Assembly: GCA_024684955.1 (NCBI GenBank)
Contig: JAIKWH010000034.1
Location: 1-63,230, forward strand
Direction of reading: 5' to 3'
Source: Pseudobutyrivibrio sp.
Lineage (GTDB): Bacteria; Bacillota; Clostridia; Lachnospirales; Lachnospiraceae
Length of the DNA: 63,230 nucleotides
Part shown: positions 1-63,230 of the stretch, one piece after another
Position numbering within the stretch: the first letter of the stretch is position 1
Layout of the letters: each line of letters starts with the position of its first letter
The notes under the pieces: model-generated
Seen by the model: the letters and a program-made list of their open reading frames with translations, nothing else
The model's database searches: none
What the model was told of the DNA's origin: nothing
Made by a program: the position numbers and the translations under genes

Positions 1-954
1 CCATTGGTGGGTAAGGCTATTTCAGATATAGACCTAGATAGGCTTAGGAAATATCCAGATCCTACATGTCAGTCCCTGATAGATGCCATTGCAGACTATC
101 ACGGATTCGACCCGGATAATGTTTTTGTGGGAGTTGGGTCAGATGATGTGTTGGCCATGGCCTTCCTCACATTTTTTAACAGCCAAAGGCCTGTTATTTT
201 CCCGGATATCACCTATTCATTTTATGATGTTTGGGCAGAATTATTTAAAATAGCCTACCAGCAGATTCCTTTGGATGAGGATTTTTGCCTGGTAAAAGAG
301 GACTATATGAGCCCTTGCGGCGGCATTGTTATTCCTAATCCAAATGCCCCTACAGGCATTGGACTTACAGTAGATTTTTTTGAGGACATAATAAAGGCTC
401 ACCCAGAGTGCGTGGTTATAATCGATGAGGCCTACGTTGATTTTGGCTCTCAGTCCTGCATAGATTTGACTAGAAAAAATGACAATGTTTTGGTTGTACG
501 CACATTCTCAAAATCCAGGGCCATGGCAGGAAACAGAATTGGATATGCCATAGGTTCTAAAAAGCTGATTAAGTATTTGTCAGACTGCAAGTTTTCCTTT
601 AATTCTTACACTATGGACACCATTACGCTGGCAGCAGGTGTGGCCTCTATTGAGGATGAGACCTATTTTAGGGACCAGGTAGACAAGGTCATTAAGACCA
701 GGGAGTGGACAAAGGAAAAATTAAAAGAACTGGGTTTTATATTCCCAGATTCCATGAGCAATTTTATTTTTGCAAAGCATCCTAAATGTGATGCCACATT
801 TATTTTTGAGGAATTAAAAAAGAAAAATATATATGTGCGCCACTTCTCAAAGCCAGAGAGAATAGCAGACTATTTGAGAATCAGCATTGGCACAGACGAG
901 GAGATGGCCACATTTATAGATACACTAAAGGAAATATTAAGGAGTTGTAATTAA
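1..954 (+). CDS. hisC: HisC-like PLP aminotransferase, 5' truncated by window edge
   Basis: Fold-type I PLP-dependent aminotransferase resembling histidinol-phosphate aminotransferase, which in histidine synthesis transaminates imidazole-acetol phosphate with glutamate. Visible family features are NPNAPTG near residue 112 of the readable part, DEAYVDF near 141 (the Asp that contacts the PLP pyridine nitrogen), and TFSKSRAMAG near 167, whose Lys should form the Schiff base. The frame is open to base 1, so the true N-terminus lies outside the window; the TTG at base 4 is not a convincing start. It ends in a TAATG overlap with the next gene, which suggests co-transcription. No other his gene is visible, so a related HisC-family activity, such as aromatic or threonine-phosphate type, is possible. 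Confidence 0.85.
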   Translation, partial: PLVGKAISDIDLDRLRKYPDPTCQSLIDAIADYHGFDPDNVFVGVGSDDVLAMAFLTFFNSQRPVIFPDITYSFYDVWAELFKIAYQQIPLDEDFCLVKEDYMSPCGGIVIPNPNAPTGIGLTVDFFEDIIKAHPECVVIIDEAYVDFGSQSCIDLTRKNDNVLVVRTFSKSRAMAGNRIGYAIGSKKLIKYLSDCKFSFNSYTMDTITLAAGVASIEDETYFRDQVDKVIKTREWTKEKLKELGFIFPDSMSNFIFAKHPKCDATFIFEELKKKNIYVRHFSKPERIADYLRISIGTDEEMATFIDTLKEILRSCN

Positions 955-1439
955 TGAAAAACTATTTTTACGTATTTTTTATATCAATGGTTCCTCTGGT
1001 TGAATTGAGAGGTGCCGTGCCTATCGCCCAGGGAATACACGCAGTCAATCCAGATTTTAATCTGGTTATTGCATACATTCTCATTGCTATAGGGAATATG
1101 CTTCCAATGCCTTTCATCTATTTCTTTGCAAGAAGAGTATTAGAGTGGGGCAAGGATAAAAAATATATCGGCAAGTTCTTTACTTTTTGTCTGGAAAAGG
1201 GCGAGAAGGGTGGACAAAAACTCAAGTCAAAGGCTGGACGCGGCCTCTTTGTAGCCCTTATGTTGTTTGTAGGTATCCCAGTGCCTGGCACCGGCGCCTG
1301 GACAGGTACTTTGGCAGCCTCAATCCTTGATATGGACTTTAAATCATCAATTCTTGCAGTTGTCCTTGGGGTAGTTCTTGCAGGCATTATCATGTCAGTG
1401 ATTTCTATTCTGGGTGTGGCTGTTTTTACAGGAGTATAA
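954..1439 (+). CDS. Small multidrug-export / COG2426-type membrane protein
   Basis: A 161-residue integral membrane protein with about four hydrophobic segments. The N-terminus reads MVPLVELRGAVPIAQG, and a central GIPVPGTGAWTGT motif follows; both are hallmarks of the family annotated as putative small multidrug export proteins. The transported substrate is not established for the family. Translation is coupled to the aminotransferase through a one-base TAATG overlap. Length is normal for the family. Confidence 0.75.
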   Translation: MKNYFYVFFISMVPLVELRGAVPIAQGIHAVNPDFNLVIAYILIAIGNMLPMPFIYFFARRVLEWGKDKKYIGKFFTFCLEKGEKGGQKLKSKAGRGLFVALMLFVGIPVPGTGAWTGTLAASILDMDFKSSILAVVLGVVLAGIIMSVISILGVAVFTGV

Positions 1440-1440
1440 T

Positions 1441-1638
1441 ATGGCTGCAAAAAAGAAAAGCAGTGGAATAGCATGCGAGTATTGTAACAACTTCGTCTGG
1501 GACGAAGAGGACGAGGCCTATTATTGTGAGATGGATATGGATGAGGACGACTACGTCCGCCTGGTATCCAGCCACTACAAGTCATGTCCATACTTTGTAG
1601 ACGGAGATGAATATAAGGTAGTTAGACACCAACTGTAG
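1441..1638 (+). CDS. Small Cys-rich acidic protein (DUF6472-like)
   Basis: A 65-residue protein with a basic start (MAAKKKSSG) followed by an acidic body. Four cysteines are spaced as CEYC, then YYCEMD, then SCPYF, which suggests a small metal-binding knuckle. The ATG at 1441 is preferred over an upstream frame extension because AGGAG lies just before it and it begins one base after the preceding stop. Short proteins of this pattern are common and uncharacterised in Lachnospiraceae; the family name is from memory. Function unknown. Confidence 0.7.
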   Translation: MAAKKKSSGIACEYCNNFVWDEEDEAYYCEMDMDEDDYVRLVSSHYKSCPYFVDGDEYKVVRHQL

Positions 1639-1696
1639 GACTTACCCCTACATATGTGATAAAGTTATTACTAGAGACTAATTAGGAGGTACACAG

Positions 1697-3328
1697 GTGA
1701 AAATTTTTAAGACAAGCAAATTACTCAAGTCTATGACAGCATTTGCACTTGCCTTTGTTATGGCATTTTCTGTTCCTGTCACAGCAGAAGCAGCAACTCA
1801 GGGTATTGATGTTTCAAAATACCAGGGGGCAATCAATTGGGCAGCCGTTGCTCAGTCAGGAGTCAGTTATGCATTTATAAAGGTGGGCAGCACCAACTCA
1901 GGAGTTGACCCATATTTTGCAGCAAACGTAAAGGGCGCCCAGGCAGCAGGTGTTCGTACAGGTGTATATATTTATTCATACGCCACATCAGTGCAGGCAG
2001 CAGCCCAGGAGGCAGCATTGGTTCTCCAGTGGATTGAGCCTTACGGAATCAATTTCCCAGTTGCATTTGATATCGAGGACAAGACTCAAAAGGGACTGGA
2101 TGCAAATACATGTACAGCAATGGCAAACACTTTCTGCAGTATCATTTCTGCAGCAGGATACACACCAATGGTGTACACATACACTAATTTTTACAAGTCC
2201 CATTTCACATCTGCACTGGCATACGACAAGTGGATTGCCCAGTATTCAGACCACAATGATATTGCTGGTTGGGCTATTTGGCAGTACTCTTCAGGCGGCT
2301 CAGTGCCTGGTATCAACGGACGTGTTGATATGAATGTTGCAGTAAAGGATTACACTCAGTGGATTCCACAGGTTGGTTTGCTTCCTACACCACAGGGTAC
2401 CTTCCTTTTCAATAACTATCGTAGACAGTTCAACTACGCAAACATTGGAGGCTACCTCTTCCACACAGACCCAACAACAGGTATTGTTACCTACGGTTGG
2501 CATCCAGATCCTGCCCTTGGCACATACTATTTCTCACCTGAGACAGCAGCGGCAGTGACAGGACTGCAGTCAATTGACGGAGCAGTATATTACTTTGATG
2601 AGTCATTCAGACTATATTCAGGATGGTTGGATTTAGGTGGAAATATGTTCCTCTTTAATCCAAACGATGGCAGCAAACTCTACACTGGCTGGTGGACAGA
2701 CTCGGCAGGTGTTAGATATCTTGATACAACAGATGGCCACATGCACAGAGGTCTCTCTGTTATCGACAAAGATATTTATTACTTCAACCAGGACGGTATC
2801 CGTCAGGTTGGATGGGTAGATGTAAATGGTGCTACATTCCTCTTTAACCCTCTTGATAATGGCAAACTTTACAAGGGTTGGTGGACAGACGCAACTGGCA
2901 CATATTATCTGGATGCTACCGATGCCCACAAGACCACAGGCCTTGCAGCAATCGATGGCAATGTCTACTACTTTAATGACAATGGCCAGATGCAGGTTGG
3001 TGCTTTCAATCTCAATGGCGCTACATGGTACTTTGGAGCAGATGGCAAACTGGTAAAGAACAGTTTTGAAAATGTAGGCGGAGCCCTCTACTACTTTGGG
3101 GCTGACGGCAAGATGGTTACAGGATGTTTCCAGGCAGCAGATGGTCAGATTTACTATGCCAACGAAAAGGGTGTAATCGTAACAAATCAGGTTATCACAG
3201 TTGGCTCAAACCCATACCTATTTGGAGCAGATGGCAAACTGGTTAAAAACCAGTTGATCCAGGTGGGCAACATGCTCTACCAGACCAATGAGGCTGGCGT
3301 TGTCACTGCAACTGCACCAGCTCAATAA
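1697..3328 (+). CDS. Secreted GH25 lysozyme with C-terminal cell-wall-binding repeats
   Basis: A 543-residue secreted muramidase. A GTG start follows a full AGGAGGT site. A signal peptide occupies roughly residues 1-32, ending at AEA. The GH25 domain (about 34-225) starts GIDVSKYQGAINW and contains the FDIED motif with the family's acidic catalytic residues. Residues from about 235 to the end are tandem aromatic repeats such as YYFGADGKMVTG and GWWTD-x-G-x-x-YLD, resembling choline-binding or glucan-binding repeats, so wall attachment is likely. The expected role is peptidoglycan remodelling or autolysis. It is followed by its own terminator, so it is probably monocistronic. Confidence 0.9.
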   Translation: MKIFKTSKLLKSMTAFALAFVMAFSVPVTAEAATQGIDVSKYQGAINWAAVAQSGVSYAFIKVGSTNSGVDPYFAANVKGAQAAGVRTGVYIYSYATSVQAAAQEAALVLQWIEPYGINFPVAFDIEDKTQKGLDANTCTAMANTFCSIISAAGYTPMVYTYTNFYKSHFTSALAYDKWIAQYSDHNDIAGWAIWQYSSGGSVPGINGRVDMNVAVKDYTQWIPQVGLLPTPQGTFLFNNYRRQFNYANIGGYLFHTDPTTGIVTYGWHPDPALGTYYFSPETAAAVTGLQSIDGAVYYFDESFRLYSGWLDLGGNMFLFNPNDGSKLYTGWWTDSAGVRYLDTTDGHMHRGLSVIDKDIYYFNQDGIRQVGWVDVNGATFLFNPLDNGKLYKGWWTDATGTYYLDATDAHKTTGLAAIDGNVYYFNDNGQMQVGAFNLNGATWYFGADGKLVKNSFENVGGALYYFGADGKMVTGCFQAADGQIYYANEKGVIVTNQVITVGSNPYLFGADGKLVKNQLIQVGNMLYQTNEAGVVTATAPAQ

Positions 3329-3352
3329 ATAGAATACATAGAATAATTAAGA

Positions 3353-3391
3353 AGCAGGTTTTGCATATAATATATGTCAAAACCTGCTTTT
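3353..3391 (+). terminator. Rho-independent terminator after the GH25 lysozyme
   Basis: Stem AGCAGGTTTTG (3353-3363) pairs perfectly with CAAAACCTGCT (3378-3388) and is followed by a T-rich stretch. Positions 3345-3369 are identical over 25 nt to 21457-21481, inside the giant palindrome, so this hairpin is related to that element. Confidence 0.85.
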
Positions 3392-3407
3392 GTTGTAAAA
3401 TATTTTT

Positions 3408-4307
3408 ATGGAATACGTGACTCTTTCGGATTATTTAAAGGAAAAATACGGTAAAAAAATATATAAGCTTTCTCTGTCGGCGGGGTGTACCTGTCCCAAT
3501 AGAGATGGGGCGATTAGCAGGGGCGGATGTATCTTTTGCTCTGAGGGCGGGTCAGGTGATTTTGCCACTGGCTATGGTCCTATCAAAGAGCAGATAGCTC
3601 TGGCACGAAAAAGGGTGGATGCCAAAATTTCATCTAGGATTCCTTTGGATGAGCGAAAATATATTGCATATTTTCAGTCTTATACAAATACCTATGGGGA
3701 CCAGGATAGGCTGATGTCTCTTTTTAAGGAGACTATAGAATGCCCTGAGATAGTTGGACTATCCATTGGCACAAGGCCAGATTGCCTGGGCCAGCCTATG
3801 GTGGATTTTCTGGGAGAATTAAATAAAGAAAAAGAAGTCTGGGTAGAATTGGGCCTGCAAACCATTCACCCAAAGACTGCTTCATTTATAAATAGGGGAT
3901 ACGACCTGTCTGTATTTGAGGATGCCTATAAAAGGTTGACTGATGCAGGGATAAAGGTGGTTGTCCACCTGATACTGGGCCTGCCTGGGGAAAGCCAAGA
4001 GGACATATTAGAGTCTGTAAAATATCTGGCAAGGCTACAGCCTACCCTCTTTGGAATTAAACTACAATTGCTCCATGTACTAAAGGGGACTAGGCTGGCA
4101 GAAATATATGAGAAAGAACCTTTTTTAGTGTTTACACTAGATGAATATTGCAAGCTGGTAGGAGAGTGCCTGAAAGCATTGCCGGAGGAAACAGTGGTCC
4201 ACCGCATTACCGGAGATGGACCAAAATCAATTCTCATCGCTCCAACATGGAGTGGCAACAAGAAACTGGTGCTGAATACCATGACAAAATATATCAAAGA
4301 ATTGTAA
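3408..4307 (+). CDS. YhcC-like radical SAM protein (TIGR01212 type)
   Basis: A 299-residue radical SAM protein. The cluster-binding region SAGCTCPNRDG...GCIFCSEGG (about residues 25-47) has a longer Cys spacing than the canonical CxxxCxxC, as is usual in the YhcC family. QSYTNTYG, GTRPDC and LGLPGE motifs follow. Members are linked to tRNA or other macromolecule modification, but the reaction of this subgroup is not firmly assigned. No strong ribosome binding site precedes the ATG. It lies six bases before dinB and is probably co-transcribed with it. Confidence 0.8.
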   Translation: MEYVTLSDYLKEKYGKKIYKLSLSAGCTCPNRDGAISRGGCIFCSEGGSGDFATGYGPIKEQIALARKRVDAKISSRIPLDERKYIAYFQSYTNTYGDQDRLMSLFKETIECPEIVGLSIGTRPDCLGQPMVDFLGELNKEKEVWVELGLQTIHPKTASFINRGYDLSVFEDAYKRLTDAGIKVVVHLILGLPGESQEDILESVKYLARLQPTLFGIKLQLLHVLKGTRLAEIYEKEPFLVFTLDEYCKLVGECLKALPEETVVHRITGDGPKSILIAPTWSGNKKLVLNTMTKYIKEL

Positions 4308-4313
4308 GGAAAG

Positions 4314-5549
4314 ATGGATAGATTAGTTTTTCACATTGATGTTAATAGCGCCTTTGTCTCCTGGTCGGCAGTGGAGCAACTAATGCAGGGGTCCACTGTG
4401 GATATCAGGACCATTCCATCCATTGTAGGTGGAGATCCTGACTCTAGGATAAGCATTGTGGCTGCCAAATCCATTCCTGCCAAAAAGTATGGAATAAACA
4501 CTGGGGAGCCAGTGTCTATGGCTATGCGCAAGTGTCCGGGCCTGGTGGTGGTCCACTCTGACTTTGACTGGTACATCAGGTGCTCTAGAGCATTTAAGGC
4601 TATAGTCCAGGAGTATGCCCCTATAATGGAATCCTATTCTATCGACGAGGTCTTTTTGGATATGTCTGGCATGCACCTGATATATCCGGACCCAATCAAA
4701 ACTGCCTATGAGATAAAGGACAGGATATACGAGGAGTTAGGATTTACTGTAAATGTAGGAATAGGCTACAACAAGCTCTGTGCCAAGATGGCATCAGATT
4801 TTGAAAAGCCAAACAAGGTCCACACCCTGTTCACAGAGGAAATCCCTGAAAAAATGTGGCCATTGGATGTGGGAGAACTATTCTCCTGTGGCAAGGCTAC
4901 AGCAGAAAAACTCCGCCACTTTAATATCAAAACCATAGGGGATTTGGCAAAGGCTTCCATGGAGGAACTGAGTTTAATCCTGGGAGAGAGGGGAGCAAAC
5001 CACTATCACAACTATGCCAATGGTATAGATAATAGCCCAGTGTCCAATGAGAGAGAGGATGAGAAAAGTTATTCTGCAGAGACCACAGTGGAGGATGACC
5101 TGACAGATTTGGAGTCTATCAACAAAATTCTCCTGGCCCAGGCCGATATTGTGTCTGCCAGAATGAGGGCTGACGGGGCCAAGTGCAGATGCGTATCAGT
5201 CACTTTTAGAAACCTGGATTTTGTCACCAGGTCCCACCAGAAAAAAATGTACGAGTCCACAGATTTGACCAGCACAATCTATGAGGTGGCCAAAGAATTG
5301 ATGAAAGAAAGCTGGAAGGGAGAATCCCTCCGATTGGTAGGCCTGGGCCTCAGCGACCTGGACCGGGAGGGCTTTGAGCAGGCCTCCCTTTTCGTAGATG
5401 AAAAAAAGGAAAAACACAAGGCATTGGATGCCACCTTAGATTCTATCCGTGGCCGCTATGGAAGTGGCTCTGTAAAAAGGGCCGCCACCATGGATATGAG
5501 CCGCAATATCAACAAAAAGCACCAGGCCAGCCTAGACCAGGACAAATAA
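4314..5549 (+). CDS. dinB: Y-family DNA polymerase IV
   Basis: A 411-residue translesion polymerase. The N-terminal FHIDVNSAFVSW motif carries the first metal-binding Asp, and SIDEVFLDMSG near residue 105 supplies the catalytic Asp-Glu pair. A helix-hairpin-helix-like stretch (GKATAEKLRHFNIKTIGDLA) and the little-finger region follow, where Pol IV should copy damaged templates. An AAGGA site precedes the ATG. No LexA box was recognised. It is convergent with pyrI with only 14 bases between them and no obvious terminator. Confidence 0.93.
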   Translation: MDRLVFHIDVNSAFVSWSAVEQLMQGSTVDIRTIPSIVGGDPDSRISIVAAKSIPAKKYGINTGEPVSMAMRKCPGLVVVHSDFDWYIRCSRAFKAIVQEYAPIMESYSIDEVFLDMSGMHLIYPDPIKTAYEIKDRIYEELGFTVNVGIGYNKLCAKMASDFEKPNKVHTLFTEEIPEKMWPLDVGELFSCGKATAEKLRHFNIKTIGDLAKASMEELSLILGERGANHYHNYANGIDNSPVSNEREDEKSYSAETTVEDDLTDLESINKILLAQADIVSARMRADGAKCRCVSVTFRNLDFVTRSHQKKMYESTDLTSTIYEVAKELMKESWKGESLRLVGLGLSDLDREGFEQASLFVDEKKEKHKALDATLDSIRGRYGSGSVKRAATMDMSRNINKKHQASLDQDK

Positions 5550-5563
5550 ATGACTAGATCATT

Positions 5564-6001
5564 TTATTTCAAACCTGTGTATTTTTCCTCGCAGTACTTG
5601 CAACGGTATACTTCGTTGGCCTCGTCGGTCAGGATAAATATTTGATCTAATTCCTGCTCGATGGTGGATATGCATCGTGGGTTCTTGCAAGAGATTACGT
5701 TTTTGATTTCCCTAGGGAGGGAAAGACGACGTTTCTCTACAATGACATCATCTTTGATGATGTTGCAGGTAATGTTGTGGTCAATGAATCCTAGGATGTC
5801 CAGGTCCACTCTCTGGATAGGACACTCGATTTTGATAATGTCCTTACGGCCCATCTTGTTTGATTTGGCATTCATAATCATGGCTATGGTGCAATCACTG
5901 CCTAGGTCGTCCAGGTGCAGGTCTTTGTATATGGTCATAGATTCGCCGGCCTTGATGTGGTCCAAAACGAATCCTTCGTGAATTCCACTAATATTTAACA
6001 T
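5564..6001 (-). CDS. pyrI: Aspartate carbamoyltransferase regulatory subunit
   Basis: A 145-residue regulatory chain of aspartate transcarbamoylase. The N-terminal allosteric domain starts MLNISGIHEGFVLDHIKAG. The C-terminal zinc domain shows CKNPRC (about residue 106) and CKYC (about 136), giving the four-Cys site that contacts PyrB. It lies 10 bases downstream of pyrB on the same strand, forming the usual pyrBI unit and implying nucleotide-regulated pyrimidine synthesis. Confidence 0.95.
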   Translation of the reverse strand: MLNISGIHEGFVLDHIKAGESMTIYKDLHLDDLGSDCTIAMIMNAKSNKMGRKDIIKIECPIQRVDLDILGFIDHNITCNIIKDDVIVEKRRLSLPREIKNVISCKNPRCISTIEQELDQIFILTDEANEVYRCKYCEEKYTGLK

Positions 6002-6011
6002 ACGAATCCTC

Positions 6012-6926
6012 CTATTGTAATTCCAGCAGGGTCAGTATCAAGGCCATGCGGATGAAGACTCCGTTTTTGGCCTGGGTGAAATACATAGCCCTAGGGTCAT
6101 CATCTACAGCAACTGAGATTTCATTTACACGTGGCAGTGGGTGGAGGACCATCATGTCCTTTTTGGCCAACTGCATTTTTTCAGGTGTGAGAATGAAAAA
6201 GTCCTTTAAGCGGATGTAGTCTTCCTCGTTGAAGAAACGCTCACGCTGTACTCTGGTCATGTAGAGGATGTCCAGTTCACTCATGACATTATCTAGAGAA
6301 TCAACTTCTTTATACTCGTATCCATTCTTGTCTAAGACATCCTCTCGGATGTACTCTGGCACTCTCAGTTCCTCCGGAGAAATGAGAACGAATTTAATAC
6401 CAGGGTAGCGGACTAAGGCGTTAATCAATGAGTGAACGGTACGGCCGAATTTTAAGTCACCGCAAAGTCCGATGGTAAGGTTTTTAATTTCTCCACGCAA
6501 AGAGCGAATGGTATATAGGTCTGTGAGAGTCTGAGTAGGATGCTGATGTCCGCCGTCGCCGGCATTGATAACGGGAATAAGTGATTTTTGAGAAGCAACA
6601 AGTGGAGCGCCTTCTTTTGGATGACGCATAGCACAAATGTCTGCGTAAGATGAAATAATACGAATGGTGTCGGAAACACTTTCGCCTTTGGCTGCTGAAG
6701 ATGAATCAGCGGATGAAAAACCAAGGACGGAACCGCCAAGAGATAACATGGCCGATTCAAAGGAAAGTCTTGTTCTAGTACTAGGCTCGTAGAAGCAGGT
6801 GGCAAGCTTTTTGCCGTGGCATTTTTCGGAGTATTTGTCCGGATGATTTTGGATGTCATCTGCCAGGTCCATAAGCTGCTCCAATTCCTCTCTGGAAAAG
6901 TCCAGAGGGCTCATTAGATGTCGCAT
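6012..6926 (-). CDS. pyrB: Aspartate carbamoyltransferase catalytic subunit
   Basis: A 304-residue catalytic chain that condenses carbamoyl phosphate with aspartate in pyrimidine synthesis. The carbamoyl-phosphate loop [11 protein letters not shown] is near residue 49, followed by the [12 protein letters not shown] motif and HPLPRVNEI near 261. Length is normal. It is first gene of a pyrBI unit transcribed away from priA. A TATAAT box lies about 50 bases upstream on the same strand, leaving no room for a long attenuator leader. Confidence 0.95.
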
Positions 6927-6974
6927 TGGATATCCTCCCTATAGATAACTGATATGTACAATTCAAATCACCTA

Positions 6975-6980
6975 ATTATA
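6975..6980 (-). promoter_or_regulatory. Candidate -10 box of pyrBI
   Basis: TATAAT read on the minus strand, about 50 bases before the pyrB ATG, within the divergent pyrB/priA gap. No strong -35 hexamer was found at 17 bases, so the call rests on the -10 and its position. Confidence 0.4.
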
Positions 6981-7068
6981 AACAACTTAAATTCAAAATA
7001 AAAGTGGTTTGTGATAAAATCATTGAGAGAATATGTAAAAATTTCCATGTTATAGGAAGGATGTTTAA

Positions 7069-9300
7069 TTGCTTTTTGCAGATGTTATTATAGATATTTC
7101 ACATGAGAGGCTGGACAAAACTTTCCAGTATATTATCCCTGACCAATTGGTGAATGAATTGACAGTTGGCATGCAGGTGGTCATCCCCTTTGGAAAAGGG
7201 GACAGGGCTATCACAGGATACGTGGTAGATATTACAGATGAGCCGGCCTACGACATAGACAAGTTAAAGCCCATTGCAAGGATTGTAAAGGACAGTCTGC
7301 CCATAGAGTCACAGTTGATTTCACTTGCATATTTCATCAAGAGGAATTATGGTTCAACAATGAATCAGGCTCTCAAAACCGTCATTCCCATCAGGAGGCG
7401 GGAGGCAGAAAAACAAAAGAAGGAAATCAGCCTCAATATTTCAAAGGAGGCTGCTAGAACAGAACTGACAGAATTGATGGCCAGGAAAAATCACGCCATA
7501 GGCAAGGAGAGACTGTTAAAAGAACTCCTGGAGGTGGAGCCTTTGGATTGGGAACTGGTCACAAAAAAACTGCAGGTTAGTTCTGCCCATATCAGGGATT
7601 TGGAGGCCAAGGGCATTATTAGGATTGAAAAGGTTAGGACCTATAGGAATCCCCATATCAATAGGGAGGCTAGCCCAAAACAAATCCTTTTAAACGAAGA
7701 GCAGGAGGCTGCGGCAGAGGGGATAAAAGCCGACATTGATACAGGCCGCAATTACACCTATTTGATTCACGGGGTCACAGGGTCTGGCAAGACAGAGGTT
7801 TACATGGATGTTATGGACCATGTGATCTCTATGGGCCAGCAGGTCATTGTGCTGATTCCTGAGATTGCCCTGACCTATCAGACAGTTATGAGATTTTACA
7901 CCAGGTTTGGGGACCGGGTTTCTATTCTTAATTCTCGTATGTCCCTAGGCGAGAGATTTGACCAGTTTGAACGGGCCAAATCTGGGGAGATAAGCATTAT
8001 GGTTGGCCCAAGGTCAGCCCTCTTTACCCCATTTTCAAACCTGGGTCTAATCATTATTGACGAGGAGCATGAGCCTACCTACAAATCAGAGGTGGTGCCT
8101 AGATATCACGCCAGAGAGACTGCAATCTACAGGGCAAAACTGGCTGGGGCCACAGTGATCCTAGGCTCTGCCACACCTTCTCTAGAGGCCTATTCCAGGG
8201 CCATTTCTGGAGAATATAAATTAATCCAGCTACACAAGAGGGCTATGGGTCAGGACATGGCCCAGTGCGAGATTGTTGATTTGCGTCAGGAATTGGCCAG
8301 TGGAAACAGGTCCATGATTTCCAAAAGGCTGAGAGAACTGATGGCAGACAGGCTAAGTAAACACCAGCAGATTATGCTGTTTTTAAACCGCCGAGGCCTC
8401 ATGGGCTTCGTTTCTTGTAGGGCCTGTGGCCATGTGTTAAAATGTCCACATTGTGACGTGGCCTTGCACCTCCACTCAGGGGGCGTAATGAAATGCCACT
8501 ACTGCGGCTATACTACAAAAGCCATGAAAACCTGCCCATCCTGTGGCAGCAAATACATTGGCTCCTTTAAGGCTGGCACCCAGCGTTTGGAGGAGATTGT
8601 AAAAGAACTATTCCCAGAGGCCAGGGTCCTACGTATGGACGCCGACACTACCAAGGGCAAGGACGGCCACGAGGAAATCCTATCCGCCTTTGCAGCCCAT
8701 GAGGCAGACGTCCTAATCGGCACCCAGATGATTGTAAAGGGACATGATTTTGCAAATGTTACCCTGGTTGGTATCATCGCAGCTGACATTTCCCTAAATG
8801 AAAGTGACTATCACAGCGGGGAGAGGACCTTTCAACTTTTGACCCAGGCAGTGGGCAGGGCAGGACGCGGTCTTACACCTGGAGTGGCTGTTATTCAGAC
8901 CTACCAGCCAGACAATTACGCAGTTGTCACTTCTGCAAATCAGGATTATGACAGCTTTTTCAAGCAGGAGTTTGCCTACAGAAAACTTTTGTCCTATCCG
9001 CCTTGCTCCCACATCCTCGGCATCCAGGTTAATTCTCCAAATCAAAAGGATGCATATGCCCAGGCGGATATCTTGGCAAAACTTTGCAAAGATACAGATC
9101 CTGAGGTAGTATGTATGGGTCCAGAGGATGCCTATGTAGGCAAGATGATGGATGTATATAGGCGTGTCATTTACCTAAAACACAATGATTACAACAGGTT
9201 GGTAAGGGTAAAGGACGCTATAGATAAATTTCTTTTAGATCAAAAGCAGTACCGGTCTACCACCACATGGTTTGACTTTGATCCAATTAGAACATTGTAA
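7069..9300 (+). CDS. priA: Primosomal replication restart helicase PriA
   Basis: A 743-residue superfamily 2 helicase that reloads the replisome at stalled forks. A TTG start at 7069 is chosen because GGAAGG ends eight bases upstream and the protein then begins MLFADVIIDIS, as PriA proteins do. Walker A GVTGSGKTEVY (about residue 237), Walker B IIDEEHEPTYK (about 328) and the paired zinc site (CRACGHVLKCPHC ... CHYCG ... CPSCG, about 449-500) are all present. It heads the co-directional run that continues into def and fmt. Confidence 0.95.
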   Translation: MLFADVIIDISHERLDKTFQYIIPDQLVNELTVGMQVVIPFGKGDRAITGYVVDITDEPAYDIDKLKPIARIVKDSLPIESQLISLAYFIKRNYGSTMNQALKTVIPIRRREAEKQKKEISLNISKEAARTELTELMARKNHAIGKERLLKELLEVEPLDWELVTKKLQVSSAHIRDLEAKGIIRIEKVRTYRNPHINREASPKQILLNEEQEAAAEGIKADIDTGRNYTYLIHGVTGSGKTEVYMDVMDHVISMGQQVIVLIPEIALTYQTVMRFYTRFGDRVSILNSRMSLGERFDQFERAKSGEISIMVGPRSALFTPFSNLGLIIIDEEHEPTYKSEVVPRYHARETAIYRAKLAGATVILGSATPSLEAYSRAISGEYKLIQLHKRAMGQDMAQCEIVDLRQELASGNRSMISKRLRELMADRLSKHQQIMLFLNRRGLMGFVSCRACGHVLKCPHCDVALHLHSGGVMKCHYCGYTTKAMKTCPSCGSKYIGSFKAGTQRLEEIVKELFPEARVLRMDADTTKGKDGHEEILSAFAAHEADVLIGTQMIVKGHDFANVTLVGIIAADISLNESDYHSGERTFQLLTQAVGRAGRGLTPGVAVIQTYQPDNYAVVTSANQDYDSFFKQEFAYRKLLSYPPCSHILGIQVNSPNQKDAYAQADILAKLCKDTDPEVVCMGPEDAYVGKMMDVYRRVIYLKHNDYNRLVRVKDAIDKFLLDQKQYRSTTTWFDFDPIRTL

Positions 9301-9330
9301 TTACCTGGTTTTTTATAGAAAGGAAATATT

Positions 9331-9819
9331 ATGGCACTGAGAGAAATTAGAGAACTTGGCGAGGATTGCCTGACAAAGGTTTGCAAGCCAGTTAAAGAAC
9401 TTACACCTAGACTGAAAACCCTCATTGAGGATATGTATGACACCATGTATGAGGCTGAGGGAGTTGGCCTTGCCGCTCCTCAGGTTGGCGTCCTTAGGAG
9501 AATCGTTGTTATCGATGTGGGAGAGGGCCCGGTTACCCTTATCAATCCAGAGATTTTAGAGACATCTGGAGAGCAGACTGGCAACGAGGGATGCCTCTCG
9601 GTACCTGGCAAAACAGGTATTGTTACCCGTCCTAATTATGCCAAGGTAAAGGCTTTAAATGAAAATATGGAAGAATTTATTGTAGAGGGAACAGAACTTA
9701 TGGCCAGAGCCCTTTGCCATGAGATTGACCACCTAAACGGGGTAATGTACACCACAAAGGTGGAGGGTGAGCTATACAACGTAGAGGATCTTGTTGAGGA
9801 AATAGAAGACGAGGATTAA
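9331..9819 (+). CDS. def: Peptide deformylase
   Basis: A 162-residue metalloenzyme that removes the formyl group from nascent proteins. All three family motifs are present: GVGLAAPQVG (about residue 45), EGCLSVPG (about 88) with the metal-binding Cys, and HEIDHLNG (about 130) with two His ligands and the catalytic Glu. AAAGGAA precedes the ATG. Its usual partner fmt is separated from it here by an inserted sensor kinase gene. Confidence 0.96.
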   Translation: MALREIRELGEDCLTKVCKPVKELTPRLKTLIEDMYDTMYEAEGVGLAAPQVGVLRRIVVIDVGEGPVTLINPEILETSGEQTGNEGCLSVPGKTGIVTRPNYAKVKALNENMEEFIVEGTELMARALCHEIDHLNGVMYTTKVEGELYNVEDLVEEIEDED

Positions 9820-9854
9820 TTCTAGAGGAATAAATCTATTCAGAGGGGAATAAT

Positions 9855-11747
9855 ATGAACCAGGAATTAGCCTACAATATAGACCTTGATCTGGCAGGAC
9901 TTCTTATACTTTTAATGGTATACGCGGTGGCAAGACTTAGGTATGCTGACACAAAGGATTTGCAATCCTTTAGACGATTTTGCCTATTTGCCATTGTAAC
10001 AGTAGTCAGCGATATTTTCGTCTGCTATTCCATTACCTATGTCCTTTATTTGCCAATAGCCTTTTGCAAAATTTCTTATATCGTATATTATGTGGGACAA
10101 AATTCCATGGTTTATTTCCTATGCTCTTATATACTTGAGATGGTGGAAAGGCGTAGTGGAGGACACAGACAGTCCAAACTTATGTGGCCGGTAAAGACCA
10201 TTTGGAACCTCTCATTCCTTGCTATGGTTTTAAACATTTTCCTCAAGTTTTTCAACGACTTTAATCATGAGGAGGGCTATGTCCACGGACCGCTTTTTGT
10301 TGTCATGTTTATGACACCGGTTGTTATGGCCTTCTGGTCCATGATTTTATTTTACATTGGCAGAAAATATATCAAGATGCAGGAGGGAATAACCCTTATT
10401 ATCTTCTACATCCTGGTGTCTATTGGAGTCATTGTCAGGGAAACCATTCTGCCAAACTATATGATGGATGGATTCTTTATTGCAACCGGGGCCCTGGCCC
10501 TGCTCCTTGCCCTGGAGACTCCAGACTACAAAAAACTTATGGCAACCATGGCAAAACTGGAGGCAGCCACAAAGGCAAAGGACGAGTTTCTTGCCTCTGT
10601 CAGCCATGAGATTAGGACCCCTATCAACACCATGCTGGGCATGAATGAAATCATTCTCAGAAAGACAGATGATGAAGAGGTAAAGGAGTGCTCAAACAAT
10701 GCAATCACTGCAGGTACCAGCCTTCTCGCCATAATTAATGACATCCTGGATTTGTCAAAGATAGAGGCCAACAAAACAGAGATTGTAAATGCAGATTACG
10801 ACCTGTCATCCCTAATCAGCGACTGCTACAGCATGATTGTAGAAAAGGCGGAGGACAAGGGCCTGGCCCTTTATTTTGAGTGCGACGAGAATATGCCATC
10901 TGTTATTAATGGAGATGTAGTCCGCATCAGACAGGTTATTATAAATATGCTTACCAACGCGGTTAAATACACCAACCACGGCATGGTTACCCTAAAAGTT
11001 TCCATGGAGGATTTCCTCCCTGATTCTGACCAGTTTACAATGGTAATCAAGGTAAACGATACAGGTATTGGAATTAAGGCTGAGGACATCCCAAAGGTAT
11101 TTGATAAATTCTCCAGACTAGAGTTGGAAAAGAACAGGTCTGTGGAGGGCACTGGCCTGGGAATGAATCTGTCAAAGAGCCTCTGCAATGCCATGGGTGG
11201 AGATATCAGTGTGGAGAGCCAATATGGGAAGGGGTCCACATTTACTGTTGTACTGCCACAGGTTGCAGTCAACAAAAGACCTGTTGGAAAGATTGCTTAC
11301 AAGACTAGCAAGGATGTTTCCAAGGATATTAGATATCATCTTTTTGAGGCTCCTTCAGCTAGGATTCTGGCAGTTGATGACACAGCCATGAATTTGCTTT
11401 TAATCAAAAAATTCCTGGAGCCTAGCAAGGTGATTGTTGAGACTGCATCCTCTGGAAAGGATGCCCTTAATCTCATGTGCACCAAGGAATATGACATTAT
11501 ATTTATGGACCACCTGATGCCGGAGATGGACGGTGTGGAAACATACAGCAGGTTTAAGGCAATCGGCACAGATGTAAATGAAAAGACTCCTATTATTATG
11601 CTGACTGCAAATGCTATGGCGGGCATGAAGGAGGAGTATCTTGCAATGGGATTTAATGACTACCTGAGCAAGCCGGTCCGTGGAGAAAAATTGGAGCAGA
11701 TGCTGATGAAATGGCTGCCTGACGAAAAGATGGTAGTCAAGGAATAG
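9855..11747 (+). CDS. Hybrid sensor histidine kinase with 7TM-type N-terminus and receiver domain
   Basis: A 630-residue hybrid kinase. Residues 1-225 contain about seven hydrophobic segments forming a membrane sensor. The dimerisation and phospho-acceptor box SHEIRTPINTMLGM is near 249, the ATPase boxes DTGIGI and GTGLGM are near 410-435, and the C-terminal receiver (about 500-625) has VDD, IIFMDHLMPEMDG and a conserved Lys in SKPVRG. No separate response regulator lies beside it, so output partners are elsewhere or the receiver modulates the kinase itself. It sits 35 bases after def and 8 before fmt, as an extra member of a housekeeping operon. Confidence 0.9.
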   Translation: MNQELAYNIDLDLAGLLILLMVYAVARLRYADTKDLQSFRRFCLFAIVTVVSDIFVCYSITYVLYLPIAFCKISYIVYYVGQNSMVYFLCSYILEMVERRSGGHRQSKLMWPVKTIWNLSFLAMVLNIFLKFFNDFNHEEGYVHGPLFVVMFMTPVVMAFWSMILFYIGRKYIKMQEGITLIIFYILVSIGVIVRETILPNYMMDGFFIATGALALLLALETPDYKKLMATMAKLEAATKAKDEFLASVSHEIRTPINTMLGMNEIILRKTDDEEVKECSNNAITAGTSLLAIINDILDLSKIEANKTEIVNADYDLSSLISDCYSMIVEKAEDKGLALYFECDENMPSVINGDVVRIRQVIINMLTNAVKYTNHGMVTLKVSMEDFLPDSDQFTMVIKVNDTGIGIKAEDIPKVFDKFSRLELEKNRSVEGTGLGMNLSKSLCNAMGGDISVESQYGKGSTFTVVLPQVAVNKRPVGKIAYKTSKDVSKDIRYHLFEAPSARILAVDDTAMNLLLIKKFLEPSKVIVETASSGKDALNLMCTKEYDIIFMDHLMPEMDGVETYSRFKAIGTDVNEKTPIIMLTANAMAGMKEEYLAMGFNDYLSKPVRGEKLEQMLMKWLPDEKMVVKE

Positions 11748-11755
11748 GAGAGACC

Positions 11756-12691
11756 ATGAAAATAGTATTTATGGGTACACCGGATTTTGCGGTGGAGACC
11801 TTGAAAGCAATATATGAGGCAGGTCATGAGGTGATTCTCTGTGTGACCCAGCCTGACAAGCCAAAGGGCAGGGGTGGCAAAATGCAGTTTCCTCCTGTAA
11901 AAGAGTGGGCTGTGGACCATGACATCCCGGTTTTTCAACCTGTTAAAATCAGGGCTGAGGAGTCAGTAGAATTTTTAAGCAAATATCAGGCAGATGTTTT
12001 TGTGGTGGCTGCCTTTGGACAGATTTTACCAAAGGTGATTTTAGATATGCCCCGTCTGGGTTGCGTCAATGTCCATGGGTCTCTTCTTCCAAAATACAGG
12101 GGAGCAGCCCCAATCCAGTGGGCAGTTATTGACGGAGAAAAGGTATCTGGCATTACCACTATGATGATGGGACCAGGCCTGGATGATGGAGATATGCTGC
12201 TCAAATCTCAGGTGGAACTGGCAGCAGATGAAACCGGTGGCAGTCTTTTTGACAAACTGGCAATTGAGGGTGGCAAACTGGCTGTGGAGACCATAGAAAA
12301 ACTGGACAGGGGTCAGATTACCCCAGAGCCTCAGGATGAGTCCCAGGCTACCCATGTAGGCATGATTAAAAAGGAAATGGGAAACATTAATTGGTCCAAG
12401 CCAGCAGTGGAAATAGAGAGACTGATCAGGGGACTAAACCCATGGCCTTCGGCCTTTACATATCTGGATGGCAAGACCCTCAAAATATGGTCTGCTCAGG
12501 TGATAGAGGGCAAGGGAGAGCCAGGTAGTATTATCTCTGTTGATAAAAATGGATTTGTAGTTGCCACAGGCCATGGATGCTTGCTCATAAGGGAATTGCA
12601 ACTTGAGGGCAAAAAGCGAATGGCCGCAGGAGATTTCCTTAGGGGATATCAATTGGCTGAGGGCACGAGGTTATTAGATGGCAAGTATTAA
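11756..12691 (+). CDS. fmt: Methionyl-tRNA formyltransferase
   Basis: A 311-residue enzyme that formylates initiator Met-tRNA using 10-formyl-tetrahydrofolate. The N-terminus MKIVFMGTPDFAVETL is typical, and the signature HGSLLPKYRGAAPIQWAV (about residue 108) carries the catalytic Asn/His/Asp set together with the following Asp motif DDGDML. A C-terminal OB-fold-like region follows. It overlaps rsmB by 14 bases, implying translational coupling. Confidence 0.96.
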   Translation: MKIVFMGTPDFAVETLKAIYEAGHEVILCVTQPDKPKGRGGKMQFPPVKEWAVDHDIPVFQPVKIRAEESVEFLSKYQADVFVVAAFGQILPKVILDMPRLGCVNVHGSLLPKYRGAAPIQWAVIDGEKVSGITTMMMGPGLDDGDMLLKSQVELAADETGGSLFDKLAIEGGKLAVETIEKLDRGQITPEPQDESQATHVGMIKKEMGNINWSKPAVEIERLIRGLNPWPSAFTYLDGKTLKIWSAQVIEGKGEPGSIISVDKNGFVVATGHGCLLIRELQLEGKKRMAAGDFLRGYQLAEGTRLLDGKY

Positions 12692-13961
12692 TATAAGGGA
12701 ACTGGCTGCTGATACTCTGATAGAAATATTGGAGCGTGGGCAGTTTTCTCATTTATACCTAAAGGCTGTGCTAGATAAATACAGTTATTTGGAAAAGAAT
12801 GAAAGAGCATTTTTGACAAGACTGGTCAATGGCACGGTGGAGAGAAAAATTGAATTAGATTATATTATAGATTCCTACTCCAAAACCAAGGCTAAAAAGA
12901 TGAAGCCTTGGATTCGCACCAGCTTGCGTATGGGAGTTTTTGAAATCTATTACATGGATTCTGTGCCAGATTCTGCCACATGCAATGAGTATGTAAAACT
13001 GGCAAAAAAGCGTGGCTTTGCAGGGCTGAGCGGATTTGTAAATGGAGTGCTTAGGTCCATAGCAAGGGACAAGGGCAATCTAAAAATCGAGGATTCGGCT
13101 ATCAGGTATTCTATTCCAGACTGGCTCTGTGACATGTGGACAAAGCAATATGGCAAGGACAAGGCTGTGGAAATCATGGATGGATTTTTTAAGGATGAAA
13201 GCCTTTGCATAAGGGTGGACCTGAACAAAATTTCCAGGGAAGATTTGGCCCAGTCTTTAAAGGCCCAGGGCATCTCAGTAACCATTTCTAATGAGATAGA
13301 GTCAGCTATGTATATTGCAAACTATGATTCCATCGCCTCCATCCCAGAGTTTGGCCAGGGACTTTTCTATGTCCAGGATTACTCATCCCAGCTGATTCCT
13401 TACCTGGCTCATGTAAAGGAAGATGAGGATATATTGGACCTGTGCTCCGCCCCAGGAGGCAAGGCACTGCATGCAGCTATGATTGCAAAAAATGGTCATG
13501 TCATGGCCAGGGATTTGACGGAATACAAGGTGGGATTGATCCGGGAAAATATAGCACGAGCAGGGGCAGACAATATCCAGGCTCAAGTATGTGATGCCAG
13601 AGTTTTTGACGAGAATTCTCGAGAAAAATACAATCTGGTAATAGCAGATTTGCCCTGCTCAGGCCTTGGCATAATCCGCAAAAAACCAGACATAAAATAC
13701 AACCAGACCCCAGAGAGCCTAAAGGAGTTGGCCCTCTTGCAAAAACAAATATTAGATAATGCAGCAGAATATGTTTGCCCTGGTGGCAGATTGAGTTATA
13801 GCACCTGCACTATCAACAAGGACGAAAACGAAAATCAGGTGGAGGACTTTTTGTCTTCCCACAAGGAATTTGTGGTGGAGGAAATGAGACAACTGCTCCC
13901 CGACACAAAACATGATGGATTTTTTATATGTGTAATGAAAAAACAGACCTTAGGTCACTAA
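12678..13961 (+). CDS. rsmB: 16S rRNA (cytosine-967-C5)-methyltransferase
   Basis: A 427-residue RsmB. An N-terminal NusB-like RNA-binding region (residues 1-130) precedes the SAM-dependent methyltransferase domain. The SAM motif DLCSAPGGKALHAA is near 253, DLPCSGLG with one catalytic Cys near 327, and YSTCTINKDENE with the second Cys near 373. The start overlaps the 3' end of fmt and its own 3' end overlaps rlmN by 34 bases. Confidence 0.94.
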   Translation: MASINIRELAADTLIEILERGQFSHLYLKAVLDKYSYLEKNERAFLTRLVNGTVERKIELDYIIDSYSKTKAKKMKPWIRTSLRMGVFEIYYMDSVPDSATCNEYVKLAKKRGFAGLSGFVNGVLRSIARDKGNLKIEDSAIRYSIPDWLCDMWTKQYGKDKAVEIMDGFFKDESLCIRVDLNKISREDLAQSLKAQGISVTISNEIESAMYIANYDSIASIPEFGQGLFYVQDYSSQLIPYLAHVKEDEDILDLCSAPGGKALHAAMIAKNGHVMARDLTEYKVGLIRENIARAGADNIQAQVCDARVFDENSREKYNLVIADLPCSGLGIIRKKPDIKYNQTPESLKELALLQKQILDNAAEYVCPGGRLSYSTCTINKDENENQVEDFLSSHKEFVVEEMRQLLPDTKHDGFFICVMKKQTLGH

Positions 13962-14986
13962 ATTTAATAGAACTGACAGACTTTGTAGTCAATGAATTGC
14001 ATGAACCAAAATTTAGGGCAAAACAGCTCTATGAGTGGATTCATATTCACCTGGCCCAAAACTATGATGAGATGACCAACATCCCAAAGTCCCTAAAGGC
14101 CAAACTGGAGGAGACCTGCGACTACAGGACCCTTAGGCAAATCGATTGTCAGATTTCCAAAATCGATGGCACCAGAAAATACCTTTTTGCCTTTGAGGAC
14201 GGCCAGATGGCAGAGTCTGTCCTCATGAAATACAAGCACGGCAATTCTGTCTGCATATCCTCACAGATAGGGTGTAAGATGGGATGCAAATTCTGTGCTT
14301 CCACATTGGATGGCTGGTTTAGAAATTTGACTCCGGCGGAGATGTTAGGACAGATTTATGCCATTCAAAAGGATTCTGGGGAGAGGGTGTCTAACGTGGT
14401 GGTAATGGGCACAGGAGAGCCTATGGACAACTATGACAACATAGTCAAATTCATCCACCTCATCTCTGACGAGAATGGCCTTAATATTTCTCAGCGCAAT
14501 ATCACTGTCAGCACCTGCGGCATAGTGCCTCGCATTAAACAACTGGCAGATGAGGACCTGACCATTACTCTGGCAATTTCTCTTCATGCTCCAAACCAGG
14601 AGAAGAGAGCAGAGCTGATGCCTATAGCCAACAAATATCACATTAGCGAACTGATAGATGCCTGCCAGTATTATTTTGAAAAGACAGGCAGGCGAATCAC
14701 CTTTGAATACTCCCTGGTAGCAGGGGTAAATGACCGGGAAAAGGATGCAGAAGAATTAGGCCAACTCATTGGTCATTTAAACTGCCACATCAACCTGATT
14801 CCGGTGAATCCAATCAAGGAGAGAGATTTCGTTTCTCCTAGTATGGACAGGGCTTACGCCTTCCAAAAAAAGATTGAAAAATACGTGAATAATGTTACCA
14901 TTAGAAGGGAAATGGGCCGTGATATAGACGGGGCCTGTGGACAACTTAGGAAGAGGTATATTGATGACAAGTTACTCACTGACTGA
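13928..14986 (+). CDS. rlmN: 23S rRNA / tRNA adenine-C2 methyltransferase (radical SAM)
   Basis: A 352-residue dual-specificity methyltransferase. The radical SAM site CKMGCKFCAST (Cx3Cx2C) is near residue 117, GTGEPMDN near 159, and a C-terminal Cys in GACGQLRKR near 338 matches the methyl-carrying Cys of the family. The start lies inside the end of rsmB and the end overlaps the phosphatase gene by 23 bases, so the three genes are tightly packed. Confidence 0.95.
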   Translation: MCNEKTDLRSLNLIELTDFVVNELHEPKFRAKQLYEWIHIHLAQNYDEMTNIPKSLKAKLEETCDYRTLRQIDCQISKIDGTRKYLFAFEDGQMAESVLMKYKHGNSVCISSQIGCKMGCKFCASTLDGWFRNLTPAEMLGQIYAIQKDSGERVSNVVVMGTGEPMDNYDNIVKFIHLISDENGLNISQRNITVSTCGIVPRIKQLADEDLTITLAISLHAPNQEKRAELMPIANKYHISELIDACQYYFEKTGRRITFEYSLVAGVNDREKDAEELGQLIGHLNCHINLIPVNPIKERDFVSPSMDRAYAFQKKIEKYVNNVTIRREMGRDIDGACGQLRKRYIDDKLLTD

Positions 14987-15689
14987 TGTGGGAAAAAAGC
15001 GACTATCCAACCAGGATAGCCTATTTGTTTCCGACGTCCAGATCGGACCACTACCAAATCTATATATAGTTGCAGATGGCATGGGCGGTGAATTGGCAGG
15101 TGATTATGCCAGTGCCCGCTGCGTTGAAATCGTTACTGCAGAGTTGGAAAAATCCACTGAGACTCAGCCGATTAAGGCTTTGGACCAGGCATTGCAAATG
15201 GCCAACAGGCTTATCAATGAGGAGGCAAACGCCGACTCTAACAAGACAGCAATGGGCACTACAATAGTTGCTGCCACAATCGTGGATGGGCATCTTATAG
15301 TCGCCAATGTTGGAGACAGCAGATTATACGTGGCAGGTGCCACAAAACTCACCCAGATTACTAAAGACCATTCAGTAGTTGCCGAGTTGGTCCGCACAGG
15401 CAAATTGGATGAGGACGACGCAAAAACTGACAGACGCAAAAATATGATTACCCGGGCTATCGGCGCAGAAGAGAGCCTTACAGTAGATTATTTTGATGTT
15501 GTATTAAAGGGATCTGAGAATATTCTTTTATGTTCTGACGGCCTCACTAATATGGTTGATGACGAGGCTATTTATTCCATTCTAAGTACTGATGAAGATG
15601 TTTTTGACAAGGCAAAACGACTGATTACTCTTGCGAATAACAACGGCGGCAAAGACAACATTACTGTTGTTGTTGTGGCTGCTCAATAG
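14964..15689 (+). CDS. prpC: PP2C-family Ser/Thr phosphatase
   Basis: A 241-residue PPM/PP2C phosphatase, the usual antagonist of the PASTA kinase encoded next. The ATG at 14964 is preferred to an upstream in-frame ATG because AAGAGG lies about eight bases before it and the protein then begins TSYSLTDVGKKRLSNQDS, as family members do. The metal-binding Asp residues are in VADGMGG and GDSRLY, and LLCSDGLTNM near the C-terminus plus DNITVVV complete the set. Confidence 0.93.
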   Translation: MTSYSLTDVGKKRLSNQDSLFVSDVQIGPLPNLYIVADGMGGELAGDYASARCVEIVTAELEKSTETQPIKALDQALQMANRLINEEANADSNKTAMGTTIVAATIVDGHLIVANVGDSRLYVAGATKLTQITKDHSVVAELVRTGKLDEDDAKTDRRKNMITRAIGAEESLTVDYFDVVLKGSENILLCSDGLTNMVDDEAIYSILSTDEDVFDKAKRLITLANNNGGKDNITVVVVAAQ

Positions 15690-15718
15690 TACTTGTCTCA
15701 CACATATAAGGAGAATTT

Positions 15719-17548
15719 ATGATTACACAAGGAACTTTTATTGCTGATAGATATGAGGTAATAAATAAAGTTGGCTCAGGCGGCATGTCTGACGTATATA
15801 AAGCAAAAGACCACATTTTAGGACGAGAGGTTGCTGTAAAAGTCCTGAAACAGGAATTTTCTGAGGACGCTACCTTTGTAGCCAAATTCCGTTCAGAGGC
15901 CCAGTCTGCAGCAGGACTTGAGCATCCTAACATCGTAAATATCTATGATGTAGGCTCTGAGAATGGCATCTACTACATTGTTATGGAATATGTAGAGGGC
16001 ATCACTCTCAAAACCTATATTGAGAAAAAGGGTCAGTTGAATTTTAAGGAGGCAATCTCCATTGCAATTCAGGTGGGCCGTGGTATTGAGGCTGCCCATA
16101 TCAAGGGCATTATCCACAGGGATATCAAGCCACAGAATATCATTATCTCTACAGAGGGCAAGGTCAAGGTTACAGATTTTGGTATTGCCAGAGCAGCCAG
16201 CTCAAACACAATCCATGCAGATGTTATGGGTTCTGTTCACTACTCATCACCAGAGCAGGCCAGAAATGGTTTTGTAGATGGCAAATCAGACATCTATTCT
16301 CTGGGTATTGTTATGTATGAAATGGTTACCGGCAGGGTGCCTTTTGATGGTGACAACACAGTTGCTATTGCCATCCAGCACCTGCAGGAGGAGATGACTC
16401 CACCTAGCGAGTACGCTCCAGACCTTCCTATATCTTTAGAAAAAATCATTCTCAAGGCCACAATGAAGAGCCCGGACAGGAGATATGCTACTATCTCTGA
16501 CCTCCTTCTTGACCTTAAAAAATCACTGGTTAGCCCAGAGGATGACTTTGTTGTAATCGCTGATTCAGGTCTAGAAAAGACCAGGGTTATATCTACTGAG
16601 GAGAGGGAGCACCTGGCCAAAAAGGCTGCAGAGGCTCTCACATTCCAGGATGAGTACGAAGGTGATTATGATGATGAGCCTTATGATGACGAAGAGTACT
16701 ATGACGATGATGAAGAGGAAGATGACAAGTCTGACAAGATTATCACCATCGCAGGTCTCATCGGAGGCGTTGTTATTGTAGTTGTTCTTGTTGCTTTCCT
16801 TGGCAACATGTTTGGCCTTTTCGATTTAAAGAAAAAGGTAAAGATGCCTGACCTTGTAGGCATGGAATATACAGAGGCTACCAACAAACTTGTTGATGAG
16901 GGCTTTGATGCTGACAATATCACAATCGACTATGATGAGTCTAGCAAAGAGGACGAGGGCACAGTTGTCCAGCAGAATATAGCCGCAGACAAAAAGGTAA
17001 GTGCTGATTCTGTAATCACTCTGACTGTTTCCGGCTCAGATGGAGAGGATGAAGACACTAGCGATTCTTCCTCAAATGGAGATGACACCAAACCTGCTAC
17101 TGACGAGACAGTGGCTGTTCCATCTGTTGAGGGCCTGACCCAAGCAGATGCAACTAATGCTCTTGCAGACAGAGGACTTACTGTTACAGGCACTAGCCAA
17201 GAGTACTCTGATGAGGTGGAAAAGGGCATGGTAATCAGCCAGTCCATCGAGGCAGGAGAGATGGTTCCTTCAGGCTCAGAGATTTCCCTGGTTATCAGCA
17301 AGGGACCAAAGGAAAACACTTATGCTTATCAGGTTACAAACCCATTTGGCTCAGTAGATTGTACTTTCAAATTTGATGAGATTAATACAACAGGTGTGCT
17401 TGCTGTGCACGAGACAAAGGTACTTTCAAACATACCTATGTCATCTCTTACAGTTACTTACACCTTTATCCCTGTTGTGGATGGTGTTGAATATCCTGAC
17501 AAGGCAGAGGTTAAAACCGAAGTATTAGTAGGAACCTTAGAAGAATAA
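15719..17548 (+). CDS. prkC: PASTA-domain Ser/Thr protein kinase
   Basis: A 609-residue membrane kinase sensing cell-wall fragments. The kinase domain (about 1-275) has the Gly-rich loop GSGGMSDVY, the ATP-binding Lys in VAVKVLK, catalytic HRDIKPQN, and DFG within VTDFGIARA. An acidic juxtamembrane stretch (about 318-340) leads into one transmembrane helix (about 341-365). Two extracellular PASTA repeats follow, starting near KMPDLVGM and VPSVEGL, then an Ig-like tail. AAGGAGA precedes the ATG. It pairs with the PP2C gene upstream and directly abuts rsgA. Confidence 0.95.
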   Translation: MITQGTFIADRYEVINKVGSGGMSDVYKAKDHILGREVAVKVLKQEFSEDATFVAKFRSEAQSAAGLEHPNIVNIYDVGSENGIYYIVMEYVEGITLKTYIEKKGQLNFKEAISIAIQVGRGIEAAHIKGIIHRDIKPQNIIISTEGKVKVTDFGIARAASSNTIHADVMGSVHYSSPEQARNGFVDGKSDIYSLGIVMYEMVTGRVPFDGDNTVAIAIQHLQEEMTPPSEYAPDLPISLEKIILKATMKSPDRRYATISDLLLDLKKSLVSPEDDFVVIADSGLEKTRVISTEEREHLAKKAAEALTFQDEYEGDYDDEPYDDEEYYDDDEEEDDKSDKIITIAGLIGGVVIVVVLVAFLGNMFGLFDLKKKVKMPDLVGMEYTEATNKLVDEGFDADNITIDYDESSKEDEGTVVQQNIAADKKVSADSVITLTVSGSDGEDEDTSDSSSNGDDTKPATDETVAVPSVEGLTQADATNALADRGLTVTGTSQEYSDEVEKGMVISQSIEAGEMVPSGSEISLVISKGPKENTYAYQVTNPFGSVDCTFKFDEINTTGVLAVHETKVLSNIPMSSLTVTYTFIPVVDGVEYPDKAEVKTEVLVGTLEE

Positions 17549-18424
17549 ATGGTAGGAAAAATTATTAAGGGTATAGCCGGATTCTACTACGTTTATGTGG
17601 AGGATGCCGGGCTGTACGAATGCAAGGCCAAGGGTGCCTTTAGAAAAGAGAAAATCAAGCCTCTGGTTGGTGACGATGTAGAAATAGACGTCATCAACCA
17701 GGAGGATAAAACGGGCAATGTTACTAGGATTTTAGAGCGCAGGTCAGAACTTATCAGACCTGCTGTGGCTAATATAGACCAGGCATTGCTCATTTTTGCT
17801 ACTAAAAGTCCTGATCCAAACCTCAATCTTTTGGACAGGTTCCTTTGCATGATGGAGGCTGAGGGCCTACCTATTACCATCTGTTTTAACAAGGAGGACC
17901 TGGGGGATGATGACTTTGAATCCCAGATGAGGTCCACCTATGAAAAGGCAGGCTACCAGGTTATTTTTACCTCGGCAAAAGAGGGCAAGGGTATCGAAGG
18001 GGTGGAGGAAATCCTAAAGGGGAAAACCACCACAGTGGCAGGCCCATCTGGCGTGGGCAAATCAACAATTATTAATAGACTCATCGGTGACCAGAAAATG
18101 GAAACCGGAGAGATATCCAAAATAGAGCGAGGCAAGCATACCACCAGACACTCAGAGTTGATTTATCTGGGAGATGACACTTACATTATGGACACACCAG
18201 GGTTTTCATCTCTATTTGTGCCAGGCGTCGAGGCTGGCATGCTATATACTCTTTTCCCAGAATTTATTGAGCCGTCTACTTACTGTCGATTTACAGGCTG
18301 CGCCCACATAAAGGAACCGGACTGTGGAGTAAAAATGGCAGTGGAGGATGGCCAGATAGCAAGGTCTAGATATGACAACTATCTGCAGATATATTCTGAG
18401 ATGGCAGCACAGAAAAAATTTTAA
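17549..18424 (+). CDS. rsgA: Ribosome small-subunit assembly GTPase
   Basis: A 291-residue circularly permuted GTPase that matures the 30S subunit. It has an N-terminal OB-fold, the G4-like motif CFNKEDL near 111, the G1 loop GPSGVGKST near 165, G3 DTPG near 214, and the zinc-binding C-terminus CRFTGCAHIKEPDC. The ATG begins immediately after the prkC stop codon with no gap, so translation is probably coupled. Confidence 0.95.
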   Translation: MVGKIIKGIAGFYYVYVEDAGLYECKAKGAFRKEKIKPLVGDDVEIDVINQEDKTGNVTRILERRSELIRPAVANIDQALLIFATKSPDPNLNLLDRFLCMMEAEGLPITICFNKEDLGDDDFESQMRSTYEKAGYQVIFTSAKEGKGIEGVEEILKGKTTTVAGPSGVGKSTIINRLIGDQKMETGEISKIERGKHTTRHSELIYLGDDTYIMDTPGFSSLFVPGVEAGMLYTLFPEFIEPSTYCRFTGCAHIKEPDCGVKMAVEDGQIARSRYDNYLQIYSEMAAQKKF

Positions 18425-18442
18425 GGCTATAAGGAGATGGAT

Positions 18443-19096
18443 ATGAAAAGATGTTTAGCACCTTCGATTCTTTCGGCAGATTTTGGTAATTTGCAAAAAG
18501 AACTTTTGACAATTGATGAGGCTGGGGCCCAATATGTTCATTTTGATGTAATGGACGGAATGTTTGTGCCAAGCATCAGTTTTGGCCTGCCTGTTTTAAA
18601 ATCCATCCGAGGATATACTGACAGACTCTTTGACGTGCATCTTATGATTGAGCAGCCAGAGAGATACATAAAACAGTTTGCAGAGGCAGGGGCCGATATC
18701 ATTACTGTCCACGCCGAGGCTTGCAAACATTTGGACGCCACAATTGACCTGATTAAAAGCTGCAATGTCATGGCCGGGGTTGCCCTCAATCCAGCCACAC
18801 CACTTTCAGAGATTATCCATGTTTTAGAAAAGGTGGACATGGTCCTTATTATGACTGTCAATCCTGGATTTGGCGGCCAAAAAATGATTGATTATACACT
18901 GGACAAGGTGAGAGAATTATCTGTCCTCACTAGACAAAAGAATCTCAAAATTGATATAGAGGTAGACGGCGGTATTAACATGGACACCATTGATGATGCC
19001 CTTGATGCAGGAGCCAACATTATTGTGGCAGGCTCTGCAGTATTTAATGGAGATGTTTACTCTAATACAAAGGCCCTTTTGGAGAGGTTGGTATGA
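18443..19096 (+). CDS. rpe: Ribulose-phosphate 3-epimerase
   Basis: A 217-residue TIM-barrel epimerase interconverting ribulose-5-P and xylulose-5-P. Motifs LAPSILSADFGNL, HFDVMDG (metal ligands), TVNPGFGGQ and DGGIN are all present. The ATG at 18443 is chosen over 18437 because AAGGAG at 18431-18436 would directly abut the earlier codon but sits six bases from this one. It shares a four-base ATGA overlap with thiN. Confidence 0.95.
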   Translation: MKRCLAPSILSADFGNLQKELLTIDEAGAQYVHFDVMDGMFVPSISFGLPVLKSIRGYTDRLFDVHLMIEQPERYIKQFAEAGADIITVHAEACKHLDATIDLIKSCNVMAGVALNPATPLSEIIHVLEKVDMVLIMTVNPGFGGQKMIDYTLDKVRELSVLTRQKNLKIDIEVDGGINMDTIDDALDAGANIIVAGSAVFNGDVYSNTKALLERLV

Positions 19097-19755
19097 AAAC
19101 TTTAATAATTGCCGGTGGCTCAGTAGATGGCAAACTCATACGGTCATTTATAAAAGATGAATTGCAAGATGGATACTTTCTCATTGCCTGCGACAGGGGA
19201 TTTAATATCTGCGACTCCATAGGTCTGCGCCCTGACCTGGTGATAGGAGATTTTGATTCTGCAGCAGACGGCAGTTTGGAGAGGGTCCAGGAGAGCCTCA
19301 TTCAGTTTATAAAACTGGATCCAATAAAGGATGACACCGATGTGGAGGCAGCTCTTAGATTTGCCTTTGAAAGACCTGATTTGGACGAGAGGATTTACAT
19401 CCTAGGAGGCACTGGCACCCGCCTCGACCATGTGCTGGGCAATGTTAGCCTGCTTGCCCTGGCAGCATCAAAGGGCCGGGAGGCCATGCTGGTAAACGAG
19501 ACCAACAGGATTAGGGTTATCCGTGGGGGAGCTCGACTTGTTATAAAAAAAGACCAGCAATACGGCAAATACATTTCAGTATTCCCATATATGGGTCCTG
19601 TAAAAAATCTTGTTATGACCGGATTTAAATATCAGACCTACGGCCAGACTATAAATGGCTTTAATACACTGACAGTTAGCAATGAGATTGTGGATTACGA
19701 AGCCACCATCACTTTTGACAGTGGATATCTTGTTGTGATGGAGACAAGAGATTAG
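19093..19755 (+). CDS. thiN: Thiamine pyrophosphokinase
   Basis: A 220-residue enzyme making thiamine diphosphate from thiamine and ATP. ACDRGFNIC, the acidic GDFDSA motif near 55, DDTDVEAAL near 77 and GGTGTRLDHVLGN near 112 form the active site. It is the last gene of the housekeeping run. About 120 bases separate it from the next gene, which appears to have its own promoter. Confidence 0.92.
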   Translation: MKTLIIAGGSVDGKLIRSFIKDELQDGYFLIACDRGFNICDSIGLRPDLVIGDFDSAADGSLERVQESLIQFIKLDPIKDDTDVEAALRFAFERPDLDERIYILGGTGTRLDHVLGNVSLLALAASKGREAMLVNETNRIRVIRGGARLVIKKDQQYGKYISVFPYMGPVKNLVMTGFKYQTYGQTINGFNTLTVSNEIVDYEATITFDSGYLVVMETRD

Positions 19756-19826
19756 TTAAGTCTTAACAGTCTTTTAACACAGATTTCACTAATTGTCCTT
19801 TATATTTTTCTTAGTTTGGAATAGTA

Positions 19827-19832
19827 TATAAT
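19827..19832 (+). promoter_or_regulatory. Candidate -10 box of the LytS-like gene
   Basis: TATAAT about 44 bases before the ATG at 19876, in the gap after thiN. A good -35 hexamer at standard spacing was not found. The position and AT-rich upstream sequence make it the best candidate. Confidence 0.35.
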
Positions 19833-19875
19833 TGTTTAAGACAAGCAATTTGGGGTTTATTTAGGGGATTATAAA

Positions 19876-21204
19876 ATGTTTACTATTCAATCGGCTCACG
19901 TGACTTTTCTTATTTGGGGTGCAATATTCTGCCTGGTTGCTGGAATCATCATTCTCAACATGAAGGGCACAGAGCGCAAGAAAAAGTTTTTCCTAGCCAT
20001 GTTAGAATTTTCGGTAGCATGGCTCTTATTTAATGACACCTTGGCTTGGTTATATAGGGGTGCCCAAGGCAACTTTGCCTATTTCATAGTTAGATTTTCC
20101 AATTTCTGGACCTTCTTTACATCAGATCTTTTGGCCTTGTTTTTTAATTCATATATTATCAGTTATATTTTCCCAGGCTCTGCCTTAATCAGCGACATGA
20201 TTAATGGGAGAAGTGTAGGCAGGAGTAAGATGCCACGACGTGCATATATGGCATTTGCGATATCTGTCATCGGAATGATGCTAGTCATTGTTTCCCAATA
20301 CACCAACCTCTATTATTACATTGATGAGAATAATATTTACCATAGGACAGACCTCTTTCCTATTAGTATGTTTTTTGGAATAGCACCTCTTTTGCTTGAT
20401 TTAACCCTGCTGCTTAAATACAGGCTGCGACTGAGGAAAGATCTGTTTAGGGCCTTGATTTTTTACATAGTAACTCCTCTGGCTGCAGGAATTATTGCCA
20501 TATTTGTTTACGGTATTTCTTGGATAAACATCGCTGTGGCTGTAGCAGCAGTTTATCTTTTTATAGTGGTATTAAAGGAACATGACATGGTTATGGCAGA
20601 CATGAGGACAGCCATATTAGTTTCCCAAATAAAGCCACAATTCCTTTACAACACAATAGAGAGCATCCAAAAGGATTGCTATCACAAACCAGAAAAGGCC
20701 TCTAGGTATCTGGGCACTTTTGCAGTATACCTACGAGGGAGCCTGGACGTGTTAGGCTCCAAAGACTGTGTATCTTTTGCTCACGAATGGAATCACACAC
20801 AAAACTATATAGAACTGGAAAAATACAGAAATGGTGAAAAACTGATTTTTGATATAAACATTCAGGCTACCCATTTTAATTTGCCGGCCCTAACATTACA
20901 GCCCCTCATCGAAAATGCCATCAGCCATGGACTATTGCCAAAGGAAGAAGGGGGCAAAGTATCCATCAAAACCTATAGAGACAATGGTTATGTTTTTATT
21001 GAGGTAGAGGATGATGGAGTAGGATTCGACTTTGAAAACTATGAGGGTATAAACAGGGACAACGGAGCCTTTAATTCCTCCATCGGACTAAACAATGTGA
21101 AAAGCCGTCTAATCGAAATGTGCTCAGGCACCCTGACCATCAAATCTAGGCCTGGTCATGGCACCCGAGCTATCGTCAAAATCCCCGACAAGGGGGTAGA
21201 CTGA
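19876..21204 (+). CDS. LytS/YesM-type membrane histidine-kinase-like protein with degenerate H-box
   Basis: A 442-residue protein. An N-terminal half of about seven membrane segments is followed by a His_kinase (PF06580-like) region and a HATPase domain with NAISHGLLPKE (N-box, near 355), VEDDGVGFDF and GLNNVKSRL. The normal phospho-acceptor motif of this family is QIxPHFxxN; here it reads QIKPQFLYN with the His replaced by Gln at about residue 255 (codon CAA, 20638-20640). Phosphotransfer by the usual His is therefore not expected, though ATP binding may persist. No response regulator lies beside it. The stop codon is the edge of the giant palindrome. Confidence 0.85.
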   Translation: MFTIQSAHVTFLIWGAIFCLVAGIIILNMKGTERKKKFFLAMLEFSVAWLLFNDTLAWLYRGAQGNFAYFIVRFSNFWTFFTSDLLALFFNSYIISYIFPGSALISDMINGRSVGRSKMPRRAYMAFAISVIGMMLVIVSQYTNLYYYIDENNIYHRTDLFPISMFFGIAPLLLDLTLLLKYRLRLRKDLFRALIFYIVTPLAAGIIAIFVYGISWINIAVAVAAVYLFIVVLKEHDMVMADMRTAILVSQIKPQFLYNTIESIQKDCYHKPEKASRYLGTFAVYLRGSLDVLGSKDCVSFAHEWNHTQNYIELEKYRNGEKLIFDINIQATHFNLPALTLQPLIENAISHGLLPKEEGGKVSIKTYRDNGYVFIEVEDDGVGFDFENYEGINRDNGAFNSSIGLNNVKSRLIEMCSGTLTIKSRPGHGTRAIVKIPDKGVD

Positions 21205-21836
21205 TTTAAAACTTACTATTCACTTTCTTGGTAAAGTAGCCAATGCCCGCCCCGCCCAGGCCCCAGCAGCTATAGCCCGCAATTTCGCGAGGATTTAGAT
21301 TATCTTGGTGCCAAAAGTGGAGCATTAAGCGCGTGTACTTTTGCTGGTTTTGCAATTCTAGGGTAATGTATATGGGGCACAGACATTTAAAATGTTAATA
21401 ATAATCTCCCATGGACCCTTAAGTATAATTGCGCTCATACTCCATTCACTAAGAAAAATTAAGAAGCAGGTTTTGCATATATAAGTACCGTGGCACATTC
21501 AGCGTCGTGCTTCAGGTACCACTTGCGCCGCCGTCCTAGCGGCGCATACTTATATATGAAAAAACCTGCTTCATATTTTTCTAAGTTCATTCCCAATGTC
21601 GCTACAATTATACTTAAGGGCCCACGGGAGACTATTACATGAGATAGTGTATGTCTGTGCTCCATAAACTTTAGCCTAGAATTGCAAAGAATCAAAAGAA
21701 CACGCGCAATAAAAAATGCGACACTTGGCACCTAGATAATCTTAATCTGAATGCGAAGCGGGCTATAGCTGCTGGGGGCCTGGGCGGGGCGGGCATTGGC
21801 ATATTAAATGAGGCTTGTGAATAGTAAGTTTTAAAT
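21204..21836. repeat. 633-bp near-complete palindrome (giant inverted repeat)
   Basis: The whole interval is an imperfect inverted repeat centred near 21520. The outer 19-20 bp are perfect (from 21204 and to 21836). The next block, about 41 bp of GC-rich sequence from about 21239 paired with about 21757-21797, has a single one-base indel. Further paired blocks include AGATTATCTTGGTGCCAA (one mismatch), GCGCGTGT, TTGCAATTCTAGG, GCACAGACAT, CCCTTAAGTATAATTG and GAAGCAGGTTTT. The tip stem is CATATATAAGTA (21476-21487) with TACTTATATATG (21547-21558), enclosing a second hairpin TGCGCCGC/GCGGCGCA (21524-21546). It fills almost all of the 699-base gap between two genes. No convincing gene is inside. 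Confidence 0.9.
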
Positions 21837-21903
21837 TTTGATTATCCTTTAATTCTCTAGGGAAATTTATTACAATTGATATGTTTGATATAGGAGAGAA
21901 TAA

Positions 21904-23817
21904 ATGCAATTTCAATTACGATTTGATTCATTAGGGAATTATAAAAATAATATTTATAGGGAGTTTTTGCTGACGAATGGTCTGGGTGGCTATGCTTCCT
22001 CCACTATTATCGGTGCCCACAACAGGCTGAGCCAGGGATATTTGGTGGCAAACCTTTCGGGGGCGAGGGTGATGACTCTTTCAAAAACCAACGAGAGGCT
22101 GGTCAGCGGCAGCCGTATTTATGATCTGACTACAGCCCAGCACAGGGGGCCATATTCCAGCGAATTTAATCAGGGCAATATGCACCAGCAGTCCTTTACA
22201 TACGACGGGACCGCTAGTTTTGAATATCAGGCAGGGGACATGTTTCTCACCAAGACCCTGTCTTTAGTACAGGGCAAAAACCAACTGATGATTTCTTATA
22301 CCCTGGAAAACAAGGGGGCTGAGGCGGGAGTTATTATTACGCCTGTGGTAAATTATAGGGACGTGGACCAGGCCATGACTATCGAGGACCTAAAAAAGGA
22401 ATTGCCTATAGAGGCTTTTTCTCATATGGAAAAAGATGGTATGTGCGGATTCACCTACAGCCCAAAGTCTAATGAGAATGTCCGTATCTCGGTGCTGGCT
22501 GCGGGAGTTGGCATAGCAAAGCGCAATAATATATATGATGAAAATATGGAACTGCAGGTGGAATTGGACCAGGGCAACAAGGGACTAGACTGCCATTTAA
22601 TGCCTTATGATTTTGTGCTTTCTGCAGGAGAGGATAGTGTGGCGACAGCCTCCTTTGTAATCACTGTAGAGGAAAAGACGGGAGGGGATTTTGAGGCCCT
22701 GCCTCTGGTGGAGTTGGACACCGCCTTTGACATGGAGGAGGAAAACCAAAGCAGGCTAGAGGAGATAATAGATCAGGCAGGGCTGGATCCAGAGGATGAA
22801 TTGCTAAAGACACTGCTTGTGGCAGGAGACCAGTTTGTAATTTTGGACCAGGGAGTAGAAACTATTATTTCCTCCTATCAAAAGGGGCAGATTAGCACTA
22901 GGGAGGCAATGCTTTCCCTGCCTGGTATTCTCCTAAAAACACATAGATATGATCTGGCAGGCCAGGTTTTAAAAGCCTTTACCAAATATGTAAAAGATGG
23001 AATGCTGCCTTCTGGATTTGAGGGCAACAAGCCTATATATTCTTCTGTGGATGCATCCCTTTGGTACTTTTATGGAGTGTATTCATACCTAAATTCTCGC
23101 GAGGAGGACAGTGCCTGGGAATTTGTGGAGGAGGAAATATATCCTAGCCTTTTGGAGATAATGTCCGCATATAGAAAGGGCACCAGGCTAGGAATTGGTA
23201 TGGATGATGATGCCCTGATGAAATACCAGAACCCTCAGACCATAAATATAGAGGACGCAGATTCCAACATCAAAAAGGCCCTGACCAACATACTGTGGTA
23301 CAATGCCCTCATGTCTATGGAGGCCATCAGCCGAGGCATAGCAAAGAGGACCCACAACAAGCCAGAAAATTTTTTGGCCTACGCCGGTGGCTGCAGCCAG
23401 TTGGCAGTGTGGGTAAAGGAGTCCTTTAATTCTGAGTTTTGGAACCAGGAAAAGTCCATGTTCTACAGGGCAATCGCCGGAGAGGAAAAGGATGAGGAGA
23501 TAGATTTGACTCAGATTTTTGTCTGTTTCCTCCCATTTAGTCTGGTGGAGGACGAAAGGAGAAAAGCCATCCTGGATTTGGCAGCCTCCCATGTAGATGA
23601 ATTTTCCCACAGCCTCTTGGGCGCCTATGTCATAGCTCTCATGTCTAAAGATGCAGATGATGAAACTAAAGAATATGCTAGGTCCCTTATGGCAAATCTG
23701 GAGGCCGCTCTGGTAAAGGGCTGCGTAGGCCAGTTGCAAGAAAGTGATGGCCTAAAATATGTGGCAGAGGCCACAGCGGTAGGGCTCATGATTGAGGCCC
23801 ATATGGCTTGTAAATAA
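21904..23817 (+). CDS. Glycogen-debranching enzyme family protein (amylo-alpha-1,6-glucosidase type)
   Basis: A 637-residue protein of the GDE family. The N-terminal beta-rich domain opens with FLLTNGLGGYASSTIIGAHNRLSQGYLVA, a family signature. The C-terminal (alpha/alpha)6 barrel includes SVDASLWYFYGVY near 378, whose Asp is a probable catalytic residue, plus LPGILLKT and SGFEGNKP. The expected role is hydrolysis of alpha-1,6 branches of glycogen or related glucans in the cytoplasm. AGGAGAGA precedes the ATG. It ends at a hairpin shared with the convergent membrane-protein gene. Bacterial relatives also act on other alpha-glucans, so the substrate is inferred. Confidence 0.85.
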   Translation: MQFQLRFDSLGNYKNNIYREFLLTNGLGGYASSTIIGAHNRLSQGYLVANLSGARVMTLSKTNERLVSGSRIYDLTTAQHRGPYSSEFNQGNMHQQSFTYDGTASFEYQAGDMFLTKTLSLVQGKNQLMISYTLENKGAEAGVIITPVVNYRDVDQAMTIEDLKKELPIEAFSHMEKDGMCGFTYSPKSNENVRISVLAAGVGIAKRNNIYDENMELQVELDQGNKGLDCHLMPYDFVLSAGEDSVATASFVITVEEKTGGDFEALPLVELDTAFDMEEENQSRLEEIIDQAGLDPEDELLKTLLVAGDQFVILDQGVETIISSYQKGQISTREAMLSLPGILLKTHRYDLAGQVLKAFTKYVKDGMLPSGFEGNKPIYSSVDASLWYFYGVYSYLNSREEDSAWEFVEEEIYPSLLEIMSAYRKGTRLGIGMDDDALMKYQNPQTINIEDADSNIKKALTNILWYNALMSMEAISRGIAKRTHNKPENFLAYAGGCSQLAVWVKESFNSEFWNQEKSMFYRAIAGEEKDEEIDLTQIFVCFLPFSLVEDERRKAILDLAASHVDEFSHSLLGAYVIALMSKDADDETKEYARSLMANLEAALVKGCVGQLQESDGLKYVAEATAVGLMIEAHMACK

Positions 23818-23835
23818 ATAGTTGATTACTAAAAT

Positions 23836-23864
23836 TAAAGCCCCTGGTTGACCCAGAGGCTTTA
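23836..23864. terminator. Bidirectional terminator between convergent genes
   Basis: TAAAGCC pairs with GGCTTTA, then after one mismatch CTGG pairs with CCAG, around a small loop. A-rich sequence on one side and T-rich on the other let it serve both the debranching-enzyme gene and the minus-strand membrane-protein gene, whose stop lies right beside it. Confidence 0.7.
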
Positions 23865-23865
23865 A

Positions 23866-24636
23866 TTACTTATAACGTTTTTGTTTTATTTTTGCTCTAA
23901 TTACTTTTACCAGTTTGATTATTATCAATTCTAAAATGATAAGGACATGGGCAATCCACAGGGATACTACCACCCCGTTTTTCTTGAGCAGGTATTGGGT
24001 CCCAAATCCATAGGCTGCCAAAAGCCCGGTGGTGGCCAGGATAAAGGTCAGAGTATTCAGGGCCTTGCCCAGGTTTTTCATGACCTTCACAAAGTCCGTA
24101 AAGGTGGCGTCGAAGTAGACAAACCGGCCCACAATCATAATCAAAAAGTAGGTGATTATGCTGTCATAGTTGTTGTCCTCATAAATGAATTTGATGTAGG
24201 CAAAAACTATGAGCATGTATATGAGGGCTGCAAGTCTCAGGGCGTTTTTGTGGTCAGGCGACAAATTTCTGATAGGTATTACAAAGTGGTCCATCAAATC
24301 CACCATTAGGATTGATATTACCAAAAATCCCAATAGCAGGAAGTCGTCATACTGGTCCCAAAAGATGTAAAAACTATTTGAAAAATGGAAATACCTAAAG
24401 GATATTAAAAAGTAAAGCCCTGTAAAAAATAGGATGGAGGTGGAGGAGAATAGCAACTCCTCGTATTTCTCCAGTTCAAATTCCATGCGGTCATGGCTTT
24501 TTGAATTAGAGTGAATGTCCCCAGTCATCCATTTCATAGCCAGGTATACTATGCCAAGTACCAAGGTGGAGTACAGCAAAAACCAGAGGAAGTCTGGCAT
24601 TGCAAAATAGTGGTTTATATAATCTTTAAATGTCAT
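23866..24636 (-). CDS. Unrecognised polytopic membrane protein
   Basis: A 256-residue protein with about seven hydrophobic segments and a basic C-terminus (KVIRAKIKQKRYK). The ATG at 24636 is preferred over an upstream in-frame ATG because GAAAGGA lies at the right distance and the protein then starts MTFKDYINHYFAMPDFLWF with a membrane segment soon after. An acidic soluble patch (EFELEKYEELL) follows the first segment. I recognise no family. It is divergent from the deaminase-like gene and shares a 160-base promoter gap with it. Confidence 0.7.
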   Translation of the reverse strand: MTFKDYINHYFAMPDFLWFLLYSTLVLGIVYLAMKWMTGDIHSNSKSHDRMEFELEKYEELLFSSTSILFFTGLYFLISFRYFHFSNSFYIFWDQYDDFLLLGFLVISILMVDLMDHFVIPIRNLSPDHKNALRLAALIYMLIVFAYIKFIYEDNNYDSIITYFLIMIVGRFVYFDATFTDFVKVMKNLGKALNTLTFILATTGLLAAYGFGTQYLLKKNGVVVSLWIAHVLIILELIIIKLVKVIRAKIKQKRYK

Positions 24637-24796
24637 GTCTTGTCCTTTCTTTTTAGAACTACATTCTAGCACCCTGTGGAATCAAAGGCAAAAGGGATGA
24701 GAGAGAATTAAATACAAGTGCCTAGATTTCCTTGAAAGAATAAGATATTTTGACTACAATAAGTGCCAAGAACAAGAAATACTATAGGTGATAAAT

Positions 24797-27253
24797 ATGT
24801 CATATTTTGGAAAATTTTATTTGGACAAGGAAAAAGATATAGTCATTAATCTATACATGGATGGCAATGACATGTCCTATGTCCTGCAAACTCCATATCA
24901 TGAGACAGGAAATTTGATTACAAACCTGGCTGTTCTTTGCGACCTTCCTATTTCTTTTGACGAGAATAATCTCAAGGTGATAAAGGGCCAGATTCCCTGC
25001 TACATTGACGACAGAAACCGCAGTGTCTATGTCCTTAGACTGGGCAGCACCAAGGTGGCAAATATCTATCCTGATGGCACCATCGAAAGAAAGGCCTCAA
25101 TCCCTGCCATTTCCAAAATTCTCATGAGCCAGACCAAGGATTACAAACTGGACTTTAAGCAGACTCTGGTAAAAACTTACATTCTAAATGACTGCAAATT
25201 TAGGACTGATTTGCACACTCATATGAATGCAAACCTAGACCCAGATGTTCTCATCGCCCTTGGTATTAACAGGCAGATTCTCTATCCAAATTATTACATT
25301 AAAAAATTGGGCCTTAGGGTTAGTGATGAGCAAAAGGCCTACCTAGCCAGCCAGCGGAAAAAGGTGGCAAAGGAATTTAAAGATTCTCCACTTACAGGCA
25401 AGTATCTTGATAGAAAAATCGACGACAAGACCTATATAAATTTTGCAGATTTTATTTTAAATAACATAGAAAACGCAGCCTACAATATCCCTAAAATAAG
25501 GGCCAGTCTATCTATTATGAAAGACGGCCAGGCTGTATTTACTAACCTGGAAAAGGTTTACCTCTACAGGTACGTCTTTGCAAAGGGTATCGAAAGCAAG
25601 GAGAGGATTAGTCTAAAGAATGTTAGCCGCATCCCTGATGGGGACATTTGCAGATATTTGAATCAGATGATTTCAGATTCAACTAGCCTAGCCTACAAGA
25701 ATAATACCTTGTATCAGGACACCCTCCTTTGGATTGCCAGGACATACCAAAGCAAGGGCATACGATATGCAGAGATTTCTGATACTACCCTTGTAAAACC
25801 TGATGGGGCACCAGCTATGCTGGCCCAGGTCCACGAGATTATGCCAAAGATAATGGAGGAGACTGGGGTTGTCCTTAGATTTTTGGCGGCAATCCGCCGT
25901 ATTCCTCTCACCATTGTCCGCGACCAGGTAGGCAAGGCAGATTATGCCAGGGAGAATTTGCAGGTTCTCAAGGCTGTGGCTGTGGACCCATATGTGGCAG
26001 GTTCCGACATTATCGGAGAGGAAATAAATGATATCCGAGAATTGGAACCAGTCATCAAGGAGATTGTAAACATCGCAGCCTCTGACCCATCATATGTTAT
26101 CAGGGTTCACGCTGGTGAGAATGATAGCCTTAGGGACAATGTGGAGAATTCTATCAAATGTGTCAAAGAGTCCTTAAAGCCAAACCAGCCTATGCCAAAT
26201 ATGAGGGTGGGCCATGGACTTTATACAGCAAATCTTAATTCTGAAAAGGGAAAGAGACTAATTGCTGAGATAAAGAATTCTGGAGTGGTTTTAGAATTCC
26301 AGATTTCTTCCAATGTGAGATTAAACAACCTTAGTGATTTAAATAACCATCCTCTTAAAAAGTATCTGAAAGAAGGAGTTCTCTGTGTGCAGGGTACTGA
26401 TGGAGGAGCCCTTTATGGTACAGATTCCATCGATGAGGAACTGTCTTTGGAGAAGTTATTAAACCTGTCCCACTCTGACCTTGTAAAGATGCACAAGGCT
26501 GAGGAGGTAGTTGAAAAGGCAGGCATGGAAGGCTTTAGGAAAAAGCAAAAGAATTTCTGCAGGCTGCTAAAGGATGGAGAGGTCAAAGACTTTTTCGCAA
26601 GGAGAATAGAGAAGGAGACTGTTACTTCTCAGGCCTTGCTTTCCCCTCTTGCAGGCTTAGACAGTGCAGAAGCCTTAGGCCAGCAGGTGGAGCCACTGCC
26701 TGCTGACAAGATACCATTTGTTATAGCTGGTGGCAGTTTCAACTCAGACAAGAGGACTACCTCTATGAGAGAGGACACTTGCAAACTCTTAGATGGGATT
26801 CTTAAAAATTTGGATGCCAAAAAGTATTTCCTTGTGATTGGCCACAAAATTTCTGGATACGAAAAATATGTCCTGGAGAAAAATGCAGGCAAGTTTGAAG
26901 TCTATGCTTATGTTCCATCTTTGATTTCTCAGTCAGAATATCAGAGAATCAAAAAGTCAAAACTTAAGGTGAGAATTGCAATTGAGCCTACCGGCATGGG
27001 AACTTACAAGAGTTATGCCTACGAAATCTTTAAGAGGAGGTCATCTGTCCTTCTTGCCTTAGATGGAAATTCTGCCGGAGCCAACATGATTCAGGAGGCC
27101 AAAAATTCCAGGGGCAATTGCAGAATCTATGTCAGCAGCCACTGCAGACAGTTGGCTCAAAAAGCAAAATCCCTAGAGGGCTATGTAACCATATTCAAGG
27201 ATGAAGACTTCAAGGCCAACGCATTGATCAAGGATGTGGAGAAGAAAATCTAG
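24797..27253 (+). CDS. Adenosine-deaminase-like amidohydrolase with C-terminal SLOG/Rossmann-like domain
   Basis: An 818-residue protein in three parts. Residues 1-130 are beta-rich and unrecognised. Residues about 135-600 carry the adenosine/AMP deaminase metal set: DLHTHMNAN (HxH, about 140-142), HAGEND (about 438, with the catalytic Glu), RVGHGLYT (His about 473) and GTDGGALYGTD (Asp about 535). In classic deaminases the last motif is TDDP; here the second Asp is Gly, so the substrate pocket differs. Residues about 640-818 look like a nucleotide-binding Rossmann/SLOG fold (VIAGGSFNSD, FLVIGHKISGYEKY, LALDGNSAGANMIQEAK). The ATG at 24797 follows AGGTGA. The architecture suggests a nucleotide-metabolising or defence role, which is inference only. 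Confidence 0.75.
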   Translation: MSYFGKFYLDKEKDIVINLYMDGNDMSYVLQTPYHETGNLITNLAVLCDLPISFDENNLKVIKGQIPCYIDDRNRSVYVLRLGSTKVANIYPDGTIERKASIPAISKILMSQTKDYKLDFKQTLVKTYILNDCKFRTDLHTHMNANLDPDVLIALGINRQILYPNYYIKKLGLRVSDEQKAYLASQRKKVAKEFKDSPLTGKYLDRKIDDKTYINFADFILNNIENAAYNIPKIRASLSIMKDGQAVFTNLEKVYLYRYVFAKGIESKERISLKNVSRIPDGDICRYLNQMISDSTSLAYKNNTLYQDTLLWIARTYQSKGIRYAEISDTTLVKPDGAPAMLAQVHEIMPKIMEETGVVLRFLAAIRRIPLTIVRDQVGKADYARENLQVLKAVAVDPYVAGSDIIGEEINDIRELEPVIKEIVNIAASDPSYVIRVHAGENDSLRDNVENSIKCVKESLKPNQPMPNMRVGHGLYTANLNSEKGKRLIAEIKNSGVVLEFQISSNVRLNNLSDLNNHPLKKYLKEGVLCVQGTDGGALYGTDSIDEELSLEKLLNLSHSDLVKMHKAEEVVEKAGMEGFRKKQKNFCRLLKDGEVKDFFARRIEKETVTSQALLSPLAGLDSAEALGQQVEPLPADKIPFVIAGGSFNSDKRTTSMREDTCKLLDGILKNLDAKKYFLVIGHKISGYEKYVLEKNAGKFEVYAYVPSLISQSEYQRIKKSKLKVRIAIEPTGMGTYKSYAYEIFKRRSSVLLALDGNSAGANMIQEAKNSRGNCRIYVSSHCRQLAQKAKSLEGYVTIFKDEDFKANALIKDVEKKI

Positions 27254-28368
27254 GTTCTAAAGATTGAGGAAATTTTTTCCTTGATTGTGGAGGTGCCGCT
27301 GCCAATTAGTTTGCTGACTACCTCATTGATAATCTTTTGGTCTTCTTTTGACAGTTTACCCATGGCCTTAAATATCTCAGACAATTTTTTGAGGGAATCC
27401 TTAGAGAATTCGTCTGTAGTCTTTGCGCCGCTGGCATATATTATATTGAAGACCAGGTCAACAAAGGTCTTTCTCTTTTCCTCAGGCAGGTCAGTGAGCC
27501 AGTCGGTGATAGTTTTATCGATTGCCTTGCTGTCCTTTGAGGTGGTGTCCGCCAACACAAACTTGTTGCCAAGTACCTGCCATGTGGCTGGGTCGTGGGC
27601 GTTTAGTCCAGTTGCATTGCATTTCACCACATTGTGCTTTAACTTATTCATCAGCAGCAGTCCCACAACAGAATCTGTTGGGATATTGCTTTCTACTCGC
27701 CTTAGGATGCATCGGTATCCTTGAGAGTTCATAACATTCTTCTTAAATCCAGGACCATCATTGGAGTATACTTTCTTGATTTTAACCTGAATATTAGGTT
27801 GGCAAAAAGCTGAAGCGTAAATGGCAAAATTGCCTCCCTTGGAATGTCCACCTACTCGGATTTTTTTGGTGGTAGAGGCCAGAATTTGGTTTAGGTATTT
27901 TTTTGCTTTAATCTGTCCGGCGGTGTGGGCAAGGAATGACATATTAAAATCTTCCTGCCATCCAACTAAGGTATTGTCAGTACCTCTAAAGGCTATAAAC
28001 CAAGAATCATCATCAAGGTAAAAGGCAGCCGCAGCAAATTGGGACATAGATTCATTATCTATTTCATTTCTGTAGGCCGCGATTTTCATATTTTTATATC
28101 TGGCGCAGGTTGCCATTTTCTCCATCAAAAGTGGAGCCACCTTGGTGGTGGATATTCTCTTTGCCAGTTCTTCCTTGCTGGTCCTTGCAAAGTAAGCCTT
28201 GCAGGCATCCCCAATGCTTATCTTATCTCTGAGGCCTTTCTCTGGCACAATCCCATCAAAATCCGTATAAATCAATTCCGAGAGAATTAAATTATCAACT
28301 GAATTAAAAGGGTCTACAGAGAATGGAATATCCCCCCGCCAATCCAAATAGTCAAATATATTTCCCAT
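27250..28368 (-). CDS. Mbeg1-like (DUF2974) alpha/beta-hydrolase, lipase-fold protein
   Basis: A 372-residue protein with lipase-type motifs: AFRGTDNTLVGWQEDFNM (oxyanion region, about 128) and the nucleophile elbow VGGHSKGGNFA (about 190) with Ser in G-x-S-x-G. The ATG at 28368 is chosen because it gives MGNIFDYLDWRGDIPF, the conserved start of the family, and AAGGA lies upstream. The C-terminal 100 residues are helical (KTFVDLVFNII...). Substrates of these bacterial proteins are unknown. Its stop codon overlaps that of the deaminase-like gene by four bases, and its upstream region holds the five 41-bp repeats. Confidence 0.8.
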   Translation of the reverse strand: MGNIFDYLDWRGDIPFSVDPFNSVDNLILSELIYTDFDGIVPEKGLRDKISIGDACKAYFARTSKEELAKRISTTKVAPLLMEKMATCARYKNMKIAAYRNEIDNESMSQFAAAAFYLDDDSWFIAFRGTDNTLVGWQEDFNMSFLAHTAGQIKAKKYLNQILASTTKKIRVGGHSKGGNFAIYASAFCQPNIQVKIKKVYSNDGPGFKKNVMNSQGYRCILRRVESNIPTDSVVGLLLMNKLKHNVVKCNATGLNAHDPATWQVLGNKFVLADTTSKDSKAIDKTITDWLTDLPEEKRKTFVDLVFNIIYASGAKTTDEFSKDSLKKLSEIFKAMGKLSKEDQKIINEVVSKLIGSGTSTIKEKISSIFRT

Positions 28369-28410
28369 AACCGTGTCCTTTCTCAATGTAATCACATTAA
28401 TATTACTGGA

Positions 28411-28781
28411 TTCCGCGATGTATATGCGTTTGTAACATGCAAATAACGGAATTGGCCAATTTTCTTACTTTTGAGCCAGCCCCAAATGTCCATTCCGCGA
28501 CGCATGTGCGTTTGCAACATGCAAATACCGGAATATAATTGTCTACATGTCATCCCACATCATTTTTCCGCGAAACGCAGCTCACAAACCCAATGCGGTA
28601 CCGGAATGCTATTTTTGAGTCTGCCATGGCAAGCAAATTTGGCCCATTTCCGCGAAACACACCCTACAAACGCACATCCATACCGGATGGGCTGCTTTTA
28701 AACAGTGAAATAGCCAGGTTTGCTGGTTTCCTCTATTGCATTCCGCGACGCATATGCGTTTGCAAGACCTAAATACCGGAA
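28411..28781. repeat. Cluster of five 41-bp repeats with TTCCG...CGGAA ends
   Basis: Units at 28411-28451, 28493-28533, 28566-28606, 28648-28688 and 28741-28781, each 41 bp. Each begins TTCCGCG and ends CCGGAA, ACGGAA or CCGGAT, so the ends form an inverted repeat. An off-centre GCGTTTG core shows orientation: units 1, 2 and 5 read forward, units 3 and 4 read reverse in the same register. Unit 2 has an inner stem GCATGT/ACATGC. Spacers are 41, 32, 41 and 52 bases and are unrelated by eye. They lie just upstream of the minus-strand lipase-fold gene. Confidence 0.85.
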
Positions 28782-28901
28782 GTCTATTTTCAAACCCCAA
28801 GTCATAGTATGCTTTACAATTATTTTACTCTGAATTAGAATTTTGTGGACACATTTTTTTAAAATAAGTGTGATAACCTACAATAGATAATACAAAAACC
28901 T

Positions 28902-28947
28902 GTGACTTCTTGCGGGCTACTTAAGGAAAAAGCCAACAGAAATCTGC
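28902..28947 (+). repeat. Degenerate partial copy of hairpin 1 of the four-hairpin element
   Basis: TGACTTCTTGCGGGC followed by the loop TACTTAAGGAAAAA matches the first hairpin of the full element that begins about 46 bases downstream. The 3' arm has decayed (GCCAACAGA in place of a pairing arm). This is a tandem partial duplication of the element's 5' end. Confidence 0.7.
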
Positions 28948-28948
28948 G

Positions 28949-29067
28949 ACTTCTTGTGGGCTACTTAAGGAAAAGCCCACAAGAACCTGGCTTTGCCAGG
29001 CAATATTTTCTTTCAGAAAATATTGGTCAAGCTCCGGTTTTTGATTTTCTGAGGAAAATCAAAAACC
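28949..29067 (+). ncRNA. Four-hairpin element, copy A (candidate structured RNA)
   Basis: Four consecutive hairpins. H1 is CTTGTGGGC/GCCCACAAG (28953-28983, 13-nt loop with ACTTAAGGAAAA). H2 is CCTGGC-ttt-GCCAGG (28986-29000). H3 is AATATTTTCT-ttc-AGAAAATATT (29002-29024). After a linker beginning GGTCAA comes H4, 14 perfect pairs closed by a TGAG loop (29036-29067). The initiation codon of a diguanylate cyclase follows 20 bases later. It is nearly identical to copy B and structurally equivalent to copy C. The strand is assigned by position before the downstream gene. An RNA is inferred; no transcript evidence exists here. Confidence 0.65.
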
Positions 29068-29086
29068 TAAACATTATTGGTGAGCC

Positions 29087-30238
29087 ATGTTTAATATAGA
29101 CGGATGGGTAGTGCTTAATTTCTTTACTGGTTTTCTTTTAGCACTACTTTTAATATTTCAACAGAATACTTCCAAACTTCAAAATGGTCGGAGATACACG
29201 GCCTTTCTAATGTTGACCCTCTTCCTGTTAATATCAGAATCCATAGGAAGAATCGGGGAGATTTACCCGGACAAGTATTTGATTTTAGCGAAAATTGGAT
29301 ATTTCTTTATATATCTATTGGACCCAGCGGATGTGGTCTTTGCCCTTTTTTATATTGATTCACTCATGGATCAAGGCAACGAAAGGCGAAGATATATCTT
29401 TAGGTCTACCTTTGAAATTTTGGCAACAATTAATATTATTGCAGTAACATTTTCTGTAGTATTTGATACCAAATGGTTCTATTATTTTGATGGAACAACT
29501 TATATACGAGGACCATACTTTTTGCTGCGCGCTGGCGGAATAATGGTAATGATGCTTTTCTTAAATATTTATGCCCTGGAATTCAAGGCTAATATTTTAA
29601 ACGACTATAGGAGGGCTGTTATTTACCTGCCGTCATTTTCCTTTGTGGGAGCTATTTTGCAGGTCTTCTTTGCAAATCTGGATACAACATATGCAGGCAT
29701 CTCCTTGGGATGCCTTATAGTATTTTTCTATATCCAAAATAGGAATGTAAATATAGATTACCTTACTGGAATTTACAATCGAAGGGGTCTGGACATTAGC
29801 ATGGAGGAGAAGGTCAAATGGAGCAAGTCTAATGGCCGGGATTTTTCTGCAGTGATGCTGGATGTGGATAATTTTAAAGTTATCAATGACAACTATGGTC
29901 ATGAGGCAGGAGATAAAGCCATTAAAGAACTGGCGGATATTCTTATTAAAGAGTATGATAAGGACAGTGTCATTGGCCGCTACGGTGGCGATGAGTTTTG
30001 CGTTATTACGGACAACACATCTAAACTGGAACTTGCTATTATCAATAGTAGGGTCGGGGACGAAGTTGAGATGATGTGTGTCAGAAACGGATGGCCAAAG
30101 ACTGTAGGCATCAGTTCGGGCTATCAGGTTTTCGACCATGAAAGCGACATGACAGCACCAGAATTTCAGCGGGTAATTGACACCTTGATGTACAGCGAAA
30201 AACAACAGCATCACATGACAAATTACATACATGAATAG
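29087..30238 (+). CDS. Membrane diguanylate cyclase (7TM-type + GGDEF)
   Basis: A 383-residue protein with about seven hydrophobic segments in residues 1-215, then a GGDEF domain (about 220-380). The active-site motif GRYGGDEFCVITD near 300 is intact, as are LTGIYNRRGL and the metal-binding Asp in VMLDVDNFK, so c-di-GMP synthesis is expected. The allosteric RxxD inhibitory site was not clearly seen. The Shine-Dalgarno is weak (GGTGAG). The start lies only 20 bases after the fourth hairpin of copy A, so that element would sit in the 5' leader. Confidence 0.9.
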   Translation: MFNIDGWVVLNFFTGFLLALLLIFQQNTSKLQNGRRYTAFLMLTLFLLISESIGRIGEIYPDKYLILAKIGYFFIYLLDPADVVFALFYIDSLMDQGNERRRYIFRSTFEILATINIIAVTFSVVFDTKWFYYFDGTTYIRGPYFLLRAGGIMVMMLFLNIYALEFKANILNDYRRAVIYLPSFSFVGAILQVFFANLDTTYAGISLGCLIVFFYIQNRNVNIDYLTGIYNRRGLDISMEEKVKWSKSNGRDFSAVMLDVDNFKVINDNYGHEAGDKAIKELADILIKEYDKDSVIGRYGGDEFCVITDNTSKLELAIINSRVGDEVEMMCVRNGWPKTVGISSGYQVFDHESDMTAPEFQRVIDTLMYSEKQQHHMTNYIHE

Positions 30239-30256
30239 GACTAAAAGGAGAGAATA

Positions 30257-31132
30257 ATGGAGCATACAATTGAAAATCAGTATCTAAAACTGACTGTAGT
30301 GGACAAGGGAGCAGAAATCAGATCCCTCATTAGAAAGTCGGATAAGAGGGAAATTATGTGGCAGGCTGACCCAAAATACTGGGGTAGAACATCCCCTGTT
30401 CTTTTCCCAATTGTAGGAAATTACTTGGACAAAAAGTCTATTTATAATGGCAAGACATACCAGATGAGTCAGCACGGTTTCGCCCGTGACATGGAATTTA
30501 CATTCCTTGCTCAAACAGATAATAGCCTTTCCTTCGAATTAAAGGAAACTGCTGAGACTCTGGAAAAATACCCATTCAGGTTTACCCTCACCATCACATA
30601 CACCCTAAATGAAAAGGAACTTTCTGTGGACTGGAAAGTAACTAACACAAATGATGGCACTATGTATTTTTCAATAGGCGGACATCCTGCCTTTAATTTG
30701 GACCTGGATACATACACAATTAGATTTGAGAAAGATGGCAAGCCAATCTCATCTTTCACTTCAAATCTAGTAGATATGAATACAGGCTGTCTTAAGAATG
30801 GCCAGAGCCAGGACCATACTACAGAAAATGGAATTCTCCATCTTTCTGATAAATTATTTGAGAATGATGCCCTAGTAGTGGAAGACCATCAGGCAGACCT
30901 TCTTACCATAGTAGATGACAAGGGAGCCGACCTGCTTTCTGTTACATGTCCTTGCCCACTATTTGGAGTGTGGACCCCTACAAATCTTCATGCACCATTT
31001 GTGTGCATAGAGCCATGGTGGGGCCGCTGCGATCGCTTGGGCTTCAACCAAAAACTGGAGGAGAGAGAGTATGGCAACACACTGGCTGCAGGAAAAGAAT
31101 TTAATGCAAGCTATGTAATCACAGTTTATTAA
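30257..31132 (+). CDS. Aldose 1-epimerase family protein (LacX/GalM-like)
   Basis: A 291-residue beta-sandwich mutarotase. Catalytic-type residues are His in GGHPAFN (about 138) and Glu in VCIEPWWG (about 250). The early motifs GRTSPVLFPIVGNY and SQHGFARDMEF match the YihR/LacX branch, which interconverts sugar anomers and sometimes binds sugar phosphates. AAGGAG precedes the ATG. It lies 18 bases after the diguanylate cyclase and ends at a strong terminator, just before the mannan genes. Confidence 0.88.
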   Translation: MEHTIENQYLKLTVVDKGAEIRSLIRKSDKREIMWQADPKYWGRTSPVLFPIVGNYLDKKSIYNGKTYQMSQHGFARDMEFTFLAQTDNSLSFELKETAETLEKYPFRFTLTITYTLNEKELSVDWKVTNTNDGTMYFSIGGHPAFNLDLDTYTIRFEKDGKPISSFTSNLVDMNTGCLKNGQSQDHTTENGILHLSDKLFENDALVVEDHQADLLTIVDDKGADLLSVTCPCPLFGVWTPTNLHAPFVCIEPWWGRCDRLGFNQKLEEREYGNTLAAGKEFNASYVITVY

Positions 31133-31164
31133 TAAGTTACAAATATAAACCCAATTAGATTCTA

Positions 31165-31190
31165 GGGGATGCCTAAGGGCATCCCTTTTT
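31165..31190 (+). terminator. Rho-independent terminator after aldose epimerase
   Basis: GGGATGCC (31166-31173) pairs with GGCATCCC (31178-31185) around a 4-nt loop and is followed directly by a run of Ts. Confidence 0.85.
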
Positions 31191-31337
31191 ATTTCCTCAA
31201 TTTGGAATCCATAGCTCACTTGTGCAAAGATTACAAATGAGGCTTTGCCACTATGGTGAAAATGGCAAAAAAAGGCAAAAGAGCAAGAATGGGTGAATAA
31301 TAGAAATTATCTGTGATGACTAATTATTCTACTTAAA

Positions 31338-31363
31338 TATAATAAGAATTGCTTAATTAAGCA
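31338..31363 (+). promoter_or_regulatory. Mannan-locus promoter with 14-bp palindromic operator candidate
   Basis: TATAAT at 31338-31343, about 55 bases before the binding-protein gene, is followed by the perfect palindrome TGCTTAATTAAGCA at 31350-31363, which would sit on the transcription start. A repressor site here would fit the LacI-family gene in the same unit. The -35 region is weak. The rest of the 31.19-31.40 kb gap shows only AT-rich sequence and an AAGGAGG ribosome site. Confidence 0.5.
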
Positions 31364-31395
31364 GATTAAAGCAATTAGTTTTAAGGAGGGTAAAT

Positions 31396-32823
31396 ATGAA
31401 ATTGAAAAGATGTATGGCGGCAGCACTTGCTGCAACAATGGCTATGTCTATGATGGCATGTGGCAGCCAGGAGGCTGCAGACCAGAGCCAGGCTGGGGGA
31501 ACAGATGTAAATGAGGCAACAGAGGACAGCACAGCAAGTGACGAGGGATTGTCTTACGCTAATATTACTCTTGGTGAGGATTACACTGATTTAAATGTGG
31601 AGATTTCCTTCTTGAATAATAGAACTGACCTTGATTCTGCAGAGTATGCTGGCAAAAAGTGGAGCGATTATTTCGCAGAGTTTAACCAGATGTATCCAGG
31701 AATCAAAATCAATCTTACAACAGATACAGATTATTCTGAGACAGCAAAGACTCACCTTCAGTCAGGAGATTATGAGACAGTTCTTATGATTCCTTCAATT
31801 GACAAGGTTGACCTTAGTTCTTACTTTATCTCATACGGCGATTTATTTGAGATGGACGAGCAGATCAATTACGCTTCACAGTGGTCATATGATGGCAAGG
31901 TTTACGGTGTGCCTATCACAGCAACTACTGAAGGTATTGTTTACAACAAGAGAGTGTTTGAGGAGGCAGGCGTAACAGAAATTCCAAAGACTCCAGAGGA
32001 ATTTATGGCAGCACTCAAGGCTATCAACGATTACAGCGATGACATCATCCCTATGTACACAAACTATGCAGCAGGATGGACAATGGGCGTTTGGGATGAC
32101 TACATTGGTATTACTGGTACAGGTGATGTTGATTATACTCAGCAGAAGTTCCTGCACACAGCAGAGCCATTCAAGGACTATGGTGATGACACACATGCCT
32201 ATGCAGTTTACAAGATTCTCTATGACGCTGTTGCAAATGGTTACACAGAGGATGACTATACAACAACTGACTGGGAAGGCTGCAAGGGCATGATTAACAA
32301 TGGACAGATTGGATGTATGGTACTTGGTTCTTGGGCATATCCACAGATGTGCGATGCAGGCGAGAATGCTGATGATATCGGTTACATGCCATTCCCTATT
32401 ACTGTAAATGGAAAGCAGTATGCTATCTCAGGCCCTGATTACACATTTGGTATCAACAAGAACGCCTCAGAGGATGAGCAGGCAGCTGCTATGGTATTTG
32501 TAAAGTGGATGACAGAGCAGTCACACTACTCATATGACCAGGGCGGTCTTCCAATTGCCAAGAAGGACACAGATACAAAACTTAGCATGGCAGGAGTAGA
32601 ACTGATGGAAGAATCTCCAGCCCTCATGGGAGAAGAGGACCTTCTCAACCTTCTCAATGCTGAGTCAGAACTTAATGTAAGATCTGGCGGAGACAGAAAA
32701 ATTCAGGAACTTATCGAGCATGCTGCAATTGGCGACATGACATTTGATGAGGTTATGCAGGAGTGGAACGACAAGTGGACTGCTGCTCAGGAAAGTGTTG
32801 GAGTAGAAATTACTAATGAATAA
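31396..32823 (+). CDS. ABC sugar solute-binding lipoprotein
   Basis: A 475-residue extracellular binding protein of the CUT1 type. The N-terminus has a lipoprotein signal ending in MMACG, with Cys22 as the likely lipidation site, then a Glu/Asp/Ser-rich linker. GVPITATTEGIVYNKRVFEEAGV and WEGCKGMINNGQIGCMVLGSWA are typical of carbohydrate-binding members. From the surrounding phosphorylases it probably binds beta-manno-oligosaccharides. It overlaps the first GH130 gene by eight bases. The matching permeases lie 3.5 kb further on, separated by two regulator genes. No ATPase is encoded nearby. Confidence 0.9.
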   Translation: MKLKRCMAAALAATMAMSMMACGSQEAADQSQAGGTDVNEATEDSTASDEGLSYANITLGEDYTDLNVEISFLNNRTDLDSAEYAGKKWSDYFAEFNQMYPGIKINLTTDTDYSETAKTHLQSGDYETVLMIPSIDKVDLSSYFISYGDLFEMDEQINYASQWSYDGKVYGVPITATTEGIVYNKRVFEEAGVTEIPKTPEEFMAALKAINDYSDDIIPMYTNYAAGWTMGVWDDYIGITGTGDVDYTQQKFLHTAEPFKDYGDDTHAYAVYKILYDAVANGYTEDDYTTTDWEGCKGMINNGQIGCMVLGSWAYPQMCDAGENADDIGYMPFPITVNGKQYAISGPDYTFGINKNASEDEQAAAMVFVKWMTEQSHYSYDQGGLPIAKKDTDTKLSMAGVELMEESPALMGEEDLLNLLNAESELNVRSGGDRKIQELIEHAAIGDMTFDEVMQEWNDKWTAAQESVGVEITNE

Positions 32824-34015
32824 ACCCTTAATAACATATTCTTCGGCTCCTGTATTGGAGCCGAGGGAGGGTTGTGATTGGGCAGACACAATGGTGCTCA
32901 ATCCGGCTCTCATTCAGACTGATGATGGAAAAATACACATGCTGTTCCGTTCTACAGGACCATGGCCCCAAAAGAATTTAAAAGGGATATCTGACCCCTA
33001 TCCTATATTCTTGGGCTATGCAGTAAGTACTGACGGGGGAGAACATTTCTGCCCTGACTTTACCCGACCTGCCCTTTCACCTAATCTGTCCTACCAACAG
33101 GATGGCATGTATATTTTTGACTTGAATGGAAATAAGGTTCTGAATTGGACCAATGGCTGTATTGAAGACCCTAGGATTTTTCAAATCCAAGGGGAGAATT
33201 ATCTGACTGTTGCCTGCAGGCTTTTCCCGCCCGGACCATACTGGGAGGGGGATAAGAGGCGTGACAACCTGCCTGACTGGGCTACAGATGAGAATAATCC
33301 TATAGGTCAAATTGCAGTGAGAAATGATACAGTCACTGTGCTACTAAAGTTGGATGTAGAAATGCTTTCTCAAGGAAAATACGACCAGGCTTTTAAGTAT
33401 GTGTGCCCTTTAACTGATGGTAATGTTTCCGACAACAGGGATGTATTTTTCTTTCCTAGAAAGATGAAGATAGACGGCAAGATGCAATATGTTATGTTGC
33501 ACAGACCTGAGGACCCGAGAAAATTTGGGGTGGAAGACCTTGATAAACCATCTATTATGATTGCAGCAGCAGAGCGTTTAGAGGACTTTGCAACAGGCAA
33601 GGCAAGTAACAAACTATTTGCAAAGGGAGAATTTGATTGGGAGGAGGAACGGGTAGGCGCCAGTTTCCCACCAATAGATTTAGGCCATGGCATGTGGTTG
33701 GTGTCATACCATGGCAAACAGTTGCCGGACTATGGATACACCCAGTCCTTTATGATTGTAAAGGAGGAGGAGAATAGCTTTCCTAAGATAATTCACAGAA
33801 TGTCTGAAAGACTGATTTATGCCAAGCAGGATTGGGAACTTCCTGATAAATTCCTGTGCCCTTGTATTTTTACAACCGGGGCAGTGGTTGATAAGGGAAG
33901 CCTCATAATGGGATATGGAGCAGCGGACCAGAAAATCGGCATAGCCAAGGTTAATCTAGATGAACTTGTGAACTATATCAAAACTTTTGACAGCCAAGGA
34001 AATAAAGTCAAATAG
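32816..34015 (+). CDS. GH130-family glycoside phosphorylase/hydrolase, divergent member
   Basis: A 399-residue five-bladed beta-propeller protein. NGCIEDPRIF near 105 carries the conserved catalytic Asp of GH130 (in EDPR), with a second match at PEDPRKFGVED. It is clearly unlike the other two GH130 proteins of the locus. Its subfamily is unclear to me; members act on beta-mannosides by phosphorolysis or, in some subfamilies, hydrolysis. It overlaps the binding-protein gene, so the two are translated from one message, and it probably acts on the sugar that protein imports. Confidence 0.75.
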   Translation: MNKPLITYSSAPVLEPREGCDWADTMVLNPALIQTDDGKIHMLFRSTGPWPQKNLKGISDPYPIFLGYAVSTDGGEHFCPDFTRPALSPNLSYQQDGMYIFDLNGNKVLNWTNGCIEDPRIFQIQGENYLTVACRLFPPGPYWEGDKRRDNLPDWATDENNPIGQIAVRNDTVTVLLKLDVEMLSQGKYDQAFKYVCPLTDGNVSDNRDVFFFPRKMKIDGKMQYVMLHRPEDPRKFGVEDLDKPSIMIAAAERLEDFATGKASNKLFAKGEFDWEEERVGASFPPIDLGHGMWLVSYHGKQLPDYGYTQSFMIVKEEENSFPKIIHRMSERLIYAKQDWELPDKFLCPCIFTTGAVVDKGSLIMGYGAADQKIGIAKVNLDELVNYIKTFDSQGNKVK

Positions 34016-34048
34016 GAATTGACAAAGTAAATAAGGAAAAATAGAATT

Positions 34049-34065
34049 AACTTAAACGATATAAC
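34049..34065 (+). promoter_or_regulatory. Candidate LacI-type operator upstream of the LacI gene
   Basis: AACTTAAACGATATAAC has a central CG and matches 36244-36260 (AACTTAAACGCTATAAT) at 15 of 17 positions. Both sit at the head of a transcription unit of the mannan locus and both overlap a TTAACTTAA or TATAA-type element. Autoregulation plus control of the permease operon is the simple reading. Confidence 0.5.
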
Positions 34066-34094
34066 TAATTAGCTAGCCGAAAGGGATTTACTTC

Positions 34095-35120
34095 ATGGAA
34101 CAGATTGTGAAATTAGCAGATATAGCAGAGGCTGTAGGTGTTAGCACCGTCTCAGTGTCAAAGGCCTTGTCAGGTCAAAAGGGCGTTAGTGACGAGATGC
34201 GGAAAAAGATAAAGGAAACAGCTGAAAAAATGGGCTATGTAAAGCCAGTAGCCACAAAGAAAACCAAGGTAAAAGAGGGTGGCTCCAATATTGGAATTCT
34301 CATGGCTGAGCGCTACGCCAGCAAATACACTTCCTTTTATTGGCACCTTTACCAAGAGGTTAGCAAGGCCGCTATGGACCAGGCTTGCTACACAATGTTC
34401 GAAATCGTTGACATCTCAGATGAAGAACAGAAGAAAATCCCAAAGATAGTTTTAGAGAATAAGGTAGATGGAATAATCGTCATAGGAAAAATGGACAGGG
34501 ATTACTTGGCCAATTTTCAGAAAAAGTACGATATCCCTACTGTTTATCTTGATTTTTATGATGACATGGAGGTGGCAGATGCTGTTATTTCCAACAGTTT
34601 CTATGGAGAGTATCTACTTTGCAATTTCTTGCACAACCTAGGCCATGAAAAGATTGCCTTTGTTGGTACTGTTGGGGCAACCAAGAGTATTACCGATAGA
34701 TATTTAGGTTATAGAAAATGCCTGATTGAGAATGATATCGAATTTAAAAAGGATTATGTTATTGAGGATAGAGATCAGTCCAACAGCCGTATGGTTGAGG
34801 AGGACAAGATAAAGATGCCAAAGGACATGCCTACTGCATTTGTCTGCAACTGCGACCTTACTGCTGCCTATGTAATTAATCGGCTGCAAAAAGATGGATA
34901 CAGGGTTCCGGAGGACATATCCGTTGTGGGATTCGATGATTTTCTCTTCCCCGGCTTATGTAATACAGGCATCACAACCTACGAGGTCAACATGACAGAC
35001 ATGGCCAGGATCTCCATAGAAAAGGTCATTAATAAAATATCAAATCCCAATTACAAACCAGGGGTCTTCATCGTGGAAGGCCAGTTGATTGAGAGGGATA
35101 GTACAGCTCCTGTAAAATAG
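34095..35120 (+). CDS. LacI-family transcriptional regulator
   Basis: A 341-residue repressor. The N-terminal helix-turn-helix VKLADIAEAVGVSTVSVSKALSGQKGVSD and the hinge lead into a periplasmic-binding-protein-like effector domain with VDGIIVIGKMDRD, GHEKIAFVG and ISVVGFDDFLFPG. It probably senses a mannan-derived sugar or sugar phosphate and controls the flanking mannan genes. Its last codons form the left arm of a terminator hairpin, and its 3' end overlaps that of the convergent AraC gene by 53 bases. Confidence 0.92.
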   Translation: MEQIVKLADIAEAVGVSTVSVSKALSGQKGVSDEMRKKIKETAEKMGYVKPVATKKTKVKEGGSNIGILMAERYASKYTSFYWHLYQEVSKAAMDQACYTMFEIVDISDEEQKKIPKIVLENKVDGIIVIGKMDRDYLANFQKKYDIPTVYLDFYDDMEVADAVISNSFYGEYLLCNFLHNLGHEKIAFVGTVGATKSITDRYLGYRKCLIENDIEFKKDYVIEDRDQSNSRMVEEDKIKMPKDMPTAFVCNCDLTAAYVINRLQKDGYRVPEDISVVGFDDFLFPGLCNTGITTYEVNMTDMARISIEKVINKISNPNYKPGVFIVEGQLIERDSTAPVK

Positions 35121-35979
35121 GGGCTGTATTTTTTTTATAATTAAGTGGCGTTGTGCCAGTGAATTTTTTAAAGGTATTAATAAAGTGATTTATGTTTTCA
35201 AATCCCACAGCAAGGCCAATCTGGGTCACTGTCTGGTCTGTGGTAAAGAGCAATTCCTTTGCCCTGTCGATTCTCCTTTGGTTAATAAACTGTATAGGGC
35301 TGGTTCCATATTCTTTTTTAAATTCTCTACAAATCCTGTATTTGTTCACCCCAAACTCATCCTCCAGCATGTCTAGGGTTAGGTTTTTGGCATAGTTGGT
35401 CTCTAACATTGTCTTTATTGTTTTGATGGCCTTGGTAACCCTTTTCTTGTCAGTTTCTGTAGAAACTCCCAAAAGGGAAAACTCCACAAGAATATCCGTT
35501 ATCCACTTGGCAAAAAACAGGTCCTCCCGATCGCTTGGGGAAAATTCATTTCTCCCGTGGCCAAGGCTACATATACAGTCAACCAAAGCTGGGCTCTGAG
35601 ATGCTGGAGAAAGTTTAAAAATTTTGCCTCCCTTTTCAGCCAAAAGGGCCATAGGCCACTTCCCCTCAAAGGTAATTGCATTAAAGTTCCAGGCTGGAGT
35701 AATGGCAGCCAGGGTGTACTCACTTTTTCCCTGGGATAAAAAGAGGCTGCCTGGCTCTGCCTCAAATGCCTGGTCCTCAGTTTCAATCTGGCCCTTGCCT
35801 GAGATTGTATAAATCAAAAGGATGGAATCTTTGCTGGAGAATCTATAGAGGTCTGGCTTTCTGGCTGGGACCTGACCACAGAATAGGAGATGACAAAATT
35901 CCAGTGGTCTCTCCTTTACATTACGACTTAAAAATAAAGATTTGCTTTTTGTATTGCTTAACATATAACTTAACCTCAT
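35068..35979 (-). CDS. AraC-family transcriptional regulator
   Basis: A 303-residue regulator. The N-terminal cupin-like sugar-sensing half contains YTISGKGQIETEDQAFEAEPGSLFL. The C-terminal pair of helix-turn-helices contains LTLDMLEDEFGVNKYRICREFKKEYG and the family signature VTQIGLAVGFENINHFINTFKKFTGTTPLNY near 250-285. It is transcribed against the mannan genes and its 3' end reads into the LacI gene. It is divergent from the permease operon, sharing a 330-base regulatory gap, so it probably activates that operon. Confidence 0.9.
   Translation of the reverse strand: MRLSYMLSNTKSKSLFLSRNVKERPLEFCHLLFCGQVPARKPDLYRFSSKDSILLIYTISGKGQIETEDQAFEAEPGSLFLSQGKSEYTLAAITPAWNFNAITFEGKWPMALLAEKGGKIFKLSPASQSPALVDCICSLGHGRNEFSPSDREDLFFAKWITDILVEFSLLGVSTETDKKRVTKAIKTIKTMLETNYAKNLTLDMLEDEFGVNKYRICREFKKEYGTSPIQFINQRRIDRAKELLFTTDQTVTQIGLAVGFENINHFINTFKKFTGTTPLNYKKNTAPILQELYYPSQSTGLPR
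35102..35136 (+). terminator. Terminator overlapping the 3' end of the LacI gene
   Basis: TACAGCTCC (35102-35110) pairs with GGGGCTGTA (35120-35128), including one G-T pair, and is followed by eight Ts. The left arm is coding sequence of the LacI gene, and the whole hairpin also lies within the convergent AraC gene. Confidence 0.8.
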
Positions 35980-36312
35980 ATAACTTAGTTAATTAATTAT
36001 TTAAGATTCTACACTAAATTTAACTAAATAACAAATGCAATTAAGTTAAGTTTCTAAAATTAATCAGATTATTAACTAAGAATTCAAACTTGATAATCCC
36101 AGAGAAATTGCCCCAAACACAGATAAAAACCCTTGATTATACAAGGTAACTAAAAGGCTAAAAGGATAATTGTACACTTTGCCAGTTTGTCCAATCTCTG
36201 CAATATAGAATGAATAACTACAAGATACTTTAGTGACTAAATAAACTTAAACGCTATAATGAAATTAACTTAATTGAAGAAGAGAAATAAAGAATGAAAG
36301 GTGAATGTTTTT
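35980..36312. promoter_or_regulatory. Divergent regulatory gap between AraC gene and permease operon
   Basis: A 333-base AT-rich gap with no gene. It holds repeated TTAACTTAA/TTAAGTTAA half-sites, including the 12-bp inverted pair CAATTAAGTTAA (36038-36049) and TTAACTTAATTG (36265-36276), and further ATAACTTA copies beside the AraC start. AACTTAAACGCTATAAT (36244-36260) combines the shared operator motif with a TATAAT -10. AAAGGTGA at 36297-36304 is the ribosome site for the ATG at 36313. Confidence 0.55.
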
Positions 36313-37296
36313 ATGGCTTCAAAATTACAAGACATCAAAGGATGGTCCAGAAGCAAAAAGGGTCAGCAGACCACATTGATTATTGGATTTACAGTAATCC
36401 CTCTTTTACTCCTTTTTGTTTTTACCTATCTGCCATTTGGTGAGATGGTTAAGTTTTCATTTTATAGGATGAAATACCTGACCCCACCAGAGTCAAGGCA
36501 GTTTGTAGGATTTCAGAATTACATAGACGTGTTTAAGAGAGATGATTGTTTCTCAGCCTTAAAACTCAGTGGATTCTATGTTGTAGGTGCTCTTTTCCAG
36601 TTGGCTCTGGCCCTATATCTGGCAGTAATCCTTAGTTTTAAGGTAAGGGGAGGAAACTTCTTTAAGGGACTAATGTTTTTCCCTTATCTAATCAGCGGAA
36701 TTGCAATCGGATTCATTTTTAAATTTTTCTACACCAGAGGCTTTGTCCTTGATTCAGTCCTGCAGGCCCTGGGATTCTCCCTGGAGGAATTACCATATTG
36801 GTTAAAGGACCGATCAGTAAACAACTGGTCACTGGTTGCGTCATCAGTGTGGAGATATTTTGGAAACAATATGGTGCTTTTTATAGGAGCCATCATGTCT
36901 GTGGATGCAGAACTCTATGAGGCAGCGGCTCTGGACGGAGCAAACAAGTGGAAACAGTTTATCCATATTATCTTGCCAAGTATCAAAACTATCGTAACCC
37001 TAAATGTGATTTTATCCATAACTGGTTCCCTCAGTGCATTCGAGCCACCATACGTTATCACTGGCGGAACAAATGGTACCGGCACCTATTTTGTTGTCAT
37101 GAATGAACTGGCCCATGTCACTCAAAAGGTAGGCCTGGCCTCAGCCATGGCAGTAGTGCTCCTACTGATTATTTTTGCAGCCACGATTTTGCAGAAACTT
37201 TTCTTCAAATACATCTTTAGAGATGCAGATAGTGATGATGAGTCTTATGCAGCAAAAAAATCAAGAAAAAAGAATAAGAAAGGAACTGCGGTTTAA
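36313..37296 (+). CDS. ABC sugar permease, MalF-like
   Basis: A 327-residue CUT1 permease with six membrane segments. The cytoplasmic EAA loop EAAALDGANKWKQFIHIILPSI (about 205-226) docks the ATPase. The ATG at 36313 is preferred over an upstream GTG at 36301 because AAAGGTGA overlaps that GTG and is correctly spaced for the ATG. It is coupled to the second permease by a TAATG overlap. With the lipoprotein at 31.4 kb it should import manno-oligosaccharides. Its ATPase must come from elsewhere. Confidence 0.92.
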   Translation: MASKLQDIKGWSRSKKGQQTTLIIGFTVIPLLLLFVFTYLPFGEMVKFSFYRMKYLTPPESRQFVGFQNYIDVFKRDDCFSALKLSGFYVVGALFQLALALYLAVILSFKVRGGNFFKGLMFFPYLISGIAIGFIFKFFYTRGFVLDSVLQALGFSLEELPYWLKDRSVNNWSLVASSVWRYFGNNMVLFIGAIMSVDAELYEAAALDGANKWKQFIHIILPSIKTIVTLNVILSITGSLSAFEPPYVITGGTNGTGTYFVVMNELAHVTQKVGLASAMAVVLLLIIFAATILQKLFFKYIFRDADSDDESYAAKKSRKKNKKGTAV

Positions 37297-38132
37297 TGAA
37301 AAATCTAAAGAATATCCCATGGATAATTATCAAATATGCATCCCTAATATTTTTTGGGATAGTTGCAGTTCTCCCTGTTATAACCTGCTTTATCACAGCC
37401 TTTAAAACAGACGAAGAATACAATACTACCAGCGTAATGACCATGCCAAAAAATTGGCTTAATTTTGACAACTTCATCAAGGCCTTTACCACTGCAAACA
37501 TGGGCAGGGCCTTTATCAATTCAGTAATAGTAATGATATGCGTTCTCACAATTTCAATTATTGTTGGAACCCAGTTGGCCTACGTCCTTAATAGGTTCAA
37601 GTTTAGAGGAAATACATTTATCAGAAACCTCTTCTTATTTGCATCTTTATTGCCAGCAGTTGCCATGCAGGTATCGGTTTACAAGATCATGTCAACCCTA
37701 GGCTTTGTAAACCACCTCTATGGATACATCATCATGATGTGCGGTACTGACGTTATTTCCATTTATATATTCATTCAATTCATGGAAAATATCTCAGTTT
37801 CTCTGGACGAGTCAGCCATTATCGACGGGGCCAGTTACTGGCAGATTTATTGGAAGATAATCCTTCCGCTATTGAAACCAGCAATCGTTACATCCTGCAT
37901 TTTAAAGGGTGTTAGTGTTTACAACGAGTATTATTGTGCAAATCTTTACCTAATGGACAAGAGCATCAGGACTATTGCAACCACCCTGTATACCTTTGTG
38001 GGACCTATGGGTAGCAAGTATAACTTGATTTGTGCCGGAGTAATTATTTCTCTGACACCGGCACTTATAGTTTTTATTCTTTGTCAAAAGCAGATTTATA
38101 GCGGCATAACTCAAGGAGCGGTAAAGGGGTAA
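37296..38132 (+). CDS. ABC sugar permease, MalG-like
   Basis: A 278-residue second CUT1 permease with six membrane segments. The EAA-type loop reads DESAIIDGASYWQIYWKIILPLLKPAI (about 169-195). It starts with a one-base overlap to the MalF-like gene and directly abuts the AGE-epimerase gene, so import and first intracellular steps are translated together. Confidence 0.92.
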   Translation: MKNLKNIPWIIIKYASLIFFGIVAVLPVITCFITAFKTDEEYNTTSVMTMPKNWLNFDNFIKAFTTANMGRAFINSVIVMICVLTISIIVGTQLAYVLNRFKFRGNTFIRNLFLFASLLPAVAMQVSVYKIMSTLGFVNHLYGYIIMMCGTDVISIYIFIQFMENISVSLDESAIIDGASYWQIYWKIILPLLKPAIVTSCILKGVSVYNEYYCANLYLMDKSIRTIATTLYTFVGPMGSKYNLICAGVIISLTPALIVFILCQKQIYSGITQGAVKG

Positions 38133-39317
38133 ATGGAATATATAGAAATGGTTAAGGAAATTAGTGCCCATCTAAGGGAGGAGATAATTCCCTTTTGGAT
38201 GGGTCTCATGGATAAGGAAAATGGAGGCTACTATGGCTTTTTGGACTATGACCTCCATCTGGACAAGGAGGCTGAGAAGGGCTGCATTTTAAATTCCAGA
38301 ATCACCTGGTTTTTCTCCAATGCATACACCCTGTTTAAGGACCCGCAGTACCTGTCGGCTGCCACTGTGGGGTACAGGTTTCTCATGGAAAAGTGCCTGG
38401 ATACCGAGAATGGTGGAGTCTACTGGTCTTTGGATTACAAAGGCAATCCTTTGGACACAACAAAACATACCTATAATCAAGCCTTTGCAATCTATGCCCT
38501 GTCATCATATTACGAGGCTTCAAAGGACGGCATGGCCTTGAGCACAGCAAAGAGTCTTTTCGATTTAATAGAAAAAAACTGCAAGGATGACTATGGATAC
38601 CTGGAGGCTTTTACTAGGGATTTTAAGCCACAGTCAAACGAAAAACTTTCCGAGAATGGAATCATTGCTGAAAAGACCATGAATACAATTTTGCATGTAA
38701 TGGAAGGCTACACAGAACTCTATAGGGTCTCAAAAGATCCTCAGGTACTAGAGGCAATTCTCTCCATTTTAAAAATTGTACACGAGAAAATTTATAACCC
38801 AGAACTAAAGAGGCTGGAGGTGTTTTTTGACCGGGAATATAAGTCTTTAATCGACCTCCATTCCTATGGACATGATATAGAGACAGCCTGGCTACTTGAT
38901 AGGACCCTAAAAATTCTGGGGGATGATAGCCTAAAACTAAAGTTTGCCCCAGTCATAGATGGGCTGACAGAGAATATTTATTTGACAGCATTTGATGGAC
39001 ATTCTCTGGCAAATGAGTGCGAGAAGGGTCTGGTAAATGAGCACAGAGTTTGGTGGGTTCAGGCCGAGGCTATAGTGGGCTTTGTAAATGGATACGAGAG
39101 GGACATTACCCAGGTAAAATACCTGGAGGCTGCCAAATCTATCTGGGAATTTATAAAGGAATATGTCTGTGACAAGAGGCCAGGTTCCGAGTGGTTTTGG
39201 GAAGTCACTAAGGAGGGAAAACCCTTTTATGGCAGACCTATTGTGGAGCCATGGAAGTGCCCATACCACAACGGAAGAATGTGTTTTGAACTAATGAAAA
39301 GAAATATAGGAGGCTGA
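38133..39317 (+). CDS. AGE-family epimerase, probable mannobiose/cellobiose 2-epimerase
   Basis: A 394-residue (alpha/alpha)6-barrel enzyme. [10 protein letters not shown] (about 53), [12 protein letters not shown] (about 245), [12 protein letters not shown] (about 300) and the C-terminal [12 protein letters not shown] place it with cellobiose/mannobiose 2-epimerases rather than N-acylglucosamine 2-epimerases. The His residues in these motifs are the likely acid/base pair. In known beta-mannan pathways it converts beta-1,4-mannobiose to mannosyl-glucose, the substrate of the phosphorylase encoded two bases downstream. The context strongly supports this. Confidence 0.9.
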
Positions 39318-39318
39318 T

Positions 39319-40494
39319 ATGCTGCATCCCAACTACTACATAGAAAAAGACAAGCAGGAAAAATTAATTACAAGGAAAAATCAAAAGAGTGGCTTTTACA
39401 ATGGAATCTTTGACAGGTATGAAAACCCTGTTTTGACCAGGGAACATGCTCCAATTATTTGGAGATATGACCTGGATATGGATACCAACCCAAACTTTCA
39501 GGAAAGGCTGGGTATCAACGCTGTTATGAATTCTGGGGCTATTTACCTAAATGGAAAATATTACCTTGTCGCTAGAGTGGAAGGAAATGACAGAAAGTCC
39601 TTTTTTGCAGTGGCGGAAAGTGACAAGGGTACAGAAGGCTTTAGATTTTGGGATTACCCAATTCTCTTGGAGGACATTTGCCCTGAGGAAACCAACGTAT
39701 ATGACATGAGACTGACTGCCCATGAGGATGGATATATCTATGGAGTTTTTTGCTCCGAGAGTAAGGACACTTCTGTGAATGATTTGTCTGCAGCAGTGGC
39801 TGCAGCCGGCATTGTCAGGACCAAGGATTTAAAGACTTGGGAGAGACTGCCAAATCTCATCACCCTAAATTCTCCACAACAGAGAAATGTGGTCCTCCAC
39901 CCAGAGTTTGTGGATGGCAAATATGCCTTTTACACAAGACCAATGGATGACTTTATTGAGACAGGATCCGGCGGTGGTATTGGATTTGGTCTTTGTCAGG
40001 ACATCACTCATGCAGTAATTGACCAGGAGAAGATGACCAGCCTAAGAAAATACCACACTATCACTGAGGCAAAAAATGGAGCCGGAGCTACACCTATCAA
40101 AACAGATAGGGGCTTTATCCATATTGCTCATGGTGTAAGAAACACGGCAGCAGGACTGCGATACGTAATCTATGCCTTTGCCACAGATTTAGATGACCCG
40201 TCAAAGGTAATCGCAGAGCCATCAGGTCTTCTCATAGGACCTCGTGGCATGGAGAGAGTAGGAGATGTCAGCAATGTAGTTTTCACAAACGGTGCCATAG
40301 TCAATGAAAACAATGAGGTATTTATCTACTATGCATCTAGTGACACAAGACTCCATGTGGCGTCTACCACTGTAGAAAAGTTGATTGATTATGTATTTAA
40401 CACGCCAGAGGATCCAGGCAGAAGCGTGGACTGCGTAAAGCAAAGATGCGAATTGATAAGAAAAAATTTATGTGTACTAGAGGGGAAAAAGTAA
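39319..40494 (+). CDS. GH130_1-type 4-O-beta-D-mannosyl-D-glucose phosphorylase
   Basis: A 391-residue GH130 phosphorylase. [24 protein letters not shown] and [19 protein letters not shown] (about 115-135) closely follow the sequence pattern of mannosylglucose phosphorylases; the Asp in the YDMR motif is the expected general acid. It should cleave Man-beta-1,4-Glc with phosphate to mannose-1-phosphate and glucose. GGAGG precedes the ATG. A TAATG overlap couples it to the next GH130. Confidence 0.9.
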
Positions 40495-41516
40495 TGAGCA
40501 AATTGAAGATATTGGGCTTTGAACCTGTGGAGAATATGCCTTGGCAGGACAGGCCATCCGGGGCAAAGGGCCCTATTTGGAGATATGAGAATAACCCAAT
40601 CATTAACCGCAATCCTGTGGAGGGAGTGGCTAGAATTTTTAACAGCGCAGTTGTCCCTTACCAGGGAGGATTTGTGGGAGTATTCCGAGGTGAGCAAACC
40701 AACGGAATTCCTGCAATCTATCTAGGCGAAAGTAAAGACGGTTTTAATTGGGATATATCTAAGGAAAAGATCAAATTTGTTGATCAAGATGGAAATAGTT
40801 TCATGCCAGAATACGCATACGATCCACGCCTGGTAAAGGTGGAGGATAACTACTACGTAATCTGGTGTCAGGAATTTTACGGCGCTTCTATTGGTATTGC
40901 TAAAACTACTGATTTCAAAACCTTCATTCGAATAGAAAATCCCTTCATTCCATTCAATAGAAACGCCGTGCTTTTCCCTAGAAAAATAAATGGAAATTAC
41001 ATGATGCTTTCCCGCCCATCAGACAGCGGACACACACCATTTGGAGATATTTTCCTCAGTCAGAGTCCGGACATGGAATTCTGGGGCAGACACCGACATG
41101 TGATGTCCCCTTCTGGAGAATGGTGGCAGTCACTAAAAATTGGTGGGGGCGCGGCTCCTATCGAAACCTCTGAGGGATGGCTCCTTTTCTATCACGGAGT
41201 AACAGGCACCTGCAATGGTTTTGTTTACTCTGTCGGGGCTGCAATTTTGGATATAGACAATCCTTCCATTGTTAAATATAGGACGGGAGATTTTATGCTC
41301 ACCCCTGAGACCTGGTATGAGGAGCGAGGCTTTGTGCCTAATGTCTGCTTCCCATGCGCCACAATTTGTGATGGAAAAACAGGCAGGATTGCTCTTTATT
41401 ACGGGGCCGCAGACTCATATGTTGCCCTGGCTTTTACAACAGTGGATGAGGTTGTGGACTTTATAAAGGCAAACAATTCTTTGTCAGAGGATGACAAGGC
41501 AATAGGAATTAAATAG
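40494..41516 (+). CDS. GH130_2-type beta-1,4-manno-oligosaccharide phosphorylase
   Basis: A 340-residue GH130 protein. EGVARIFNSAVV, FRGEQTNGIPAIYLGES and YAYDPRLVKVEDNYYVIW (catalytic-type Asp in YDPR, about 107) resemble manno-oligosaccharide phosphorylases. It should shorten beta-1,4-mannan oligomers from the non-reducing end, releasing mannose-1-phosphate. The ATG at 40494 is preferred over an upstream in-frame ATG (40446) because AGGGGAA precedes it and it overlaps the stop of the previous gene in a TAATG. A long hairpin follows before manA. Confidence 0.88.
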   Translation: MSKLKILGFEPVENMPWQDRPSGAKGPIWRYENNPIINRNPVEGVARIFNSAVVPYQGGFVGVFRGEQTNGIPAIYLGESKDGFNWDISKEKIKFVDQDGNSFMPEYAYDPRLVKVEDNYYVIWCQEFYGASIGIAKTTDFKTFIRIENPFIPFNRNAVLFPRKINGNYMMLSRPSDSGHTPFGDIFLSQSPDMEFWGRHRHVMSPSGEWWQSLKIGGGAAPIETSEGWLLFYHGVTGTCNGFVYSVGAAILDIDNPSIVKYRTGDFMLTPETWYEERGFVPNVCFPCATICDGKTGRIALYYGAADSYVALAFTTVDEVVDFIKANNSLSEDDKAIGIK

Positions 41517-41530
41517 CAGGTTATAACAGT

Positions 41531-41588
41531 GGACCAGTCGTGATTTTCATATCTGGACACTGTTTATGAATTGAATCATGGCTGGTCC
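41531..41588 (+). promoter_or_regulatory. Long intergenic hairpin between GH130_2 and manA genes
   Basis: The 15-nt arms 41531-41545 and 41574-41588 pair at every position as RNA (13 Watson-Crick, two G-U), and an inner TTCAT/ATGAA stem (41546-41550, 41566-41570) extends it past a 3-nt bulge. The following TTTCTATAAAAA is only weakly T-rich, so it may be an attenuator or an mRNA-stability or processing element rather than a strong terminator. Confidence 0.6.
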
Positions 41589-41625
41589 TTTCTATAAAAA
41601 CAAGGCTAAAAAGAAAGGATAGGTT

Positions 41626-42567
41626 ATGGAAGAAATTTTATTTTTGGATCCAGTATTCAAACACAACATTTGGGGAGGTAGCAAACTGAGGGATGACTTT
41701 GGCTACCAGATCGATGGTGAGGACATAGGAGAATGCTGGGGAATTGCAGCCCATGAGAATGGGGACTGTCACATCAAAAATGGCAAGTATGCAGGTCAGA
41801 AACTTTCCCAACTTTGGAAAGAACATCAGGAATTATTTGGAAATGTTGGTGGCGATAAATTTCCACTTTTAATAAAAATCATTGATGCAAAAGATGACCT
41901 TAGCATCCAGGTCCATCCAGATGACGCTTATGCAAAACTAAATGAGGGAGGCTCTCTTGGAAAGACAGAATGCTGGTATGTAATCGATTGTCCTAGGGAT
42001 GCCTCCCTTGTCATAGGCCACAATGCCTCTTCAAAGAGTGAATTGGCCCAGATGATAGAGGATAAAGATTGGAAGGGGTTGATACGTCAAATCCCTGTCC
42101 ACAAGGGAGATTTCATACAGATTAACCCAGGCACGGTCCACGCCATAAAAGCAGGATTTCTCATTTTGGAAACACAGCAGAATTCGGACGTGACCTACCG
42201 CCTTTATGATTATGACAGACTTTCAAATGGAAAGCCTAGAGAATTACATATTGATAAAAGTATTGATGTAATAAATGCTCCTGCAATTTCTGCAAAGGAT
42301 TCTGTCATTGATGCATCGGATTTTAATTCTCTGGCAAACCAACTGAAACCCCTGTATGAATGTGAGTATTACAAGGTTTTTAAGATGGAGGTCCAGGGCA
42401 AGAACAAGTTTAAAAACGACTATCCATTTATGCTCTTTTCTGTCCTTGAGGGTCAGGGCCAGATAAATGGCAGGGATATTAAAAAGGGAGATCATTTTAT
42501 CATCCCAAGTGGTGTTGAAATGATTGAAATTGAGGGATATGTGGAGGCAATAGCATCCACTGTATAG
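41626..42567 (+). CDS. manA: Mannose-6-phosphate isomerase, type I
   Basis: A 313-residue cupin zinc enzyme. IQVHPDD (zinc ligands, about 95) and NPGTVHAIKAG (His ligand, about 168) are present, and the short length matches Firmicute ManA. It converts mannose-6-phosphate to fructose-6-phosphate, which completes the mannan pathway into glycolysis. It lies nine bases before the first phosphohexomutase gene. Confidence 0.94.
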   Translation: MEEILFLDPVFKHNIWGGSKLRDDFGYQIDGEDIGECWGIAAHENGDCHIKNGKYAGQKLSQLWKEHQELFGNVGGDKFPLLIKIIDAKDDLSIQVHPDDAYAKLNEGGSLGKTECWYVIDCPRDASLVIGHNASSKSELAQMIEDKDWKGLIRQIPVHKGDFIQINPGTVHAIKAGFLILETQQNSDVTYRLYDYDRLSNGKPRELHIDKSIDVINAPAISAKDSVIDASDFNSLANQLKPLYECEYYKVFKMEVQGKNKFKNDYPFMLFSVLEGQGQINGRDIKKGDHFIIPSGVEMIEIEGYVEAIASTV

Positions 42568-42576
42568 AGGAGAAAA

Positions 42577-44283
42577 ATGAACTATAGACAAAAGTATGAG
42601 GAATGGTTAAATAATCCTTTTTTTGACCAGGAGGTAAGGGGAGAACTTGCCGGCCTAACAGATGAAAAGGAGATAGAGGACAGGTTTTATCGGGACCTGG
42701 AATTTGGCACAGGTGGCCTGAGAGGGGTCATCGGATACGGCACCAACCGTATGAATAAATACACTGTTAGAAAGGCTACCCAGGGTCTGGCAAATTACAT
42801 TTTAAAATTCCAGGTTGCTGACCCAGCAGTGGCTATTGCCTTTGACTCCAGAATTAAGTCTGAGGAATTTGCCAGGGAAGCGGCCCTTTGCCTAAACGCA
42901 AATGGGATAAAGGCCTATGTTTTTGACAGCCTCCGTCCTACACCAGAGTTGTCATTTGCAGTCCGCAGACTGGGCTGTATAGCAGGTATCGTAATTACCG
43001 CCAGCCACAATCCTAGAGAATACAACGGATACAAGGTTTATTGGCAGGATGGGGCTCAGATTACTCCTCCTCACGACAGGGGGATTATGGATGAGATTGA
43101 CCAGATTAGTTCCTATGACAGTCCTCTTACCATGGAATGTAATGCGGCAAAAAGAAATGGATTATACATCCAGATGCCAGATTTTATCGATGAGGAATAC
43201 ATAGCAAATGTAAAGGCTCAGGCCATTAATCCAAAGATTATTTCGCAGATGTCATCTGACATCAAAATTGTATATACACCACTCCACGGCACTGGAAATA
43301 TTCCTGTCAGAAGAATTCTCAAGGAGTTGGGATTTGAAAAGGTATATGTGGTGCCTGAGCAGGAAAAGCCTGACGGTAATTTCCCGACTGTGGAATATCC
43401 AAACCCAGAGTCTGAGGCAGCCTTTGAATTGGCTCTAAAACTGGCCAAGGATGTGGATGCAGACATAATTTTGGCCACAGATCCTGACGCGGATAGGCTG
43501 GGAGTCTATGCCAAGGACAAAGATGGCAACTATCTTTCCTTTACAGGAAATATGTCAGGAGTTTTGATTGCAAACTACATTCTCACCCAAAAGGAATTAA
43601 AGGAGAATGCAGCAGTGGTGGAAACAATCGTTACCACAGATATGCTAAAGGCAATTGCAAAAGATGCAGGTGTAAAACTCTTTGAGGTGCTGACTGGATT
43701 TAAATATATAGGAGAAAAAATCAAGGAATTCCAGGAGGACAATTCTTATGACTTTGTATTTGGCATGGAGGAAAGTTATGGCTGCTTGGCCGGCACCTAT
43801 GCCAGAGACAAGGATGCCTGCGTTGCAGTAATGATGCTTTGTGACCTGGCAGCCTGGTGTAAATATCGGGGCATGACCCTGGTGGATCAGATGGAGATAC
43901 TCTACCAAAAGTATGGCTACTACAAAGAGGGGCTGGAAACTCTTACCTACAAAGGCATAGAGGGTGCAGAAAAGATTAGACAGATTATTGATAATCTGAG
44001 AGCAAATCCACCTAGGGAATTGGCTGGATACAAGGTGATTTGCCTCAAGGATTATAAGACAAGACAGGTCGTTGATTTAACTACTGGGGAGAAGGGCAAA
44101 ACAGACCTGCCTGAAAGCAACGTTTTATATTTCCAGTTAAATGATAATGCTTGGTGCTGCGTTAGACCTTCTGGCACTGAGCCAAAAATCAAATTTTATT
44201 TTGGGGTAAAAGGGGAAAATGCTGAGGATTCACAGATTAAGTTGGACAAACTAAAGGATGGTCTGACTAATCTATGTAATTAA
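42577..44283 (+). CDS. Phosphohexomutase (phosphomannomutase/phosphoglucomutase)
   Basis: A 568-residue alpha-D-phosphohexomutase. The phosphoserine loop TASHNPREYNGYK is near 143, metal loop ATDPDADRLG near 303, sugar loop GMEESYG near 395 and phosphate loop RPSGTEPKIKFYF near 530. Adjacent to manA and the mannose-1-phosphate-releasing GH130 genes, it is the best candidate for the Man-1-P to Man-6-P step. A second mutase 4.7 kb away may instead serve glucose-1-phosphate; the two cannot be told apart from sequence alone. Confidence 0.9.
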   Translation: MNYRQKYEEWLNNPFFDQEVRGELAGLTDEKEIEDRFYRDLEFGTGGLRGVIGYGTNRMNKYTVRKATQGLANYILKFQVADPAVAIAFDSRIKSEEFAREAALCLNANGIKAYVFDSLRPTPELSFAVRRLGCIAGIVITASHNPREYNGYKVYWQDGAQITPPHDRGIMDEIDQISSYDSPLTMECNAAKRNGLYIQMPDFIDEEYIANVKAQAINPKIISQMSSDIKIVYTPLHGTGNIPVRRILKELGFEKVYVVPEQEKPDGNFPTVEYPNPESEAAFELALKLAKDVDADIILATDPDADRLGVYAKDKDGNYLSFTGNMSGVLIANYILTQKELKENAAVVETIVTTDMLKAIAKDAGVKLFEVLTGFKYIGEKIKEFQEDNSYDFVFGMEESYGCLAGTYARDKDACVAVMMLCDLAAWCKYRGMTLVDQMEILYQKYGYYKEGLETLTYKGIEGAEKIRQIIDNLRANPPRELAGYKVICLKDYKTRQVVDLTTGEKGKTDLPESNVLYFQLNDNAWCCVRPSGTEPKIKFYFGVKGENAEDSQIKLDKLKDGLTNLCN

Positions 44284-44310
44284 TATTTTTTAATGTAAAA
44301 GGGGGATAAA

Positions 44311-47300
44311 ATGTTTAAGAAATTTCTAAAAAGGCTTATGCAAACAAGCCTTTTAGTTAGCATGCTTGTGACGGCTATGCCAACAAGAGCACTGGCTGCT
44401 AACGAAACAGGGGGAGATACTGTGTTTGAAAATTTTGTAAGTGTTGATGGAACAAAACTGATGGACGGGGATCAGGAGTTGAGATTCATTTCCCTAAACT
44501 ATCCACAGGCTACCAGCGACAATGCCTGGGAGCAGGAGAATGCTATCAAAACAATTAAGGCAATGGGAGGCAATGTGACCAGGTCTTATACAATCCCAGT
44601 CTATAACGGATTCAACTCAGGCAAGGCCTATGTTACAGGAGTAGATTCAGAGGGGAATTTGACCTTTGATGAGGATGCATTAAATGAGTTGGACCAGCTC
44701 CTTGCTACTTGCAACCAGTATGGGATTCGTTTGGTTATTCCCTTGGTTGACCACTGGCATTGGATTGGTGGTATGGACGGATATGTATGGCTGGCAGGGG
44801 AGTCTGATGGCAATGCCTGCTCCAATACAGGCTTTCAGTCCTGGGCTTGGAATTTTTATTCCAACGATAAGTGCAAGGATTATTTTAAGCAGATGATTTC
44901 TCATCTTTTAGAGAGGGAGAATTCTGTAACAGGAGTAAAGTACAAAAACGACAAGGCTATTCTCTGCTGGGAAACTGCAAATGAGGCAGGTGGCAACCAG
45001 ACAAACCAGCAGACCTATGACGACGTGCTGTCAGCATGGACTATTGAGATGGTAAACCATATCAAGTCTATTGATGGCAACCACCTGGTTTTGGATGGAC
45101 GCATGTCCACCACAGTCCAGTCCAGGTCGGCAGATAATCCAGCTGATATATTAGGTGCCCACTATTATGAGGGAAACTATGCTACCAGATGCGCTGATGA
45201 TACAAGGGCCTGCCATGAGGCTGGCAAGCCATTTATCCTGGGAGAATTTGGAGCCAAGACTACAGCAGAGCCTTGCGTGGAGGTTTTCCAAAAGGGAATA
45301 GAAAATGGCACCAATGGCATCATGATGTGGTCTCTTAGAGCTCACAAGGATGGCTATGGATATTATTTCCATGATGAGGATGGATATTGGGCTGCATATC
45401 ATTGGCCAGGATTTGTGTCAGGTGACTATTATGGGGAGACAGAAATTTTAAGGGCAATTTATGCCTATGCACAAATCCTAAATGGCAATGCCGCAAATTA
45501 TCAGGAGGCAAAGGAAATTCCAATCCCGGCCCCAGACCAGACTGCTGGCCCTCTCCTCTATGGGGATGGAGAATATGACAAGTCATTTTTAAACGGCTCT
45601 GTAGCTGATATTAAATACAGAGGGGTGGTAGGTGCATCCTCTTATGAATTGCAGAGAATAGATGGGGCTGTTACAGACACTGATGACCCAGCTTGGACTA
45701 CCATTGCAGACGACCTCTATGACAGCGGCCGCAACTGGGAGAATAAGTCAATCGACTGCATCGCAGGTTACCATGACCAGACCGCTTTGGATGGACACAC
45801 CTATTCTTATAGAATCAGGGGGGTAAACGAAAGCGGCCATGGACCTTGGTCAAACATTGTGACTGTATCAAATGTAAATCACAAACTGGTGGATGGCCTT
45901 GATTTGATTGCTGTATCAGCAAATGACCCAAATCCAACTGAGGTGAGAAATACCTATAGTTATGACCACTCAGCCAATGTTAGCCTGTCTGGTAGCACCA
46001 TAGTAAACAAGTCCGAGACTGAGGGATATATAGAATACAAATCTATCATTCCAGTGGACAAGGTTACTGTAAAGGCCACTACTGAATTGGCTGCAGATTT
46101 TGTACCTAGATTTGTCATGTCAGAAAATGGCATAACTTATGACCAGGTAGATGGAGTATCATCCCTTGGCTCAGGCCTTTATTCTCTGGAGAATATTAGC
46201 CAATCAGGGAATTATTACTATGTGAGAATATACATTGCCGGCCAGTCAAAGTGCATCCTAGACTCTATAGAATTGACCTACATTAATCAGGGGGATGCAT
46301 ATTTGGATGATGGATTTATTGTAGGTAAAAACCTTTTAATACAGGACAAGGATTTTGGTAAGAATTCTCCAGAACAATTCGCATACAAAAACGACAACTG
46401 GAATTATGAATCAAATGGAATTGCAGCAAATGAAGAGGAGGCTGTCATCATCTATAAGACTGGTGATGATATAAATGCATACAGGGTATCTGCCTCAGGA
46501 GAGGGAGTGACTGTAGAGCAGTCATTTGACGGAGTAACCTTTACCCAGGCGCCAAGCCTAGGAAATGGCCTCTTCGGAGACTTGGATGTGGCCACACCAG
46601 TCAGGGTAATCAGGGTGAAAGCAGCAGGAGACTCAAGTGCAGTTATCAACTCTGTAGAAATTTCCTCAGGGACAAAATCAATTCCACTGGCAGCCCAGGC
46701 TCCGCCCAACGTCCTGGAGGATGGCGAGTACTATTTCGGACAGGACACAAATCTGGAGGCTGCATATCAGGTATCTAATAACCAGGGCAGTATCTTTACA
46801 AAGGACTTGGGAGACAGGGACTTTGGAGGATACGATAGCCTCTATGTATGGCTGAAGGGAAAGGCTGCTGATTCTGTAGTCCTTACTTTGGAGGACAAAA
46901 ATGGCAATAAGATTTCTTCCACTGCCATTGGTCTTGAAGCAGGCAAGGGAGAAATAAAAAAATTATCCTTTGCAGATTTTGCAGGAGATGCAGATATGGA
47001 TATGAGCCATGTGTCTGCCTTGTCTATAAAGATTGCAGGAGAAGATGAGACAATTAAACTGGATTCTACAAATGTATACACAGGCAACTATAGCCTGCTT
47101 TTGGGAGACAATGTCTATGTAGATTCCATCTATGTAAACGACTCCAGCAAGGTAGATGATTTTGAGAGTTATTCAGGCTCTACAAACCTTTTAAAGGAGG
47201 CATATTCTGTAAACTCTGGCGGCGGCAACTTTGACATGAGCATTTCCTCTGAAAATGTTTATGAGGGAAGTTATTGCGCAAGAATTGACTACAACTATGC

Positions 47301-48882
47301 TGGCAAGGGTTATGCAGGGGCTAATAAAACCATGGACTTGCTCAATCTGTCCGGCAGCGACGGATTTGAACTTTTCGTTTATTCAGATGGTTCAGATAAT
47401 GATATAAAAATACAGGTTGAAACAGATGTGTCAACATTCTCCTACACTGGATTTTTGACAGGCAAGGGACCGGTAAAATTCTACTGCCCATTCTCGGCAA
47501 TACGTGAGGAGGCCTGGGCCGGCAGCGGACATGTAATTGACTCTAGCCAAAACCTCAAATCAGTTGCCATTTATACTGACCAGACTGGGGCCACAGAGGA
47601 AGGCACAATCTATGTGGACGACATCAAGGGAGCAAACTTTGTGGAGGACCTTAATTCTTTGACTAGTGTAACACTAGATCTTGCTGATGGGGCTAAGGTG
47701 GAGGATTTTCCATTTGAAATCACAGGCTCTGCTTCCTATGTGGAATATGTAACCCTTTACATAGGGGATAGGGCATTTAATGTGCCTGTAAATTCTGATG
47801 GCAATTGGTCATACGAAATCACAGCAGACTCTGGCATAACCAATGGTCAAGCCCTGGATGTAAAGGCTGGCGCTTACTATCCAAACAAGGAGGTAATCGC
47901 AGAGTCTGAAACAAAAACTCTGACAGTAGATGTAGAGGGCAATGATGGAGATGAGTTTAGATATGAAAGCATTCCATGGACCTGGGACTTTGGGACTGAT
48001 GGCACAAGTGGTTGGACTTTTGAAGGCTTTACTCCTTGGGTAGAAAATGAAAATCTATTGGTAGCCTGGTCACAGTCAGCCTTTGACTCAGTTTTCTCTT
48101 ATCAGATTACCGACCTGCCAAATGGCAGCTATGTATTAGAAAATGACATCAAGGTAAAGTCTAATATCACAAACGCTCAAATGGCTTTGGCCACTGAGGA
48201 GACTGAGGTCAAGTCTGCTCCAATAGATACTGGTGATGTCCTCTTTGAAGACATGATGTTAGAAAATGCCATTGAGGTAACCGACGGCAAATTGACCATA
48301 AAGTATTATGTAGCAGGACCAGATGACCCTAACGGAGCCACCTTTGCCCTAAAGGATTTGAAACTCTACCTGGTAAGGGCAGCAGAATCAAGCAATGAAG
48401 AAGGGGACAGTCAGCCTGGCAGCAACCCATCAGGTACTGGAAATAGTTCTAGTAATCAAGAAACTGCCAGCCCTACAAATGAAAGTGGTACAGGAAATAC
48501 AGTAAACTCAGGAAACACAGGAAGTGGAGATGCCCAAATTACAGATGACAAGACTATCACAAAAACTGATGCTACTAGTACCCCTGATAAAGAGACTATC
48601 AAGACTGCAGACAGTAAAACTACAAATAGGGATTCTGCAGATTCAAAGGAAGATGAAGGAGATAATGTATCTGACAGTCAAGAATCTGTTAAGGAGGAGA
48701 CTGACAATGTAGACCATACCCAGGTAGAATCACAGGACATGAATCAGCAGAAAGTAGATGACGAAGAGTCCGCAAAGCACGGCTCAGGTTTTGACCCTAA
48801 GGGCGTAATCGCAGTATTCATTCTGCTATTAGCAATTGCAGCACTTGCAGCCGCAGGCATCTACTCCAAGGGTAGAAAATAG
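44311..48882 (+). CDS. Large surface-anchored GH5-type (probable beta-mannanase) multidomain enzyme
   Basis: A 1523-residue surface protein. A signal peptide spans 1-30 (ends ALAAN). The clan GH-A catalytic domain covers about 35-400, with CWETANEAGG (Asn-Glu, Glu225 as acid/base) and FILGEFG (Glu312 as nucleophile). A fibronectin-III-like region follows (about 430-525), then several beta-sandwich modules, at least two resembling carbohydrate-binding domains (from about 805 and about 945, DDFESYSG). A low-complexity Ser/Thr/Asn/Asp linker (about 1390-1490) leads to one transmembrane helix and a KGRK tail; no LPXTG motif is seen. It probably cleaves polymeric mannan at the cell surface. The mannanase call rests on context. 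Confidence 0.8.
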   Translation: MFKKFLKRLMQTSLLVSMLVTAMPTRALAANETGGDTVFENFVSVDGTKLMDGDQELRFISLNYPQATSDNAWEQENAIKTIKAMGGNVTRSYTIPVYNGFNSGKAYVTGVDSEGNLTFDEDALNELDQLLATCNQYGIRLVIPLVDHWHWIGGMDGYVWLAGESDGNACSNTGFQSWAWNFYSNDKCKDYFKQMISHLLERENSVTGVKYKNDKAILCWETANEAGGNQTNQQTYDDVLSAWTIEMVNHIKSIDGNHLVLDGRMSTTVQSRSADNPADILGAHYYEGNYATRCADDTRACHEAGKPFILGEFGAKTTAEPCVEVFQKGIENGTNGIMMWSLRAHKDGYGYYFHDEDGYWAAYHWPGFVSGDYYGETEILRAIYAYAQILNGNAANYQEAKEIPIPAPDQTAGPLLYGDGEYDKSFLNGSVADIKYRGVVGASSYELQRIDGAVTDTDDPAWTTIADDLYDSGRNWENKSIDCIAGYHDQTALDGHTYSYRIRGVNESGHGPWSNIVTVSNVNHKLVDGLDLIAVSANDPNPTEVRNTYSYDHSANVSLSGSTIVNKSETEGYIEYKSIIPVDKVTVKATTELAADFVPRFVMSENGITYDQVDGVSSLGSGLYSLENISQSGNYYYVRIYIAGQSKCILDSIELTYINQGDAYLDDGFIVGKNLLIQDKDFGKNSPEQFAYKNDNWNYESNGIAANEEEAVIIYKTGDDINAYRVSASGEGVTVEQSFDGVTFTQAPSLGNGLFGDLDVATPVRVIRVKAAGDSSAVINSVEISSGTKSIPLAAQAPPNVLEDGEYYFGQDTNLEAAYQVSNNQGSIFTKDLGDRDFGGYDSLYVWLKGKAADSVVLTLEDKNGNKISSTAIGLEAGKGEIKKLSFADFAGDADMDMSHVSALSIKIAGEDETIKLDSTNVYTGNYSLLLGDNVYVDSIYVNDSSKVDDFESYSGSTNLLKEAYSVNSGGGNFDMSISSENVYEGSYCARIDYNYAGKGYAGANKTMDLLNLSGSDGFELFVYSDGSDNDIKIQVETDVSTFSYTGFLTGKGPVKFYCPFSAIREEAWAGSGHVIDSSQNLKSVAIYTDQTGATEEGTIYVDDIKGANFVEDLNSLTSVTLDLADGAKVEDFPFEITGSASYVEYVTLYIGDRAFNVPVNSDGNWSYEITADSGITNGQALDVKAGAYYPNKEVIAESETKTLTVDVEGNDGDEFRYESIPWTWDFGTDGTSGWTFEGFTPWVENENLLVAWSQSAFDSVFSYQITDLPNGSYVLENDIKVKSNITNAQMALATEETEVKSAPIDTGDVLFEDMMLENAIEVTDGKLTIKYYVAGPDDPNGATFALKDLKLYLVRAAESSNEEGDSQPGSNPSGTGNSSSNQETASPTNESGTGNTVNSGNTGSGDAQITDDKTITKTDATSTPDKETIKTADSKTTNRDSADSKEDEGDNVSDSQESVKEETDNVDHTQVESQDMNQQKVDDEESAKHGSGFDPKGVIAVFILLLAIAALAAAGIYSKGRK

Positions 48883-49000
48883 TTCCTTAAGTGAATGGAC
48901 TATAAGCACTAGTTTGATTACTAAAAATGTCCGAGCCTCCATAAAAATAATATGGTAAAATATAGGTTAGTAACGTCATATTTTGTTGGAGGTATATTAT

Positions 49001-50695
49001 ATGGATTACAAAGTACGCTACGCAGAGTGGATGGAAAAGTTGCCAGAGGCTGATCCTCTTAGGGCCGAGCTTTCTGCCATCGCAGCTGATGAAAAGGATA
49101 AAGAGGAAAGATTCTACCAGGATCTTGCCTTTGGTACAGCAGGCCTGAGGGGAAAGGTTGGGGCTGGTACTAACAGGATGAATTTTTACACTGTTGGTAA
49201 GGCTACCCAGGGTCTGGCTGATTATATTAATGCAAAGGGAAAAGAGGCAGCATCCAAGGGTGTTGTTATCGCCCACGACCCTAGACATTTTTCTAAAGAA
49301 TTCTCAAAGTTGGCAGCAGGCATTTTTGCCGCAAATGGAATCAAGGCTTATGTCTTTCCTGACCTGCGCCCAACTCCACAGCTTGCTTATATGATTAGGG
49401 AACTTGGCACTATTTCTGGTATAAATATTACCGCCAGCCACAATCCAAAGGAATACAATGGATACAAGGCTTATTGGGAGGATGGATGTCAGGTTTCATC
49501 TGAGATTGCTGACGGCATGACAGAGTGCATCAATGCAGTTGATATGTGGACTGGTGTGAAAAAGGCAGACTTTGATGAATGCGTTGCCCAGGGCAAGATT
49601 GTTGTCCTGGACGAGAAATATGACAGACAGTATCTGGACAAGATTGAGTCCCTGGCAATCCATGAGGGAGATGAGCTGGACCTTTCTATTCCACTGGTAT
49701 ACACACCACTCAATGGATGCGGTTCCATCCCATTCAGACAGATGCTTAATGACAGAGGATTCACCAACTGGACCATCGTCCCAGAGCAGGAGAATCCAGA
49801 CCCAGATTTCACCACAGTTGGATATCCTAATCCAGAGGATCCAAAGGCTTTTAGACTGTCTGAGGAATATGGTAGAAAACTGGGGGCAGAGCTGCTGATG
49901 GCTACAGATCCAGACGCTGACAGATTTGCCATCGAGATCAGAGATGCTGATGGCAACTATGTTCCATTAAACGGCAACCAGACTGGTTACCTTTTGGTTA
50001 ATTATGTCCTGGAGGGTCACAAGGATGCAGGCACCCTGCCTAAAAAGGGCGCCATGGTAAAATCCATCGTCACATCTACCCTTTCTACTATCATAGCAAA
50101 GGCATACGGGGTAGAGATGTTTGAAACCCTGACAGGATTCAAAAATATTTGCGGCAAGATTCCTTATCTCCATGAGAATGGTTACCAATATCTCTTTGGC
50201 TATGAGGAGTCTGTGGGATATGCAATCTGTGAGGACATCCGTGACAAGGATGGCATCTCAGCAGGTATGATGGTGGCTGAGGCCGCTGCATACTACAGAA
50301 AGCAGGGCAAGACCCTTTGGGACGTTCTCCAGGAAATCTATGCAAAATATGGATTCTTTGCAGAGGATGAGCCAAACCTTGTATTGGAAGGCATCGCTGG
50401 TTCCCAGAGAATCGGCCGCATGATGAAATGGTTTAGAGAGAATATCCCTGCAGAGGTGGCTGGCGCCAAGGTAGAAAAGGTCATTGACTATATCAATGGT
50501 TATGAGGACATTCCTCCACAGAATGCCATCAGACTTTTCTTGGATAATGGTTCTTGGTTTGCAGTTAGACCATCAGGCACTGAGCCAAAGATTAAATTCT
50601 ATTTCTATTCTAACCAGGACAGCAGGGAAAACGCCCTTGCAGTCAACGGCAAAATCAAGGAGGAAATCCTTGGTCTCATTAATGCTGTAGAATAA
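49001..50695 (+). CDS. Second phosphohexomutase (phosphoglucomutase/phosphomannomutase)
   Basis: A 564-residue mutase paralogous to the one at 42.6 kb. TASHNPKEYNGYK, ATDPDADRFAIE, GYEESVGYA and RPSGTEPKIKFYFYS are present. The ATG at 49001 is chosen because TTGGAGGT lies just upstream, which excludes the in-frame TTG at 48983. It has its own promoter-like gap (about 118 bases) and terminator, so it is expressed separately from the mannan operon and may be the housekeeping phosphoglucomutase. Confidence 0.9.
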   Translation: MDYKVRYAEWMEKLPEADPLRAELSAIAADEKDKEERFYQDLAFGTAGLRGKVGAGTNRMNFYTVGKATQGLADYINAKGKEAASKGVVIAHDPRHFSKEFSKLAAGIFAANGIKAYVFPDLRPTPQLAYMIRELGTISGINITASHNPKEYNGYKAYWEDGCQVSSEIADGMTECINAVDMWTGVKKADFDECVAQGKIVVLDEKYDRQYLDKIESLAIHEGDELDLSIPLVYTPLNGCGSIPFRQMLNDRGFTNWTIVPEQENPDPDFTTVGYPNPEDPKAFRLSEEYGRKLGAELLMATDPDADRFAIEIRDADGNYVPLNGNQTGYLLVNYVLEGHKDAGTLPKKGAMVKSIVTSTLSTIIAKAYGVEMFETLTGFKNICGKIPYLHENGYQYLFGYEESVGYAICEDIRDKDGISAGMMVAEAAAYYRKQGKTLWDVLQEIYAKYGFFAEDEPNLVLEGIAGSQRIGRMMKWFRENIPAEVAGAKVEKVIDYINGYEDIPPQNAIRLFLDNGSWFAVRPSGTEPKIKFYFYSNQDSRENALAVNGKIKEEILGLINAVE

Positions 50696-50708
50696 GAGTA
50701 AAAAAATG

Positions 50709-50742
50709 ACACCCTTTTGAAAAATCAAAGGGGTGTTTTTTT
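50709..50742 (+). terminator. Rho-independent terminator after the second mutase
   Basis: ACACCCTTTTG (50709-50719) pairs with CAAAGGGGTGT (50726-50736), including one G-T pair, and is followed by a T run. Confidence 0.88.
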
Positions 50743-50789
50743 GTAAGTCTTTGATATATTGTATTTATCACATTTAGGAGGTAATTTTT

Positions 50790-53600
50790 GTGAGTAAAAT
50801 ATTAGATCAAGAATTATTTGCCCAGACAGCCAGAAGGTCAGTGGCAGAAGGAATTGTTCTTCTCAAAAATGATAATCAGGTTCTCCCTCTTAAGGAGGGC
50901 AGCCGCATTGCTCTTTTTGGCCGCAGTCAGTACAACTATTACAAAAGTGGCACCGGCTCAGGTGGGCTTGTAAATACAAAATATGTAATCGGAGTCAAGG
51001 AGGCAATTGCCGCTGATTCTCGTTATAGTCTCAATGATTATTTGGTGGAGACATACGACAACTGGATCCAGGACCACCCATTTGACATGGGAGTGGGCTG
51101 GGCCGCAGAGCCATGGTTCCAGGAGGAGATGCCTATCACAGAGGAGATTGCAAAAAAGGCAGCCCAGTCTTCTGACCTGGCAATCCTGCTCATTGGACGT
51201 ACAGCTGGAGAGGACAAGGACAACTTTGACAAGCCAGGCTCTTACCTCCTGACAGAGGACGAAAAAAATATGCTGGCCCAGATAAGAAAAGCCTTTGACA
51301 AGTTGGTTGTTCTCATCAATGCCGGTAATATCATAGATATGAAATGGGTCCAGGATTACAAACCTGATGCCGTGGCCTATATCTGGCAGGGTGGCCAGGA
51401 GGGTGGCAATGGTGTGATTGACGTACTCTCAGGTGATGTGTGCCCTAGTGGACGCCTGGCTGACACCATAGCCTACGACATTACAGATTACCCTTCTACG
51501 GAGAATTTTGGTGACAAGAAACGCAACATCTTCAAAGAGGATATCTATGTTGGCTACAGATATTTTGAGACCTTTGCCAAGGACAAGGTATTGTACCCAT
51601 TTGGCTTTGGCCTTTCCTATACAGATTTTGAGATTGTGGAGGCCAATCTGGAGGCCCTTAAAATCGGAGCAGAGATTTCTGCCACAGTAAAGAATGTTGG
51701 CAAGGTAAAGGGCCAGCAGACTGTCCAGGTATACGCCGCAAAGCCACAGGGCAAGTTGGGAAACCCTGCCAGAATTCTGGTGGCATTTGCAAAGACAAAG
51801 GAGTTGGAGCCTGGTGAGAGCCAGCAGCTTATTATGGATGTACCAGAATATTACCTGGCAAGTTTTGACGACTCCGGCGTGACAGGCCACAAGAATGCCT
51901 ATGTTTTGGAGCCAGGCACATGCACATTCTATGTGGGATTTGATGTTAGAGCAGAGATGATTGCTGGAGAATATGTCCAGGAAGAACTTAAAGTGTTAAA
52001 GGAACACAGGGAGGCTATGACCCCTGTGACCCCATTCTCAAGAATGAAACCAAAGGCTGATGGCAAGGGTGGTTTTGTAGTGGATTACGAGCCAGTGCCT
52101 CTTGCTACAGTTAGACCAAAGGACCACAGAGATGCTGCAATCCCTGCAGAGATTCCACAGACAGGGGACAAGGGATTAAAGTTAAAGGATGTCCGTGATG
52201 GCAAGTGCACCATGGAAGAATTCATTGGACAACTTTCTGATGAGGATTTGATTACCATCGTAAGAGGTGAGGGAATGTCCTCACCAAAGGTTACCCCAGG
52301 ATGTGGTGGCGCCTTTGGCGGGGTTACCGATAGTCTCCTTTCTTATGGCATTCCTGTTGCATGCTGCACAGACGGCCCTTCAGGAATCAGAATGGATTCT
52401 GGTCGCAAGGCCTTTGCTATGCCAAATGGTGCTTGCCTTGCATCAACTTGGAATCTGCCTTTGCAGGAAAAACTATACAACTTTGAGGGATTGGAATTAA
52501 AGAAAAACAAGATTGACGTCCTCCTGGGACCTGGCATGAATCTCCACAGAAATCCCCTCAATGGACGAAACTTTGAATATTTCTCTGAGGACCCAGTTCT
52601 CACAGGAAAGTGTGCAGCAGCCCAACTGAAGGGAATGCACAAATATGGTGTCACAGGTACAATCAAGCACTTTGCCATGAATGTGCAGGAGTTGGCTAGA
52701 CATACATCAGAACAGGTGGCCAGCGGAAGAGCAATCCGCGAGGTATATCTCAAGTCCTTTGAGATTGCTGTGAAGGAGGGCAATGCCCATGCAGTTATGA
52801 CCTCCTATGGACCAATCAATGGGGTCCACACCGCGGCAAACTATGATTTAAATACAGTCATTCTCCGCGAGGAGTGGGGATTTGACGGACTTGTCATGAC
52901 AGATTGGTGGGCAAAGGGCTGTGAGCAGGACCAGCCAGGTCAGGTTTCAAACATGGCCTCCATCATCAGGGCCCAAAACGACCTATATATGGTTGCCAAC
53001 AATGCTAAGAAAAATTCCAACTCTGACAACTCAGAAGAGAGTCTTAAAAATGGCACAGTAACAAGAGGAGAATATCAGAGATCTGCAGGCACTATTTGCA
53101 AATTCATTATGAACAAGCCTGTGTTTACCTGGTATCTAGATGAGGCCACAGAAGAGGACAAGGCACTTGTGGCTGAGGCTGATGAGGAGGATATCCCATA
53201 TGATATCCTTATGGATTGCCAAATCGATGACAGTGGAAAGGGTATTATCGACACCAAAAAACTGCTGACTGCCCGCAACAAGTCTAACATGATAACAGTT
53301 GGCATCAATGAGCGGGGCAACTACAGATTATCTATGAGGGTTAGGGCCAATACTAATTCCGAATTGGCTCAGATTCCTCTCACAATTTACAAGGACAAGG
53401 AACTGATAAAGACTATAACCTTGGCCGGCACAGATACAGACTGGCAGGACATTGATGTGGACATCGAGGGCTGCTTTGCATCCTTCTGCCTAAACCTATA
53501 CTTCTCCCAGGATGGAATGGAATTTGAAAAGATGGAAGTGACCATGACCAAGTCCATGGAAGAAGAAATTATAAAAATGCTGGCTAGAATGGGAGAATAA
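50790..53600 (+). CDS. GH3 glycosidase with reversed domain order
   Basis: A 936-residue cytoplasmic GH3 (no signal peptide) with a GTG start after TAGGAGGT. The alpha/beta-sandwich domain normally found C-terminal comes first (VAEGIVLLKNDNQVLPL at about 18, LLIGRTAGEDKDN at about 135). A fibronectin-III-like domain (NVGKVKGQQTVQVY, about 302) follows, then the TIM barrel normally found N-terminal (TDGPSGIR about 530, KHFAMN about 625). GLVMTDWWAKG holds the nucleophile Asp near 704. The C-terminal 180 residues form an extra beta-domain. The same order is known from some rumen beta-glucosidases. Beta-glucosidase or beta-mannosidase activity on imported oligosaccharides is likely. Confidence 0.88.
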   Translation: MSKILDQELFAQTARRSVAEGIVLLKNDNQVLPLKEGSRIALFGRSQYNYYKSGTGSGGLVNTKYVIGVKEAIAADSRYSLNDYLVETYDNWIQDHPFDMGVGWAAEPWFQEEMPITEEIAKKAAQSSDLAILLIGRTAGEDKDNFDKPGSYLLTEDEKNMLAQIRKAFDKLVVLINAGNIIDMKWVQDYKPDAVAYIWQGGQEGGNGVIDVLSGDVCPSGRLADTIAYDITDYPSTENFGDKKRNIFKEDIYVGYRYFETFAKDKVLYPFGFGLSYTDFEIVEANLEALKIGAEISATVKNVGKVKGQQTVQVYAAKPQGKLGNPARILVAFAKTKELEPGESQQLIMDVPEYYLASFDDSGVTGHKNAYVLEPGTCTFYVGFDVRAEMIAGEYVQEELKVLKEHREAMTPVTPFSRMKPKADGKGGFVVDYEPVPLATVRPKDHRDAAIPAEIPQTGDKGLKLKDVRDGKCTMEEFIGQLSDEDLITIVRGEGMSSPKVTPGCGGAFGGVTDSLLSYGIPVACCTDGPSGIRMDSGRKAFAMPNGACLASTWNLPLQEKLYNFEGLELKKNKIDVLLGPGMNLHRNPLNGRNFEYFSEDPVLTGKCAAAQLKGMHKYGVTGTIKHFAMNVQELARHTSEQVASGRAIREVYLKSFEIAVKEGNAHAVMTSYGPINGVHTAANYDLNTVILREEWGFDGLVMTDWWAKGCEQDQPGQVSNMASIIRAQNDLYMVANNAKKNSNSDNSEESLKNGTVTRGEYQRSAGTICKFIMNKPVFTWYLDEATEEDKALVAEADEEDIPYDILMDCQIDDSGKGIIDTKKLLTARNKSNMITVGINERGNYRLSMRVRANTNSELAQIPLTIYKDKELIKTITLAGTDTDWQDIDVDIEGCFASFCLNLYFSQDGMEFEKMEVTMTKSMEEEIIKMLARMGE

Positions 53601-53606
53601 AAAATA

Positions 53607-53635
53607 GGCAGGCTCTATTAGGGCCTGCCATTTTT
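53607..53635 (+). terminator. Rho-independent terminator after GH3
   Basis: GGCAGGCTC pairs with GGGCCTGCC (one G-T pair) around TATTA, followed by ATTTTT. Confidence 0.88.
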
Positions 53636-53784
53636 GCAATCTTGTCCTATTAAAAATACTTGAAGAAAAAGGAAACAGTGGCATAATAGGATTATATTTA
53701 CATTTAATATAATAATTATTTCATCTACTATAACTTTATATATACTACTAGGGATTTTTGATGATATGCATCGGGGGAGAGGTT

Positions 53785-54870
53785 ATGTCCTTTAGGGAGA
53801 AGGTAGTCAGTCTTTTTTTGAAAGATATTGACGACAAAAATGATACAAAAAAGCCAGCCCTGTTGATGAGATTTTTCACAACAGACATGGTTATATTACT
53901 TCTAATACATCTTGTAATATTTTTGGTCTATGGCCATCACGTCACAGCTCTTTTGGCAATTATCGCAGCATGTGTTTTTACTTTAATATTCTACGGCACA
54001 TACACTAAATACCTAAAGACTCAATATGTCATTACGGTTTTAGGAGCCTATATATGGATTCTCACCAGTGTTTTCATCTACGGTTGGGACGCAGGTATCC
54101 AGCATTTTCTTTATGTGCTTTTGGTATTTGCATTTATGGCGGGCCGCATTAACATCTATCTAAAGATTGCTTTCTCAGTATTCTTGTGCGCCACCAGAAT
54201 TGCCCTTTTTTGGTACACAGACCACTATGACCCATATATAACACTAGATCCAGCAGAAAACATTTTGTTGCAATTGGCCAACACAATCTCAATCTTTGTC
54301 ATTCTCACATGCCTTGTTACAGTTTTTAGTCAGGATCAGCTTTCTATGGAGAAAAAACTAATAGATTATAACAAGCAGGTAAAGGAGCAGGCTTCCATTG
54401 ACCCTTTGACTGGCCTCATCAATAGACGAGCCACTATGGAGAGAGTCCATGGGGACAATTTCCGCAGCAAGGATAATGATTTTAGAAACATCGCCATCGG
54501 CGATATTGATTTCTTCAAACGAGTAAATGATACCTATGGTCATGCCACCGGTGATGAGTTGCTTATCCAATTGGCCCAGATGTTTACAGCGGCAGTTGGC
54601 AGCAAAGGCTTTGTAGCCCGCTGGGGTGGAGAGGAGTTTCTCTTTGTTCTCTTTGACATGAATGGGGATCAGGCTCTGGAGCTTCTCACAAAACTCCGCC
54701 GGGACATTGAACTCAATACCTTTGTATGCAAGGGAATCAATATTAAAGTTACCATGACCTTTGGACTGACAGAGTGGGACCCAAAAGATGACTTTGCAAA
54801 AGTCACTGCTGACGCAGACAAAAATCTATACACAGGAAAGAATTCTGGACGCAACCAAGTTGTGTTTTAA
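53785..54870 (+). CDS. Membrane diguanylate cyclase (GGEEF)
   Basis: A 361-residue protein with about six hydrophobic segments (residues 20-190) followed by a GGDEF domain. The active site reads ARWGGEEFLFV near 280, and LTGLINRRATM plus GDIDFFKRVNDTYGH are intact, so it should make c-di-GMP. The ATG at 53785 is preferred to a TTG at 53758 because GGGGGAGAGG lies just before it. It lies 12 bases before a HAD phosphatase gene in a two-gene unit that ends at a terminator beside copy B of the four-hairpin element. Confidence 0.88.
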   Translation: MSFREKVVSLFLKDIDDKNDTKKPALLMRFFTTDMVILLLIHLVIFLVYGHHVTALLAIIAACVFTLIFYGTYTKYLKTQYVITVLGAYIWILTSVFIYGWDAGIQHFLYVLLVFAFMAGRINIYLKIAFSVFLCATRIALFWYTDHYDPYITLDPAENILLQLANTISIFVILTCLVTVFSQDQLSMEKKLIDYNKQVKEQASIDPLTGLINRRATMERVHGDNFRSKDNDFRNIAIGDIDFFKRVNDTYGHATGDELLIQLAQMFTAAVGSKGFVARWGGEEFLFVLFDMNGDQALELLTKLRRDIELNTFVCKGINIKVTMTFGLTEWDPKDDFAKVTADADKNLYTGKNSGRNQVVF

Positions 54871-54882
54871 CGAGGGGAATTA

Positions 54883-55527
54883 ATGGAAGGAATAAAGGCT
54901 GTACTATTTGATTTAGATGGCACCCTGACTGACACTGAAAAATACTATCAGAAGGCATGGCCCATTGCTATGAGCCACTTTGGCTACACTATGACCAATG
55001 ACCAGTTTTTACAGATTAGGTCACTGGGCAGACCTTTTGCCACAGAACAATTCAAGGAATGGTACGGCCAGGACTTTGACTATTGGCAGGTTCGCAATTA
55101 TAGAAAAGAATTAATTGAGGAAATGTTTAAGGACGGTATCCCTCTAAAGCCAGGGGCAGTGGAGATTCTCACCTGGCTAAAGGAAAGGGGATATACTATC
55201 ACTCTTGTTACAGCCAATGACAAGGAAAGGGCCACAAGATACTTAAAAAAGATTGGACTTTATGAATACTTTGATGAACTGGCCTGTGCCGACATGGTAA
55301 AGCAGGGCAAACCGGCTCCTGATATTTACCAGCATGCCTGCCAGATGCTTGGGGTAAAGCCAGAGGAGACAGTGGCAGTGGAGGATTCACCAAATGGAAT
55401 CAGGTCCTGCTATGGAGCAGGATGTCATCCTATTATGATTCCGGACTTGTCCCAGCCTGATGAGGAATTAGAAAAATTGCTCTATGCCAAACTGGACTGC
55501 CTCTTAGATTTAAAAAATATTCTCTAG
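54883..55527 (+). CDS. HAD-family hydrolase (beta-phosphoglucomutase/phosphatase-like)
   Basis: A 214-residue HAD protein. The nucleophile motif LFDLDGTLTDTEKYY (about 8), VTANDKERA (motif II, about 108), KQGKPAPDIY (Lys, about 143) and VEDSPNGI (acidic motif, about 166) are complete. Relatives include beta-phosphoglucomutase and sugar-phosphate phosphatases; the substrate cannot be read from sequence. CGAGGGGAA precedes the ATG. Confidence 0.88.
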   Translation: MEGIKAVLFDLDGTLTDTEKYYQKAWPIAMSHFGYTMTNDQFLQIRSLGRPFATEQFKEWYGQDFDYWQVRNYRKELIEEMFKDGIPLKPGAVEILTWLKERGYTITLVTANDKERATRYLKKIGLYEYFDELACADMVKQGKPAPDIYQHACQMLGVKPEETVAVEDSPNGIRSCYGAGCHPIMIPDLSQPDEELEKLLYAKLDCLLDLKNIL

Positions 55528-55538
55528 ATGCTTGTTTT

Positions 55539-55566
55539 AAACAGACCCATTAGGGTCTGTTTTTTT
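55539..55566 (+). terminator. Rho-independent terminator after the HAD gene
   Basis: AACAGACCC pairs with GGGTCTGTT around ATTA and is followed by Ts. Copy B of the four-hairpin element starts within a few bases of it. Confidence 0.88.
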
Positions 55567-55569
55567 ATG

Positions 55570-55689
55570 ACTTCTTGTGGGCCACTTAAGGAAAAAGCCC
55601 ACAAGAACCTGGCTTTGCCAGGCAATATTTTCTTTCAGAAAATATTGGTCAATGTCCGGTCCTTGATTTTCTGAGGAAAATCAAAAACC
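55570..55689 (+). ncRNA. Four-hairpin element, copy B (candidate structured RNA)
   Basis: Same architecture as copy A. H1 is CTTGTGGGC/GCCCACAAG (55574-55605, 14-nt loop CACTTAAGGAAAAA), H2 CCTGGC/GCCAGG (55608-55622), H3 AATATTTTCT/AGAAAATATT (55624-55646), linker starting GGTCAA, and H4 (55658-55689) with a TGAG loop. H4 has two C-A mismatches where copy A has T-A pairs. It lies between a terminator and the iron-transporter promoter. The strand is shown as for copy A. Confidence 0.65.
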
Positions 55690-55708
55690 TATAAATCAAA
55701 AAAATGAG

Positions 55709-55817
55709 TTGCAAGTGACTAACCAAGTGTATATAATATGAAAACGTAGGTTAGACGCGGCTAACAAATACTTTTGATGACTAACAATAACTTTACAAGT
55801 CTAACTAGTCATATAAT
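55709..55817 (+). promoter_or_regulatory. Iron-importer promoter with repeated CTAAC/GTTAG operator half-sites
   Basis: TTGCAA (55709-55714) and TATAAT (55732-55737) are spaced by 17 bases. The region carries GACTAAC (55717-55723, in the spacer), GTTAG-N6-CTAAC (55750-55765, just after the expected start), GACTAAC (55779-55785) and GTCTAAC (55799-55805). A second TATAAT sits at 55812. The GTTAG/CTAAC pattern resembles DtxR/IdeR/MntR-type metal-repressor sites. The strong GGAGGAAA ribosome site follows. Confidence 0.6.
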
Positions 55818-55838
55818 ACTCAAACCGGAGGAAACATT

Positions 55839-56900
55839 ATGGGAAAAAGATTTTTAACAAGTATATTAGCAATGACACTTGGGGTTGCAATGCTTTCTGC
55901 ATGTGGCAAAGAGACAAGTGTAGATACAGCTGATACCAAGCAAGAAAGTGCTGATACAGATGAAAGCGCTCAGGAAAAGGTGGACCAGTCTGCTTATCCA
56001 ATAGAGATTGAGACAGCATTTGGTACTGTTACTATAGATGAAAAGCCAGAGAGGATTGCCACAGTAGGTTGGGCTAATCATGATATTCCAATTGCCCTAG
56101 GTGTTACCCCAGTAGGTGTCTCAAAGGCAAATTATGGTTTACTGGATGACAATGGACTTTTATTCTGGTCAAATGATGGACTAAAAGCAATCGGCGAAGA
56201 GGAACCAGTTGTTTTTGATGATGTAGATGGAATTGATTTTGAGGCAGTGGCTGCAGTGGAGCCAGATGTAATCCTTGCAGCATATTCAGGAATCACTCAG
56301 GAAGAGTATGATACATTGAGCCAGATTGCTCCAGTGGTTGCCTACGAATCACAGCCATGGGCGACAGATTGGAGAACAATGACCCGCCTTGACTCAAAGG
56401 GCATGGGCATGGAGGCAGAGGGTGAGGCCCTTATCAGTGAGGTTGAAGCCTTTATTGATGAGCAGCTGGCCCAGTATCCAGACATGGAAGGCAAGACAGC
56501 CGCTTTCGTTTACTTTGACCCAACAGATCTTGGCTCCTTCTATGTATATACAAGCCTTGATCCAAGAGCACTTTTCTTAAATGACTTGGGTCTTACAATC
56601 CCTGAGGAAGTAAAGGCTATTGATGATGGTACATCATTTACAATTAGCATCTCATCTGAGAATATCGACCTCCTAAAGAATCTTGATTTGATTATTACCT
56701 ATGGTGATGATACAACCCTTGCAGCCCTCCAGGCTGATTCCCTTGTTAGCCAGGTTCCAGCAGTGGCAAATGGGGCAGTGGTAGTTATGGACAACAATTC
56801 AGCAATCGCAGCCAGCTGCACACCTAGCCCACTTTCAATCAAGGCTACATTACCAGAATATCTAGAAATGATTAACCAGGCTCTTTCTAATGCAAAATAA
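55839..56900 (+). CDS. Iron/siderophore-type ABC solute-binding lipoprotein
   Basis: A 353-residue class III binding protein. The lipoprotein signal ends LSACGKE, with Cys22 as the likely lipidated residue, followed by an acidic linker. The PERIATVGWANHDIPIALGVTPVGVS stretch and GIDFEAVAAVEPDVILAAYSGIT are typical of FecB/BtuF-like metal-chelate receptors. The ligand is inferred from the family and from the metal-repressor-like operator upstream. Its 3' end overlaps the first permease gene by 11 bases. Confidence 0.9.
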   Translation: MGKRFLTSILAMTLGVAMLSACGKETSVDTADTKQESADTDESAQEKVDQSAYPIEIETAFGTVTIDEKPERIATVGWANHDIPIALGVTPVGVSKANYGLLDDNGLLFWSNDGLKAIGEEEPVVFDDVDGIDFEAVAAVEPDVILAAYSGITQEEYDTLSQIAPVVAYESQPWATDWRTMTRLDSKGMGMEAEGEALISEVEAFIDEQLAQYPDMEGKTAAFVYFDPTDLGSFYVYTSLDPRALFLNDLGLTIPEEVKAIDDGTSFTISISSENIDLLKNLDLIITYGDDTTLAALQADSLVSQVPAVANGAVVVMDNNSAIAASCTPSPLSIKATLPEYLEMINQALSNAK

Positions 56901-57894
56901 TAGTTTAAATAATAAAAAGTTAATACTTTTCATAGTGGCAAGTCTCATGCTTTTGGGACTTGCTCTTGTGCTTTCGTTGATACTAGGTTCCAAGGACATT
57001 AGCCTGGCAGAACTTTTTAGTAAAGATAGTGAGAATGCCCTGGCAGGACCAATCTTTGAGAAGAGAATCATGAGGACAGTCCTTGGGATAATGGCTGGAT
57101 TTGCCCTAAGTATTGCCGGTGTTTTGATGCAGGCAATCACCAAAAATCCAATTGCTGATCCCTCTATCATAGGCATTAATTCAGGGGCAGCCTGCACTGT
57201 AGTGGCAGCAATTGCCATATTGGGAATTAATTCTTCTATAGAATATATAATCTTTGCCCTGATAGGGGCAGCTCTTACAGCGTGCTTTGTTTATTGCATA
57301 GCTATGGTGGCAGGAGGGGGAAAGGTTGGTCCTGTTGGATTGGCCTTGGCCGGTGCGGCCACTTCCACAGCATGCTCTTCTGTGGTTTCTTTAATCATGC
57401 TTCCAAATATGAATGTTATGGAGCAGTACAGATTCTGGTCAGTGGGCAGCATAAAGGCCAGCTCTTGGGACAACATAATGGTGGTTTTGCCATTTATCCT
57501 TGCTGGAATTTTTATAGCCCTGATTCTCATTCCATCCCTGAATGTGTTGACCCTAGGGGATGAAACCGCTACAGGCCTAGGAGTAAATGTGCCCCTAATC
57601 AAGGCAGCAGGGATTTTGGCATCAGTCCTTTTGTGCGGGGCAACCACAGCCATCGCAGGACCAATTGGATTTTTGGGACTGATGATTCCACATTTTGTGA
57701 GAATTATTATTGGAGGGGACTTTAAGACTTTGATTCCCCTGTCGGCTATAAACGGGGCCTCCCTCCTTTTGCTATCAGATGTGGCAGGCAGGGTGATTGG
57801 CCGTCCCGGAGAATTGGAAGTAGGAGTGGTGACTGCTTTCTTAGGGGCTCCAGTTTTCATACTACTAGTTGTAAAGGGCAGGGCAATCAAATGA
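56890..57894 (+). CDS. FecCD-family ABC permease 1
   Basis: A 334-residue multi-spanning permease (about ten helices) of the iron-chelate/B12 type. RIMRTVLGIMAGFALSIAGVLMQAITKNPIADPSIIGINSGA and GPIGFLGLMIPHFVRIIIG are family signatures, the latter forming the ATPase contact. It overlaps the binding-protein gene upstream and shares an ATGA overlap with the second permease. Confidence 0.93.
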   Translation: MQNNSLNNKKLILFIVASLMLLGLALVLSLILGSKDISLAELFSKDSENALAGPIFEKRIMRTVLGIMAGFALSIAGVLMQAITKNPIADPSIIGINSGAACTVVAAIAILGINSSIEYIIFALIGAALTACFVYCIAMVAGGGKVGPVGLALAGAATSTACSSVVSLIMLPNMNVMEQYRFWSVGSIKASSWDNIMVVLPFILAGIFIALILIPSLNVLTLGDETATGLGVNVPLIKAAGILASVLLCGATTAIAGPIGFLGLMIPHFVRIIIGGDFKTLIPLSAINGASLLLLSDVAGRVIGRPGELEVGVVTAFLGAPVFILLVVKGRAIK

Positions 57895-58883
57895 GAACAA
57901 GAAAGAAAAAAGAAATATCAGTCCTTATTATACTTTTCATAGGTGTCCTTATTCTTGGATTTTTTATGCTTTCCCTTGGTGAAAGTAATTATGACCTGGC
58001 AACTGTTGTAAAGGTGCTTATGGGGCAGGAGATAAAGGGGGCAAGTTTTGCAGTTATGAGTCTCAGGCTGCCAAAACTTATTATTGGCATCCTGGCAGGA
58101 ATTGCCTGCGGGGTGGCAGGTAATACATTTCAGGTCATTATGAAAAACCCACTGGCCAGCCCAGATGTAATGGGTGTTACATCTTCGGCGGGAGCCATGG
58201 CGGTTTTTGCTATTTTGATACTTGGTTTGGAAGGCGTGGCGGTGTCTGCATTTGCAATTGCAGGGGGAGTGCTGGTTGCTGTTATAATATTTTCATTTGC
58301 TAGAGGCAATGGTTTTTCTATCAATAAGGCAATCCTTATGGGAATAGGAATCCAGGCCATGATGCAGGCTTTAATTACATTTATACTGCAGCAGGCAAAC
58401 GCTTACGACCTTTCAAAGGCAATGCATTGGCTGTCTGGATCACTTAATTCAGCCAAACTGTCAGGGGCAGGAGGATTTTTCATTACAGTTTTAATTCTCA
58501 CTTGCTTTATCCAATATCGCACCAAGGAACTAAAGGTGCTCAGCCTGGGGGAAGAATTGCCAGTGACCCTTGGTGTGAATATTGACAGGGAGAGAATTGT
58601 TTTGCTTATGGCCTCAGTGATTATGGTTTCCGTTGCAACAGCCTATGTGGGACCTTTGGCCTCAGTGTCATTTATGGCAGGTCATATCACTAGGAGAATC
58701 ATAAAAACAGGTGGTGTTTACAGTTTGCAGGCGGGACTTATGGGGGCCATCATTGTGCTCTCATCAGAACTGATTGGCCAAAATGCCTTTGCAATTAGAT
58801 TCCCGGTTGGGGTAATCACCGGTATCATCGGTGCCCCATATCTCATATATTTACTTTTAAGTATTAGAAACAAAAGAGGTTAA
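57891..58883 (+). CDS. FecCD-family ABC permease 2
   Basis: A 330-residue partner permease. LRLPKLIIGILAGIACGVAGNTFQVIMKNPLASPDVMGVTSSAG and YVGPLASVSFMAGHITRRI match the family. It forms the heterodimeric channel with permease 1 and lies three bases before the ATPase gene. Confidence 0.93.
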   Translation: MRTRKKKEISVLIILFIGVLILGFFMLSLGESNYDLATVVKVLMGQEIKGASFAVMSLRLPKLIIGILAGIACGVAGNTFQVIMKNPLASPDVMGVTSSAGAMAVFAILILGLEGVAVSAFAIAGGVLVAVIIFSFARGNGFSINKAILMGIGIQAMMQALITFILQQANAYDLSKAMHWLSGSLNSAKLSGAGGFFITVLILTCFIQYRTKELKVLSLGEELPVTLGVNIDRERIVLLMASVIMVSVATAYVGPLASVSFMAGHITRRIIKTGGVYSLQAGLMGAIIVLSSELIGQNAFAIRFPVGVITGIIGAPYLIYLLLSIRNKRG

Positions 58884-58886
58884 GTT

Positions 58887-59726
58887 ATGAATATACATAC
58901 TCTCCAAGCAAAAAATCTAAAGGCTGGATACAATAAAACAGTGATTATAGATGGAATAGATGTAACAATTCCTTCCAACAAAATTTCTGTTATTATTGGG
59001 TCAAACGGCTGCGGAAAGAGCACCCTTTTAAAGAATTTTGCCAGGCTGATAAAGCCCTTTGATGGTGAGATACTTTTGGATGGAGCCGGCTATGACAAGA
59101 TGCACAGCAAAGATTTGGCAAAGATAATCGGCTTGCTGCCACAGTCTCCAATGGTGCCAGAGAGCATCACAGTATATGACCTGGTGGCCAGAGGACGTTA
59201 TCCTTATCAAAAGCCATTTTCTCAGTTGACATCAGAGGACCAGGAAGCCATAGAGGAGGCTATGGAAATGATGGGAGTTAGCAAACTTAGAGATCAGTTT
59301 GTGGAGGAACTGTCCGGAGGACAGAGACAGAGAGTTTGGATTGCCATGGCCCTGGCCCAGCAGACAGACATTCTCTTTTTGGACGAGCCAACTACATTTC
59401 TTGATATTTCTTATCAGGTGCAGATTTTGGAACTTTTAAAAAACCTCAACGAGAAAAAGGGCACCACAATTGTTATGGTTCTCCATGATATAAACTTGGC
59501 ATCAAGATATGCAGATTGCCTCTTTGCTATGAAAAATGGTGAGTTGATTGCAGCAGGTAGCCCTGAGGATATCCTAAATGAAGAATTGATGCTTAGGGTG
59601 TTTAATCTAGAGTGCATTCTCATGAAAGACCCAGTTTCTGGTTCCCCATTTATAGTGCCTAAAGGAAGGGCTCACCTAAGGCCAGAATCCCAGGATGAGG
59701 GGAAGAAAATATCCCAAGTGGTGTAG
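58887..59726 (+). CDS. ABC transporter ATP-binding protein (FecE/FepC-like)
   Basis: A 279-residue ATPase. Walker A GSNGCGKSTL is near 37, Q-loop LLPQSP near 83, signature LSGGQRQRVWIAMAL near 140, Walker B ILFLDEPTTFLD near 161 and the switch His in VLHDIN near 195. It energises the two permeases. The 224-base gap after it (59727-59950) shows no clear hairpin terminator, only AT-rich sequence and the next ribosome site. Confidence 0.95.
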   Translation: MNIHTLQAKNLKAGYNKTVIIDGIDVTIPSNKISVIIGSNGCGKSTLLKNFARLIKPFDGEILLDGAGYDKMHSKDLAKIIGLLPQSPMVPESITVYDLVARGRYPYQKPFSQLTSEDQEAIEEAMEMMGVSKLRDQFVEELSGGQRQRVWIAMALAQQTDILFLDEPTTFLDISYQVQILELLKNLNEKKGTTIVMVLHDINLASRYADCLFAMKNGELIAAGSPEDILNEELMLRVFNLECILMKDPVSGSPFIVPKGRAHLRPESQDEGKKISQVV

Positions 59727-59950
59727 TGGACAAGTCCAGGTAAGTGTTTAAGAAGTTAGTTATAGCACGACTGAATTGTTGCTATTTGATACTTATCTAT
59801 AACATTTATGCCAGAATTTTATCATTGTTGCCAATGGACTACTCATGCTTTATTATCTACAATTAAAATGTTGGAGAACTTTTTAAAGTTTTATTTTTAG
59901 ATAATAGGGTCTTCTATTTATGGAAGCTGCTTTTTTTGTAGGAGTAAAAG

Positions 59951-61135
59951 ATGCAGGGTTCACTAATCGATGATGTAATGCTTGCCATGGAGAGACACGA
60001 AATACAAGCTTATTATCAACCACAATATGACGTTAGAAATGGTAGCCTAGTCAGTGCAGAGGCCTTGGTTAGGTGGCAGAGGCAGGACGGTACAGTTCTA
60101 CCTCCTAGCGACTTTATACCAGAGTTGGAGCAGTCTATTGCAATCAATTCACTGGATTGGTTCATTGTTGAAGATGTTTGCAAAACCCTGGTCAATCTTG
60201 GAGAAAATGCAGTTCCTGTTGCCGTCAATTTTTCCAGATGGCACGTAAAAGAAAATAATTTCGTCGACATTCTCGATAGTATTCTCGAGGAATACCAAGT
60301 ATCAAAAAATTTAATTGAAATTGAGATTACAGAATCTGCTTTCACGCTTAATCATGACGATGTGGCTGCCTGGGCAAACAAAATTGCCGACAGAGGTTAT
60401 TCAATCGCCATTGATGATTTTGGAAGTGGTCTTTCATCTATTCAATATGTAAAGGACTTGCCTATTAGCGTCCTAAAAATCGATAAGACATTTCTTGACG
60501 GCAATTGCCAATCCCCTAAGGGTCGCAAAATATTAGAGGGTATCATAAACTTTGCCCACACCATAGGACTGACTAGTGTTGTGGAGGGGGTGGAGACTGT
60601 TGAGCAGTTAAAGTTTGTTCAGATTTGCGGTGCCACAAAGTTTCAGGGATACTTGTTCTCAAAGGCTGTTGATCAGTTGACTTTTATGAGACTTGCCATT
60701 AGAAACAATAGATATGCTGTTGATATGTCTGACATTCTCGTGACACAGGATATCCATAGCTCGGCCAAATTGCTTATTTCAGCCCTTTTCAAAGAATTTC
60801 CATTTGTTGTATATGGCAACCTGTCAAAGAATTCATACTGCTTCCTTTCAGAGGAGCATTTTACTTTTGAGACTGTGACCCAAACCGGAGAGTACGACAA
60901 ACTCTATGAGGAAGGCTTGGAAATCCGTGAGGGAGATGACAGAAAGGCCTTTGAAGTTTTTGAGCGACACGCTATGATTGCTGCCTATGAAAGTGGCCAG
61001 GAAGAGGTAAAGGTCCGCACCAGGATGAAGATGGCTGATGGCTCAGTGCAATTAGTTGAGACCAAAAACTACTTTGTAAAGAGTCCATCCTCAGATGACA
61101 TTCTGATTGTAGGCTTTAACACAGTTATAGAATAA
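59951..61135 (+). CDS. EAL-domain c-di-GMP phosphodiesterase with C-terminal PAS-like region
   Basis: A 394-residue cytoplasmic protein. The EAL domain (1-240) keeps its catalytic set: SAEALVRW (Glu37), VAVNFSR (Asn), EIEITES (Glu), IAIDDFGSG (two Asp), VLKIDK (Lys), VVEGVET (Glu) and KFQGYLFSKAV (Gln). It should hydrolyse c-di-GMP to pGpG. Residues about 260-394 form an alpha/beta sensor-like region I would call PAS-like. AGGAGT precedes the ATG. Copy C of the four-hairpin element begins about 12 bases after its stop. Confidence 0.92.
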   Translation: MQGSLIDDVMLAMERHEIQAYYQPQYDVRNGSLVSAEALVRWQRQDGTVLPPSDFIPELEQSIAINSLDWFIVEDVCKTLVNLGENAVPVAVNFSRWHVKENNFVDILDSILEEYQVSKNLIEIEITESAFTLNHDDVAAWANKIADRGYSIAIDDFGSGLSSIQYVKDLPISVLKIDKTFLDGNCQSPKGRKILEGIINFAHTIGLTSVVEGVETVEQLKFVQICGATKFQGYLFSKAVDQLTFMRLAIRNNRYAVDMSDILVTQDIHSSAKLLISALFKEFPFVVYGNLSKNSYCFLSEEHFTFETVTQTGEYDKLYEEGLEIREGDDRKAFEVFERHAMIAAYESGQEEVKVRTRMKMADGSVQLVETKNYFVKSPSSDDILIVGFNTVIE

Positions 61136-61146
61136 TTTATAGTTAT

Positions 61147-61268
61147 GACTTTTTGCTGACCCAATAATGAAATTGTCAGCAAAAATCCTGCTTCGCAGGA
61201 CAACTTTTCCATTGCATGTAAAAGTTGGTCAGGTACGATTCTTGTTTTTCTGATGAAAAACAAGAATC
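61147..61268 (+). ncRNA. Four-hairpin element, copy C, diverged with compensatory changes
   Basis: H1 is TTTTTGCTGAC/GTCAGCAAAAA (61150-61185, 14-nt loop CCAATAATGAAATT). H2 is TCCTGC-ttc-GCAGGA (61186-61200). H3 is CAACTTTT/AAAAGTTG (61201-61227). After the linker GTCAGGTAC comes H4, 14 perfect pairs with a TGAT loop (61237-61268). Hairpin order, H2 and H4 pair counts, loop sizes and the flanking TATGACTT match copy B, while most stem bases differ. H4 differs from copy A at three pairs, each compensated. It occupies the gap between the convergent EAL and response-regulator genes. Confidence 0.65.
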
Positions 61269-62338
61269 TAGTCTTTCCTATTCCTATATTCCACTGGGGT
61301 AATACCTACAGTCTTGCGAAATACCCTGGTAAAGTAGGAATAGTCGTCGTAGCCTACCTGCTCTGATATGGCACTAACTGGCAGGCTGGTTTCTTCTAAC
61401 ATGGATTTGGCTAGGTCCAGGCGCTTTTGCTGGATATAGCCAGAGAATGTTACCCCGTATTCTTTTTTAAAGATTCGAGACCCATAGTCTGGGTCCAGAT
61501 AAAAAATTTCAGATAGAATGTTGCGAGAAATAGGGCTGGTAAAATTCTGGTCTATGTATTGTTTGATGGCGGCTGGCATGTTGGCATCTGAAGAATCAGA
61601 AAGTGCCCCCCTAACAGCCTTTATCAAATAGTCAGTGTAGGCCATAAAGTCGGACTTGGAAGAGGCTGCAGCCCGGGCCAGAGAGTGGTATTCCTGGGTG
61701 CAAAAAATCTTTGCCGGGTCCTGGCCGTTGTTTTTTAATTTGTCATAGACAGCCTTTGATACATCTACATCAAGGGAAACCAGAGCCACCTTATCAAGCC
61801 CATTTCGTTCGTCTATTTTCTTAATAAAGTCTTGCAGGTAGGCAAGGAATTTGTCGTACTCATTTCTCAGCAGATAAAGGTCCAAAACCCCAGTATCAAT
61901 TTCTGCATTCTCAGAAGAATTCCGATACATAAGCAGGTCTGACAATAGACCTTCCTCCCTGTTTTTTGTCCGCCTTATCTCTATTGCATCCCTGAGGATT
62001 TCCTGCAATTCTTCATAGTCTACAGGCTTTAGCAAATATTGGAGACTGTCTAGTTTTAGTGCCTCTCGGGCATAGTCAAACTCTGCATAGTTGGTCAAAA
62101 ATATTGCGGTGACCTCAGAGCCTTGCTTTCTCAAAGTGCGAAGCAAGTCTAGGCCGGTGGAGCCTGGCATGTCTATGTCGGTCAGGAGAATATCTATGTC
62201 CTGGCTTTCAAAAAGATTTAAGGCCTCCCTGGCGCTGGATGCAGTAAGGGGTGGCTCAAAACCTAGGCCATCCCAGTCCACAGTGGCGGTCAAATCTTCT
62301 AATATATATCTATCATCATCAACTATTAGTATTTTCAT
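61268..62338 (-). CDS. YesN-type response regulator (REC + AraC)
   Basis: A 356-residue regulator. The receiver (1-120) has ILIVDDDR, phospho-acceptor Asp in LLTDIDMPGSTG (about 54), and Lys in LLKPVDYEE (about 104). A middle region of about 130 residues precedes the C-terminal double helix-turn-helix, with VSAISEQVGYDDYSYFTRVFRKTVGITPVEYR at the end. The ATG at 62338 is preferred over an upstream in-frame ATG because GAGGA lies eight bases before it. It overlaps the kinase gene by 20 bases, so the pair is co-expressed. Targets are often sugar-uptake genes. Confidence 0.92.
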   Translation of the reverse strand: MKILIVDDDRYILEDLTATVDWDGLGFEPPLTASSAREALNLFESQDIDILLTDIDMPGSTGLDLLRTLRKQGSEVTAIFLTNYAEFDYAREALKLDSLQYLLKPVDYEELQEILRDAIEIRRTKNREEGLLSDLLMYRNSSENAEIDTGVLDLYLLRNEYDKFLAYLQDFIKKIDERNGLDKVALVSLDVDVSKAVYDKLKNNGQDPAKIFCTQEYHSLARAAASSKSDFMAYTDYLIKAVRGALSDSSDANMPAAIKQYIDQNFTSPISRNILSEIFYLDPDYGSRIFKKEYGVTFSGYIQQKRLDLAKSMLEETSLPVSAISEQVGYDDYSYFTRVFRKTVGITPVEYRNRKD

Positions 62339-63230
62339 CAGTCTCATCCTCAAGAGTCAGGGGCAGGATAATCTCCACATTAGCCCCGGAGTTTTTTCCA
62401 TTAAATATCTTAACACTGGCCCCGCCCTGATAGAGCAAGTCCAATCGGTTTATGCAGTTTCTGATTCCCACATGCTTGGTGCCAGAATTAAATTCTGCGT
62501 AGGCAGGAGAATTAACCCCATCACTTAGAGCCTTTAAATACTCTTTTGAGAAACCACATCCATTGTCGGCTATGACAATTTTGATGCCCTGGTCACATTT
62601 TTCTACCTTAATATTTATAGCCAGATCCATGGCCTGGATATCGTTGTGTTTGATACAGTTTTCAGCAAAGGTGATAAGGACCAGAGGTGGAATTTGGACC
62701 ATCTCCAAATCCTTTGGCAGGTCTACATTGTAGGAGAATGCTCCGTGATACCTAAGGGACTGGATGTCCATGTAGGCATTTACATGTTCCAGTTCCTGCT
62801 TGATTCCCAAGAAATCTTTGTCAGTGGAAAAGAGGTAGCGCAGGTATCTGGAGGTAAAAAGAATCATGTCCTGGACCTCCTGGTATTTGCCAAGGCGGGT
62901 CATAGACCCAATGGTGGTCAGACAATTGAGATAAAAGTGGGGCCTAATCTGCTGACGCAAGAAAACGATTTCCATGTGGTTTTGCTCCAACTCTTTCTCG
63001 TAGATTTCAATCTTTAATTTTTTCAGTTCGTCATAAAGGTTTCTAAACTGGTTTCCTGTGGAGGCCAGTTCCTCTATGTGGGCATCCTCAATCATGCCTA
63101 TGGTGTCCTCGTCGATGGTGCCAATAAGGGCCAGCCTCTCAGAAAAGTTTCTGATAGGCCTAATGACATTTTTGTACATGCGAAAGAGGAGAATACCTGT
63201 GATGACAATTAATATTGGGATGATGAAAAT
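62319..63230 (-). CDS. YesM-type sensor histidine kinase, N-terminus beyond window
   Basis: The readable 303 residues begin in a membrane segment (IFIIPILIVITGILLF) and continue through a HAMP-like linker, the phospho-acceptor motif QQIRPHFYLN with an intact His, and the HATPase boxes NCIKHND and IVIADNGCGFS. The frame stays open to the window end, so the extracellular sensor is missing. It partners the YesN-type regulator. Contrast the protein at 19.9 kb, which has Gln at the phospho-acceptor position. Confidence 0.9.
   Translation of the reverse strand: MFIIPILIVITGILLFRMYKNVIRPIRNFSERLALIGTIDEDTIGMIEDAHIEELASTGNQFRNLYDELKKLKIEIYEKELEQNHMEIVFLRQQIRPHFYLNCLTTIGSMTRLGKYQEVQDMILFTSRYLRYLFSTDKDFLGIKQELEHVNAYMDIQSLRYHGAFSYNVDLPKDLEMVQIPPLVLITFAENCIKHNDIQAMDLAINIKVEKCDQGIKIVIADNGCGFSKEYLKALSDGVNSPAYAEFNSGTKHVGIRNCINRLDLLYQGGASVKIFNGKNSGANVEIILPLTLEDETDENTNS

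What the first reader, a model, noticed from the sequence alone, without database searches (positions are those of the whole stretch)
28949..61268. Three-copy four-hairpin element with compensatory base changes, a candidate undescribed structured RNA
Copies at 28949-29067, 55570-55689 and 61147-61268 share one layout: a stem with a 13-14-nt loop, a 6-bp stem with a triloop, an 8-10-bp stem, a short GTCA-containing linker, and a 14-position stem with a TGAG/TGAT loop. A and B are near identical. C keeps the folds with different stem bases: in H4, three pairs differ from copy A and all three are compensated, and H1 is rewritten yet pairs over 11 bp. The H1 loop keeps TAA-n-GAAA (TAAGGAAA in A and B, TAATGAAA in C). 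Retained pairing despite sequence change points to selection on structure rather than on protein or simple duplication. I do not recognise it as a known riboswitch or RNA family, though I could not search.
Basis: partly seen in the sequence, partly recalled or inferred. Interest (0 to 1): 0.85.

Follow-up and report, generated by a model that had tools for sequence, protein, structure and literature searches.

The report
Mobile four-hairpin DNA repeat in Pseudobutyrivibrio
The three matching hairpin clusters are copies of a short, gene-free mobile DNA repeat scattered through gut and rumen bacteria; its folded shape has been kept while the letters changed, apparently as DNA rather than as a working RNA.

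Summary
In detail: copies A (28948-29068), B (55569-55690) and C (61147-61269) fold alike, far better than shuffles, and C keeps the stems with changed bases. The reading as an RNA gene is only partly supported. The three belong to a dispersed family: 21 full copies in this draft genome, matches in 26 of 29 genomes of the genus (Pseudobutyrivibrio) and 0 of 70 other genomes in that search. One 123-nt sequence sits at 14 unrelated sites in 9 species. Copies enter pre-existing AT sites in a symmetric A-tract/T-tract target, probably duplicating 2 bp. Diverged relatives with strong covariation occur in 9 of 17 listed genomes of a second Lachnospiraceae genus. G-U wobbles are no commoner than A-C mismatches, gene orientation is mixed, and no replication-strand bias was seen; this fits selection on DNA shape. 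GAC before H1 pairs with GTC after H3, so the first three hairpins form a four-way junction in most Pseudobutyrivibrio copies. Best reading: a non-autonomous, MITE-like transposon moved in trans by an unidentified enzyme; IS200-type and IS110-type transposases do not track it. No Rfam match; no description in the papers searched.

The parts
28948..29068 (+). Copy A of the element (GAC...CCT); flanking dinucleotides GC (28946-28947) and AA (29069-29070) are not the usual AT, so possibly an old copy
28948..28950 (+). Copy A: GAC, 5' side of the closing helix (partner GTC 29026-29028)
28951..28985 (+). Copy A hairpin H1 (arms 28951-28961 and 28975-28985), loop TACTTAAGGAAAA
28986..29000 (+). Copy A hairpin H2 (6 bp, triloop)
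29001..29025 (+). Copy A hairpin H3
29036..29067 (+). Copy A hairpin H4 (14 bp, TGAG loop)
28904..28945 (+). Degenerate H1-only copy directly upstream of A
   Evidence: (match 28903-28934)
55569..55690 (+). Copy B of the element, flanked by AT on both sides; lies 3' of an intrinsic-terminator-like hairpin (55539-55562)
55572..55607 (+). Copy B H1 (arms 55572-55582 and 55597-55607)
55608..55622 (+). Copy B H2
55623..55647 (+). Copy B H3
55658..55689 (+). Copy B H4 (two mismatched positions)
61147..61269 (+). Copy C of the element (second subfamily); left flank AT, right flank AG
61150..61185 (+). Copy C H1 (arms 61150-61160 and 61175-61185), rewritten stem
61186..61200 (+). Copy C H2
61201..61227 (+). 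Copy C H3
61237..61268 (+). Copy C H4 (14 bp, TGAT loop)
61268..61270 (-). TAG stop codon of the response-regulator/AraC-type gene 61268-62353(-), supplied by the right end of copy C

Best explanation
The three copies belong to a non-autonomous mobile DNA repeat of about 122-124 bp (MITE-like) that carries no gene. Shown by sequence: it is dispersed, recently copied, inserted into pre-existing sites, and its hairpins have been kept through compensatory change in two genera. Inferred: a transposase encoded elsewhere makes a two-base staggered cut, usually at AT, in a symmetric target (A-tract, nn, T-AT-A, nn, T-tract) and joins an element running from GAC (AGG in a subfamily of the second genus) to CCT, duplicating the dinucleotide. 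Inferred: the enzyme, or a partner, reads the folded DNA (H1-H3, in most Pseudobutyrivibrio copies as a four-way junction closed by GAC/GTC, plus hairpin H4) rather than a long terminal inverted repeat, which would explain why shape outlasts sequence. Inferred from comparing copies: they decay by losing whole hairpins between short repeats at the hairpin bases. The element mostly sits between genes and sometimes supplies a stop codon at its right end (TAG on the minus strand) or left end (TGA).
For: Copies: 9 full or near-full by BLAST plus partial copies; 21 full by covariance model in 2.26 Mb; 26 of 29 genus genomes and 0 of 70 others, with stricter filters. Recent spread: one 123-nt sequence in 14 copies in 9 species with mean flank identity about 0.3, another 8 times in one genome, while the window gene beside copy B is 66-69% identical across species. 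Unoccupied sites: one in a different dispersed repeat, intact forms of which include window 28491-28576; L043/L037, L044/L159, L046/L139, L181/L160 and an intact tandem copy in L211. L181 has GT on both sides and its empty site a single GT; L201 has AC on both sides. Target: 113 of 154 copies flanked AT/AT; A 0.64-0.68 at L-4/L-5 mirrors T 0.64-0.66 at R+5/R+6, background 0.32-0.34. Structure: 482 double-change cells against 137 in shuffles; second genus 416 against 136. DNA level: G-U 59 against A-C 116, 18 against 21, tRNA control 14 against 0. 153 of 154 copies are not inside an ORF of 100 aa or more, orientation mixed; flank GC skew 79 positive, 65 negative of 148, p 0.28.
Against: No transposase or autonomous partner was found. 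The 2-bp duplication rests on few sites: of 26 copies with a non-AT left end only 2 have the same dinucleotide on the right, which 8% of shuffles reach; in L046 the left side is GT, the right side and the empty site AT. Terminal inverted repeats are poor in Pseudobutyrivibrio copies. Some copies (e.g. L051, L052) lack the GAC/GTC helix; it pairs in 79.6% of cells in one set and 76.5% in the second genus, so the junction is not universal. Copies are related, so mismatch counts are not independent; the tRNA control is small and ARAGORN itself selects for pairing; the TwoAYGGAY control (3 G-U, 2 A-C) does not separate RNA from DNA. A few antisense or shifted matches are in the counts. An additional RNA role is not excluded.
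Confidence: 0.75

Rival explanations
1. A structured RNA (sRNA or cis element) spread by duplication and kept for its RNA function.
For: Strong covariation, a conserved H1 loop (TAA-n-GAAA; AAGGAAAA in the second genus) and a TACGG/TCCGG motif before H4. No Rfam match, so it could be undescribed. Promoter-like matches exceed shuffles somewhat at A and B (4 against 1.3 and 1.4, sd 1.3 and 1.2; some lie inside the element, on both strands), not at C (1 against 0.7).
Against: G-U not favoured over A-C; gene contexts +E+ 63, -E- 46, -E+ 21, +E- 9, one-sided 14, inside 1 of 154; identical copies at unrelated sites and empty sites.
Confidence: 0.12
2. A REP/RAYT- or IS200/IS605-type element moved as single-stranded DNA by a Y1 (HUH) transposase that reads hairpins.
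For: Hairpins at both ends, no long inverted repeats, short size, intergenic.
Against: Y1_Tnp is in only 10 of 29 genomes and absent from near-complete copy-rich ones such as G021 and G018; no element at the 18 Y1 loci, one weak hit at E 0.017 apart; symmetric target and no strand bias.
Confidence: 0.1
3. Derivative of an IS110-type (DEDD, RuvC-like) element, whose insertions share a 2-bp core and need a structured RNA (features recalled, not looked up).
For: AT on both sides looks like a shared core; a four-way junction would suit a RuvC-like enzyme (inference).
Against: Strong IS110 hits are absent from the own genome, G004, G017, G021, G025 and G027, all rich in copies; their only hits are 21-29 bits, in frames of about 1,420-1,520 aa, and G027 has none. 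Four of the six are drafts of 77-94% completeness or less certain coverage, so single absences could be gaps.
Confidence: 0.04
4. Transcription terminators or mRNA-stabilising hairpins.
For: Near 3' ends of some genes; the simple scan calls H2 (A, B, and C on the minus strand) and H4 (C) terminator-like, above shuffle means.
Against: T runs after the stems are short or interrupted; copies lie in both orientations; mobility; copy B begins after an existing terminator-like hairpin.
Confidence: 0.04

Closest known systems
Bacterial MITEs such as RUP (S. pneumoniae) and Correia/NEMIS (12 passages each of PMC2229807 and PMC3049150 seen)
   Same: Under 200 bp, no gene needed, mostly A+T-rich, intergenic, inserted into one another, target duplication, thought to be moved in trans
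   Different: Most have terminal inverted repeats and TA at the ends; here the terminal repeat is weak (TTnTTG), the centre of the target is AT, and there are four separate hairpins, three of them usually in a four-way junction
REP/REPIN palindromes with RAYT transposases (abstract and two passages of PMC3733652; start of the abstract of PMC3116915 in a listing)
   Same: Dispersed hairpin DNA, intergenic; CGTC-tagged REPs also lack a known dedicated transposase
   Different: REPs are 20-40 bp with a GTAG or CGTC tag; no Y1 transposase tracks this family
CIR repeats of Caulobacter/Brucella (passages of PMC2229807)
   Same: No terminal inverted repeat; the 5' and 3' parts form separate stem-loops
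   Different: Other phylum; not compared by sequence here
Structured RNAs of Rfam
   Same: Compensatory base changes in several stems
   Different: No match; mobile; no G-U preference

Membership tests
Bacterial MITE (RUP/NEMIS kind) | Short, gene-free, many copies at unrelated sites | tested here: met
Bacterial MITE (RUP/NEMIS kind) | Target-site duplication | tested here: inconclusive
   AT/AT in 113 of 154; GT/GT copy with single-GT empty site; AC/AC copy; 24 of 26 non-AT left ends unmatched
Bacterial MITE (RUP/NEMIS kind) | Terminal inverted repeats | tested here: inconclusive
   Only TTnTTG in Pseudobutyrivibrio; ATAGG/CCTAT in one subfamily of the second genus
Bacterial MITE (RUP/NEMIS kind) | Ends shared with an autonomous element | tested here: inconclusive
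   End-pattern searches of 3 genomes; the 12 orphan-end loci inspected were mini, truncated or diverged copies, no gene-bearing element seen
REP/RAYT | Associated Y1 (RAYT) transposase | tested here: not met
REP/RAYT | GTAG or CGTC tag beside a 20-40 bp palindrome | tested here: not met
   about 124 nt with four hairpins; TACGG/TCCGG/TACAG before H4 instead
IS110 derivative | IS110 transposase in genomes with many copies | tested here: not met
Rfam structured RNA | Match at gathering score | tested here: not met
Functional structured RNA | G-U tolerated above A-C in varying pairs | tested here: not met
   controls 92 (separates) and TwoAYGGAY in 90 (does not)
Functional structured RNA | Discrete transcript | not testable with these tools
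   no RNA data
Intrinsic terminator | G+C-rich stem followed by a T run | tested here: inconclusive
   scan calls H2 or H4 terminator-like above shuffle means, but T runs are short or interrupted

The most novel reading that the evidence does not exclude
A class of transposable elements of Lachnospiraceae that is recognised by the shape of its folded DNA (a cloverleaf-like junction of three hairpins plus a terminal hairpin) by an uncharacterised recombinase, so that stems drift freely in sequence as long as they pair, across at least two genera.
Probability: 0.25. Interest if true: 0.8.

Novelty: new variant of a known kind. Interest (0 to 1): 0.55.

Why it matters
Covariation is widely taken as a mark of functional RNA. 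Here a mobile DNA repeat shows strong covariation without the G-U excess expected of RNA, so it is a possible trap for RNA discovery, and counting G-U against A-C is a simple check. If an enzyme reads the folded DNA, this is a structure-directed transposition system with no known transposase. Cultured strains that carry copies are named (for example P. xylanivorans DSM 14809, P. ruminis DSM 9787, Pseudobutyrivibrio sp. MD2005), so it can be tested.

Tried and rejected
Known RNA families: none at gathering score on any element; permissive hits on copy A and on one locus of the second genus were far below the gathering scores. IS200/Y1 partner: rejected as the common mover. IS110 partner: likewise. 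Insertion into the loop of an existing palindrome: flanks of 154 Pseudobutyrivibrio copies are not more complementary than shuffled ones. Replication-strand preference: not seen. A gene that travels with the element: none found; a PD-(D/E)XK-like paralogue family is near 10 element loci but in no fixed geometry by my reading of the coordinates, and had no match in the 31 loci of the second genus. Viral contigs (exact H1 pattern), plasmids and phages (blastn of copy B): no match. Literature: searches (4 papers, unrelated by title and abstract start; none; 3, likewise unrelated) found no description; preprints and most subscription papers are not held.

Rows dropped and limits: searches use 197 aligned matches (160 distinct) that pair in 75% or more of cells, some of them antisense or shifted; (copies) and 102 use the 154 of these with a GAC/GAG/GAT start, a CT-like end and 40-base flanks. 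The closing helix and one H4 column (fixed C-A in many copies) are left out of 59 against 116; with that column the totals are 62 against 174. A7 has 32 rows, 30 distinct, among them two truncated and one antisense match. One search printed 22 junction alignments; several are element self-similarity or the reverse strand of the same site, and only those named are used. One search scored at most 35 candidates a genome and its list was cut, so copy numbers are lower bounds. One search left out 6 of 154 copies for short flanks.
Full report
What was checked. Trimmed to GAC...CCT, each folds by minimum energy into a closing helix GAC/GTC, three hairpins with no unpaired base between them, a short linker, and hairpin H4, which in B has two mismatched positions. 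The energies are far below shuffles. On nine own-genome copies the structure pairs 96.8% of cells, 13 of 45 pairs change on both sides, and sliding the partners by 1-3 columns leaves no double change.

It is a dispersed family. BLAST of copy B in the own genome gives nine full or near-full copies plus fragments such as H1 alone, H4 alone or the element without H3. A covariance model (R1) finds 38 matches at E 0.001 or better, 21 of them full-length at 99 bits or more; some of the rest are partial or antisense. Over 99 genomes, 26 have matches, all among the 29 of the same genus. An exact H1 pattern finds 69 stretches in named genomes, all titled Pseudobutyrivibrio, Butyrivibrio fibrisolvens 16/4 or an unnamed Lachnospiraceae bacterium.

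It moves. Among 154 filtered copies from 24 genomes, one 123-nt sequence occurs 14 times in 9 genomes and another 8 times in one genome (10 in all). Mean flank identity among identical copies is about 0.3; one pair in the second group shares a right flank at 0.95. The window gene next to copy B is 66-69% identical across species, while many listed element copies are 90-96% identical to copy B (list cut). One copy lies inside a second dispersed repeat, intact forms of which include window 28491-28576. Other empty sites are L043/L037, L044/L159, L046/L139, L181/L160 and an intact tandem copy within L211. In L043, L044, L211 and L063 the element has AT on both sides and the empty site one AT; in L181 it is GT, GT and GT; in L046 the left side is GT while the right side and the empty site are AT.

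The target is symmetric. In the 154 copies the left flank is A-rich at positions -4 to -8 with T at -1, and the right flank mirrors this with A at +2 and T at +5 to +9. Left and right flanks are not complementary copy by copy beyond shuffles, so this is a site preference, as expected of a two-fold symmetric enzyme, not a palindrome that was entered. The element strand shows no bias with flank GC skew (79 against 65 of 148), unlike what a lagging-strand, single-strand mechanism might be expected to leave.

The fold is kept in a second genus. A model from 117 matches (R2) searched in 200 genomes of the family hits the own genome, one congener and one other genome, G243. Among relatives of G243, 9 of 116 genomes match, all within its own genus, of which 17 genomes are listed. 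Folded alone, 13 of the 25 copies shown give all four hairpins by my reading; the others lack or rearrange one or more, and two are truncated. One subfamily is again about 121-125 nt with mostly AT flanks, ATAGG...CCTA ends, an AAGGAAAA-type loop in H1 and TACGG before H4; it has no GAC/GTC helix. In G243 the core sits inside a longer intergenic repeat with a long outer stem whose sequence differs between loci; several relatives show the same left flank. Across 30 distinct rows 94.3% of cells pair and 416 cells are double changes (shuffles 136). This alignment was fitted to the model, which favours the structure; the independent folds are a partial safeguard.

DNA rather than RNA. On one strand, RNA selection tolerates G-U but not A-C; on DNA both are mismatches. 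Counts are 59 G-U against 116 A-C in Pseudobutyrivibrio (one fixed C-A column left out; 62 against 174 with it) and 18 against 21 in the second genus. Nine tRNAs from the loci give 14 against 0; a single TwoAYGGAY RNA gives 3 against 2 and does not discriminate. Copies are not independent and the controls are small, so this is an indication, not a proof. Of 154 copies, 153 are not inside an ORF of 100 aa or more, and they lie in all gene orientations. Against this reading, promoter-like matches near A and B are about two standard deviations above shuffles.

Decay and effects on genes. H4-only forms join the left end straight to H4 at a shared TTCTTG, H1-only forms join at a shared AACCT, and one copy lacks H3. 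Loss between short repeats at hairpin bases is what slipped replication across hairpins gives (general knowledge). The right end supplies TAG to 15 minus-strand ORFs and the left end supplies TGA to three; copy C ends the gene 61268-62353 in the window.

What is not known. The enzyme. Y1 and IS110 transposases are missing from several copy-rich genomes. Other transposase families were not tested. The most economical class is a DDE enzyme with a 2-bp stagger, but that is inference.

Verdict. It is a mobile DNA repeat family, apparently undescribed as far as the searches here reach, closest to bacterial MITEs, and unusual in its four-way junction, its strong covariation across genera and the lack of a known mover.

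Noticed in passing
window 28491-28576 and from 28739; also L009, L014, L023: A second dispersed repeat family (CATTCCGCGACGCATRTGCGTTTGC...AAATACCGGAAT; two pattern matches in the window); one element copy is inserted in it.
   Followed up: partly
window 21437-21596 (-): TwoAYGGAY RNA (RF01731), 68 bits, the only Rfam match at gathering score in the window.
   Followed up: no
L161:2125-2961, L041:254-1060, L202:181-987 and 7 others: A diverging family of about 270-aa proteins, PD-(D/E)XK-like by motif (my reading), with 1-11 copies in 28 of 29 genomes, no Pfam match in 6 scanned and C-terminal similarity to PADLOC PDC-S68, lies near ten element loci. A rough estimate, not computed in a call, suggests more than chance.
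   Followed up: partly
L353, L355-L359 (second Lachnospiraceae genus): The same core embedded in a longer intergenic repeat whose long outer stem has locus-specific but complementary arms; no Rfam match.
   Followed up: partly
window 61268-62353 (-): The stop codon of a response-regulator/AraC-type gene is provided by the element; the HTH domain match ends two residues before the end.
   Followed up: no
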